A stretch of 39,202 nt of DNA from Candidatus Calditenuis fumarioli (lineage in GTDB: Archaea > Thermoproteota > Nitrososphaeria_A > Caldarchaeales > Calditenuaceae): contig JANVYR010000001.1 in NCBI GenBank assembly GCA_030059665.1, positions 1 to 39,202 of the forward strand, read 5' to 3'. Each line of letters opens with the position of its first letter. Within the stretch, counting starts at the first letter, position 1. Positions 1 to 39,202 of this stretch are shown one piece after another. The notes below the pieces were generated by a model, which was not told the origin of the DNA, ran no database searches, and worked only from the letters and a program-made list of their open reading frames with translations. The translations under genes were made by a program, and so were the position numbers.

Positions 1-533
1 CTCTCATCTAGAAATATCCCCCTAGGATCAGCCATCTCGGAGTTAATGCCGTAAATTGCCCTGTCGGGGTGTGGACACGAATTCCCCGATGTCGATAATC
101 TTTCCCTGTCCAGGACTATGGCTCCGAACGTCTGCACCGATATCGCTATTTCGTTCTCACCTACGGAGATTCCCCAGGCCCTGTGAGGTACCATAATTTT
201 CCGTTTAGGTGCAGCGTTACCGTCGTCCTCGTAATCGAAGACGACCATGCTGTCCTCGATGTCGTTGTTCACAGCAAATATCTCCCCCGCTCGATGTCTA
301 AAGCTATGCCCGCAACGAAGCCCACCTCTGTTTCTGGTCCTATTATTTGACGAAATGGTTCTACGACAGGTCCATTGGATTTCGCATCGTCCATGGAGAA
401 GATGAGAATGCTTTTCCTGTTAGGGTCCGAGAGGACCAGTTTCCTAGTGAACGAGTCTAAAGTCGTCCCATGTATTATCTGGATAAGGATCTGCGATTGA
501 TCGGAATGGTTTGTAGTGAAGCTCGTCGGTCAT
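1..533 (-). pseudogene. frameshifted beta-propeller (NHL/YncE-like) remnant, open at left edge
   Basis: No single frame is open across this stretch, but three successive minus-strand frames join into one plausible protein. It starts at the ATG at 533 (MTDELHYKPFRSIADPY), shifts frame around 450-480 into a segment containing LDSFTRKLVLSDPNRKSI, and shifts again near 290 into GEIFAVNNDIEDSMVVFDYE followed by HRAWGISVGENEIAISVQ. The repeated pattern of 'G-I-A-(L/V)-D ... E-I-(F/A)-(A/I)-(V/S)' with an aromatic before 'D' is typical of NHL/YncE-like beta-propeller blades. A TATA-like TTTAAATATAA (554-564, minus strand) lies about 26 bp before the ATG, so the gene once had a leaderless promoter. 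In-frame stops occur at about 444 and 269. The two shifts indicate a broken gene; sequencing error is the alternative. The rest lies outside the window. Confidence 0.55.
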
Positions 534-758
534 CAGGTTAAGTCTGCAGGCGCTTATATTTAAACATGGTTATCTATTTGTTTAGTCGTGATGCGACACT
601 AATATAGGCATAATTCTAAAGGCCGCTTAGTCATGCCATTGAGCGGTCTTATGTGGTTTGGTCGTTCATAAGTGCGCCCTGATTAAAGTAGCAGATATAG
701 AGACGTAGAAGAGGCAGAAGACTCGAGAGATTGAACGGTTGGCGTAAATCCTCATGTG

Positions 759-956
759 TTACGTCTCTCCGAGCGTCCTTTTGACCTCCTCTCTTAAGCC
801 TCTGACCAGCTGCATCCTAGCATCGAAGACTGAGTTGCACTCCGTACACCTGACGGCCATCGGTGCGTTGAGCTCCCAGACGAACTCCTTGCCGCAGTGC
901 TCACACGTCAGAATTATCCCCTTGAGGACCGCTCTATGCTCCTCCACTCGGTTCAC
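759..956 (-). CDS. small zinc-ribbon protein (65 aa)
   Basis: A 65-residue protein with one four-cysteine zinc-ribbon: C18-x2-C21 and C37-x2-C40, with a G after the first pair (CEHCGKEF) and a matching second knuckle (CTECNSVF). The basic/acidic C-terminal helix follows. The GTG start overlaps the stop of the upstream diiron-oxidase-like gene (GTGA), preceded by AGAGGTGA as ribosome-binding site, so the two are translationally coupled and probably act together. The zinc site is seen directly; the job (regulator, electron or substrate partner, or RNA-binding) cannot be told from sequence. Confidence 0.75.
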   Translation of the reverse strand: MNRVEEHRAVLKGIILTCEHCGKEFVWELNAPMAVRCTECNSVFDARMQLVRGLREEVKRTLGET

Positions 957-1861
957 CTCTTACTGGCCCTAAGCGTCTCGTAGAACTTCCTCCATCCCTC
1001 ATATTCCCTTATTATCGCCTCCTTGAAAGCCCTCTCTGCGATTTCCTGGAGTTCCTTCGTGACGCAGTACTTAGCGAGAATGTACTGCCCGAACCTCTCG
1101 TGGTAGATGTCTATGTAGCTGTGAACGTCGGGGTGTATCAGATGTCTCTCGGGAATCTTGTAGACCTTCCTCAGAGCAATAGCGACCTGTCTGGTTGGCT
1201 TAGGTATCCACCTCTCCCTAAGCATCTGGGCTGCAGCTATCTCTACGAAGTGGCCTTCCATGCACAGCTTGAGATAGTAGAGGTCCCTCTTGGTCAGGTG
1301 AAGGTCGCCTATGTCGTGGGCGGAGACCTCCCTTTCAGCCTCCTCCCTGCTCATCCCGAAGGCGCCAGTCAACAGGTCGAACAGCATCTCGTTGTGACCC
1401 GTCTCCTCGAAGAGGTGCCTAGCTATCATGTCCCTCACCTCCTTAAGTCCCGCGAGATGTGCCCTGAAGTGCGCTATGCCCTCGTACATGAATGAGGTGC
1501 CCGCATATCTGGCCAGATTTACGGCCCAACTCTTCAGCTCCTCCCATGTCAGCTCTCCCTTGACTATCAGCGGAGTCTGATTGGGGAAGAATGGCTCTCC
1601 CGAGTGATCCCTCATGAACCCGTTGTGCCACTCGATCAACCTCTCGACGAATTCCGCTGCCGGAAGCTCTTTCCATCCCTGCCAGCCCACGGAGAAGATT
1701 CCCTTGACAGGCGTGTAGGCACCGACGACGTGCAGCTCCCTTTCGCTGCCCTTGACGTGTTTCGCGTAGCTGAAGGGTTCGAGTCTGAACTGAACCTTTA
1801 GAGCCTCTACTATCTCCCTTTCATACGCTTCGTCATGAAAAAGTGATCCGGTTCCTGTCAC
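953..1861 (-). CDS. heme-oxygenase-like diiron oxidase (CADD/TenA/PqqC-like fold)
   Basis: An all-helical protein of the TenA/PqqC/CADD superfamily, today usually named 'iron-containing redox enzyme family' or heme-oxygenase-like diiron oxidase. The third metal helix is clear: HSYIDIYH gives H-x3-D-x2-H, the spacing of the diiron ligands in Chlamydia CADD. An upstream helix carries HLFEETGHNE, typical of the family's Glu-containing helix. The frame is open from a TTG at 1918, but a TATA element (ATATAAA, 1884-1890) sits 26 bp before an in-frame GTG at 1861, so I place the start there (302 aa). The longer version would begin inside its own promoter. It is divergent from the first binding-protein gene and coupled to the zinc-ribbon gene. 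Substrate is unknown; family members oxidise amino or fatty acids or quinone precursors. Confidence 0.7.
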   Translation of the reverse strand: MTGTGSLFHDEAYEREIVEALKVQFRLEPFSYAKHVKGSERELHVVGAYTPVKGIFSVGWQGWKELPAAEFVERLIEWHNGFMRDHSGEPFFPNQTPLIVKGELTWEELKSWAVNLARYAGTSFMYEGIAHFRAHLAGLKEVRDMIARHLFEETGHNEMLFDLLTGAFGMSREEAEREVSAHDIGDLHLTKRDLYYLKLCMEGHFVEIAAAQMLRERWIPKPTRQVAIALRKVYKIPERHLIHPDVHSYIDIYHERFGQYILAKYCVTKELQEIAERAFKEAIIREYEGWRKFYETLRASKR

Positions 1862-1883
1862 GGGAGAGCTGTAGTATAGGGCG

Positions 1884-1890
1884 ATATAAA
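1884..1890 (-). promoter_or_regulatory. TATA box of the diiron-oxidase-like gene
   Basis: ATATAAA (TTTATAT on the minus strand) centred 26 bp before the in-frame GTG at 1861, the spacing expected for a leaderless archaeal transcript. This decides the start of the diiron-oxidase-like gene. Confidence 0.55.
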
Positions 1891-1924
1891 TTTTTAGGCT
1901 TAAGTTAAACCTTTTCAAAAAATA

Positions 1925-1934
1925 TTTTTATATC
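1925..1934 (+). promoter_or_regulatory. TATA box of the first solute-binding-protein gene
   Basis: TTTTTATATC centred about 26 bp before the GTG at 1956. It lies back to back with the promoter of the divergent diiron-oxidase-like gene, so the two TATA boxes are only about 40 bp apart and could be co-regulated. Confidence 0.6.
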
Positions 1935-1955
1935 AAACTAAAGATTGCGAAGGGC

Positions 1956-3101
1956 GTGAGAGACTCCACTTGTCGTAGAGGACCCGATTCAGATTATTCG
2001 ATTAGCAGGCGTAAGGCCATCTCTAAGGTTGCGGCGACCCTTGTCGCGACCGCCTTTGCGGCCGGTGTTGGAGGATACTATATCGGTGCATCTACAGGAT
2101 CGCAACGATTGCAAACGGAGGCTAGGACCGTTACCGTTCAGAAAATCTCCACTGTTACTATGACGCCTGCGCGACAACCAGTCACAATAAGTTTCACTAA
2201 TACTCAAGGGATGAGGGGGGCATCACTCCCCTCTCTCGTGATAGAGAACGTCAAGGAAATCCGTGAAATGTTGAAAGTCGATTTAAAATATAACATTGTC
2301 AGAGGCGCTGGTGAAGCATTAAAGGAACTCGCTGACGGTAGAGCAGACGTAGTTGCTGTCACACCAGCTCTCAATGCATTTCAAGCTTTTGAGACGAATC
2401 CAGAACTCAAGATTAAGATAGTTTACTTTGCAGACATAAGTGATACGAGCGGATTTATTGTTGGAGCTAATTCACCATTTAATTCGCTGGAGGACATAAA
2501 ACGTGATATTCAGCAGGGGAGGAAGATAAAAGTTGGGATTAGTAGACCGGGTTCGAAGGTACATCTGCTCTCCTATGTCTTGGCCCACGTGTTAGGCACC
2601 AAAATAGGGGAGGGGATCGAAGTCGTTGCTCTTGGAGAGGTAGATGCAATAGTAGCGGCCCTTACTAGGGGGGAGATAGATGGTTTTCCATGGTCTTTAG
2701 ACACCTTATGGCGATTGGAAGAGGAGAATAAAGGGAAGGTGATCTATTACTTCAGCGAATACTTTGGTCCTCAATGGCACGAGCGCACATTTGTTACGAC
2801 AGAAGAAGTAATTGCAAAGAATCCAGAAATAGTTGGTCGTTTCATCGAACTATGGCGTGAAGCCATTAGGTATTATCAGCTACATAGGGAAAAAGTAATA
2901 ACGCTGATGGCGTCACCGCCACCAGTTGGAATTGGAACTACTCCAACAATAGCGAAACGGTACACGGGAGTGTACCAGCCGAATTATGTTGGAGCACCCT
3001 TAATGGAAGCAATAGATAACGCAGTTAAGATAGGGTCAGCAATAGGATTATTAAAGAGGTCTCCACCGATAGACCAATTGTACACTACAAGATTTCTATG
3101 A
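1956..3101 (+). CDS. Tat-type NMT1/SsuA-like ABC solute-binding protein, paralog 1
   Basis: Extracytoplasmic substrate-binding protein of the NMT1/SsuA/TauA type. Near residue 19 is a twin-arginine-like motif (SRRKAISK) followed by a hydrophobic segment ending in GVGGYYIG, then a Thr/Val-rich linker that probably spaces the domain from the membrane. The mature domain starts at ITISFTNTQG-like residues and has the two-lobe signature with KVGISRPGSK (second-lobe phosphate-loop-like turn), DAIVAALTRGEIDGFPW and the C-terminal SPPIDQLYTTRFL. It shares this layout with the two following genes. GTG start, leaderless. Codon choice is noticeably AT-richer than in paralogs 2 and 3. No permease or ATPase gene is in the window; the ligand is unknown, perhaps an aromatic or organic acid given the neighbourhood. 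Confidence 0.8.
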   Translation: MRDSTCRRGPDSDYSISRRKAISKVAATLVATAFAAGVGGYYIGASTGSQRLQTEARTVTVQKISTVTMTPARQPVTISFTNTQGMRGASLPSLVIENVKEIREMLKVDLKYNIVRGAGEALKELADGRADVVAVTPALNAFQAFETNPELKIKIVYFADISDTSGFIVGANSPFNSLEDIKRDIQQGRKIKVGISRPGSKVHLLSYVLAHVLGTKIGEGIEVVALGEVDAIVAALTRGEIDGFPWSLDTLWRLEEENKGKVIYYFSEYFGPQWHERTFVTTEEVIAKNPEIVGRFIELWREAIRYYQLHREKVITLMASPPPVGIGTTPTIAKRYTGVYQPNYVGAPLMEAIDNAVKIGSAIGLLKRSPPIDQLYTTRFL

Positions 3102-3349
3102 TGTTTCTGAGGTATGATAGATAACCAACGTTGTGCAGGGCAATTTCTGCGCTTATCTTCTCATCATTCGAATATCTCCAGTGGACTAGTTGCGATGCCT
3201 TCCTAGTCTTGTTGCCTTCAGAATTGCTTTAGGCGACGTTTTTCGGTGCCCAAAGGCGCGGGTTTTCCTGATTGGATGAGCGGATGTGCACCTCGACATC
3301 GGAGAGTGAAGAAGGATGAAGGGTCTTCATAGGGCTAGACAGGAAGATG

Positions 3350-3640
3350 CTACAAGCGATCATGATTATGCATGACGAGGGTCGAGGATAATAGCAGAGT
3401 GTAGAACCAATCGGGTGGGCTATCGATCAAAAGAGGTAGGGTACTTCCTCTTATATGATGTTCATTTCGTATTCTTGGTATCCGTTCCTGTCCTTTCCGT
3501 CCTCCCCTACTCAGATGATCGCAGTAGACGGATTTGAGACCTCCCATGAACCTGACCTTCCTGAGGTAGTTCAGGCACCTCTCCCTATCAGGAAGGAAGG
3601 CAGGCCTCACCGCATCGGGGTCCACGAAGAACGCCTGCAA
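3350..3640 (-). pseudogene. decayed IS1595-like transposase N-terminal fragment
   Basis: The minus-strand frame begins with a TTG and reads AFFVDPDAVRPAFLPDRERC then LNYLRKVRFMGGLKSVYC. This is the typical start of IS1595/ISNCY-type transposases: an 'ERCLxYLRKVRF.DG..C..C' helix leading to a zinc ribbon. The second zinc-ribbon half appears only after a frame change: the adjacent frame gives NGYQEYEMNI where active elements have 'NGYQEYxCKxCG'. Downstream, traces of the DDE N-terminus (DWFYTLLLSS) are recognisable, then stops. No inverted repeats or catalytic core are seen. It is a relic, not an active element, sitting in the gap between two binding-protein genes. Confidence 0.45.
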
Positions 3641-4056
3641 AGAAGGAATATTAATCCCTTATGAGAACGAGATGAGCACTCGGATTAAACCACAAGGCAA
3701 GTGTCGAGGAGCATGTCTAAAAATTCTCCACACGCTTATTAACAATCGGCTTAATTCATCGTCCTATTTCCGCTCTCCAAGCCCTGGAGAGGCGATTTTC
3801 AGGGGCAGTTCTCCGGTTGAAGTAAGCTTTTACATGAACTTTTTGGGAAGGTTTAAGTAGTGATTTGTCATGCGATGCAGGTCGCCATACCAACTTTTAT
3901 ACTTTTCGACAAAGCTTATACGAAATTTGGAGAAAGCGCAAAGACACCACCAAGATTTCCGGGAATTGGGGCATTGGAGGCGAAAAGTTCAGAGAATTAA
4001 TCCACAAGGCACAATCATAGAAAAATTAATAATTTAGTATCTTTAATGCGAACGGC
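3641..4056. other. intergenic spacer without a recognisable gene
   Basis: About 416 bp of AT-rich DNA between the transposase relic and the second binding-protein gene. Short open frames here have no recognisable composition or motif. The 3' end holds the promoter of the next gene: TTAATAATTTA (about 4026-4036) lies 26 bp before the GTG at 4057. A second TATA-like stretch (around 3896-3915) has no gene behind it. Likely mostly decayed sequence. Confidence 0.5.
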
Positions 4057-5205
4057 GTGGACAACTCGCACAAACGAGTCTACACCAGAAGGGAGGCCAT
4101 TGCGAAATCGATAGCAGGGATCGCTGGGGCGGCTGTGGTGGCTGGAGTCGGTGGATATCTCCTCGGGTCATCAGCTGGAGCCGTCACTAAAACCGTTACC
4201 GCGCAACAGGGAATCCAGACGGTGATCAGGACTTTATTGACAACTGTTAGGGAGACCACAACCGTTACAGCGGAACCGAGATTGGAACCCATCAATATAA
4301 AGTTCACAAATACACAGGGAGGTAGAGGTACAGCTCCGAACACTCTCATCCACGAAAACCGGAAGGAACTGGCTGAAAAGTACAAGATCAACTTCAACTA
4401 TAACGTAGTTGAAGGGACGGGTGCTGCAGTCAAAGAGTTGGTTGAGGGAAGGGCTGATATTATAGGGCCCGCCACAGTAGCAGGATTAGCTGCAGCCATG
4501 GAACAGAATCCGCAGATCAAAATAGTGTATTTCGTGGATATTGGGGTATATACCACCTTCATGGTAGGTCCAAACTCACCATACAAGTCCCTGAGCGATC
4601 TAAGGGAAGCCATACGTCAAGGGAAGAAGATCCGCGTGGGTTACTCAAGGCCAGGTTCCCTGTCTTACACCTACACAGTGATACTGGCACACATCCTTGG
4701 AACTAAACTGGGAGAAGGGGTTGAAGGTGTGGCACTCGGCGCGATCGACGCCATAGTTGCTGCCACGGTGCGAGGGGAGGTAGACGGATTTCCGTGGACT
4801 CCGGACGTCCACTGGAGGCTTGAAGAGGAGGGGAAGGGGAGAGTCATTTACAGCTTCAGCGAATACTTCGGGTCGAAATGGCACGAACTCTGCTTCGCGA
4901 CGACAGAACAGATCATAAGGAACAATCCGGAAATGATCAGCAGGTTCGTGAACTACTGGCGCGATGTGACTCGCTATTATCTTCTGAACAGAGAGGAGGC
5001 GATTTCTCTGATGATGGCACAACCGCCGAAGGGGTTCGGAATGAGCAAGAACGTTGCCGAGAGATATTATTCAACGTACCTCGTGAATTACGTCGGTGCA
5101 CCTATCCGAGAAGCTCTTGCGAACGTCGACTTCTTCGCCAAGCTGACCGGTGTTGCCAAGAACCCACCACCAATAGACCAGTGGTATACAACTCAATTCC
5201 TTTAA
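4057..5205 (+). CDS. Tat-type NMT1/SsuA-like ABC solute-binding protein, paralog 2
   Basis: Second of three tandem paralogous extracytoplasmic binding proteins. The N-terminus has a twin-arginine-like motif (TRREAIAK, from residue 10), a hydrophobic stretch ending GVGGYLLGSS, and a Thr-rich linker (VIRTLLTTVRETTTVT). The binding domain carries the same blocks as paralog 1: KFTNTQGGRGTAPNTL, RVGYSRPGSLSYTY, DAIVAATVRGEVDGFPW, and the C-terminal NPPPIDQWYTTQFL. GTG start with a TATA box 26 bp upstream and no Shine-Dalgarno, hence leaderless. A T-run follows the gene. No transporter partners are encoded here, so it must use a permease elsewhere or act alone at the cell surface. Ligand unknown. 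Confidence 0.8.
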   Translation: MDNSHKRVYTRREAIAKSIAGIAGAAVVAGVGGYLLGSSAGAVTKTVTAQQGIQTVIRTLLTTVRETTTVTAEPRLEPINIKFTNTQGGRGTAPNTLIHENRKELAEKYKINFNYNVVEGTGAAVKELVEGRADIIGPATVAGLAAAMEQNPQIKIVYFVDIGVYTTFMVGPNSPYKSLSDLREAIRQGKKIRVGYSRPGSLSYTYTVILAHILGTKLGEGVEGVALGAIDAIVAATVRGEVDGFPWTPDVHWRLEEEGKGRVIYSFSEYFGSKWHELCFATTEQIIRNNPEMISRFVNYWRDVTRYYLLNREEAISLMMAQPPKGFGMSKNVAERYYSTYLVNYVGAPIREALANVDFFAKLTGVAKNPPPIDQWYTTQFL

Positions 5206-5211
5206 GTACTG

Positions 5212-5219
5212 CGTTTTTT
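5212..5219 (+). terminator. T-run terminator after binding-protein paralog 2
   Basis: GCGTTTTTTG shortly after the stop codon of paralog 2. Archaeal intrinsic termination needs only a U-rich stretch, and the next gene has its own TATA box, so a stop here is plausible. Confidence 0.4.
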
Positions 5220-5301
5220 GAGAATTGAATATAAGCTTTACTAAAAGAAATAAAAATTGGTACGGGTAATCTTCCTATCATGAAAATTTGGATGAGATAT
5301 A

Positions 5302-5309
5302 TTTAAATA
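5302..5309 (+). promoter_or_regulatory. TATA box of binding-protein paralog 3
   Basis: TTTAAATA lies about 28 bp before the ATG at 5334 and about 20 bp before a TTG at 5325. The spacing favours the ATG as the leaderless start. Confidence 0.5.
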
Positions 5310-5333
5310 ACAGAATTAATTAAATTGACCGAG

Positions 5334-6503
5334 ATGTCGGAATACAACTCGTCTTTTATTGTTTCTAGGAGAAGAGCTTTGGCGAGGATCGTGGGTGGCG
5401 TAATCGGTGCGGCGATAGCTGCAGGCGTGGGAGGGTATTTCGTTGGGTCGAGTATCGGAAGGGGGGAGAAAACTGTGACATTAACTCAACGCGGTTCAGA
5501 GGTCACTAGAACAGTCTTTTCCACCGTGAGAGAGGTTGTGACGACCACCGTCAGAGCTGAACCCGTGCCGCTATCAGTAAGAATAACCACCACACAAGGA
5601 GGGATTGGTCTCGCGCCCTATCACCTGATCATACAGAGGTATCTGGACGGAGGTCAGGAGATGGCAAAGAAGTTAGGACTCAGGGTGGACGCGTTCAATG
5701 TCGTCCGAGGAACTGGGGAGGCGATGAAGGAGTTGCTCGAGGGACGCGCAGATGTGATCACGGGTGTTAATGTGATAGAGGCCGCAAGACAGGTGGAAGA
5801 GACTAAAGGCGAGGTCAAGATATTCTACTTCTGCGAATATGGGAATTACGTTTCGCTGGTGGTGGCGCCCAATTCGCAGTATAAATCAATAGAAGACCTT
5901 CGACGGGTCGTCAGAGAGGGCAAAAGGTTGAAGGTAGGATTCTCTAGGCCAGGATCGCTTACCCACGCCTATGTCTACATACTGAGTACCATACTAGGAA
6001 CTGAGATCGGAAAAGGGATCGAAGCAGTGTCGTTGGGCGAGTTCGATGCGATAGTGGCGGCCCTCAACAGAGGTGAGATAGACTGCTTCCCATGGAGCGT
6101 GAGCAGGACGTTCTCTTTAGAAGAGACCGGTAAAGGAAAAATAATTTATTACTTCAACGAGTTCCTGGGGACGAAGTGGCATGATTTGTGTCACGTTTCT
6201 ACGACAAGCTACCTACAGAAGAACAAAGAGACAGTTAGGAGGTTCGTTTCATACTGGCGGGAAGCCGTGCGTGCTTGGATGCTCAACCCGGAGCTTTCCA
6301 TCTCGCTAATGAAGGCTGACCCTCCGAAGGGACTTGGCCTCACCGACTCTGCGGCTAAAAGGTGGTACAATACGCTCGTGCCTAACCCGCTTGGTGCGCC
6401 TAACACCGATGCTCTGAAGGAGATAGAGAAGTACGGTAAGCTCATAGGACTTTTAAAGAATCCCCCACCTGTTGAGCAATGGTACACAACAGAGTACCTG
6501 TGA
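5334..6503 (+). CDS. Tat-type NMT1/SsuA-like ABC solute-binding protein, paralog 3
   Basis: Third tandem binding protein, 389 aa from the ATG chosen by TATA spacing (a TTG three codons earlier is the alternative). It has a twin-arginine-like SRRRALAR, a hydrophobic segment ending GVGGYFVGSS, a Thr/Val-rich linker, and then the conserved blocks: ITTTQGGIGLAPYHLI, KVGFSRPGSLTHAY, DAIVAALNRGEIDCFPW, and NPPPVEQWYTTEYL at the C-terminus. It is slightly longer than its paralogs, with extra residues in the first lobe (YLDGGQEMAKKLG). It ends about 90 bp before the ThDP decarboxylase-like gene on the same strand, so uptake and catabolism of the same compound is an attractive inference. No permease or ATPase is nearby. 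Confidence 0.8.
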   Translation: MSEYNSSFIVSRRRALARIVGGVIGAAIAAGVGGYFVGSSIGRGEKTVTLTQRGSEVTRTVFSTVREVVTTTVRAEPVPLSVRITTTQGGIGLAPYHLIIQRYLDGGQEMAKKLGLRVDAFNVVRGTGEAMKELLEGRADVITGVNVIEAARQVEETKGEVKIFYFCEYGNYVSLVVAPNSQYKSIEDLRRVVREGKRLKVGFSRPGSLTHAYVYILSTILGTEIGKGIEAVSLGEFDAIVAALNRGEIDCFPWSVSRTFSLEETGKGKIIYYFNEFLGTKWHDLCHVSTTSYLQKNKETVRRFVSYWREAVRAWMLNPELSISLMKADPPKGLGLTDSAAKRWYNTLVPNPLGAPNTDALKEIEKYGKLIGLLKNPPPVEQWYTTEYL

Positions 6504-6596
6504 CCGCCGCTAACGGTATGAACGGAGGAGCGATAATGAAGCTCAAACATACAGTATATATTTCACGCTTGAAAGCAAAAGATACGTGAGCTGAAA

Positions 6597-8264
6597 ATGA
6601 TTGGGTCGCACGTTCTTTTAACGACGCTCCAAGAGTTGGGATTGACGACCGTATTCGGTAATCCGGGCTCGACGGAGGTTCCATGGTTAGACGAGTTGCC
6701 TAAGTTCGAGGGCATATGGTACGTCCTCGCCCTTCATGAGTCTATCGCCGTGAGCATGGCAGACGGGTATGCCCAGGCTAGAAGGGGACCTGCCGTCGCA
6801 TCCGTTCACGCGTCTCCGGGCTTCCTCCACTGCATGAGCGCCTTATATAATGCTAAGGTCGCAGGGACGCCGGTCATTGTACTAGCTGGTCAGATCGAAA
6901 GCGAGATCCTCATAAGGGATCCATTCTTGGCCTCGGATTTTGTGTCTGCTTCACGGGGATATGCAAAATGGGCATGGGAACTCAGGTCGGCAAACGAGAT
7001 AAGGTATGCTATTAGGAGGGCTGTAAAGGTAGCCACATCTCCTCCAACCGGACCTGTAGTTCTTTCAGTCCCCAGAGATTTCTTCGACGAGGAGATAGAA
7101 TGGGACATGCCGATGCCTACAGACTACAGGTCGGTACCTTGGGACTACGCACCGGAGGAAGACGTAATTGAGAGAGCCTCGGAACTCCTCCTCAATTCCG
7201 AGTCCCCTGCCATGATATGTGGGCCCGAGGTAAGATGGTTCAATGCGATCCCCGAGTGTGTTTCACTTGCAGACCTCCTGGGACTCAAGGTCTACGACGA
7301 CGTGCGATTTGGGATCTATTTTCCAGTTACCCACCGCTTCTATTTCGGAAGTTTCACCAAAGACGACCTCAAATCCCACGACCTCATTCTAGTTGTTGGT
7401 CAGAAATTATTTTATGAGAGGACCCGTGAACAAGTCCCCCTCGTGAGCAGGAATCAAAGGATTCTGCACATAACCACGGATCCCATTGAGCTCGGAAAGA
7501 ACTATGAAGCAACCCTCTGTATACTCGGAAATCCAAAGAATGTGGTAGCGAAGTTGGTGAAGAAGTGCTCCGAGAAACTATCATCGTGGTCTGAAAAGGT
7601 TGAGAGGCGTAAGAAGGAGTTGGAGAGGGAAAGATCCGCAAAGCTGGACGAAGACGAGCGTGAGCTGAAGGACTATTACGACAGGAAACCGGTTTCGCCC
7701 CACAGGCTTGTCAGAGAGGTCGATCGCGTCTTCGGAAACAATGGGAGATTGAACGTGGTTGTTGAGGCCGTGACCACGCAGCCCTACATACGTCGATACC
7801 TCAAGTCGCTTACCGGAGACAATTACTATTCGTCACCGGGAGCAGCGCTGGGATGGGGAGTTGCTGCAGCTGTGGGCGTTAAGCTCGCTAGAGGGGAAGA
7901 AGAGGTGGTTTGCTTCACAGGAGATGGTGCGTTCATGTACTATCCACAGTCCCTCTGGACTGCAGCTAGGATGGGACTTAAAATTGTGACCATAATTGCG
8001 AATAACAGAGCCTACATGAATGACAAGCTTCATCTCATGAGCAGAAGAGGCCATGCTTATAAGATGGGGTACTATCAACCAGTCGAAATAGACAACCCTC
8101 CTATCTCATTCGTGAGCATAGCAAAGGGGATAGGTTGCGACGGTTTGGAGGTCAAAGATCCCTCGGAGCTCCAGGACGCGCTGGAGAAGGCCTTATCGAG
8201 CGATCGGCCGTTCGTCATCGACGTCAGGGTAGACCCGGAGGTCTTCGACAGGTCAAGGGTGTGA
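6597..8264 (+). CDS. ThDP-dependent decarboxylase, benzoylformate-decarboxylase-like
   Basis: Thiamine-diphosphate enzyme of the acetolactate synthase/benzoylformate decarboxylase superfamily, 555 aa, full length. The N-terminal PYR domain has FGNPGSTEVPWL with Ser25, the activating Glu48 (ALHESIAVSMADGYAQ) and His71 (SVHASPG). These match Ser26, Glu47 and His70 of Pseudomonas benzoylformate decarboxylase. The C-terminal PP domain has the Mg-ThDP motif GDGAF...NN at about residues 441-469. A lysine/glutamate-rich charged segment (about 325-360) links the domains. It most likely decarboxylates an aromatic or branched 2-oxoacid to the aldehyde; carboligation or oxalyl-CoA-type chemistry cannot be excluded. 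The next gene, an amidohydrolase-fold protein, begins 3 nt after the stop, so they form an operon. Confidence 0.75.
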   Translation: MIGSHVLLTTLQELGLTTVFGNPGSTEVPWLDELPKFEGIWYVLALHESIAVSMADGYAQARRGPAVASVHASPGFLHCMSALYNAKVAGTPVIVLAGQIESEILIRDPFLASDFVSASRGYAKWAWELRSANEIRYAIRRAVKVATSPPTGPVVLSVPRDFFDEEIEWDMPMPTDYRSVPWDYAPEEDVIERASELLLNSESPAMICGPEVRWFNAIPECVSLADLLGLKVYDDVRFGIYFPVTHRFYFGSFTKDDLKSHDLILVVGQKLFYERTREQVPLVSRNQRILHITTDPIELGKNYEATLCILGNPKNVVAKLVKKCSEKLSSWSEKVERRKKELERERSAKLDEDERELKDYYDRKPVSPHRLVREVDRVFGNNGRLNVVVEAVTTQPYIRRYLKSLTGDNYYSSPGAALGWGVAAAVGVKLARGEEEVVCFTGDGAFMYYPQSLWTAARMGLKIVTIIANNRAYMNDKLHLMSRRGHAYKMGYYQPVEIDNPPISFVSIAKGIGCDGLEVKDPSELQDALEKALSSDRPFVIDVRVDPEVFDRSRV

Positions 8265-8267
8265 GAG

Positions 8268-9278
8268 TTGATCATTGATGCGTACACCCACATAACACCC
8301 ATCAGATATCTAAAACAGCTGGGAATGAGAATAGGTGAACCTGCCAGAGCGGCGATCGAGCGACTCGAGCATGCTGGCGAGAAATACAGGCATTTCTGGG
8401 ACGTTGGGGAGAGGGTGAGAGTTCTGAAGGAATACGGGATAGACCATCAGGTGGTTGCAGTACACCACTTCATAGATCCCAATAATTGGGCCGAGGGAGA
8501 GTTACTGCTGGAGCTTTGCAGGGTCCTGAACGATGAGATGGCTGAGATATGCAAGAGGTCCGGTGAAGCGTTAATAGGTATTGGGGCTGCACCGCTGAAC
8601 GCACTCGATATCGGAGGAAGAGAGGAGATGAGGAGGGCAGTCAGGGAGCTGGGTCTCAGAGGCTTCATGGTCGAGACGAACGTCCGCGGTGTTCCAATAG
8701 ACAAATTCGAAGCTTTCTGGGAGGAAGCCAATGAGCTTTCATGTGCAGTTTACGTTCATCCCAACGATCCCCACGAAAAGTCCTGCAGATCATACGAAGA
8801 CGAATACGATATGATGCACGTCTTTGGGTGGCCCTTTGAGACGACCCTCATCCTGACTAGGCTCGTCTTCTCAGGTACGCTCCTCAGGAATCCCAACGTT
8901 AAGGTGGTTGCGCACCATGCGGGAGGAATGATCCCGTTCTTCGCAGGGAGGATTAACGAGTCTTACTCGAGACTCTCATTCCAGCTCCGTCCCGAGCAAA
9001 CCCTTGGGGTCCTATCATCAGGCGAGGTTATAGATCACTTCAAGACCGGTCAGATCTTATACGACACTGCAGTTGGAGGGAACCCGCATGCGATAATGTG
9101 CGCGATTTCCGTGTTCGGTCACGATAAGATGGTCTTCGCAACGGACTTTCCTTGGGGACCCAATGGAGGATTATCGAGGCTTGAGAGGTATCCAAAGATC
9201 GTAGAATCGTTGGGCTTAGATGCCGATCAACTAGAGGACGTCTTCTTCAGGAATGCCAGCAGACTGCTGCGAATCTAG
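8268..9278 (+). CDS. amidohydrolase-2 family protein (ACMSD-like decarboxylase/hydrolase)
   Basis: TIM-barrel metal-dependent protein of the amidohydrolase 2 family (ACMSD, LigJ/LigW relatives), 336 aa. The N-terminal metal motif is altered: DAYTH, with Tyr6 where the usual HxH has its first His, and His8 kept. The remaining ligands are visible: YVHPNDPH (about residue 163), VVAHHAGG (about 217) and the catalytic/metal Asp in FATDFPWG (about 291). Some relatives carry the same Y-x-H variant, so the barrel may hold its metal differently. TTG start directly behind the ThDP enzyme. Non-hydrolytic C-C chemistry (decarboxylation or hydration) on an acid handled by that enzyme is the likely role; substrate unknown. 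Confidence 0.7.
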   Translation: MIIDAYTHITPIRYLKQLGMRIGEPARAAIERLEHAGEKYRHFWDVGERVRVLKEYGIDHQVVAVHHFIDPNNWAEGELLLELCRVLNDEMAEICKRSGEALIGIGAAPLNALDIGGREEMRRAVRELGLRGFMVETNVRGVPIDKFEAFWEEANELSCAVYVHPNDPHEKSCRSYEDEYDMMHVFGWPFETTLILTRLVFSGTLLRNPNVKVVAHHAGGMIPFFAGRINESYSRLSFQLRPEQTLGVLSSGEVIDHFKTGQILYDTAVGGNPHAIMCAISVFGHDKMVFATDFPWGPNGGLSRLERYPKIVESLGLDADQLEDVFFRNASRLLRI

Positions 9279-9311
9279 TCACGAGGATCTAAAGCCCCAT
9301 TGAATGATAGA

Positions 9312-10154
9312 TCAAAAGTTCAGGAGTACAATGCCGCAGAAGACCAATATGGCAGCTGCGAAGTGTTTCAACTTAACGTCCTCCTTGTTCCTTAGGAAGA
9401 TCGAGGCGAGAACAGTTGCGAAGATCGGTGAGCTGCTTACCGCTGGAGCCACAACTATAGCATCTCCTAGGGAGAAGGCCAGTAGTTGGAGAAGCAATGC
9501 CAATGTGGTTATAATACCAACGACTACAGACAACCTGTCCGGTCGAGGAATCAGAAGATTGCGTCCACCTGAGCCCAATGACCTCAAAAGCAGCATGGCC
9601 ACAAGGCTGCCGAATGTAGTCGAGAAAGTTCCGAAGAATGGGTCGCGAAGGGTCATGGAGCCAGCTCTCCTCAGCACGTATGCTGTTCCGTACAGGAACG
9701 CAGCGCCGAATGCTGGCCCAGCCCTTTTCAAGGTCTCGATGGACAGGGGTTGAACTAAAGTCAGAAGGCCAGCAACCACCATGAGGTTCCCGGCGAACCT
9801 GAAGACCGTCAGCTCCTCGCCGAGTAAGAAGAACGCCATGGCGGTGCTGAAAATGGGCGCGGAGTTCGATATCGTCGATGCCGAGGATGCTCCAATCACC
9901 GGTATGCTCCTGTAGTTCAGCACCCTTGCTATCCCCGGTGCCAGCATACCTGATAGTGCGAGGACCCCGAAGCTCCAAAGGTTGTACGATCTGCTAAGCG
10001 CTGCATAAAGCACCGAAGAGGCCAGCAGATTGAACGCGATGCTGAAGTGTACCACATCGATTACGTGCGTTGGATTACCTCTCCTAATGACTACCGCAGA
10101 GAGGCCGTAAAAGAACGCCGACCCAAGACCGATACCTATTGCTAACGACTCCAA
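9312..10154 (-). CDS. EamA/DMT-family transporter
   Basis: Integral membrane protein of 280 aa with about ten hydrophobic segments in two homologous halves, the standard EamA (drug/metabolite transporter) architecture. The first half begins GLGSAFFYGLSAVVIRRG and contains ASTISNSAPIFSTAMAFFLL, followed by the typical GEEL...GNLMVVAGLL. The second half repeats it with SSSPIFATVLASIFLR. It lies 25 bp downstream of the 68-aa protein and the phenylacetate-CoA-ligase-like gene, probably in one leftward transcript. Export or exchange of a small carboxylate or amino acid is the usual family role; direction and substrate cannot be read from sequence. Confidence 0.8.
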   Translation of the reverse strand: MESLAIGIGLGSAFFYGLSAVVIRRGNPTHVIDVVHFSIAFNLLASSVLYAALSRSYNLWSFGVLALSGMLAPGIARVLNYRSIPVIGASSASTISNSAPIFSTAMAFFLLGEELTVFRFAGNLMVVAGLLTLVQPLSIETLKRAGPAFGAAFLYGTAYVLRRAGSMTLRDPFFGTFSTTFGSLVAMLLLRSLGSGGRNLLIPRPDRLSVVVGIITTLALLLQLLAFSLGDAIVVAPAVSSSPIFATVLASIFLRNKEDVKLKHFAAAILVFCGIVLLNF

Positions 10155-10179
10155 GAGCGCTCGCCCTAACTGGTGCTCA

Positions 10180-10386
10180 TTAGCTTCTCACAGTTTTCCT
10201 CTCGACCTCGGGAGCTAACCCCTCTTCGGCAGCCAAGTGCCAGAGGGACCAATGCAACATCATATCGGCGTCCTCAAGCGCCTTCCTCAGACCCGGAGCG
10301 TCTGCCAGCTCAATTGCCTTCCAGACGAGCTCCCTTGCCTGCTTTACCAGCCTGACAACCTCTTCCGTGCTACCGCTCATGCTCAT
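10180..10386 (-). CDS. hypothetical 68-aa helical protein
   Basis: Small protein without a family I recognise. It looks entirely helical: an amphipathic stretch (EEVVRLVKQARELVWKAIEL) followed by a second helix rich in Leu, Trp and His (MMLHWSLWHLAAEEG). No cysteines and no signal peptide. Its start overlaps the end of the acyl-CoA-ligase gene upstream by one base, so it is translationally coupled to that enzyme. The tight coupling, more than the sequence, supports a real gene; it may be a small accessory subunit. Confidence 0.6.
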   Translation of the reverse strand: MSMSGSTEEVVRLVKQARELVWKAIELADAPGLRKALEDADMMLHWSLWHLAAEEGLAPEVERKTVRS

Positions 10387-11747
10387 CAGACCCCCGACGG
10401 GAGGCGCCGCTCCTTCGGCCTGTGATCGAACATCTTCTTCGCCTTCAGCTCGTACCGCGGAAGTGTCCCAGGAGGAACGACCTCGACGTCGAGCCTCACT
10501 CCGATCGCGGCCCTGAGCTCTTCAGCTATCCTCTCGGAGAGGTCCTTGTAGGAATCCCTCGGAACAGACGGATCGGCCTCGACCCTCACCAGCATGTCGT
10601 CCATCCCTCTCTCGTCGAGGCGTATGTGCATCTCCAGGTGCGGCGACGTCCCCGGAACGGACCTGACTATGTTCTCGACTGCCGTCTGGTAGACGTTGAT
10701 GCCCCGTATCTTTACGACGTAGTCCGTCCTTCCCAGGACCGAACCCTTGTAGAGCACCCAGGTGCGCCCGCACTCGCAGGGCTCCGAGTAATGCCACTCG
10801 ACCACGTCCTTAGTCCTGTACTTGATCACCGGTTGGGCCAGCTGTGCGAAGCTCGTGACCACGTTCTCCCCACGCTCCCCTTCGGAGACCAGTTCTCCCG
10901 TCTCGGGGTCGACGACCAGACAGTGGTAATTCGACTCGTTGAGGTGCACGCCGATCTGGGTGGGACACGCAGGCGCTATCGCGCCGACCTCGGCAACCCC
11001 GTAGAGCTCGTAGGCCTTGACGCCGAAGGAGGACTCCAGCTCCTCCCTGAGCTTCGGGAGTGCCGTAGGTCCTGGCTCTCCAGCGCCGTAGAAGTACTTC
11101 AACCCCAGCGACCTGGGGTCAACGCCCATTTTCCTGCAGGTCTCGGCTATGTAAAGGGCGTAAGTGGGGGTGGCGACGAGCACGGTGGGTTTCAGGGCTT
11201 GCATCTGCCTGATCCTGTCCTCCGTGCTTACCCCTCCACCCGAGATCACCTTTGCGCCCAACCTCCTCACCCCCCAGTAGCACGACCAGAAGCCGACATA
11301 CATGCCCCACCCGAAGGCGAAGTAGAACGAGTCCGAAGGTCTGATGCCCACAGCCCAGAAACCGTAAACCCAGTCCTCACCGTACTTGATCGTGTCGTAG
11401 TGCGTGAAGGGGATTCTGAGAGGGGCGCCGGTTGTTCCAGAGGTCTGGAAGACGTGGAGGACGTCGTCGTATTCGCAGGCGAGTGCACCCCCGAACGGCG
11501 GAGACTCGGCCTGGGCAGCCAAGATGTCGTCCTTCGTTACGAAGGGTACCTTCTTGACGAAGTCGTCCATAGTCCTGACGTCATCAGGCTTTACGCCAGC
11601 CTCATGGTATTTCTTATGGTAGAGCTTGGAGTTCTCGTAGGCGTACTTGATGAGCCACCTGATCCTCCTTAAATGCACTCTCTCGAGCTCCTTCCTCGGC
11701 ATGGTCTCCCAGTATTCGTTCCAGAACTGGGCCGTCAGAGATTTCAC
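10386..11747 (-). CDS. phenylacetate-CoA-ligase-like AMP-forming acyl-CoA ligase
   Basis: Member of the ANL superfamily closest in layout to phenylacetate-CoA ligase (PaaK), 453 aa against the usual 430-450. Adenylation blocks in order: P-loop-like FQTSGTTGAPLRIP (about residues 110-123), ELYGVAEVGA (about 250), YRTKDVVEW (about 320) and the C-terminal small domain with IRGINVYQTAVENI and a terminal lysine-rich YELKAKKMF. It would activate an aromatic or arylacetic acid to its CoA ester with ATP. GTG start with an AT-rich TATA candidate (11767-11777) about 25 bp upstream. It heads a leftward set with the 68-aa protein and the EamA transporter and is divergent from hpaB. The exact acid is unknown. 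Confidence 0.8.
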   Translation of the reverse strand: MKSLTAQFWNEYWETMPRKELERVHLRRIRWLIKYAYENSKLYHKKYHEAGVKPDDVRTMDDFVKKVPFVTKDDILAAQAESPPFGGALACEYDDVLHVFQTSGTTGAPLRIPFTHYDTIKYGEDWVYGFWAVGIRPSDSFYFAFGWGMYVGFWSCYWGVRRLGAKVISGGGVSTEDRIRQMQALKPTVLVATPTYALYIAETCRKMGVDPRSLGLKYFYGAGEPGPTALPKLREELESSFGVKAYELYGVAEVGAIAPACPTQIGVHLNESNYHCLVVDPETGELVSEGERGENVVTSFAQLAQPVIKYRTKDVVEWHYSEPCECGRTWVLYKGSVLGRTDYVVKIRGINVYQTAVENIVRSVPGTSPHLEMHIRLDERGMDDMLVRVEADPSVPRDSYKDLSERIAEELRAAIGVRLDVEVVPPGTLPRYELKAKKMFDHRPKERRLPSGV

Positions 11748-11937
11748 GCCGTTTATTTCAAACGTGCTAAAATTTAGTCATTGTTGCAACAAGTTTTGAT
11801 TAATCGTGCATCCCTCTCCTACGCGCGACTAATATGCCCTACAGGGCGTCCGGCGCAGACCAACACGTCCTGAGGACATAAGACCTATGCGTAATCACAC
11901 TTAAAAATTGCCAATAGGGGGGAACTACGCCGCGAAT

Positions 11938-13389
11938 ATGGTCCTGAGATCCGGAAAAGAGTACCTTGAGAGCCTCAAGGACGGCCGGGAGCTCTACATA
12001 GGAAACGAGCTCGTCAAGGACCCAGCCACCCATCCGAAGCTCAGGTACACCGCGCTGAGCGTTGCGAGGTGCTACGACATGCAGATAGCGAAGGCGGACG
12101 AGGTGACCTTCGTCGAGAACGGTGAGCGCTTCAGCAACATCTGGTTGCCCGTGAGGACGAAGGCCGACTTCGAGAGGGTGAGACGTGCAGTCACCCTCTG
12201 GCACGAATCGACGGCCGGAGTCTTCGGCAGGCTCCACGACTACCTCACCATCTGGGTCACCGCGCTCTACATGCTTCACGACGTGCTTGCCAAGCCAGAC
12301 CCGAAGTTCGGCCAGAACATGATCAATTACTACTATTACGCGAGGTCCAGGGATCTGGCCCTGACCCACGCGATCAGCATGCCCCAGATCGACAGGTCGC
12401 CCGGAGCCGGAAGGAAGCAGAACGAGGACCTCCACATCGTGGACGTGAACGACAGGGGCGTGGTGGTGGAGGGGTGCAGAACCGTCAGCACCTACGCTCC
12501 GTTCGCGAACGAGTTCATCACATTACCCCAGCTCCCAGCCAACCCGGACGAGGACCCCGACTACGTCATTGGGTTCGCCCTACCCATGAACACCAAGGGG
12601 CTCGTTTTCTTCTGCAGGGAGGCATACTCCACGCCGGAGGCTCCGTGGGACCACCCGCTGGCGACACTGTACGACGACCTCGACGCCCAGGTCGTCTTCG
12701 ACAGGGTCCTGATACCGTGGGATCGAGTCTTCATCTTCAGGGAACCTAGGGTGAACTTCGAGATATACGACCCGATAATGGCGTATGCGTGCTGGCAGGC
12801 GACCGTCAGGGCAATAGTCAAGTTGGAGTTCATAATTGGACTGGCCCTCAAGTGGGCGGAGATCTTCGGCACCGATTCCTATCCGAACGTGCAGGAGAGG
12901 ATCGGCTGGCTCATAGAGTGGAGGAACGTCCTTTCGGCGGCGATAGAGGGAGTCGAGCTGACGGCCAGGTCCCACAACGGCTTCCTGATCCCCGACGTCT
13001 GGAAGACGTGGCCGCTCGTGATGGTACACGGCACCTACATCTATCCGATGGCCGTCGAGACGCTGAGGGTCCTAACGGGGAGCGGCGTCATAATGAACCC
13101 GCCGTTATCGGTCTACAAGGACGAGAGGCTTAGGAGGTACGTCGAGAGGTACTTCAGGGCTAAGGGAGCTCCGGCACTCGACAGGCTCCTCCTCTCCAAG
13201 TTCATCCACGACATCACGGTAGGAGCTCTGGGAGGACGACTGCTGCAGTACGAGAGGTACTTCGCCGCGGACCCGTTCAGGGTCGCGATAGTCCACTACA
13301 GGTTCTCGGACAAGACGAGGTTCAAGGGCCTGGTCGACAATCAAATGCAGTTCATCAAATCGCTGATGAAAGAGGCCGGAATAGAATAG
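11938..13389 (+). CDS. hpaB: 4-hydroxyphenylacetate 3-monooxygenase-type oxygenase, HpaB family
   Basis: FADH2-dependent aromatic hydroxylase large component, 483 aa from the ATG at 11938 (an upstream TTG at 11908 is possible, but the ATG has AGGGGGGAA before it and gives the normal family start MVLRSGKEYLESLKDGR). The substrate/flavin residues of the family are visible: Arg98 and Tyr102 in GRLHDY and His144 in LALTHAISMPQIDRS, corresponding to Arg100, Tyr104 and His142 of Thermus HpaB. The Cys ligands of the related 4-hydroxybutyryl-CoA dehydratase are absent, so this is a monooxygenase. The flavin reductase partner follows 10 bp later. It probably ortho-hydroxylates a phenolic acid to a catechol for the downstream extradiol dioxygenase. 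Confidence 0.82.
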   Translation: MVLRSGKEYLESLKDGRELYIGNELVKDPATHPKLRYTALSVARCYDMQIAKADEVTFVENGERFSNIWLPVRTKADFERVRRAVTLWHESTAGVFGRLHDYLTIWVTALYMLHDVLAKPDPKFGQNMINYYYYARSRDLALTHAISMPQIDRSPGAGRKQNEDLHIVDVNDRGVVVEGCRTVSTYAPFANEFITLPQLPANPDEDPDYVIGFALPMNTKGLVFFCREAYSTPEAPWDHPLATLYDDLDAQVVFDRVLIPWDRVFIFREPRVNFEIYDPIMAYACWQATVRAIVKLEFIIGLALKWAEIFGTDSYPNVQERIGWLIEWRNVLSAAIEGVELTARSHNGFLIPDVWKTWPLVMVHGTYIYPMAVETLRVLTGSGVIMNPPLSVYKDERLRRYVERYFRAKGAPALDRLLLSKFIHDITVGALGGRLLQYERYFAADPFRVAIVHYRFSDKTRFKGLVDNQMQFIKSLMKEAGIE

Positions 13390-13399
13390 GTCGATCGGA

Positions 13400-13924
13400 A
13401 TGGTCCAGGTTCCAATTGCTGAGGTCATAAAGAGGTTCATGAGGGCATATCCTCAGGGGGTCAGCATCGCAACGACTACGTACGACAAGCGGCCCTGGGG
13501 TCTGACGGTCAGCTCATTCACCTCAATATCCCTGGAACCTCCTCTGATAATGGTCTCCATCGCAAAGGGCTCGAAGAGCCACGAAGCGTTCACATCATCA
13601 GACAACTTGGCGGTCAACATGCTGTCGGCGGGTCAGGAGTCGCTGGCTGAGACATTCGCCGGTAAGGTGCCGCAGGAGCAAAGGTTCGAGCAGGTGAAAT
13701 ACCGGTTTGGGAGATCTGGTGCACCCATCCTTTCTGACGCATGCGCATACCTGGACTGTAGGAGATGGAGGGTCTACGAGGCTGGCGATCACAGCATTAT
13801 CCTCGGCGAGGTCATCGACGGAGGAGTTTACGGATCGCCGTTCCCACTAATCTACCACAACAGGAAATACACAACTGTTGCGTCGGCATACGTCGAGTCA
13901 ATGTACGCTCCTGACTTCTGGTGA
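13400..13924 (+). CDS. hpaC: flavin reductase component, HpaC family
   Basis: Flavin-reductase-like split-barrel protein of 174 aa, the expected size for HpaC. Diagnostic blocks are AYPQGVSIATTTYDKRPWG near the N-terminus, SSFTSISLEPPLIMVSIAKG, NLAVNMLSAGQE and the C-terminal HSIILGEVIDG followed by PLIYHNRKY. It uses NAD(P)H to reduce FAD or FMN, which then diffuses to HpaB. It starts 10 bp after hpaB, so the two form a two-component monooxygenase operon. The adjacent acyl-CoA synthetase begins 49 bp later on the same strand. Confidence 0.85.
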   Translation: MVQVPIAEVIKRFMRAYPQGVSIATTTYDKRPWGLTVSSFTSISLEPPLIMVSIAKGSKSHEAFTSSDNLAVNMLSAGQESLAETFAGKVPQEQRFEQVKYRFGRSGAPILSDACAYLDCRRWRVYEAGDHSIILGEVIDGGVYGSPFPLIYHNRKYTTVASAYVESMYAPDFW

Positions 13925-13973
13925 GTGCCGCAGAACCTCTAACTTAATAGCAGCCCGGAGCGGTCGGTCCACG

Positions 13974-16088
13974 ATGAGTCTGAGACCCTTCTTCGATCCG
14001 AAGGGGGTGGCCGTTGTCGGCGCTTCGAGGGAGCGCGGCAGGCCGGGATACACGTTGCTGAAGAACCTCATATCGATGGGGTATCGCGGTGCAATATATC
14101 CCGTCAACCCGAACGTCAACGAAATAGACGGTCTCCGATGTTACCCGAGCGTGTCCGAGATCGATGGGGACGTTGAGACGGTGGTGATACTGGTGTCCGC
14201 GGAGAGGGCTGTGAAGGTCGCGGAGGAGGTCGCGGAGCGCGCCAGGAAACGAGGCGACGTGAAGGCCGTCGTCTGCATATCTGGGGGATTCAGCGAGCTG
14301 AACACACCAGAGGGAAGGGAGCGGGAGAGGAGAATGGTCGAGGTCCTTAGGTCGGCAGGCGTCAGGCTCATGGGTCCGAACTGCGTCGGCGTCATCGACT
14401 GCTACAGCAGGTTCACGACGAACTTCGACGTCGACGATTACCCAGCAGGAGGTGTCTCACTGGTGTCCCAGAGCGGCGCGCTTGCAACCGCACTGATCTT
14501 CTGGGCGAGGCCCTTCCAAAAGATCGGCCTGAGCAAGCTCATCTCGATAGGGAACATGGCCGACGTCGATATGGTGGAGTGCCTCGAGTACCTGAAGGAC
14601 GACGAAACGACTAAGGTCATCGGGGTCTACTTGGAGGGCTACAGGGAGCCGAGGAGGTTGTTCGAGAAGATGAGGCAGGTCTCTCAGGTCAAACCCATAG
14701 TCCTGCTCAAGGCGGGACGGTCCGAGGTCGGAAGCAGGGCAGCGCTGAGCCACACGGCCTCGATGACGGGAACCGATGCCCTCTACGAGGCAGCCTCGAA
14801 GCAGTGTGGCGTCATAAGGGTGAGGGACGTCCTTGAGTGGTACGAGGTGATCCACGCGCTGGAGAAGCAGCCCATACCCAAAGGCGGAAGGGTCACCGTG
14901 TTGACGCACATCGGAGGCCCGGGAACGCTTACGGTGGACAGGATAGGCACGAGCAGGCTCCTGACGATGGCGACGATATCTGAGAGGGGCAAATCGACCA
15001 TCAGGTCGATGGTGGCTCCTACGGCAACCGTCTGCAACCCTGAAGGTTACATCGACCTCACTGCCTCCCACACCGAGGAGCTTCACTACAGGGTCCTGAA
15101 GGTGCTCTTCGAGGAGGAATCCGTCGACGCGGTCATACAGGTTCTCGGCCACAGCATGTTCCTCAACCAGAGGCTGATGGCGGAGAAGGTCCACGCCGCC
15201 TTCGAGGAGGCCGGGAAACCGTTGGGTAAGACCTTCCTGAACGTCGTGGCGTTCGATGAGTCCCTCCCCGAGTTCAAGCTCGAGATGGAGAGGAGGGGGC
15301 TGCCCACGTTTCCGACGCCGGAGATCGCGGTCGCGGTTCTGGAGTACATGCTCTGGTACGCCCGAAAGCGGAGAGCGTTAGCGGATGCCCCCCAGATATA
15401 CCCCATACCGGAGCGGTCTGAGGCGAAAGGGTTTGGATCGAAGGCCGTACTCATCGAGAACCAGGCATACCCGATCCTCGAGAGATACGGGATACCGGTC
15501 GCGGAGTACCGGGTGGTCGGCAGCGAGGATGAGGCAGTGGACGCCGCGGAGAAGGTGGGATATCCCGTTGTACTCAAGGCGCAGCATCCCAGGCTCGTCC
15601 ACAAGACCGAGGCAGGGGCCGTGGCCTTGAACCTCCGCGACCCGAGGCAGGTGAGGGAGGCCGCGGAATCGGTCAAGAGGAACGTGATCGCGAAGCTCGG
15701 GGAGGCCCCAACCGGATACCTCGTTCAGCGGATGATCGGGTCTGGAGTTGAGGTGATAGTGGGAGGTCTGAGGGACGAATCCTTCGGGCCGGTCGTGAGC
15801 TTCGGGAGCGGCGGAATTCTCGTCGAGCTGCTCAGGGACGTTACCTTCAGGCTCGCTCCACTCAGCAGGTCAGAGGCCAGGGAGATGGTGGAGGAGACGA
15901 TGGCCTCCAGGTTGCTGAGGGGGTTCAGGGGAGAGCCGGAGAAGGACATCGGCTCCCTCGTGGACCTGCTGATGAAGGTGAGCGATCTGATGGTGAATGA
16001 GAGCTGGATCCGAGAGCTGGACATGAACCCCGTGAAGGTCCTTGAGAAGGGATGCGTCGTGGTGGACGCGAGGATAGTCTCACGGTGA
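13974..16088 (+). CDS. ADP-forming acyl-CoA synthetase (fused alpha-beta)
   Basis: NDP-forming acyl-CoA synthetase with both halves in one 704-aa chain. Order: CoA-binding Rossmann domain (FDPKGVAVVGASRERG, residues 7-22), succinyl-CoA-ligase-like domains with the phosphohistidine loop ALSHTASMTGTDALYE (His about 260), then a C-terminal ATP-grasp (GIPVAEYRVV, VVLKAQHPRLVHKTEAG, SFGSGGILVELL). The frame is open further upstream, overlapping hpaC, but the ATG at 13974 gives the family's normal N-terminus. In archaea these enzymes usually run CoA ester + ADP + Pi to acid + ATP, conserving energy at the end of peptide or aromatic breakdown. Substrate not predictable. Its end overlaps that of the convergent benzoate-CoA-ligase-like gene by a few bases. 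Confidence 0.85.
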   Translation: MSLRPFFDPKGVAVVGASRERGRPGYTLLKNLISMGYRGAIYPVNPNVNEIDGLRCYPSVSEIDGDVETVVILVSAERAVKVAEEVAERARKRGDVKAVVCISGGFSELNTPEGRERERRMVEVLRSAGVRLMGPNCVGVIDCYSRFTTNFDVDDYPAGGVSLVSQSGALATALIFWARPFQKIGLSKLISIGNMADVDMVECLEYLKDDETTKVIGVYLEGYREPRRLFEKMRQVSQVKPIVLLKAGRSEVGSRAALSHTASMTGTDALYEAASKQCGVIRVRDVLEWYEVIHALEKQPIPKGGRVTVLTHIGGPGTLTVDRIGTSRLLTMATISERGKSTIRSMVAPTATVCNPEGYIDLTASHTEELHYRVLKVLFEEESVDAVIQVLGHSMFLNQRLMAEKVHAAFEEAGKPLGKTFLNVVAFDESLPEFKLEMERRGLPTFPTPEIAVAVLEYMLWYARKRRALADAPQIYPIPERSEAKGFGSKAVLIENQAYPILERYGIPVAEYRVVGSEDEAVDAAEKVGYPVVLKAQHPRLVHKTEAGAVALNLRDPRQVREAAESVKRNVIAKLGEAPTGYLVQRMIGSGVEVIVGGLRDESFGPVVSFGSGGILVELLRDVTFRLAPLSRSEAREMVEETMASRLLRGFRGEPEKDIGSLVDLLMKVSDLMVNESWIRELDMNPVKVLEKGCVVVDARIVSR

Positions 16089-17693
16089 AACGACGTCGGG
16101 TCTTACCTCCCTGAGCTTGTACCTCTGGATCTTACCGGTCGCGGTCTTTGGCAACTCCGTGACGAACTCCACCCAGGCGGGAACCTTGAAGCCGACTCCC
16201 AGCTTCTGCTGGACGTGACGCTTTATCTCCTCGGCAAGAGCCTCCCCGGCCGAGTAACCGTCCTTCAGGACGACGTAGGCCTTAGGCCTCCCTATTCCCT
16301 CGGGCGTGTAGCCCTGTACTACAGCGCACTCCAGGACCGCCGGGTGAGAGAGAATGGCAGACTCCACCTCAACCGGTGACACCCATGCTCCGCCCGACTT
16401 GATCAGGTCGTCCGCCCTCCCCATGTGGGTCAGATAACCGTCCCTGTCAGCCACATACAGGTCCCCGGTGTAGAACCACTCGCCGAGGAAGTGCTCCTTC
16501 GTCTTCTCGTGGCGCCTCCAGTACATCGCTGCCATGCTCTTCCCCTTGACGAGCAACCTCCCTATCTCGCCGAAGTCCACCTCGCTCTTCATGTCCTCGC
16601 GAACGAGCTTCACCTCGTATCCCGGAACCACAAGGCCCGTCGAGCCGGGACGCACCTTCCCGGGTCTGTTGGAGATGAATATGTGGCACATCTCCGTGGT
16701 CCCTATTCCGTCTAAGATCTCCTTCCCGAAAACCTCCTTCCACTTCAGGTATATCGGTGCTGGGAGCGCCTCCCCCGCGTTGACGCAGTACCTGATGCTG
16801 CTGAGGTCGTAGGACTTGCCACCGCCGAGCGACGCGAGCATCCTGCTATAGAACACGGGCACGGAGAAAAAGAGCGTGACCTTGTAACGCTCTATTGCGC
16901 TGAAGACTGCCTCGGGGCTCGGTGGGCTGGACATGAGGACGGCGGACGCGCCGAAGTAAAGCGGTGCCCAAACGGTGTTCCCGAGTCCGTACGCGAAGAA
17001 GATCTTGCTCGTCGAGAAGAGGACGTCGCTCTCCGTGACCTGGAGGACGTGCTTGTAGTAGGTCTCACACGAGTAGAGGGGATCGTGCTGATAATGTATC
17101 ACCCCTTTGGGAGGACCCGTGGTGCCCGAGCTGTACTGCCAGTAGCAGAAGTCGTCCTTGTGGAGCTCCTCTGGCTGCAGCTCGCCACTCGCCCTCCTGA
17201 AGACCTCCTCATAGCCGACGAACCTGTCGTTTGCCTCAGGTTTGCCTCCCACCACCACGACCCTCTCGAGGTACCTCATCTTATCGAGGGAGCCCTGGAC
17301 CTTCCCGAGAAGCGACTGGTGAACCACGAGGAGCTTCGCGACGCAGTCGTTGACGACGAACTCGTAGAACTGGGGCTGCTCCAGGGTCGAGAGGAGCACC
17401 GGTTGCGCTCCTATCCTGATGGCCCCCAGCAGCAACTCGACGTACTCGATGGAGTCCGGAAGGAGCAGACAGACCCTGTCCTCTATCTCCACCCCCAGAT
17501 CGAGGAGGGCGTTTCCTGCCTTGCAGACCCTCCCTTTCAGCTCTGCGTACGTGATGGCCTTCCCGCTCTCGACGTGGTAATATGCCACCTTCGCGGCCCT
17601 GCCCTCCCTGAGGTGTCTGTCCACCAGAACGTCGCTAAGATTGAAATATTCCGGTGTTGAAAACTCCACGTCTTCACCCCTCAGGTGGACCAT
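16080..17693 (-). CDS. benzoate-CoA-ligase family AMP-forming ligase 1
   Basis: ANL-superfamily ligase of the benzoate-CoA ligase group, 537 aa from the ATG at 17693. That start has GGAGGCGG eight or so bases upstream; an ATG at 17720 is the alternative. Motifs: YSSGTTGPPKGVIHYQHD (ATP P-loop, about residue 190), FFAYGLGNTVWAPL, NAGEALPAPIYLKW, DGIGTTEMCHIFIS, YTGDLYV and the catalytic-lysine tail PKTATGKIQRYKLRE. The run 'KIFFAYGLGN' is typical of benzoate and hydroxybenzoate ligases. It would convert an aromatic acid to its CoA thioester with ATP hydrolysed to AMP. It is divergent from the ring-cleavage dioxygenase genes with a 120-bp promoter region between. Substrate specificity is inferred only from family and context. 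Confidence 0.8.
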   Translation of the reverse strand: MVHLRGEDVEFSTPEYFNLSDVLVDRHLREGRAAKVAYYHVESGKAITYAELKGRVCKAGNALLDLGVEIEDRVCLLLPDSIEYVELLLGAIRIGAQPVLLSTLEQPQFYEFVVNDCVAKLLVVHQSLLGKVQGSLDKMRYLERVVVVGGKPEANDRFVGYEEVFRRASGELQPEELHKDDFCYWQYSSGTTGPPKGVIHYQHDPLYSCETYYKHVLQVTESDVLFSTSKIFFAYGLGNTVWAPLYFGASAVLMSSPPSPEAVFSAIERYKVTLFFSVPVFYSRMLASLGGGKSYDLSSIRYCVNAGEALPAPIYLKWKEVFGKEILDGIGTTEMCHIFISNRPGKVRPGSTGLVVPGYEVKLVREDMKSEVDFGEIGRLLVKGKSMAAMYWRRHEKTKEHFLGEWFYTGDLYVADRDGYLTHMGRADDLIKSGGAWVSPVEVESAILSHPAVLECAVVQGYTPEGIGRPKAYVVLKDGYSAGEALAEEIKRHVQQKLGVGFKVPAWVEFVTELPKTATGKIQRYKLREVRPDVVSP

Positions 17694-17809
17694 ATATCCG
17701 CCTCCGTCACCTGAGCGCATTTGGGTTCTGTTTAAGTTTTTTGCGACACAGTTGATGAGTGTGAAGAAAATATTTTAGGCAGAATGATAAAACCTTCGAA
17801 CGAGCGGAT

Positions 17810-18628
17810 ATGGCGAGAATAGTTGGAGCCTTTGCGACGTCCCACACGCCCCAGATCCTCGTCCAACCCAAGATCTCGGAGGAGTTCACGAGGCAGCTGC
17901 AGGAGGTCCACAAGGCGCTGATGGAGGTGGGGAGAAGAATCAGGGAGGCCAACGCCGACACGCTGATCGTCTTTGGCTCCGACCACATGGAGACCTTCTG
18001 GCTCAACAACTACCCGCAGCTTCTCCTATTCACCGGGACTGAGATCGGAGGGAAGTTCGCCGGCGTCGAACTGAAGTTGCCCGGAAACCCGGACTTGGCT
18101 AAGGAGCTGCTCTACGGGCTGATCGATTACGGCTTCGACGTCTCGTTCTCTCTGGAGCTGGAGCTGGACCACCCGTACATATCGCCGCTGTACTGGATAC
18201 TCAAGGGAGCACAACACGACTCGTATCAGCCCAAGGTAGTCCCCTTCCACATAAACAGCAACGTCGATCCGAGGATAAAGCCGAGGCGGGCCTACGAGCT
18301 CGGTGCGGCCATCAGGACCGTTCTGGAGAACTCCAAGCGGCCGAACAGGGTGGCGCTCATCGCGACGGGCGGACTATCCCACTACGTTGGAACGCCGTAC
18401 TACGGCAAGGTCGACGTCGAGGCGGACAACTTCCTGATTGAGAAGATGAAGGCGGGGAAGGGCTACGAGCTGGCGGACCTCACGACCGACTGGCTCGACG
18501 AGCACGGCGAGTTCGAGTTCAGGACCTGGCTTACCCTGCTGGGCGCGGTGAACAGCGCTCCGGCCGAGATCCTGACGTACCAGAGGGCCTGGCACGCCGG
18601 TTACTGCGTAGCGGCGTTCAAGGTCTGA
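17810..18628 (+). CDS. ligB: class III extradiol ring-cleavage dioxygenase, LigB-type catalytic subunit
   Basis: Fe(II) extradiol dioxygenase of the LigB superfamily, 272 aa. The iron ligands line up with Sphingobium LigB: His12 in ATSHTPQ, His59 in FGSDHMETFW (LigB His61) and a Glu at about 253 in SAPAEILTYQ. The acid/base His is about 190 in ATGGLSHYVGTP. The conserved LELDHPYISPLYW block is also present. It opens catechol-type rings next to a hydroxyl group (protocatechuate 4,5-, gallate or homoprotocatechuate type). The alpha subunit follows 11 bp later and then a thioesterase, forming a three-gene operon. LigAB-type enzymes are rare in archaea, so the substrate remains open. Confidence 0.85.
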   Translation: MARIVGAFATSHTPQILVQPKISEEFTRQLQEVHKALMEVGRRIREANADTLIVFGSDHMETFWLNNYPQLLLFTGTEIGGKFAGVELKLPGNPDLAKELLYGLIDYGFDVSFSLELELDHPYISPLYWILKGAQHDSYQPKVVPFHINSNVDPRIKPRRAYELGAAIRTVLENSKRPNRVALIATGGLSHYVGTPYYGKVDVEADNFLIEKMKAGKGYELADLTTDWLDEHGEFEFRTWLTLLGAVNSAPAEILTYQRAWHAGYCVAAFKV

Positions 18629-18639
18629 GGTGAGCTGCA

Positions 18640-18939
18640 ATGGTGATCCTGTACGGCTACCCGGACCCGAAGTACCTGAAGCTGTACAAGCTGGGCAGGG
18701 CGATCCACCTGGACCCTCAGCTCAGGGAGAGGTTCAGGAAGGACCCTGAGAGCGTCATGAACGAGTTCGGGCTGTCGGAGGAGGAGAAGGAGCTCGTCAG
18801 GTCGGCGGACCCGGTCAAGATGTTCAAGGCAGGGATATCGCCGTACACGATCTTCTTCATCTGCTGGGAAGGCTACGGGCTGATGCACAAACCCGTCGAG
18901 GAGCAAATGCTTTACAAGAAGGTGGGCGAATCCCTCTGA
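18640..18939 (+). CDS. ligA: extradiol dioxygenase alpha subunit, LigA-type
   Basis: Small helical protein of 99 aa matching the LigA (protocatechuate 4,5-dioxygenase alpha) family. The characteristic region LYKLGRAIHLDPQLRERF leads into PESVMNEFGLSEEEKELV, then ADPVKMFKAGISPYTIFF. In LigAB the alpha subunit caps the active site and contributes to substrate selection. The C-terminus (CWEGYGLMHKPVEEQML) is short, without extra domains. Gene order beta-alpha is the reverse of Sphingobium ligAB. Adjacent on the same strand to ligB and the hotdog thioesterase. Confidence 0.8.
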   Translation: MVILYGYPDPKYLKLYKLGRAIHLDPQLRERFRKDPESVMNEFGLSEEEKELVRSADPVKMFKAGISPYTIFFICWEGYGLMHKPVEEQMLYKKVGESL

Positions 18940-18943
18940 ACTC

Positions 18944-19351
18944 ATGGTCCGATCGGTCACCCTGAAGTTCTACGTCGATTTTTTCGATGTCGACGCCAGC
19001 GGTTGGATCAACGGTGGCGTCTATTTCCAGTACAACAACCGACTCTTCGAGGAGCTGCTGAGGAGGAACGGGTACACCCTCAAGGGCCTCCTCGAGCAGG
19101 GGTACGGATTCCCACCCGTTCACTACAGCATCGACTACAGGTCCTCCTGCACCTACGGCGACGAGATCGTAGGAACCCAGAACGTCGTACGGGTCGGCCG
19201 CTCCTCCTTGGAGACGGAATTCTCATTCACAAGGGGTTCTGACGCTCTGCTCTGTCAGGGGAGGATAGTCCGCGTGATGACCGATATGCGCGAGAAACGC
19301 GCTGTCCCTATACCTGATGATCTGAAAGAGAGGCTGATGAAAGAGGAGTAA
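18944..19351 (+). CDS. hotdog-fold acyl-CoA thioesterase (4HBT family)
   Basis: Single hotdog-domain protein of 135 aa. The 4-hydroxybenzoyl-CoA thioesterase signature appears as YVDFFDVDASGWINGGVYFQ: the Asp before 'ASG' is the expected catalytic acid, and the family helix (YFQYNNRLFEELLRRNGY) follows. The second strand block HYSIDYRSSCTYGDEI is also typical. It starts only 4 bp after ligA, so it is co-translated with the dioxygenase. That arrangement suggests it releases a free catecholic acid from CoA, or hydrolyses a CoA-bound cleavage product. A proofreading role for dead-end CoA esters is an alternative. Confidence 0.78.
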   Translation: MVRSVTLKFYVDFFDVDASGWINGGVYFQYNNRLFEELLRRNGYTLKGLLEQGYGFPPVHYSIDYRSSCTYGDEIVGTQNVVRVGRSSLETEFSFTRGSDALLCQGRIVRVMTDMREKRAVPIPDDLKERLMKEE

Positions 19352-19368
19352 AAAGAAGAGGGTTGGGG

Positions 19369-20595
19369 TCACTGTTCAGGTCTGTACGGCTCAACGGGCG
19401 ACGACTTGAAGACCACCTTAGGCACCCACTTGGCGCCGGGGTTGATCGCTCCGGGGTCACCCCGCTCGAACTTGTACAGTACTATCCGAGCTTCGGCGAA
19501 CTCGCCCCACTCGGTGTAGCGCAGCGGCCAGGCGAGGATCGGGTGCTCGAAACGGCTTGTCCTGATGTACTCGGCTATCTTCACCGGATCGACCGATCTG
19601 GTCTTCTCTATAGCGTTGGCGATCAGGTAGACGTTGAGGTAACCGGTGGCAGCGTGGATGTCGAACCACATCCCGGCCTCCTTGTAGAACTTCTCAGCGG
19701 TTTGCCTGTATTCTGGCGCGTCGAAGTTGATGCACGAGAACTCTAGTAGACCAGAGTTGATCAGGTTGTCCTCACCCAAGGCCGCAAGCCAGTTATCGAC
19801 CGGCGTGTACGACCCTATGAAGTACTTCGGCTTTATCCCCAGCTCGAGGGCCTGCTTGACGATCGCCGGCCCACCTGGTGGGTGTCCGAGCGTGATCACC
19901 ACGTCAGGCTTAATCGGTTCTATCTTCCTCAGATACGTCGTGAAATCCCTCTCCGTCTGGGGCGCCTCCTCGAGCTGATACGTGATGCCCTGGATGGTCT
20001 TGATCAGCCTCTCCGACGCGTCCCTCGTCGCAAAGCCCCACTCGTAAGAGGCCACTATGTTGGCTACGCTCTTCAGGCCCTGCTGTTGTATGAACTCGGC
20101 CACCGGAGCCACGTTCATGGGCGCAGCAGGGAGGCAGGTCCGGAAGACGTACCTGTTGCTGAGTGTCAATATCCTGTGGGAGCCTGCCATGTGGAGCAGC
20201 AGCGTTACCTGCGCCTTGTTGGCCTCTGGGGCAAGGGCTGCACCGATCCCGCTGGAGACGGGGCCCATAACGGCCACAACCTTATCGACCTCCACCATCC
20301 GCTGGAAAGCCGCAATCGCTTCCTTAGCGTCGTTCTTGTCGTCGTAGACGACCAGCTCCAGCTTTGCGCCTAAGATGCCCCCGCGTTCGTTGATCTCCTT
20401 AACAGCTAGCTGCGCACCAGCGAGGTGTTTCTTGCCCCACGTGGCGAAGGGGCCGGTAAGCGGTTCTAACGCGCCGATCTTGATCGTGGAGACGCCTAGG
20501 CTAGGCGCCGTCAGCATCGGCAGCACGACGGCCAGCGCTACGGCTACCGCCACTATCACAACAACAGCTATAACCAGCGCCTGTGTCCTCTTCAC
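19369..20595 (-). CDS. LivK-type branched-chain-amino-acid/aromatic ABC solute-binding protein
   Basis: Periplasmic-binding-protein type I (Leu/Ile/Val or urea/amide family), 408 aa. An N-terminal hydrophobic segment (residues 6-28) anchors or exports it; no lipobox cysteine and no twin arginine. The binding domain opens with IKIGALEPLTGPFATWGK, followed by GAQLAVKEINERGGILG, VVYDDKNDAKEA and AVMGPVSSGIGAALAP, all diagnostic. GTG start with a TATA-like stretch near 20620-20628. No LivHMGF permease or ATPase genes are in the window. In catabolic clusters this family often binds aromatic acids, which would fit the neighbours. It is convergent with the ligB-ligA-thioesterase operon. Confidence 0.82.
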   Translation of the reverse strand: MKRTQALVIAVVVIVAVAVALAVVLPMLTAPSLGVSTIKIGALEPLTGPFATWGKKHLAGAQLAVKEINERGGILGAKLELVVYDDKNDAKEAIAAFQRMVEVDKVVAVMGPVSSGIGAALAPEANKAQVTLLLHMAGSHRILTLSNRYVFRTCLPAAPMNVAPVAEFIQQQGLKSVANIVASYEWGFATRDASERLIKTIQGITYQLEEAPQTERDFTTYLRKIEPIKPDVVITLGHPPGGPAIVKQALELGIKPKYFIGSYTPVDNWLAALGEDNLINSGLLEFSCINFDAPEYRQTAEKFYKEAGMWFDIHAATGYLNVYLIANAIEKTRSVDPVKIAEYIRTSRFEHPILAWPLRYTEWGEFAEARIVLYKFERGDPGAINPGAKWVPKVVFKSSPVEPYRPEQ

Positions 20596-20677
20596 GGCGT
20601 AGTGGCTCTAGATAACCACAAGAAATACCTTTTCCTTGACCCTCTAAAATTATGCGACGTGATAAGCGGTCTCTCGG

Positions 20678-21388
20678 TCAGGTCTTGGCCCGCTGGAGCT
20701 GGAAGTAGCGGTAGCGTTGGCGCGCCTCCCGGAGAGTCAGACCAGACTTGACGGACTCGATGATCATCCGCTCCGCCTCCTCAACCTCCTTAGCGTCCTT
20801 TAGGACCTCCTGCGCCCTCTCCTTTGGAACCCTCAGCACGCCTGTGTCATCACCTATTATGAGGTCCCCAGGCCTCACCAAGATGCCGCCGACCTCCACG
20901 GGCACGTTGATGCCGTCTATCTGCAGCCTGTCCTTTCCCGTCCTGGGCAGGGTGCCCTTCGCGAAGATCGGGTATTTCATCTTCAGTATGTTGTCGTAGT
21001 CCCTGAAGACGCCGTCGATTACTGTCCCAGCTATCCCGAGCTTTATGGCCGTGAAGGTCAGGATGTCCCCCCAGCAGGTGTAAGTCGTCACGCCGCCGTT
21101 ATCGATTACGATGACGTCCCCTGGCTGAGCGATCTCGAAGAGGTAATCTCCTATGTCCTCCTTTGTGCCCTGCTCTGCCGGCGAAAGCGGAACGTACCTG
21201 ACCGTGATTGCTGGACCCACCATCTTCACTCCCTGAACCATCGCCTTTATTCCCTCCATAACCCCGTTGATCCTGTTGCGCTCCAGCGCGTCGGAGACGT
21301 TCGGTGTGGACAGATCCCTGAACGCCTCGACGACCTCCTTGGGAACCCGCTCTATCTGCCTGATAACCGTAGGGTTATAGTCGCCCAT
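20678..21388 (-). CDS. RraA/HMG-CHA aldolase family protein 1
   Basis: RraA-fold protein (236 aa), the family that includes 4-hydroxy-4-methyl-2-oxoglutarate/4-carboxy-4-hydroxy-2-oxoadipate aldolase (LigK/ProA) and regulators of RNase E. Conserved blocks: STPNVSDALERN, GPAITVRYVP, QPGDVIVIDNGG, the substrate/metal loop GIAGTVIDGVFRDYD (Arg-Asp pair) and VRPGDLIIGDDTGVLRVP. With a LigAB-type dioxygenase in the same island, the retro-aldol step that yields pyruvate is the most likely function. In archaea the same fold also serves other decarboxylase/aldolase roles. Divergent from a second family member 115 bp away, sharing a promoter region with palindromes. Confidence 0.75.
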   Translation of the reverse strand: MGDYNPTVIRQIERVPKEVVEAFRDLSTPNVSDALERNRINGVMEGIKAMVQGVKMVGPAITVRYVPLSPAEQGTKEDIGDYLFEIAQPGDVIVIDNGGVTTYTCWGDILTFTAIKLGIAGTVIDGVFRDYDNILKMKYPIFAKGTLPRTGKDRLQIDGINVPVEVGGILVRPGDLIIGDDTGVLRVPKERAQEVLKDAKEVEEAERMIIESVKSGLTLREARQRYRYFQLQRAKT

Positions 21389-21426
21389 GACCCTTCGAGC
21401 ATGACCCTTCGGGCGCCTTTTATTTT

Positions 21427-21438
21427 AACCGAACGGTT
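21427..21438. repeat. palindrome AACCGAACGGTT near promoter of RraA-family gene 1
   Basis: Perfect 5-bp arms (AACCG/CGGTT) around an AA spacer. It overlaps the upstream edge of the T-rich TATA candidate (about 21416-21428) of the leftward RraA-family gene. A short palindrome in this position could be an operator; it may also be chance. Confidence 0.3.
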
Positions 21439-21455
21439 TCAATCCCCACATCCAG

Positions 21456-21468
21456 GGGATCAGATCCC
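21456..21468. promoter_or_regulatory. 13-bp palindrome next to TATA box in divergent RraA promoter region
   Basis: GGGATCAGATCCC is a perfect inverted repeat with one central base. It abuts the TATA element of the rightward RraA-family gene (AATTTAAATA, 21471-21480), which itself lies 27 bp before the GTG at 21503. A regulator bound here would sit at the upstream BRE/TATA edge, the usual place for archaeal activators or repressors. No dedicated regulator gene is seen nearby. Confidence 0.4.
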
Positions 21469-21502
21469 ATAATTTAAATAGTGGGGGATCTCGCATGACC
21501 AC

Positions 21503-22192
21503 GTGGTCAGCAGGAAGATAGTGGAGGAATTCGAGAAGATCCCGACCTCGAACGTCTCCGACGCGCTCGACAGGTTCAGGATCAAGGGCGGGTTGGAGGG
21601 GATCGTTCCGATAGTTGAGGGGTTGAGGATAGCTGGGACCGCGTTCACGGTGCGCTTCATTCCAGCAAGCCAGGTCGAACTCAAGCCATGGGTGACATAC
21701 ATCGACAAGGCCCAGCCAGGTGACGTGGTGGTCATCGACAACGGAGGCAGGACCTACTGCACCGTATGGGGAGGCCTTCTATCGGCGAGAGCGAGGGACA
21801 TGGGGCTGAAGGGAACGGTGATCGATGGCGTCTGTAGGGACGTCGACGTCATCAAGGCGCTGAGGTATCCCGTCTTTAGCAGGGGTAGGTTCATGATGAC
21901 CGGAAAGGACAGGGTGCAGCTCGCCGGTTTGAACGAACCCGTCACGATCGCCAACGTCCTCGTTAAACCGGGTGACATAATCGTGGCCGACGACAGCGGA
22001 GTAGTCGTGGTGCCCCAGGAGAAGGCGGAGGAGGTGCTGGAGGCCGCGCTGGAGATCTACGAGAAGGAGAGCAAGATCCTCGAGGAGGTGAAGAAAGGCG
22101 TGCCGCTGGCCGAGGCTAGGGCGAAGTACGGCTACGGAGAGCTCCAGAGGCCCAAGACGGCCGCGGGCCAGTCCCAGCAGGCCAAGACGTGA
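21503..22192 (+). CDS. RraA/HMG-CHA aldolase family protein 2
   Basis: Second RraA-fold protein (229 aa). Blocks: IPTSNVSDALDRFRIKGG, GTAFTVRFIPAS, QPGDVVVIDNGG, GLKGTVIDGVCRDVD with the Arg-Asp pair, and VKPGDIIVADDSGVVVVP. A Gln/Ala/Lys-rich tail ends the protein. It begins with GTG 27 bp after its TATA box, so it is leaderless, and it is divergent from its paralog. The two proteins align throughout but differ in the loop before VIDG (CWGDILTFTAIKLG versus TVWGGLLSARARDMG), where substrate-contacting residues lie. They may act on different hydroxy-oxo-diacids or form a hetero-oligomer. It leads into the molybdenum hydroxylase gene 40 bp downstream. Confidence 0.75.
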   Translation: MVSRKIVEEFEKIPTSNVSDALDRFRIKGGLEGIVPIVEGLRIAGTAFTVRFIPASQVELKPWVTYIDKAQPGDVVVIDNGGRTYCTVWGGLLSARARDMGLKGTVIDGVCRDVDVIKALRYPVFSRGRFMMTGKDRVQLAGLNEPVTIANVLVKPGDIIVADDSGVVVVPQEKAEEVLEAALEIYEKESKILEEVKKGVPLAEARAKYGYGELQRPKTAAGQSQQAKT

Positions 22193-22231
22193 TCGATCCC
22201 TGATCGAAATCGAACCCAAAGGTGAAGCATT

Positions 22232-24676
22232 TTGTCCTTTCTCCCTCCACTCAGGGTCCACGAGAGGGCCAGAGAGGTCGCCCTGAGATGGGTTGGTAGG
22301 CCCATCAAGAGGAAGGAAGACCTGAGGTTCTTAATGGGCAGGGGGCGGTTCGTCGACGACATCAAGTTCGATAACGCGCTCTACCTGGCCTTCGCGAGGA
22401 GCAAGGTAGCACACGCGAGGATCAGACAGGTCGACGTGAGCAAGGCCATGAGGCTGCCCGGCGTCAGGCTCGTCCTGACCGGAAAAGAAGTCGCCGAGCT
22501 GATCAAACCTTGGCCGCATCTCATTCCCACCCCACCATACTATGGAATTGCCGTTGACAAGATAAGATACCAGGGAGAGCCGGTGGCCATGGTCGTTGCG
22601 GAGAGCAAATACGTAGCTGCGGACGCAGCCGAGATGATCGAGGTCGATTACGAACCGTTGAAACCCGTTGTCACGATAGAGCAGGCGCTCGCACCGGACG
22701 CGCCTCAGATACACGACGGGTTCGAGCGAAACGTCGCTTGGAGCAAACGGTACGTGTACGGGGATGTGGAGAACGACTTCGCTAGGGCCGATCGCATAGC
22801 CAGGGGGAGGTACTACTTCCACAGGTTCATATCTTCACCCCTTGAGCCAACCGCGCTGGCAGCGTACTACGACAGGAGCACTGGGGTGCTCACGATTTAC
22901 GACCAGCACCAGCAGGCACCGATGTACCACGCCAGGTACTCGAGGGTGATAGGCATCCCTTCGAACAGGATCAGCATCAAGGTCCCGGATCTGGGAGGTG
23001 GCTTCGGGAACAAGCAGAGCGTGTACCCGTACACCGCACTTGTGGCACTTGCATCGATGCTCACCAACAGGCCTGTGAAGTACGTCGCGTCAAGGTCGGA
23101 GGACCTGATGGCGCTCATGCATTCCCCTGACAGGATCACGGAGGCCGAGTTCGCCTACAGATCTAACGGCGAGATCTTATCCGTCAGGATGAAGCTCTAC
23201 GACAACTTCGGCGCATACCTCAGGCACCCCGACCCTCAGAACGTCACGAGGGCCTTCCCCTCGATCACCGGACCATACAGAATCAAATCCATCGAGATAG
23301 ACGCCACGGGGGTCTTCACCAACACCTGTCCGACGGGACCCAACAGGGGGTTCGGGCAGCAGCACGCGAGCTTCACCTTTGAGAGGATGGTGGACAAGGT
23401 GGCTGAGGAACTGGGGATGGATCCCGCGGAGCTGAGGTTCCTCAACTTCATCAGGCCGGAGCAGATGCCGTACGAGACACCCATAGGCTCCGTTTACGAC
23501 GGCGGTGATTACCCGACCTTGCTTAGGAGGGCACTCGAGCTGGCAGGGTACGAGCAGCTGCGCCGCGAACAGGAGGTCATGCGGAGCAAGGGGGTGCTGA
23601 TGGGGATAGGGGTCGCGGCCATCGTAGAGGGTGGTGCGACGGCTTTCGGCTTCGCGCGTCTCTGGGGTGGGGATCCCAAGCTGGTATCTGGGTACGCCTC
23701 CATGGCAGAAGCGGCATCCCTGAGGGTCCTTCCCGATGGATCGGTTCTGGTAGCGATGGGGACCACTCCCCAGGGTCAGGGGCACGAGACGGTCGCGGCT
23801 CAGATCGTGGCCGATTTCCTGGGCGTGACGCCGGACGACGTCATAGTGATGCCAGGCTTCGACAGCGACGACCATCCCTACAGCGCCTCGGGTTCCGGCA
23901 CGTACGCTAGTAGGTTCTCGCAGATCGGCGTGGGTGCGCTCGTCGGCGCCGCTCTGAAGGTGAGGGAGAAGGTCCTTGCTATCGCGGCCCACAAGCTCGA
24001 GGCCAACCCGGCCGACCTCGTTCTCGAGGACGGAAGGATCTACGTGAAGGGTCATCCGGAGCGGAGCATCACGTTCAGGGAGGTGGCGAGGATAGCGCAC
24101 ACCCGCCTGGGAGAGCTTCCGCCAGACACGGAGGCGGGCCTCGAGGCATATTACACATACAACTTCCCATACAGCAAGCCCGTAGGCGACGACCTGAGGG
24201 GGAACCTCTGCAGCTCGTACAGCGCGCTCGCCGGTGTGGCCGCAGTGGTCGTCGACGCTGAGACAGGACAGATAGGTGTGAAGAAGCTGGTTGTGGTCCA
24301 CGACGCAGGGAGGGCCATAAACCCGCTGATACTCGAGGGTCAGGTGCACGGAGCCGTAGCGAACGGCCTAGGCGGTGCCCTCTTCGAGGGGTTCGAGTAC
24401 GACGAGGACGGGAACCTCCTGACGTCGACCTACATGGATTACCTTCCCATCTCAGCGACCGAGATGCCAGAGCTGATACTCGATCACATGGAGACGCCAT
24501 CTCCCTTCACCGTGCTCGGAGCAAAGGGGTCAGGTGAGGGAGGAACGATACTGCTGCCGGTGCTGATCGGTAACGCAGTCAACGACGCGCTCAGACCTCT
24601 CGGCGTCGAGGTCACCACATCCCGCCTCACACCCCACAACGTCTGGAGGATGATCAAGGAAAGGCGCAGCACCTGA
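22232..24676 (+). CDS. xanthine-dehydrogenase family molybdopterin-binding large subunit 1
   Basis: Molybdenum hydroxylase large subunit (814 aa, full length). TTG start with AGGTGA seven bases before it. N-terminal aldehyde-oxidase hammerhead domain (GRPIKRKEDLRFLMGRGRFV, KIRYQGEPVAMVVAES), then Mo-cofactor domains with VPDLGGGFGNK, TCPTGPNRGFGQQHASF and the C-terminal catalytic-glutamate motif GAKGSGEGGT. The CoxL CO-dehydrogenase loop AYxCSFR is absent, so it is not a form I CO dehydrogenase. It should hydroxylate an aldehyde or N-heteroaromatic/aromatic substrate using water. The FAD and [2Fe-2S] subunits that such enzymes need are not encoded nearby. Same strand as the RraA-family gene and the following hydrolase. 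Confidence 0.85.
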   Translation: MSFLPPLRVHERAREVALRWVGRPIKRKEDLRFLMGRGRFVDDIKFDNALYLAFARSKVAHARIRQVDVSKAMRLPGVRLVLTGKEVAELIKPWPHLIPTPPYYGIAVDKIRYQGEPVAMVVAESKYVAADAAEMIEVDYEPLKPVVTIEQALAPDAPQIHDGFERNVAWSKRYVYGDVENDFARADRIARGRYYFHRFISSPLEPTALAAYYDRSTGVLTIYDQHQQAPMYHARYSRVIGIPSNRISIKVPDLGGGFGNKQSVYPYTALVALASMLTNRPVKYVASRSEDLMALMHSPDRITEAEFAYRSNGEILSVRMKLYDNFGAYLRHPDPQNVTRAFPSITGPYRIKSIEIDATGVFTNTCPTGPNRGFGQQHASFTFERMVDKVAEELGMDPAELRFLNFIRPEQMPYETPIGSVYDGGDYPTLLRRALELAGYEQLRREQEVMRSKGVLMGIGVAAIVEGGATAFGFARLWGGDPKLVSGYASMAEAASLRVLPDGSVLVAMGTTPQGQGHETVAAQIVADFLGVTPDDVIVMPGFDSDDHPYSASGSGTYASRFSQIGVGALVGAALKVREKVLAIAAHKLEANPADLVLEDGRIYVKGHPERSITFREVARIAHTRLGELPPDTEAGLEAYYTYNFPYSKPVGDDLRGNLCSSYSALAGVAAVVVDAETGQIGVKKLVVVHDAGRAINPLILEGQVHGAVANGLGGALFEGFEYDEDGNLLTSTYMDYLPISATEMPELILDHMETPSPFTVLGAKGSGEGGTILLPVLIGNAVNDALRPLGVEVTTSRLTPHNVWRMIKERRST

Positions 24677-24685
24677 CTTGTCCGC

Positions 24686-25681
24686 GTGACCCACGTTCCC
24701 GGAGAACCTCAATCCGAGTTTTTGGTTGGAGATCGAAGGTTTAATAACCAACATCGAACCCTCAAGGACGACTTGTTCAGCCACCACCTGACCCTCAGCA
24801 GGGAGATCAAGGAGTACGCGGGCCTTCTCGAAGGGGTCGTAGACCTTCACGTCCACACGGCGCCGGACGTGCTGCAGAGAGCGGTGGACGACCTCGAGTA
24901 CCTGGAGGCCCTTCGGGAAGTCGGCTATGTAGCGTACCTCTCCAAGAACCACTTCACCGAGACTGCCAGCAGGGCGTACATTCTCAGCAGGCACAGCGGA
25001 AAGGTCAGGGTGCTCGGGGGCATAGTGCTTAACTCGCCCGTTGGAGGGCTGAACCCCTCGGCGGTCGACAAGGCGCTGGCAATGGGTGCGGCTGAGGTGT
25101 GGATGCCCACTCTTGACGCGGAGAACCACATCAGGACCTTCGGCTCGGCGACGCTTCCCACCACCAGCAGAGTCAGGTCCTTCAGGTCTTACAAATCAGC
25201 AGGCGGAATGATCAGGATCCTGGACGACTCCGGCGAGCTGAAGCCTGAGGTGCTGGAGATCCTGGAACTCGTGGCTGAGAGCGACGCCATATTGGGCACC
25301 GGTCACCTGTCGTTGCAGGAGGTTTACAAGTTGGTCGAGGCCGCAAGGAAGGTCGGCGTCAAGAAGATCCTCGTGACGCATCCGCACTTCAAGGCTACGA
25401 GGTTCAGCACGGAGGACCAGCAGCGACTTGCGGGGATGGGAGCTCTGATGGAGCACTGCGCGGTTGCGGGGTATGACCCTAAGGAGCTGGCTGAGGACAT
25501 CAGGCGCGTAGGTCCAGGAAACTGCATCATATCGAGCGACGCCGGCCAGCCGCACAAGGGTCACCCGGTAGACGTCCTGCTGAAGATGATCGCGGAGCTG
25601 AAGGAGCAGGGCATCTCGGACTCAGATATCGAGAGGATGACCAAGAGGAACCCGTCCAGGCTGGTGGAGCACCTGCTCTGA
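24686..25681 (+). CDS. amidohydrolase-fold metal-dependent protein (DUF6282-like)
   Basis: TIM-barrel metal-dependent protein, up to 331 aa. Metal motifs are clear: VDLHVHTAPD (HxH), SKNHF, a cluster around TLDAENH, GTGHLS, VTHPHFK and the final Asp in IISSDAGQP. This pattern matches the family annotated as DUF6282, for which no reaction is established to my knowledge. A GTG at 24686 gives the longest frame, but a TATA-like TTTAATAA (24740-24747) lies about 29 bp before an in-frame TTG at 24773, which would remove 29 poorly structured residues. It lies 9 bp after the molybdenum hydroxylase and 2 bp before a CoA ligase, so it belongs to the same rightward gene set. Lactonase or hydratase activity is a guess. 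Confidence 0.65.
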   Translation: MTHVPGEPQSEFLVGDRRFNNQHRTLKDDLFSHHLTLSREIKEYAGLLEGVVDLHVHTAPDVLQRAVDDLEYLEALREVGYVAYLSKNHFTETASRAYILSRHSGKVRVLGGIVLNSPVGGLNPSAVDKALAMGAAEVWMPTLDAENHIRTFGSATLPTTSRVRSFRSYKSAGGMIRILDDSGELKPEVLEILELVAESDAILGTGHLSLQEVYKLVEAARKVGVKKILVTHPHFKATRFSTEDQQRLAGMGALMEHCAVAGYDPKELAEDIRRVGPGNCIISSDAGQPHKGHPVDVLLKMIAELKEQGISDSDIERMTKRNPSRLVEHLL

Positions 25682-25683
25682 AA

Positions 25684-27279
25684 ATGCGCACCTCCGTGAT
25701 TCCCGAGGCGGTCCAAGAGCGCTTCAACGTAGTCGAGCTGCACCTCGACAGATGGATCAGGAACGGCCTCGCTGAGCGAGTTGCGCTGATAGATCTGGAA
25801 TCGGGCGAGGAGACGACGTACCGCGAGCTCCACAGACTCGCCTGCAGGTTCTCGAACGTGCTTGCTGAACACTCGCTCGAGCTGTTCGATAGGGTCATGA
25901 TAGCGATGAGGGACAGCAGGCTCTCGGTCGCCTCCTTCCTGGGCGCCATGAGGGCCGGAATGGTGCCCTTCTACGTCAACCCGAACTACGGCGTCGACGA
26001 ATTCAAGTTCTTCATCAGGGACAGCCGCTGCAGGGCGATCATCGCAGACCGCTCGACTGCTGAGAAGCTGGAGGTAGCCACAAGGGAAGTGGGCAAGCAC
26101 GTGAAGGCGATGGTGAACGTCGACCGCGATGGCTTCAGCGATCTCCTCGAGGATTTCAGGGACGAATACCCGCTTGCGGAGACGCATAAGGACGATCCCG
26201 CGTACATAGTGTACACATCAGGCACAACGGGCCGACCTAAAGGGGCGGTTCACCTACATCACGACCTGGTTTACGCCGTTGGCCCCTATGTCTCCAACGT
26301 GATAGACGTCAGGGAGGGCGACGTCTTCTATTCCGCGTCTAAACTGTATTTCTCTGCGGGAAGGATGTTCGGGCTCCACATACCGCTGATGTGCGGTGCG
26401 ACCAGCTTGATAGACCCGGAGAGGTCAACGCCAGAGCGCGTGCTGGCGGCGATTTCAGGACGCGACGTAACGCACCTGCTCTGCGTCCCCACCCTTTACC
26501 TCCGGATCCTCAACCACCTGGAACGACTGGGGGTCCGGACGCTGGAGCGGAGGGCCTTGAGGTACTGCGTCTCGGGCGGCGAGCCACTGCCTGCCTCGGT
26601 CTTCGAGAGGTGGAGAGAGGTCACGGGTCTTGAGATACTGAACGGTATAGGAAGCTCGGAGGCCGAGTGGATCTTCATCTCCTACAGGCAGGGAGAATGT
26701 AAGCCTGGCTCCTCGGGCAAGGTCATACCGGGATGGGAGGCCAAGTTGGTAGACGAATCCGGACAGGAGGTGACCGAGCCGTATAAAGTGGGCGTTCTTT
26801 ACATAAGCTCCGACAGCGTCGCCGCCTTCTACTGGAGGAGGAGCGAGGAGACCAGACGGACGTTCATCGGTAGGTGGTACAACACGATGGACATGCTGTA
26901 CTTCGACCAGGACGGGTACCTGCATTACGTGGGAAGGAGCGACGACCTGTTCAAGGTGCACGGGATGTGGGTCTCACCTGCGGAGGTGGAGGACGCCATC
27001 CTGGCAACGGGCCTGGTGCAGGAGTGCGCGGTGATCGGTCTACCCACGTCCGAGGGTCTGACGGAGGTCGTGGCGTTCGTTGTCCCTAAGGACCCATCAA
27101 ACCAGCGGCTCGAGGAGGAGCTGAAGGCAGCTCTAGCAGACCGAATACCGAGATACAAAATTCCCAGTAAGGTCCTAACGGTCGATGAGATACCGAAGAC
27201 CGCAACCGGAAAGGTCAGGCGGACCGCGCTGAGGGAGATGGCGATGAGCGGGCTCATCAAGCGGGCGGGTGAGCTGTGA
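25684..27279 (+). CDS. benzoate-CoA-ligase family AMP-forming ligase 2
   Basis: Second ligase of the benzoate-CoA ligase group, 531 aa. Motifs: YTSGTTGRPKGAVHLHHDLV (P-loop, about residue 178), KLYFSAGRMFGLHIPL, CVSGGEPLPASVFERW, NGIGSSEAEWIFIS, YNTMDMLYFDQDGYLHYVGR and PKTATGKVRRTALRE with the catalytic Lys. It resembles the ligase at 16080-17693 but differs in the acyl-pocket loop (SAGRMFG versus AYGLGNT), so it probably takes a different acid. ATG start two bases after the preceding stop; its own end overlaps the next amidohydrolase start (GTGA). This places it firmly in one operon with two metal-dependent barrels. Confidence 0.8.
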   Translation: MRTSVIPEAVQERFNVVELHLDRWIRNGLAERVALIDLESGEETTYRELHRLACRFSNVLAEHSLELFDRVMIAMRDSRLSVASFLGAMRAGMVPFYVNPNYGVDEFKFFIRDSRCRAIIADRSTAEKLEVATREVGKHVKAMVNVDRDGFSDLLEDFRDEYPLAETHKDDPAYIVYTSGTTGRPKGAVHLHHDLVYAVGPYVSNVIDVREGDVFYSASKLYFSAGRMFGLHIPLMCGATSLIDPERSTPERVLAAISGRDVTHLLCVPTLYLRILNHLERLGVRTLERRALRYCVSGGEPLPASVFERWREVTGLEILNGIGSSEAEWIFISYRQGECKPGSSGKVIPGWEAKLVDESGQEVTEPYKVGVLYISSDSVAAFYWRRSEETRRTFIGRWYNTMDMLYFDQDGYLHYVGRSDDLFKVHGMWVSPAEVEDAILATGLVQECAVIGLPTSEGLTEVVAFVVPKDPSNQRLEEELKAALADRIPRYKIPSKVLTVDEIPKTATGKVRRTALREMAMSGLIKRAGEL

Positions 27280-28163
27280 CCGCACCAGAGGACCTCTGGA
27301 TCAACGACGTCCACATTCACGTCAATCCGTTCTCGAAGTTGAAGAGGCCGGCGTTCGAGTTCTTCGCGACCAACCCGGACTTCCGGGAGAACTGGCAGAG
27401 GATCGAACGTGACCCGGAATACCTCATCCGGAGGATGGACGAGGACAGGGTGAAGAGGGCAGTCCTGATCAACTACGTCGCTGAGGAAGTCATGGGATAC
27501 GACGTCTCTACGAACCAATACGTATACGAGTACTGCAGGGATCACAGGGACAGGCTCCTGCCCTTTGCTGGCGTGGACGTTCGCATGGCCCCTCGGGAGT
27601 TCAGGGAGCAGCTCGAGACGGCGTACTCCAAGTACGAGGTCGAGGGCTTCAAGCTCCACCCTGTCCACCAGCTCGTCTACCCGAACCAGTACAGGGAGGA
27701 GTACGGCGAGCGGGCCGTGAGGAACCTCGAGACCTTCTACCAGTTCTGCAGCGACCACGGATTGCCCGTTACCGTCCACACTGGAACGTCCATGTTTCCG
27801 GGAGCCAGGCTGAAGTACGGTCAGCCTATACACCTCGACGACGTGCTGGTCGACTTCCCGAGGCTGAGGCTTCTGATGGCGCACGGCGGCCGTCCCTTCT
27901 GGATGGACGAGGCCTTCTTCCTCATGCGACGCCACAGGAACCTCTACCTAGACGTCTCTGGGATCCCACCGGGCAAGCTGCTCGAGTACTTCCCGAGGAT
28001 CGAGGAGGTCGTTGACAGGGTGTTATTTGGGAGCGACTGGCCGAGCCCCGGCGTGAAGGGGATGAGGGAGAACGCCCTCGGGATCTGGAAACTGAACGGG
28101 CTGTCGGAGGAGGCCAAGTTGCGGATACTGGTGAGGAACTTCGACGAGTTCTTCAAACGGTAG
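27276..28163 (+). CDS. amidohydrolase-2 family metal-dependent hydrolase/hydratase/decarboxylase
   Basis: Amidohydrolase 2 family barrel, 295 aa. The full metal set is present: DVHIH (His13, His15), GFKLHPVHQ (Lys about 125), TVHTG (His about 168), LMAHGG (His about 203) and FGSDWPSPG (Asp about 254). Relatives include 4-oxalomesaconate hydratase LigJ, pyrone-dicarboxylate lactonase LigI and aromatic acid decarboxylases. With LigAB- and LigK-like proteins in the same island, the hydratase or lactonase step is attractive but unproven. GTG start overlaps the stop of the CoA ligase by four bases. It ends the rightward set; the next gene is convergent. Confidence 0.75.
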   Translation: MTAPEDLWINDVHIHVNPFSKLKRPAFEFFATNPDFRENWQRIERDPEYLIRRMDEDRVKRAVLINYVAEEVMGYDVSTNQYVYEYCRDHRDRLLPFAGVDVRMAPREFREQLETAYSKYEVEGFKLHPVHQLVYPNQYREEYGERAVRNLETFYQFCSDHGLPVTVHTGTSMFPGARLKYGQPIHLDDVLVDFPRLRLLMAHGGRPFWMDEAFFLMRRHRNLYLDVSGIPPGKLLEYFPRIEEVVDRVLFGSDWPSPGVKGMRENALGIWKLNGLSEEAKLRILVRNFDEFFKR

Positions 28164-28180
28164 ATCCGTAGGTGAGCTCT

Positions 28181-29407
28181 TCAGCCGGCTGAGCGGAGCC
28201 GCTGCACCAGCTCGACCACCTCCTCATCCGTCAGGTCCCTCTTCAGCAGCATGGCCCTCGACTTGATCGCCGTTAGTAGCCGATCGACTTCCTGCTCGCT
28301 GACCTCTATGCCCAGCTTCTGGAGCTTGTAGCGCAGTGAGTCTCGTCCGCTCTTCTTCCCGATTACCACCCGCACAGGAGGCTGACCGACCAGCTCGGGA
28401 AGGAACGGGAACACCTCGTTCGGATACTCGTGCTCGACGTTGACCCACCACCCGGCAACGATCCCGGACTCGATGTGGAATATCCTGTCACCTACGACCG
28501 GATGTTGGGGCTCGAGTTTCACCCTTGAGAGCTCCTCCACCAGCTTCGAGAGCTTCTTCAGCCTTTCCGTCCTGACGTTGACCTCGACTCCGTAAAGAAG
28601 CTTCAAGGCCATCACCGTCTGCTCGAGCGACGCGTTCCCGGACCTCTCACCTATCCCGTTGACGGAGACGTGAACCGTCTCCACGCCGTTAACCACGGCG
28701 AAGACGGTGTTGGCTACAGCGAGGCCGAAGTCGTTGTGAACGTGGATCTCCAGCGGTTTCCCCACACGGGACCTGAAGAGGCTGACGAAGCGTGCTATCG
28801 CGTGAGGGGAGCATGCCCCGAAGGTATCGACGAGGACGAGCGAGTCCATGTGACCTTCGGTTGCCACCGAGTTGATGAGCCGCCAGGCGGTCTGGAAAGG
28901 AGCCCTGGTCGAGTCTATCGTGAAGAAAGCCACATAGAGCCCGTGTTCGTGTGCGTACCTGGTGGCGTCGACTGCCAGCTGGATGGCCCTCTCCTCATCC
29001 CATCTGTAGGCCCTTCGCAAGAGGTGATCGCTGGACGGTATCTCGACCACCACTCCATCCACGTCGCACTTGAGAGCCAGGTCGATGTCGCTCCTCAAAC
29101 ACCTCGAGAACGCGAAGACCTTGGAGCTGAGACCGAGTTTTGCGATCTCCTTCACGGCCTCGAAGTCCTCCTGGGAGACCGCGGGCATACCCGCCTCGAT
29201 CCTGTCAACCCCGGCCTCATCCAGGGCCCTGGCGATCTCGAGCTTCTCGGCTTTCCTGAACGCTACACCAGCCTGCTGCTCACCGTCCCTCAGCGTCACG
29301 TCGTGAACGTACACCCGTTTCGGCATGTCACGCAGCTGCCGCAGAACCTCTTCATCGAAGTTGTAATGACTTACGAAATACCCTTCTCCGACATGCTTTT
29401 CGTTCAT
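28181..29407 (-). CDS. DRE-TIM metallolyase, LeuA/homocitrate synthase-like
   Basis: Claisen-type condensing enzyme of the 2-isopropylmalate/homocitrate/citramalate synthase family, 408 aa. The signature VHDVTLRDGEQQAGVAFRKA provides the catalytic Arg-Asp, HVHNDFGLAVANT the metal histidines, and NGIGERSGNASLEQ the second family signature. The C-terminus (residues about 300-408) corresponds to the linker and subdomains of homocitrate synthase-like proteins; the LeuA leucine-binding domain is absent. It would join acetyl-CoA to a 2-oxoacid, or run a related lyase reaction. Monocistronic, convergent to the catabolic set. Homocitrate synthase, citramalate synthase and 2-isopropylmalate synthase cannot be separated by eye. 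Confidence 0.75.
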   Translation of the reverse strand: MNEKHVGEGYFVSHYNFDEEVLRQLRDMPKRVYVHDVTLRDGEQQAGVAFRKAEKLEIARALDEAGVDRIEAGMPAVSQEDFEAVKEIAKLGLSSKVFAFSRCLRSDIDLALKCDVDGVVVEIPSSDHLLRRAYRWDEERAIQLAVDATRYAHEHGLYVAFFTIDSTRAPFQTAWRLINSVATEGHMDSLVLVDTFGACSPHAIARFVSLFRSRVGKPLEIHVHNDFGLAVANTVFAVVNGVETVHVSVNGIGERSGNASLEQTVMALKLLYGVEVNVRTERLKKLSKLVEELSRVKLEPQHPVVGDRIFHIESGIVAGWWVNVEHEYPNEVFPFLPELVGQPPVRVVIGKKSGRDSLRYKLQKLGIEVSEQEVDRLLTAIKSRAMLLKRDLTDEEVVELVQRLRSAG

Positions 29408-29768
29408 CTGTTTGCGTTCACCCTACCCATCTAATATCCTTTGTTAGCGAATTGCGTTGGACCGCAGATACCGGACTGAAACGTCGCCAGATGGTGCTGC
29501 GGAAAACGGTGCTCGGCGATCGGCATCACGACGTCAATGCGCACGGCGATGGGCGCGGTGAGCGATGAAAATGACCGTAGAATCGAGAGAATCGAGCGGG
29601 GCAAAGCACCGACGTCCCAACGCCATTCCGTCCTCAGCGGTTACGTCCAACCCTCACTCGGTTACAGACCGATCAGGGAGAATCGCCGGAAATTCCCGGG
29701 GGATTATGCCGAACGGCGCCCTGCGGGATAGAATTATAACGGGCTGGGTCAGGTGATGCAAAGGGCAT
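29408..29768. other. GC-rich spacer with promoter of the JAMM operon
   Basis: About 360 bp between two divergent genes. Short frames exist on both strands but none has a recognisable domain. The right end holds a likely promoter, ATTATAA (29733-29739), and the ribosome-binding site GGTGAT (29753-29758) of the JAMM gene. The remaining 270 bp are GC-rich with several small inverted repeats. I could not match it to tRNA, SRP RNA or RNase P RNA hallmarks, but a structured RNA is not excluded. Confidence 0.4.
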
Positions 29769-30422
29769 TTGACGGTGCGGATCTCGGGGACAGCGCTGGC
29801 CAAGGTGATCAGGCACGCCGTCTCGAGCCCGAGGAGGGAGGTGGCCGGGTTCCTCATCGGAAGGGAGAGGGGCGAGGAGCTGCTGGTGACCGACGCGGTG
29901 ACTGGCCACCAGACGGGCTCGCTCGGGCACGTAGCGCTGGACGAGATGGTGATGGCACGGCTCACCGAGCTCCTCCACTCCTCCAACACGGGGCTCTACA
30001 TCGTCGGCTGGTACCACTCGCACCCCGGGATAGGCGTGTTCATGTCGGCCATAGACTACGCCACGCAGCTGAACTACCAGCGCCTTTACCCCCGATCGGT
30101 GGCGCTCGTGGTGGACCCCGTCGAGGTCCTCAACTCGAGGGCCCTGACGCCGGCCTCGATGAGGTTCTTCAGGGTGGAGGAGGACGGCTCGGTCGTCGAG
30201 CTGAAGGCGGTGATCGAGGGCCCGGTCAGGATCCCGAGGCTGGCTGAGGAGTCCAGGCCGAGCGACTACGATGAGCCGGCGGAGATGTGGGGCTCCTACG
30301 TAGAGGGCCTGAGCGGTGGCGGACCCTCGTCATCCGTGGGCACTCCCAGGCTTTTCACCGTCAGGGTAGCATCGGTTATCAGCCAGCTCATAGCACGGCT
30401 CACGTGGTGGAGGACCAGATGA
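29769..30422 (+). CDS. Rpn11-like JAMM/MPN+ metalloprotease
   Basis: Zinc isopeptidase of the Mov34/MPN/PAD-1 (JAMM) family, 217 aa. All catalytic residues are present: Glu24 (REVAGFLIG), His83 and His85 (GWYHSHPGIG), Ser93 and Asp96 (MSAIDYATQ), followed by VALVVDPVEV. The 'GWYHSHPG...S..D..TQ' block and the acidic-patch helix resemble eukaryotic proteasomal Rpn11 more than bacterial JAB proteins. The C-terminal 85 residues carry a linker and an amphipathic end (SVISQLIARLTWW). TTG start after GGTGAT. Its stop overlaps the start of the coiled-coil gene (ATGA). Caldiarchaeum has an Rpn11 homolog in a ubiquitin-like operon; here no ubiquitin-like, E1 or E2 gene is adjacent, so the target could be a different modifier or protein. 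Confidence 0.85.
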   Translation: MTVRISGTALAKVIRHAVSSPRREVAGFLIGRERGEELLVTDAVTGHQTGSLGHVALDEMVMARLTELLHSSNTGLYIVGWYHSHPGIGVFMSAIDYATQLNYQRLYPRSVALVVDPVEVLNSRALTPASMRFFRVEEDGSVVELKAVIEGPVRIPRLAEESRPSDYDEPAEMWGSYVEGLSGGGPSSSVGTPRLFTVRVASVISQLIARLTWWRTR

Positions 30423-31243
30423 GCGGCGAGCGCAAACGGGTGATAATCAGGCGGAGGCCCGTCGAGGGCCAGGAGGAACAGGAGCCGTCTGCACCACTGG
30501 ACCCGTCCCAGCTGAGGGGCACTGTGCTAGAGCCGCAACCACAGGAGCAGCCGCAGACGGAGCAGACGACCGACGTGGAGCTGGAGGCGGCGCTGCGCAG
30601 GGCGAGGGAGGTCTACGACGAGGCGGTGCAGAGGTACAACGAATTCGTCTCGAGGCTAGAGAGGCTGAGGGAGAGGGACAGGAGCGTCCAGAGCGCCTAC
30701 ATGAAGAGCGAGGAGGTCTTCAGGCTGGCGGTCGTCAAGAGGAAGCTCGACGAGCTGAACGCTGAACGGAGCGCGCTCCTCACCGCAGCCGGGCCGGTCG
30801 AGCAGAGGCTAACGCAGGCGATCGCGGACCTCGAATCGGTCGTCTCAGATCTGGAGCAGATGCTCTTCGACAGGCTGGTGGACCTCGAGGAGCTGAACGC
30901 GATGAGGGGGTCAGGAGTTGCGGTCAACGACTCGGACGTCAGGATCGTCGAGGAGGAGTGCAACAGGATAAGGTCCGAGATAGCGAGGACCAGGTCCAGG
31001 ATCGACGAGCTGAGGAAGAAGGTGGAGGTCCTCAGGAGCCTGCCGAGGACGATTTACAAGATCACCACGCACTCGGAGCTCGCCGAGGAGTACTACCGGC
31101 AGCTCAAGTCGCAGCGGAACATCGACGAAGCCAAGCTGGAGGAGCACGTGAAGAAGATCATGCAGGAGGAGCAGGTGCCTTGGGAGTACGCGGTGCTCTA
31201 CCTCTACAAGCGGCTGATGAAGAGGGTGGAGCGGCCGCAGTGA
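30419..31243 (+). CDS. coiled-coil protein of unknown function
   Basis: A 274-aa protein with no domain I recognise. Residues 1-50 are basic then Pro/Gln/Glu-rich (RVIIRRRPVEGQEEQEPSAP and a PQEQPQTEQT run) and probably disordered. Residues about 55-215 form long heptad-rich helices with many Glu, Arg and Leu (ELEAALRRAREVYDEAV, DRLVDLEELN, RSEIARTRSRIDELRKKVEV). The C-terminal 60 residues look folded (TIYKITTHSELAEEYYRQL ... PWEYAVLYLYKRLMKRV). The ATG overlaps the JAMM stop, and its own stop overlaps the methyltransferase GTG start (GTGA). Such double coupling suggests a scaffold bridging the two enzymes. A longer frame starting at 30287 is internal to the JAMM gene and unlikely. Confidence 0.75.
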   Translation: MSGERKRVIIRRRPVEGQEEQEPSAPLDPSQLRGTVLEPQPQEQPQTEQTTDVELEAALRRAREVYDEAVQRYNEFVSRLERLRERDRSVQSAYMKSEEVFRLAVVKRKLDELNAERSALLTAAGPVEQRLTQAIADLESVVSDLEQMLFDRLVDLEELNAMRGSGVAVNDSDVRIVEEECNRIRSEIARTRSRIDELRKKVEVLRSLPRTIYKITTHSELAEEYYRQLKSQRNIDEAKLEEHVKKIMQEEQVPWEYAVLYLYKRLMKRVERPQ

Positions 31244-32403
31244 AGCAGACGACGGAGGGTAACCAGGGCACCGAGTTCGAGTTCGAGCTGCGGTACGACC
31301 TCTGGAGGCTTGCGACGTTCGTACCCAACGAGCGCTACCCAGTACACCGGTGGTTCCACTTCAAGGAGGGCTTCTCGAGGGACCTAGTCGAGCTGCTGGC
31401 GAGGAGGTTCGGGCTGGAGGAGGGGGACGTGGTGCTGGACCCCTTCGTCGGGTCGGGAACGACGCCTCTCACGTGCATGGAGCTCGGCCTCGAGGGGATC
31501 GGGATCGACGCTTCACCACTCATGGTGATGATAAGCCTCGCCAAGACGAGGAGGTACGACCCGGAGGCGCTCGAGAGGCACGCGGTGCGGGTTGTGGAGC
31601 GCGCAAGGCCGGTCCACGAACTGGGCTCGCTGAACCCTCTGGTGAGGAAGGCGTTCAGGCCCGACGTCCTGAAGGAGGTGCTAGGGGTGAGGGAGGAGGT
31701 GATCTCGGTGGAGGACGAGGACGCGCGGCTCTTCCTGACGCTCGCGCTGATGAGGGCTGCCATGTCCTGCTCCTACGCGGTCAAGGACGGATCCGTGATC
31801 AGGATCGAGAGAAGGCCCATACCTCCTTTCCGGAAGGTCCTGAGGTCAACCATCAGGTCTATGATCGAGGACGTCAGGAGGATCTCGCTCAGGTCGGGCC
31901 CAGCGCAGATATTCCTCGGAGACGCTAGGGAGATGAGCCTGATAGGTGACGAAACTGTGGACGCGGTGATCACCTCGCCGCCGTACCTGAACAAGATCGA
32001 GTACACGCGGGTCTACGAGATCGAGCTCGAGCTCTTCGCCGGCGGCGCCAAGCCGGAGCTCCTCAGGTCCTACATCGGGCTCTCGCCGAGGATCAGGAAG
32101 GTCTCGCCCGAGGCGGAGGGGCTGCCGGACTCGGCCATCGCCTACTTCATCGACATGGAGCAGTCGCTCCGGGAGATCATGAGGGTCCTGAGGGCGGGGG
32201 GAAAGGCAGCCCTTGTGGTCTCGGGAGGGGTTTACCCCAACACGGTCGTGGAGGTCGACCTGATCCTGGCGAGGATGGCCCGCAGGCTCGGCTTCCATGT
32301 GGAGAGGATACTGGCCCTCGGAAAGCGGGTGGCCACCTACGGCCGCGTCCACAGGATAGGCGAGTCGAGGGAGAGCGCTGTCATGCTGCGGAAGGAGGGA
32401 TGA
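31240..32403 (+). CDS. SPPY-type DNA (N4-cytosine/N6-adenine) methyltransferase-like protein
   Basis: AdoMet-dependent methyltransferase, 387 aa from the GTG overlapping the coiled-coil gene stop. Motif I is VLDPFVGSGTTPLTC (about residues 64-78) followed by the acidic GIGIDASP. Motif IV is ITSPPYLNKIEYTRVY (SPPY about 246). The roughly 170 residues between them leave room for a target-recognition region, so motif order is I then IV (alpha- or gamma-like amino methylase order). SPPY is typical of DNA N4-cytosine/N6-adenine methylases; tRNA guanine methylases of archaea usually have DPPY. No restriction endonuclease gene is seen. A much longer upstream frame exists but is anti-phase to the coiled-coil gene and is not used here. 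Confidence 0.78.
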   Translation: MKQTTEGNQGTEFEFELRYDLWRLATFVPNERYPVHRWFHFKEGFSRDLVELLARRFGLEEGDVVLDPFVGSGTTPLTCMELGLEGIGIDASPLMVMISLAKTRRYDPEALERHAVRVVERARPVHELGSLNPLVRKAFRPDVLKEVLGVREEVISVEDEDARLFLTLALMRAAMSCSYAVKDGSVIRIERRPIPPFRKVLRSTIRSMIEDVRRISLRSGPAQIFLGDAREMSLIGDETVDAVITSPPYLNKIEYTRVYEIELELFAGGAKPELLRSYIGLSPRIRKVSPEAEGLPDSAIAYFIDMEQSLREIMRVLRAGGKAALVVSGGVYPNTVVEVDLILARMARRLGFHVERILALGKRVATYGRVHRIGESRESAVMLRKEG

Positions 32404-32418
32404 CGGTGACCGGACGCC

Positions 32419-33156
32419 TCAGCCGCTGGCGCTGATCGCCGCAGCCCCCTCCTGATCGACGCGTTCCCGATCGACCCTCTCCTTGGGTATCGTGACGCGA
32501 ATCCTGACCTTGTCGCCGTCGCGGAGCCCGTACTTCCCCCGCAGGTAGACGGGCGAGATCACCTCGATCACGTCCTCTCCGTAGTGGGACCGCTCGATGA
32601 ACAGGATCGCGCAGAGCTCCGAGTCGTTGAACGTGCCCGTTATCGCCCTGAGGCCTCCGTAGGTCCTCGAGCCGTTCCGGAAGCCCTCTATCCTGATGTC
32701 CGCCAGGCGCTCGAGAACCCTCCGGTTGGCGATCGCGTCCACCGAGAGGAGCCGGACGTTCAGAGTGCCGGGATAGGGGTCGAAGCCGAGCTTCTCTCGG
32801 AACTGCTGCCGGTATCCGGGTAGCGACATGTAGTACGCGCCCTCCCCGAGACCGGAGAAGACCTTTCCCTCGATCACGTAGTCCAAGGGCCTCTCGAGCA
32901 CGAGCCTGAGGTCAGAATATAGGTCTACCAGCTGGCGGTAGCCCAGCTCGGTGATCCGGGCGTAACCCGTCCGGCCCACGTTCCTCCTCTCGATCAACCG
33001 CTCCTTCTCGAGCCTGATCAGGACCCTCGAGGCCGACTGCTGCGAGGTGCCGAGGACCCTCGCCAGGTGGGGAGTCGAGATCCTGACCATTCCGGTGATG
33101 CCGTTCTGTGACGCCAGGAAGATCAGCGCCTTCAGGGCGAGCAGGTTCAGAGCCAT
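32419..33156 (-). CDS. rbkR: CTP-dependent riboflavin kinase with N-terminal winged helix (RbkR)
   Basis: Archaeal bifunctional regulator/kinase, 245 aa. Residues 1-85 form a winged helix (STPHLARVLGTSQQSASRVL then IRLEKERLIERR). Residues about 95-225 are the CTP-dependent riboflavin kinase (RibK) cradle-loop barrel with SGLGEGAYYMSLPGYRQQF, LGFDPYPGTLNVRL and SPVYLRGKYGLRDGDKVRIRV. It makes FMN from riboflavin using CTP and represses or activates riboflavin genes. A Ser/Ala-rich tail follows. A palindrome just upstream of the ATG looks like its own operator. FMN supply fits a flavin-dependent neighbourhood (HpaBC), but this is a housekeeping gene and is convergent to the methyltransferase. 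Confidence 0.9.
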   Translation of the reverse strand: MALNLLALKALIFLASQNGITGMVRISTPHLARVLGTSQQSASRVLIRLEKERLIERRNVGRTGYARITELGYRQLVDLYSDLRLVLERPLDYVIEGKVFSGLGEGAYYMSLPGYRQQFREKLGFDPYPGTLNVRLLSVDAIANRRVLERLADIRIEGFRNGSRTYGGLRAITGTFNDSELCAILFIERSHYGEDVIEVISPVYLRGKYGLRDGDKVRIRVTIPKERVDRERVDQEGAAAISASG

Positions 33157-33158
33157 TC

Positions 33159-33177
33159 GGTATAACAGTGTTATGCC
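33159..33177 (-). promoter_or_regulatory. candidate RbkR operator between TATA box and start codon of rbkR
   Basis: GGTATAACAGTGTTATGCC is a 19-bp palindrome with 9-bp arms and a single mismatch (T against C). It sits directly before the rbkR ATG (33156) and just downstream of the TATA-like CTTATAG (33181-33187, about 28 bp upstream of the start). A winged-helix protein bound here would block transcription start, the standard arrangement of archaeal autorepression. RbkR is known to bind palindromes at riboflavin genes; that this is its site is inference. Confidence 0.6.
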
Positions 33178-33216
33178 ACGCTATAAGCGTATCAGGAGGA
33201 GGTGGCACATAGGAAA

Positions 33217-33825
33217 TCAGCTTACCGCTATCGTCTCGTCTCTGATGACGCCGTTCGGGCCGATCAGGAGGACGTCGATGCCGTTGCCGCTGCCGCTGTC
33301 GCGGGCCATCGAGGCCCTGAGCGCCTTAGTCGCGAGCTCGTAGATCTCGCTCGAGGACATCCCCTGCCTGTACTCGCCCTCGAGGACGCCCGCAGCGATC
33401 TCCGCACCTGTCCCGACCACGGCGAAGTCGTCCTCGATCATCGAGCCCATCGCATCCAGCACGATCACGTGGGGTCCGGTGTCGTCGAAGCCGCCGACGA
33501 TGGTCTCCGTGAGGTACGGGAAGTACCTGTTGCCGAAGAGGAGGTTCGAGACGACCTTCGCTATCACCCTGACGCTGGGCTGCCTCCTCTCCTCGATGGT
33601 GTAGAGGTTCACGAGGAACCGGACGTCCCTGATCAGGTTCTGCATGTCCGAGACGAAACCGGCACATGCGGCCCCGACCTTCGGCGTGATCTGGAAGACC
33701 TTCCTCACGTTCTTGGACATCACGAAGTAGCCGTACGTCAGCCTCTTCTCGGAGGCCAGGACGATCGCGTCCTTGCCCTTGATGCCGAGCGTCGTCGCTC
33801 CCGGGTACGGGTACTGGAACGCCAT
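33217..33825 (-). CDS. psmB: proteasome beta subunit, catalytic Thr1 replaced by Ala
   Basis: 20S proteasome beta-type subunit, 202 aa from the ATG at 33825. That ATG has a TATA-like ACATATT about 29 bp upstream; a TTG at 33843 would add six residues. The mature N-terminus expected as G/TTTVG reads PGATTLGIKGKDAIVL: the residue aligned with catalytic Thr1 is Ala. Glu17 (ASEKR) and Lys33 (SKNVRK) are retained. The short propeptide (about 9 residues) therefore cannot be removed by the usual self-cleavage. Crenarchaea such as Sulfolobus carry a similar second beta subunit beginning LPATAIG, which pairs with an active one. An active beta gene must lie elsewhere. The subunit probably has a structural role. 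Confidence 0.85.
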   Translation of the reverse strand: MAFQYPYPGATTLGIKGKDAIVLASEKRLTYGYFVMSKNVRKVFQITPKVGAACAGFVSDMQNLIRDVRFLVNLYTIEERRQPSVRVIAKVVSNLLFGNRYFPYLTETIVGGFDDTGPHVIVLDAMGSMIEDDFAVVGTGAEIAAGVLEGEYRQGMSSSEIYELATKALRASMARDSGSGNGIDVLLIGPNGVIRDETIAVS

Positions 33826-33873
33826 TCCGCTCACGTCGTCCAATTCGGAGAATATGTGGATTTCCGGTCGGCC

Positions 33874-35076
33874 TCAGAGCAGAAGGAGCTCGGGCCTCTC
33901 GAGGTACCTGATCACAACCCGGAGGAACCTCGAGGCGGGCTCGCCGTCGACGATCCTGTGGTCGAAGGTCAGCGCGAGGGGCATCACGTACCTCGGTACC
34001 ACCTGATCGCCAACGACCCTCGGGGCCCTGACGATCCTGCCCGTGCCGAGGATGGCCGTCTCTGGGTAGTTCGGGATGGGGGTTCCGCTGAGGCCCTCGA
34101 CGGCTCCGTAGTTGGTGATGCCTATCGTCCCACCCCTGACCTCCTCCAGCGAGAGCTTCCTGCTCCTGGCCCGCTCGACCAGGTCCTCGAGGCGGCGGGC
34201 GACCTCGAAGAGCGAGAGACCGTCCGCGCCGTGCAGCACGGGAACCACCAGGCCCTCCTCCGTGTGGACCGCGACGCTGACGTTGACCCGCCTGTGGTAC
34301 CTGATCACCATCCGCTCCTCGTCGATGGTGGTGTTCATCACCGGGTATTCCTTAACGGCCTTAACGATCGCCCTGATCACGAAGGGCAGGTAGGTGAGCC
34401 TGAAGCCCATCCTCTCCGCCTCCTCCTTGAGCGTCTCCCTGACCTCGACGAGCCTGGTGACGTCAGCCTCGTCGAAGATCGTGACGTAGGCCGCGGACCT
34501 CACGGCCTTGGAGAGGTGGTCGGCGATGGCCCTCCTCACCCCCCTGATCGGCACCTCCTCGTACTCGACCTCTGTGACCGCCGTGGCCTGCGGTGCCTCC
34601 ACGAGCCTCTTAGCGGCCCTCGACTCGGCGTACCTCCTCACGTCCTCCTCGGTTATCCTGCCGCCGGGACCCGTGCCCTCGACCTCCTCGAGCGGGACGC
34701 CCAGCTCCCTCGCGAGCCTCCTGACCGCTGGCGAGGCGAGCACCTCCCTTTTCGGCCTCTCCGGCTTGACCTCGACCTCCTCGCGGCGTACCTCCTGGAC
34801 AGGGACCTCAGCCCTCTCAGTGACCCTCACCTCCGCAGGAGCTCCGACCTCCTCGATCACCGCGATCACCTGGCCCACCTTGACGACCTCGCCCTCCCTC
34901 GCGAGGATCTTGGCGATCCTTCCCTCCACAGGTGATGGCACCTCGATGTTCACCTTGACCGTCGTGACCTCGACTATAGGCTGGAACCTCCTCACGTGAT
35001 CGCCCTCCTTCACCAGCCACCTGACGACCTCGGCCTCCGTAACGCCCTCGCCGATCTCAGGAAGCCTGAACTCCAT
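33874..35076 (-). CDS. 2-oxoacid dehydrogenase E2 component (dihydrolipoamide acyltransferase)
   Basis: Lipoate acyltransferase core of a 2-oxoacid dehydrogenase complex, 400 aa. Lipoyl domain at residues 1-77 with the lipoyl-lysine candidate Lys41 in EVTTVKVNIEVPSP; the usual Asp before Lys is Val here. A charged Pro/Glu/Val linker follows, then a peripheral-subunit-binding domain (ASPAVRRLARELGVPLEEVE, about 113-132, then TGPGGRITEEDVRRY). The acyltransferase domain ends with FDHRIVDGEPASRFLRVV, carrying the catalytic His and Asp. It lies 11 bp after E1 beta. In archaea these complexes oxidise branched-chain 2-oxoacids, acetoin or aromatic 2-oxoacids; substrate not determined. No E3 gene is in the window. 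Confidence 0.88.
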   Translation of the reverse strand: MEFRLPEIGEGVTEAEVVRWLVKEGDHVRRFQPIVEVTTVKVNIEVPSPVEGRIAKILAREGEVVKVGQVIAVIEEVGAPAEVRVTERAEVPVQEVRREEVEVKPERPKREVLASPAVRRLARELGVPLEEVEGTGPGGRITEEDVRRYAESRAAKRLVEAPQATAVTEVEYEEVPIRGVRRAIADHLSKAVRSAAYVTIFDEADVTRLVEVRETLKEEAERMGFRLTYLPFVIRAIVKAVKEYPVMNTTIDEERMVIRYHRRVNVSVAVHTEEGLVVPVLHGADGLSLFEVARRLEDLVERARSRKLSLEEVRGGTIGITNYGAVEGLSGTPIPNYPETAILGTGRIVRAPRVVGDQVVPRYVMPLALTFDHRIVDGEPASRFLRVVIRYLERPELLLL

Positions 35077-35087
35077 GCGACCCCACC

Positions 35088-36062
35088 TCAGAAGCTGTGG
35101 ATCTCGACGATTGCATCGAGTATCCTGTCCGAGCTGGGCAGATAAAGCGTTTCGTGGGCCAGCGGTATCGGGGACTCGAAGCCCGCGACCCGCTTCGGCG
35201 GCGCCTCGAGGTGGAGGAAGGCCTCCTCGACGACCTCAGCCACCACCTCCGCACCGTATCCGCCGAAGAAGGGCGCTTCGTGGGCCACGACCAGCCTCCC
35301 GGTCTTCCTCACGCTGCCGACGACGGTATCGAGGTCGAGGGGCTTCAGCGTCCTCAGGTCGATCACCTCGACGGATACCCCCCTCTCCTCGGCTTTCCGG
35401 GCCGCCTCGAGGGCCTCGTGGACGGTGGACCCGAAGGTGACCACCGTGACGTCCTCACCCTCCCTCACGACCCGGGCCCTTCCGATCTCGACGACGTAGT
35501 CGCCCTCGGGGACCTCGCCCTTGAGCGTCCAGTAGAGCCTCTTGGGCTCGAAGAAGATCACCGGGTCATCGGACCTGATGGCGGCCTTCAGGAGGCCCTT
35601 GGCGTCGTGGGGCGTCGAGGGACAGACGACGAAGAGCCCAGGTGTGTGGGCGAAGTACGCCTCCGGGCTCTGGGAGTGGTACATCCCTCCCCTGATCCAT
35701 CCGCCGACGGGGGCCCTGATGACCAGCGGGGCCGAGAAGTCTCCGCCTGACCTGTACCGCAGCGTTGCGAGGTTGCTGACGATCTGCTCGAAGGCGCCGT
35801 AGATGAAATCGGAGTACTGGATCTCAGCAACTGGCTTGAAGCCGTAGACCGCAAGCCCTATGGCAGCGCCCACGATGGCCGACTCCGAGAGGGGAGTGTC
35901 GACGACGCGCTCTGGCCCGAACTCCTCGAGGAGGCCCTGGGTGACGAGGTAGACGCCGCCCTTCCTCCCCACGTCCTGTCCGAGCACGATAACCCGCTCG
36001 TCGCGCCTCATCTCCTCCCTGAGGGCCTCGTTCAGCGCCTGGGCGAAGGTTACTGTCCTCAA
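35088..36062 (-). CDS. 2-oxoacid dehydrogenase E1 component beta subunit
   Basis: Transketolase-like beta subunit of branched-chain 2-oxoacid/pyruvate dehydrogenase E1, 324 aa, complete. Blocks: NEALREEMRRDERVIVLGQD, RVVDTPLSESAIVGAAIGLA, AEIQYSDFIYGAFEQIVSN, APVGGWIRGGMYHSQSPEAY, CPSTPHDAKGLLKAAI and VEVIDLRTLKPLD. The beta subunit contributes the Glu that activates ThDP (LSESAI) while the diphosphate is bound by the alpha subunit, which is not encoded here. TTG start overlaps the stop of a 24-codon mini-ORF (TTGA). E1 beta and E2 are co-transcribed leftward behind a thiolase-fold gene, where E1 alpha would normally precede. Confidence 0.88.
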   Translation of the reverse strand: MRTVTFAQALNEALREEMRRDERVIVLGQDVGRKGGVYLVTQGLLEEFGPERVVDTPLSESAIVGAAIGLAVYGFKPVAEIQYSDFIYGAFEQIVSNLATLRYRSGGDFSAPLVIRAPVGGWIRGGMYHSQSPEAYFAHTPGLFVVCPSTPHDAKGLLKAAIRSDDPVIFFEPKRLYWTLKGEVPEGDYVVEIGRARVVREGEDVTVVTFGSTVHEALEAARKAEERGVSVEVIDLRTLKPLDLDTVVGSVRKTGRLVVAHEAPFFGGYGAEVVAEVVEEAFLHLEAPPKRVAGFESPIPLAHETLYLPSSDRILDAIVEIHSF

Positions 36063-36133
36063 CCGCCCTCGGCCTCTGACATTTGATAACCGACGTAATT
36101 CGCTGTCGCTCCCGGAAGCGCCTCTCCGCCCAT
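36059..36133 (-). CDS. 24-codon mini-ORF between thiolase-fold and E1 beta genes
   Basis: The frame MGGEALPGATANYVGYQMSE (four more residues follow) starts at an ATG five bases after the thiolase-fold gene stop and ends overlapping the TTG start of E1 beta. The neat coupling on both sides suggests that it is translated, if only to hand ribosomes to E1 beta. It has no recognisable motif. A remnant of a deleted gene (for example E1 alpha or a thiolase partner) or chance are real alternatives. Confidence 0.3.
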   Translation of the reverse strand: MGGEALPGATANYVGYQMSEAEGG

Positions 36134-36138
36134 CGATC

Positions 36139-37329
36139 TCACTCCGTCCCGAGGATTAGGGCTGCCGCGTTCACGAAGTGGCCGTGGTACCCTATGCCGC
36201 CTATGGCCGTGACGAGGGCCCTTCTCGCTCCCTTCACCTGACGCTCGCCGCACTCGCCCCTGAGCTGCATGACCGCCTCGACCACGTGCAGGCAACCGCA
36301 GGCCATCCCCGCCTGTCCGGCGGAGAGGAGGCCGCCGCTCGTGTTGATCGGCAAATTCCCCTTGTAGGAGATGTCGTTATCGTCGAGGAACTTGGGCGCC
36401 TTTCCCTTCTCGGCGAAGCCAGCGTCCTCGATCTGCATCAGCACCGCGACCGTGAAGTCGTCGTAGGGGTGGAAGTTGTCGATCTCCCCCGGCGAAGTCC
36501 CCGACATCCTGTAGGCCTCGGCCGCAGCCACCTTCACCCCGGTCGTCGTTATGTCAGGCGCGAATGGCCTCCCCTCCCTGTAGTTATGGTATTCTCCGAA
36601 TCCCAGAATCTGCACCGGCTTGTCGGTCACCTGACGTGCAATGCGGGTCGACGAGAGAAGTATTGCGAAGCCTCCGTTGACGAAGGGCGTAACGTCGAAC
36701 ATCCTGAGCGGATCCGAGAGCACCCTCGAGTTGAGGTAGTCCTCCATGCTCATCGGCGACCTGAAGTAGGCCTTCGGGTTCAGAGAGGCGTTGAGGCGCT
36801 CGGTGACGGCCACCTTGCCGAAGTGCTCCGGCTTCGCGCCGGACTCGTGCATGTACCTTTTCATGAGCTGAGCGGCAACGCTCACGGGCCCCATGTAACC
36901 GAAGGGCCTCATGTGGTCCGTGTCGTACTCCCAGGTCGGCCCGGGCCCTCCTAGGAGCGGCGAGTCGGCACCCACGATCAGGAAGTGGTCGATGTAGCCC
37001 GAGTGTATCAGGAGAGCTCCCTGCACGATCAGGGCGGCCGCGTTCGTCCCTCCCTGATCGGCCCTCAGGAGCACCTTCGGCTCGAGGCCCAGGTCCTGCA
37101 CCAGCTCCGGCGACCAGATCTCCGAGTGGGGGTACTCGCTCCCCATCACCCCGACTCCCTGACCCCTGAGGTCCTTCAGGCCGACGTTGGCGGATCTGAG
37201 CAGCTCCTCCAGAGCCCAGGCGCAGTACTCCTTCGGCGTCAGCCTCGGCTCCCCCCTGTCGGCCCTTCCCCTGCTGAAGGGCGTCTGGGAGACCGCCGTG
37301 ATCGAGACGGAGCCCCTGAAGGACGTCAC
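36139..37329 (-). CDS. thiolase-fold protein (SCP-x/Ltp2-like) lacking thiolase Cys and His
   Basis: Archaeal SCP-x-type thiolase fold, 396 aa. Overall blocks fit the family: SITAVSQTPFSRG at the N-terminus, MRPFGYMGPVSVAAQLMKRY, FDVTPFVNGGFAILLSS, IDNFHPYDDFTVAVLMQIED and INTSGGLLSAGQAG. However, the nucleophile position reads RADQGGTNAA (90-98) without Cys, and the GHP His position reads AGQAG (Gln339). The C-terminal Cys loop reads GIGYHGHF. His287 in NFHPYDDF is kept. It should therefore not be a classical thiolase. SCP2-thiolase-like aldolases such as Ltp2 also lack these residues and do retro-aldol chemistry. The GTG start overlaps the molybdenum hydroxylase stop (GTGA). No DUF35 partner is adjacent. 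Confidence 0.78.
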   Translation of the reverse strand: MTSFRGSVSITAVSQTPFSRGRADRGEPRLTPKEYCAWALEELLRSANVGLKDLRGQGVGVMGSEYPHSEIWSPELVQDLGLEPKVLLRADQGGTNAAALIVQGALLIHSGYIDHFLIVGADSPLLGGPGPTWEYDTDHMRPFGYMGPVSVAAQLMKRYMHESGAKPEHFGKVAVTERLNASLNPKAYFRSPMSMEDYLNSRVLSDPLRMFDVTPFVNGGFAILLSSTRIARQVTDKPVQILGFGEYHNYREGRPFAPDITTTGVKVAAAEAYRMSGTSPGEIDNFHPYDDFTVAVLMQIEDAGFAEKGKAPKFLDDNDISYKGNLPINTSGGLLSAGQAGMACGCLHVVEAVMQLRGECGERQVKGARRALVTAIGGIGYHGHFVNAAALILGTE

Positions 37330-39202
37330 GCCCCGCCACCCTCCCTTCCCCTGATCAACCTGAGCAGCTCCTCGGGCCTGACGTGCGAGGAGACCAACCA
37401 GACGTCTCCGTCGGCGATCGCGTCCTCGATCGCGTTGACCAGAGCGGGTATCGGCGTCCCGCAGCCCTCTCCAACCCCCCTCGAGCCGAGCGGCGAGGAG
37501 GTGGAGAGCGTCTCCATCGAGTAGGTCCTGAACTCCGGAGCCTCGAGGGCCGTCGGGCAGAGGTACTCGAGGAAGGAGGAGGTGAGGAGCTGACCGGACT
37601 CGTCGTACTCGATCGACTCGTAGAGCACCGCGGCCAGACCGTGAAGCGCCGCTCCGTGGAGCTGACCCTCCAGCACCAGCGGGTTGATCACCCTTCCGGC
37701 GTCGTCGACGATGACGTAGTCGAGCACCTTCACCACACCGGTCTCCCTGTCGACCTCGACCACAGCTCCGTGGACCTGATAGCTGTAGGTGAGCGCGAGG
37801 TTAGCCCTCTTCCTCTCGTCGGGCGAGCGCATCTCCGGCGCGTAGACGAACGTCTCCGAAAGCCCCAACCCGAGATCCCCGACCTCCTCGACGTTGGAGT
37901 AGGCGGTCCGCGCGATCCTCCTGAGGCTGACGTACCTCTCCGGCGATCCTGCGACGTACGCCTTCCCGTCCTCGAGCACCACGTCCTCCGGAGAGCACTC
38001 CAGAAGCCTCGCTGCCAGCTTGACGATCCTCTCTCTCACCTTCAGGGCCGCGCCGAGCACAGCGCCGACGCCGAAGCCCGCGAAGCGGCTGCCGTAGGTG
38101 CCAGAGTGGATGGTGTGGGGATGTGAGTGGGAGTCGAAGCCCCGGGCGACCGTGACGTCCTCGATCGGGACCCCGAGCACGTCCGCCACTATCTGCGCTG
38201 CAACGGTCTCATGCGACTGGCCCTGCGGGACGCTGCTGAGCTTGACGAGGACCTTACCGTCGAAGGTCACGGTCACCGTTGCGGCCTCGCTCCCTCCGAC
38301 GTTCGGTACCCGCGGGTTCATCATCTTGACCTGGCCCATGTTGGGAGATCCGGAGTCGAGCGTGCATGCGAACCCTATCCCTATCAGCCTCCCCTCCTTC
38401 CTCGCCCGCTCCTTCTCGGCCCTCCACCTCGCGTAACCGAGCGCCTCTGCGGCAGCGAGCAGGGCCCCGACGTAGTCGCCGCCGTCGTAGACGCACCCGT
38501 TCAGCGTCACGTAGGGCTGCTCATCCTTCGTGACGTAGTTCCGCTTCCGGATCTCGACCTGGTCGAGCCCGAGCTCCCTCGCGCCGGCGTTCAGGATCCG
38601 CTCGATCATGAACTGGTGCGGTGCCCTCGAGAAGCCCCTGTTGGGACCGGCGGGGCACTTGTTGGTGAAGACCGCGTACATCGTCATCGAGAGGTTCCTG
38701 AGCCTCGTGGCGCCGGGGGCGACCTGGGCCCAGACCGTCAGCCCCGCGGGTTCGTGCCTCGCGTAGGCTCCGATGTCGTCGACCGTGACCGCCTTGATCC
38801 CGAGCAGCTCACCACTCTTGCTGAAGGCTGCCTCGACCTTGAAGTGCCTGTCGGCTCCGTGGGAGCTGGCGAGCATGTGCTCCCTCCGCGTCTCGACCCA
38901 CTTCACGGGCCTTCCGGTGAGCTTGGAGAGGAGCGCCACGAGAACGAGGTACGTGTAGTTGATGATCTTGACGCCGAACCCACCACCTATGTCGGACGTT
39001 ACGATCCTGACCTTGTCGGCCGTGGTGTTGAGGGCCCTGAGGATAGCGGGCGAGAGGAAGACCGGCATCTGGTTGTTGCAGTAGATCAGGTACGAATCGG
39101 TCGATGCGTCGTAGGACGCCAGCACCGCGTTCGGCTCGAGGGGAGTGGAGCTGAAGCGGTGGAAGACCAGGTCCCTCCTGACGATCAGGTCGGCCCTCGC
39201 CT
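37326..39202 (-). CDS. xanthine-dehydrogenase family molybdopterin-binding large subunit 2 (5' end outside window)
   Basis: The C-terminal three quarters of a molybdenum hydroxylase large subunit; the frame stays open to the right edge (reading RRDLVFHRFSSTPLEPNAVL there), so the N-terminal hammerhead domain lies outside. Motifs: VTSDIGGGFGVK, KCPAGPNRGFSRAPHQFMIE, SSVPQGQSHETVAAQIVADVL and the catalytic Glu in SRGVGEGCGTPIPALVNAIE. The CO-dehydrogenase AYxCSFR loop is absent. It aligns along its length with the paralog at 22232-24676 but differs in the Mo-site tail (GVGEGCGT versus GSGEGGT). It heads the leftward thiolase-fold/E1 beta/E2 set. FAD and FeS subunits may lie upstream, beyond the window. 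Confidence 0.85.
   Translation of the reverse strand, partial: ARADLIVRRDLVFHRFSSTPLEPNAVLASYDASTDSYLIYCNNQMPVFLSPAILRALNTTADKVRIVTSDIGGGFGVKIINYTYLVLVALLSKLTGRPVKWVETRREHMLASSHGADRHFKVEAAFSKSGELLGIKAVTVDDIGAYARHEPAGLTVWAQVAPGATRLRNLSMTMYAVFTNKCPAGPNRGFSRAPHQFMIERILNAGARELGLDQVEIRKRNYVTKDEQPYVTLNGCVYDGGDYVGALLAAAEALGYARWRAEKERARKEGRLIGIGFACTLDSGSPNMGQVKMMNPRVPNVGGSEAATVTVTFDGKVLVKLSSVPQGQSHETVAAQIVADVLGVPIEDVTVARGFDSHSHPHTIHSGTYGSRFAGFGVGAVLGAALKVRERIVKLAARLLECSPEDVVLEDGKAYVAGSPERYVSLRRIARTAYSNVEEVGDLGLGLSETFVYAPEMRSPDERKRANLALTYSYQVHGAVVEVDRETGVVKVLDYVIVDDAGRVINPLVLEGQLHGAALHGLAAVLYESIEYDESGQLLTSSFLEYLCPTALEAPEFRTYSMETLSTSSPLGSRGVGEGCGTPIPALVNAIEDAIADGDVWLVSSHVRPEELLRLIRGREGGGA

Follow-up and report, generated by a model that had tools for sequence, protein, structure and literature searches.

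The window, a 39,202-nucleotide stretch of DNA from an uncultivated hot-spring archaeon of the Candidatus Calditenuaceae (Aigarchaeota; genome 91% complete), raises the question of whether an archaeon can break down aromatic acids by a class III extradiol route like that of bacterial gallate degradation. The initial annotation had described such a pathway as little known in archaea, a fair statement for a pathway of this type: the Sulfolobales are known to carry out meta-cleavage with type-I enzymes, and a 2012 listing included class III relatives of no known function (PMC3512248, PMC7820114). Our literature searches found no archaeal pathway described that combines class III extradiol cleavage with a final LigK-type aldolase step.

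Searches of Pfam, NCBIfam and PDB confirmed that the genes in Table 1 are real and form a catabolic island, and the families first named for HpaBC, LigBA, the benzoylformate-decarboxylase-like enzyme, the ADP-forming acyl-CoA synthetase (whose start is more likely at 13974 than at 13878) and the three aryl-CoA ligase-like enzymes all held. Overlooked at first were the DUF6282 protein, the 4HBT thioesterase, the large Mo-hydroxylase and a LigBA-HpaB-RraA cluster on another contig of the same genome, C3. The isopropylmalate/homocitrate-synthase-family enzyme is probably a housekeeping neighbour. Synteny in related archaea, proposed at the outset as a check, revealed a second species in which the greater part of the island is conserved (69-89% identity), so chance is of no concern.

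Table 1. Genes of the island and their positions in the window
Feature	Position	Strand	Model or remark
TPP-dependent decarboxylase, benzoylformate-decarboxylase-like	6597..8264	+	Pfam TPP_enzyme N/M/C
AH2a, Amidohydro_2, ACMSD/decarboxylase-like group	8268..9278	+	Pfam
PaaK-like aryl-CoA ligase	10386..11747	-	AMP-binding_C_2 and PaaK models; in SKYB91 at 82%
HpaB, FADH2-dependent aromatic hydroxylase, oxygenase component	11908..13389	+	HpaB_N and HpaB
HpaC-type flavin reductase, adjoins HpaB	13400..13924	+	Flavin_Reduct; HpaC/HPAH reductase models
ADP-forming acyl-CoA synthetase	13878..16088	+	CoA_binding_2, Succ_CoA_lig, ATP-grasp_5; NCBIfam acetate-CoA ligase type
BCL1, benzoate-CoA ligase family	16080..17720	-	TIGR02262 537 bits, cut-off 375
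LigB, class III extradiol dioxygenase catalytic subunit	17810..18628	+	PF02900, 120 bits
LigA, small subunit	18640..18939	+	PF07746
4HBT-fold thioesterase, directly after LigA	18944..19351	+	PF13279
Liv-type ABC solute-binding protein	19369..20595	-	Peripla_BP_6
RraA1, RraAa/RraAb clade, catalytic Arg-Asp retained	20678..21388	-	
RraA2, RraA1 paralogue (49%)	21503..22192	+	
Xanthine-oxidase-family hydroxylase/aldehyde oxidase, large (molybdopterin) subunit	22232..24676	+	
DUF6282 amidohydrolase-type protein	24686..25681	+	PF19799; HxH, Lys, His, His, Asp
BCL2, benzoate-CoA ligase family	25684..27279	+	TIGR02262 404 bits, cut-off 375
AH2b, Amidohydro_2	27276..28163	+	conserved alongside the island in both SKYB91 and SZUA-1515
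Isopropylmalate/homocitrate-synthase-family enzyme	28181..29407	-	HMGL-like; IPMS/homocitrate synthase models

The C3 cluster carries a second LigB-LigA copy directly adjoining a second HpaB. Because the three genes are consecutive there, we consider that HpaB and LigBA belong together. The window HpaB is 59% identical to this C3 copy and scored 236 bits against HpaB monooxygenases vs. 63-87 against 4-hydroxybutyryl-CoA dehydratase/isomerase relatives, which ruled out its being a 4-hydroxybutyryl-CoA dehydratase. Liv ABC genes and a third RraA gene, RraA3, lie within about 6 kb of LigB-LigA-HpaB on C3 (RraA3 5 kb from LigB-LigA), and in SKYB91 a single cluster unites most of the window island genes with the C3 genes. 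A scan of genome contigs with the LigB alignment returned four loci only. Of the seven LigB cases in the phylum sample, 5/7 also have RraA and 4/7 DUF6282, a co-occurrence beyond chance in counts uncorrected for relatedness. The linkages of HpaB to LigBA and of DUF6282 to RraA, like the gene families, the intact catalytic residues and the conservation of the gene set, are read directly from the sequences.

Judged by its sequence, LigB is a class III extradiol dioxygenase of the LigB superfamily: the Fe ligands H12, H59 and E236 and the active-site residues H121 and H191 are retained and invariant, and LigA follows LigB in every Calditenuaceae copy. It is ~30% identical to each bacterial class III dioxygenase. 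A place in the LigAB/DesB clade, as first supposed, was not recovered; our best trees put LigB outside the 100/100 gallate/protocatechuate clade, and forced grouping with that clade gave a p-AU of 0.066. Not rejected as sister were the dioxygenases of bacterial RraA clusters (the nearest bacterial group, at a weak 85/92), the f13-family LigBs, which we take to be from Pyrobaculum, and the gallate/protocatechuate clade. Since the genes tested at the f13 locus included a Rieske and an ETF-alpha protein and no RraA, we set that locus aside as a guide.

Models for gallate, protocatechuate and carboxyethylcatechol dioxygenases gave LigB similar scores. DesB-like gallate specificity found no counterpart in LigBA: the short, separate archaeal LigA ends before the C-terminal region that bears the carboxylate-binding Tyr391' and Tyr412' of DesB, which gives gallate as the substrate no support. 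Candidate substrates are gallate, protocatechuate or another carboxylated catechol. The even model scores and the missing tyrosines would also suit cleavage of a catechol without a gallate/protocatechuate-type carboxyl (e.g., homoprotocatechuate, 2,3-dihydroxyphenylpropionate or a catechol), with a hydrolytic or dehydrogenase meta pathway following and the RraA/DUF6282 genes serving another acid. HpaB, best known for 4-hydroxyphenylacetate, is in keeping with this, as is an RraA/DUF6282 module that a related genus and a Metallosphaera-group genome possess without LigB, indicating that the module can act without the LigBA dioxygenase. We nevertheless consider such a substrate unlikely, given that 2-oxopent-4-enoate hydratase, FAA-type decarboxylase and semialdehyde dehydrogenase were all missing among the island genes tested, and that Metallosphaera yellowstonensis has its LigB relative in an operon, LigA-(GalB-like PIG-L)-LigK-LigB, that contains the bacterial gallate set in full. 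The aldolase of this operon shares 45-48% identity with LigK and scores above the CHA-aldolase cut-off.

With a carboxylated catechol as the favoured substrate, ring opening would be followed by hydration and aldol cleavage, steps for which the initial annotation had pointed to amidohydrolase-fold proteins of the LigJ/LigI family and two RraA aldolase candidates. Searches rejected AH2a and AH2b as LigI-family proteins, and against a LigJ reference sequence confirmed against PDB LigJ, both gave BLAST E values of 0.8-4.8. In LigJ, a Glu after strand 8 is a metal ligand; at this position, which is Glu throughout the LigJ-type proteins, AH2a and AH2b carry Asp. We took as LigK/CHA aldolases those proteins that score above the NF006731 cut-off (179) and fall on the LigK side of the tree. 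RraA1 and RraA2 reached 100 and 114 bits and lie in a clade sister to the LigK clade, so they stand as RraA-family proteins (with the catalytic Arg-Asp kept in RraA1) but not as LigK. RraA3, at 203.7 bits and on the LigK side (branch 95/89), exceeds that cut-off while falling under the stricter TIGR02798 one (179.5 vs. 304.5). For the named window proteins, these sequence comparisons already refute the established gallate pathway in its strict form, with both LigJ and LigK encoded in the window; the match of broad folds (Amidohydro_2, RraA) and the lack of a clear LigC speak for it, and we give it next to no credence.

RraA was present in 65/398 phylum genomes, so we did not take its mere occurrence as evidence of the pathway; such proteins are widespread without aromatic pathways (PMC5065237). 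LigBA genomes carry LigK-type RraA proteins, and in SKYB46 (73% complete) LigBA is kept and RraA was not found. In bacteria, RraA2 relatives occur in extradiol dioxygenase and LigJ clusters, and RraA pairs are clustered with LigB-type dioxygenases and LigJ-family and LigK proteins.

Contrary to the early impression of a complete-looking set, the 91%-complete genome contains no homologue of LigJ, of GalB (PIG-L hydratase, PF02585) or of GalD/LigU (PrpF-fold tautomerase, PF04303), and by known parts the set is therefore incomplete. GalB was likewise absent from SKYB91, SKYB46 and SZUA-1515; M. yellowstonensis has a PF02585 protein. For LigC, the genome yielded only an N-terminal Gfo/Idh-type match (30%, about 0.55 Mb off). 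The matches being generic, none is a convincing LigC, which agrees with a direct gallate-like route, short of proof. As no known hydratase is encoded, the hydratase step must fall to DUF6282, AH2b or RraA1/2, and the enzyme at this middle stage of the route seems to lie outside the known hydratase families.

DUF6282 is the better pathway amidohydrolase and, on the strength of its invariant HxH, Lys, His, His and Asp residues and its gene neighbourhoods, our best candidate for a post-cleavage step. Thermus and Metallosphaera have it next to PIG-L/GalB-like and LigK genes (the order is PIG-L-LigK-DUF6282 in a second Metallosphaera-group genome), a further genus of the family has RraA3, RraA2 and DUF6282 side by side, and SZUA-1515 has the cluster RraA3-4HBT-BCL1-AH2b-DUF6282-Liv. 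AlphaFold runs on two-sequence alignments gave poor models (mean pLDDT 45 for DUF6282 and 44 for AH2b), and a literature search found no paper on DUF6282. That thermophilic archaea run a gallate/protocatechuate-like route in which DUF6282 and/or the RraA pair take the tautomerase/hydratase step in place of GalD with GalB or LigJ is a tentative proposal, which we consider less likely than not.

The remaining genes may act in uptake and feeding. The TPP decarboxylase, likely an arylglyoxylate or similar feeder step, best matches the NCBIfam benzoylformate decarboxylase model under its curated cut-off (329 vs. 493 bits) and PDB BFDC at about 206 bits. Both SKYB91 and SZUA-1515 have BCL1 orthologues within this gene set, and BCL2 is missing from the corresponding place in SKYB91. 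The 4HBT thioesterase, which SKYB91 has at the matching position and SZUA-1515 together with BCL1/RraA3/AH2b/DUF6282, may cleave a CoA ester to free the hydroxyaryl acid. The Liv solute-binding protein, with homologues near LigB on C3, in SKYB91, in SKYB46 and at one SZUA-1515 locus, probably serves aromatic-acid uptake. Large Mo-hydroxylase subunits recur near LigB at several loci; beside the window copy there are no small subunits. Together with AH2a, whose nearest PDB match is ACMSD (a homologue sits in a TPP-enzyme cluster in Pacificitalea), a C3 isochorismatase-family hydrolase nearest RutB/biuret hydrolase and RidA in the bacterial RraA-pair clusters, they could indicate an amino- or N-heteroaromatic acid substrate, hydroxylated on the ring by Mo-hydroxylases, opened by LigBA and decarboxylated by an ACMSD-like amidohydrolase, with the isochorismatase-fold amidase freeing ammonia. 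This seems quite improbable to us, as phenolic acids fit HpaB and the aryl-CoA ligases better, AH2a, from a group with Tyr for the first HxH histidine, lacks the first metal-binding histidine, and the archaeal clusters showed no deaminase of the RidA type.

We consider it somewhat probable that the island serves uptake and aerobic breakdown of phenolic acids, probably of hydroxybenzoic type, via LigBA with a LigK-type end; comparative genomics supports hydroxylation, ring opening and a LigK-type aldolase split as the general scheme. For this host we infer the substrate, the step order, the hydratase and the LigK-type end point. The Liv-type system would bring the aromatic acid in; the CoA ligases, thioesterase, TPP decarboxylase and Mo-hydroxylase would convert side-chain-bearing aromatics to a hydroxyaryl acid, which HpaBC would hydroxylate to a carboxylated catechol or trihydroxybenzoate. 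LigBA would open the ring to an oxo-tricarboxylate, which, once tautomerised or hydrated, an RraA-fold class II aldolase would split into two small keto acids. RraA3 is the best candidate for the aldolase, with RraA1/RraA2 perhaps assisting or alternating.

We counted the lack of LigJ/GalB/GalD, the distance of LigB, SKYB46 without RraA, the RraA/DUF6282 module without LigB and the wide occurrence of RraA proteins outside aromatic pathways against the proposal. If it is true, hot springs harbour an uncultivated Aigarchaeota lineage that mineralises aromatic acids of lignin or humus type via a class III extradiol route; it would also offer a testable function for DUF6282 and RraA pairs and a source of heat-stable enzymes for aromatic chemistry.

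Compared with the bacterial gallate pathway (GalA/DesB-GalD-GalB or LigJ-LigK), the archaeon shares a LigB-superfamily dioxygenase, a LigK-type RraA in the genome and the lack of a clear LigC, and its LigB has a relative whose operon also contains GalB-like and LigK genes. It differs in having LigB and LigA as separate genes, outside the gallate/protocatechuate clade in the best trees, in lacking GalB, LigJ and GalD, in the other clade of RraA1/RraA2 and in the addition of DUF6282. A two-subunit LigBA and an RraA-fold aldolase recall protocatechuate 4,5-cleavage (LigAB-LigC-LigI-LigU-LigJ-LigK), but LigU, a LigJ homologue and a convincing LigC are absent from the archaeon and LigI from the island proteins, and the gene order is LigB-LigA. 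Clusters in Bradyrhizobium, Rhodococcus koreensis and Aminobacter combine a dioxygenase, an RraAa-RraAb pair, LigJ and RidA, often with LigK; the archaeal cluster likewise joins a LigB-superfamily dioxygenase to RraA relatives (41-47% identity), whereas it is without LigJ and RidA and carries LigA, HpaBC and DUF6282. In Saccharolobus solfataricus, phenol/catechol meta-cleavage is likewise archaeal aerobic ring cleavage, although its enzyme is a catechol 2,3-dioxygenase of type I instead of a class III LigB (PMC7820114, PMC3512248). On Thermus oshimai pTHEOS01, a catechol dioxygenase-GntR-DUF6282-PIG-L-LigK cluster uses a catechol-2,3-dioxygenase-type enzyme and 4-hydroxybenzoate 3-monooxygenase rather than LigBA/HpaBC, and there, too, DUF6282 keeps company with Liv ABC transporters, adjoining the GalB-like PIG-L and CHA aldolase genes.

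On contig C3, LigB, LigA and HpaB are encoded by consecutive genes, which is direct evidence for joint action of the hydroxylase with the ring-cleavage enzyme. This second locus also holds a Liv-type ABC set enclosing a third RraA-family protein (RraA3), another Mo-hydroxylase large subunit and an isochorismatase-family hydrolase. The hydrolase is nearest to RutB/biuret hydrolase models, is kept in SKYB91, and hints at a nitrogen-containing substrate. The 1.57-Mb genome is 91% complete, with the window at the beginning of contig C1; its nearest named relatives are the Candidatus Calditenuaceae MAGs SKYB91 and SKYB46, and it therefore belongs to the Aigarchaeota (Caldarchaeales).

In SKYB91, counterparts of the window and C3 loci are merged into one locus: PaaK, HpaB, HpaC, an ADP-forming acyl-CoA synthetase (ACD), the benzoate-CoA ligase family enzyme BCL1, Mo-hydroxylase genes, isochorismatase, Liv genes with RraA3, an ACS and an epimerase, then LigB, LigA, 4HBT, the Liv-type solute-binding protein SBP, RraA1, RraA2, the Mo-hydroxylase large subunit MoL1, DUF6282 and AH2b. 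The second benzoate-CoA ligase family enzyme, BCL2, is not at the corresponding place; the SKYB91 contig starts at the PaaK gene, so the comparison there covers the genes from PaaK on, which in the window follow those for the TPP enzyme and AH2a. A member of the same order, SZUA-1515, whose deposited name is Ca. Caldarchaeum, has a single cluster of RraA3, 4HBT, BCL1, AH2b, DUF6282 and Liv genes, with LigBA on other contigs. Synteny in related archaea supports the island, most of it being kept in SKYB91 and part of it in SZUA-1515. All comparisons with Calditenuaceae and SZUA-1515 used MAGs of 73-91% completeness, so absences in relatives carry little weight.

Features of the window and of the other loci read
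Feature	Location	Strand	Observation
NMT1/THI5-like substrate-binding proteins	1956-6503		Row of three, twin-arginine-like starts; second and third ~48% identical; no permease or ATPase found beside them; a relative lies near LigBA in SKYB46
AH2a	8268-9278		Amidohydro_2 protein
RraA1	20678-21388	-	RraA family
RraA2	21503-22192	+	RraA family
Mo-hydroxylase large subunits	22232-24676; 37326-39202; L004:17906-19894 (C3)		Xanthine-oxidase family, close to catabolic genes; no FAD or Fe-S subunits adjacent
DUF6282 protein	24686-25681		
AH2b	27276-28163		Amidohydro_2 protein
Downstream of the island	29769-36062		Ordinary archaeal neighborhood: JAB/MPN-domain protein, DNA methylase, CTP-dependent riboflavin kinase with HTH, 2-oxoacid dehydrogenase E2/E1-beta
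Just downstream of the window	L003:4237-8077		Further Liv-type ABC transporter operon, two acyl-CoA dehydrogenases
Isochorismatase-family hydrolase	L004:17260-17898 (C3)		In the LigBA cluster
RraA3	C3:124.6 kb		RraA family
Downstream module	L138:7671-11238		Consecutive PIG-L, LigK, DUF6282 and D-2-hydroxyacid dehydrogenase genes

The LigBs of Calditenuaceae, SZUA-1515 and the Sulfolobaceae group form one clade (98/93). In the best tree the nearest bacterial group comprises dioxygenases from RraA-pair clusters (85/92; support only 73 in a quick rebuild), and forcing the archaeal clade together with the gallate/PCA clade was not rejected (p-AU 0.066). The iron site is intact. Four residues of DesB bind the gallate carboxyl, two being Tyr391' and Tyr412' (PMC3962378); the short archaeal LigA has no counterpart positions for these two, so sequence does not fix the substrate.

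Encoded by divergent genes and 49% identical, RraA1 and RraA2 had been proposed as LigK-type aldolases. They score 100 and 114 bits against a CHA-aldolase cut-off of 179 and group with bacterial RraAa/RraAb proteins, outside LigK, which speaks against that identity. RraA3 falls on the LigK side (95/89) at 203.7 bits, above the cut-off. All three retain the Arg-Asp pair; in the P. putida aldolase the residue found essential is Arg-123 (PMC5065237). Bacterial relatives of RraA1/RraA2 accompany LigB-superfamily dioxygenases, LigJ-family and LigK proteins, but because other bacterial clusters hold them without any dioxygenase, this context is supporting evidence only. One recurring bacterial cluster (L104, L106, L107, L108) combines a LigB-superfamily dioxygenase, annotated hypothetical in two, with two tandem RraA genes and a LigJ-family amidohydrolase, RidA in most and often LigK; it looks like an undescribed meta-cleavage pathway. 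The pNL1 stretch examined among such RraA clusters showed no LigB-type dioxygenase.

All gene families named in the initial annotation were found in place, although the kind of AH2a and of AH2b needs correcting. The closest PDB proteins to AH2a are ACMSD-type decarboxylases, and Tyr replaces the first histidine of its HxH motif; its bacterial and haloarchaeal relatives likewise carry Tyr/Phe at this metal-binding position. AH2b is closest to an uncharacterized amidohydrolase and haloarchaeal amidohydrolases. Neither resembles LigI. Nor can the proposed LigJ identity be kept: similarity to authentic LigJ references from complete bacterial clusters, one checked against solved LigJ structures, was not significant (E 0.8-4.8), and both have Asp at a metal position where every aligned LigJ-type protein has Glu. 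LigJ was not found in the remainder of the 91%-complete genome, nor PIG-L/GalB or PrpF/GalD anywhere in it, which contradicts the claim of a complete set; LigJ, GalB and GalD are consistently missing among the genus members tested (MAGs).

A better pathway candidate than AH2a or AH2b is the DUF6282 protein, because it retains the full amidohydrolase-type residue set and is encoded near PIG-L, LigK and RraA genes. Metallosphaera yellowstonensis has LigA, a PIG-L protein (37% to GalB), LigK (45-48% to bacterial LigK, over the cut-off) and LigB in that order, an operon uniting the enzymes by which bacteria degrade gallate (dioxygenase, hydratase and aldolase), with DUF6282 ~10 kb away. DUF6282 directly adjoins PIG-L and LigK in G269, of the same genus group (G102, G114, G154, G269 and G303 were tentatively placed in Sulfolobaceae or Pyrobaculum by their group codes together with gene content known from publications). 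The same holds for Thermus oshimai, whose stretch also encodes a catechol dioxygenase, 4-hydroxybenzoate 3-monooxygenase and Liv transporters. It adjoins PIG-L in Alicyclobacillus dauci; in a further genus belonging to the window's family, its direct neighbors are RraA3 and RraA2. We found neither a close relative of solved structure nor a paper on DUF6282 in the open-access literature. The genome carrying the L138 module has no LigB match, and this module may work with a different dioxygenase or on a different substrate.

Among the 398 genomes sampled from the phylum, 17 had a LigB-like match of any kind, and 7 fell in the group to which the window's LigB belongs. LigB co-occurred with RraA (p = 0.0015) and DUF6282 (p = 0.0002), and DUF6282 with RraA (p = 0.0005); these values take in 64 of the 65 genomes that have RraA and ignore shared ancestry.

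From the gene families, residues and linkage observed we infer a step order, a type of substrate and a tautomerase/hydratase step. The Liv system would take up the substrate; CoA ligases, thioesterase, TPP decarboxylase and Mo-hydroxylase would activate it and process its side chain; HpaBC would hydroxylate and LigBA open the ring. DUF6282, AH2b or RraA1/2 are candidates for the tautomerase/hydratase step, and RraA3 and/or RraA1/2 for aldol cleavage. The idea of an archaeal aromatic-acid catabolic island is supported by the gene families present, the LigB-LigA-HpaB genes on C3 and the SKYB91 gene set. We conclude that the island is real and conserved; its general kind is known, and its combination of parts is new.
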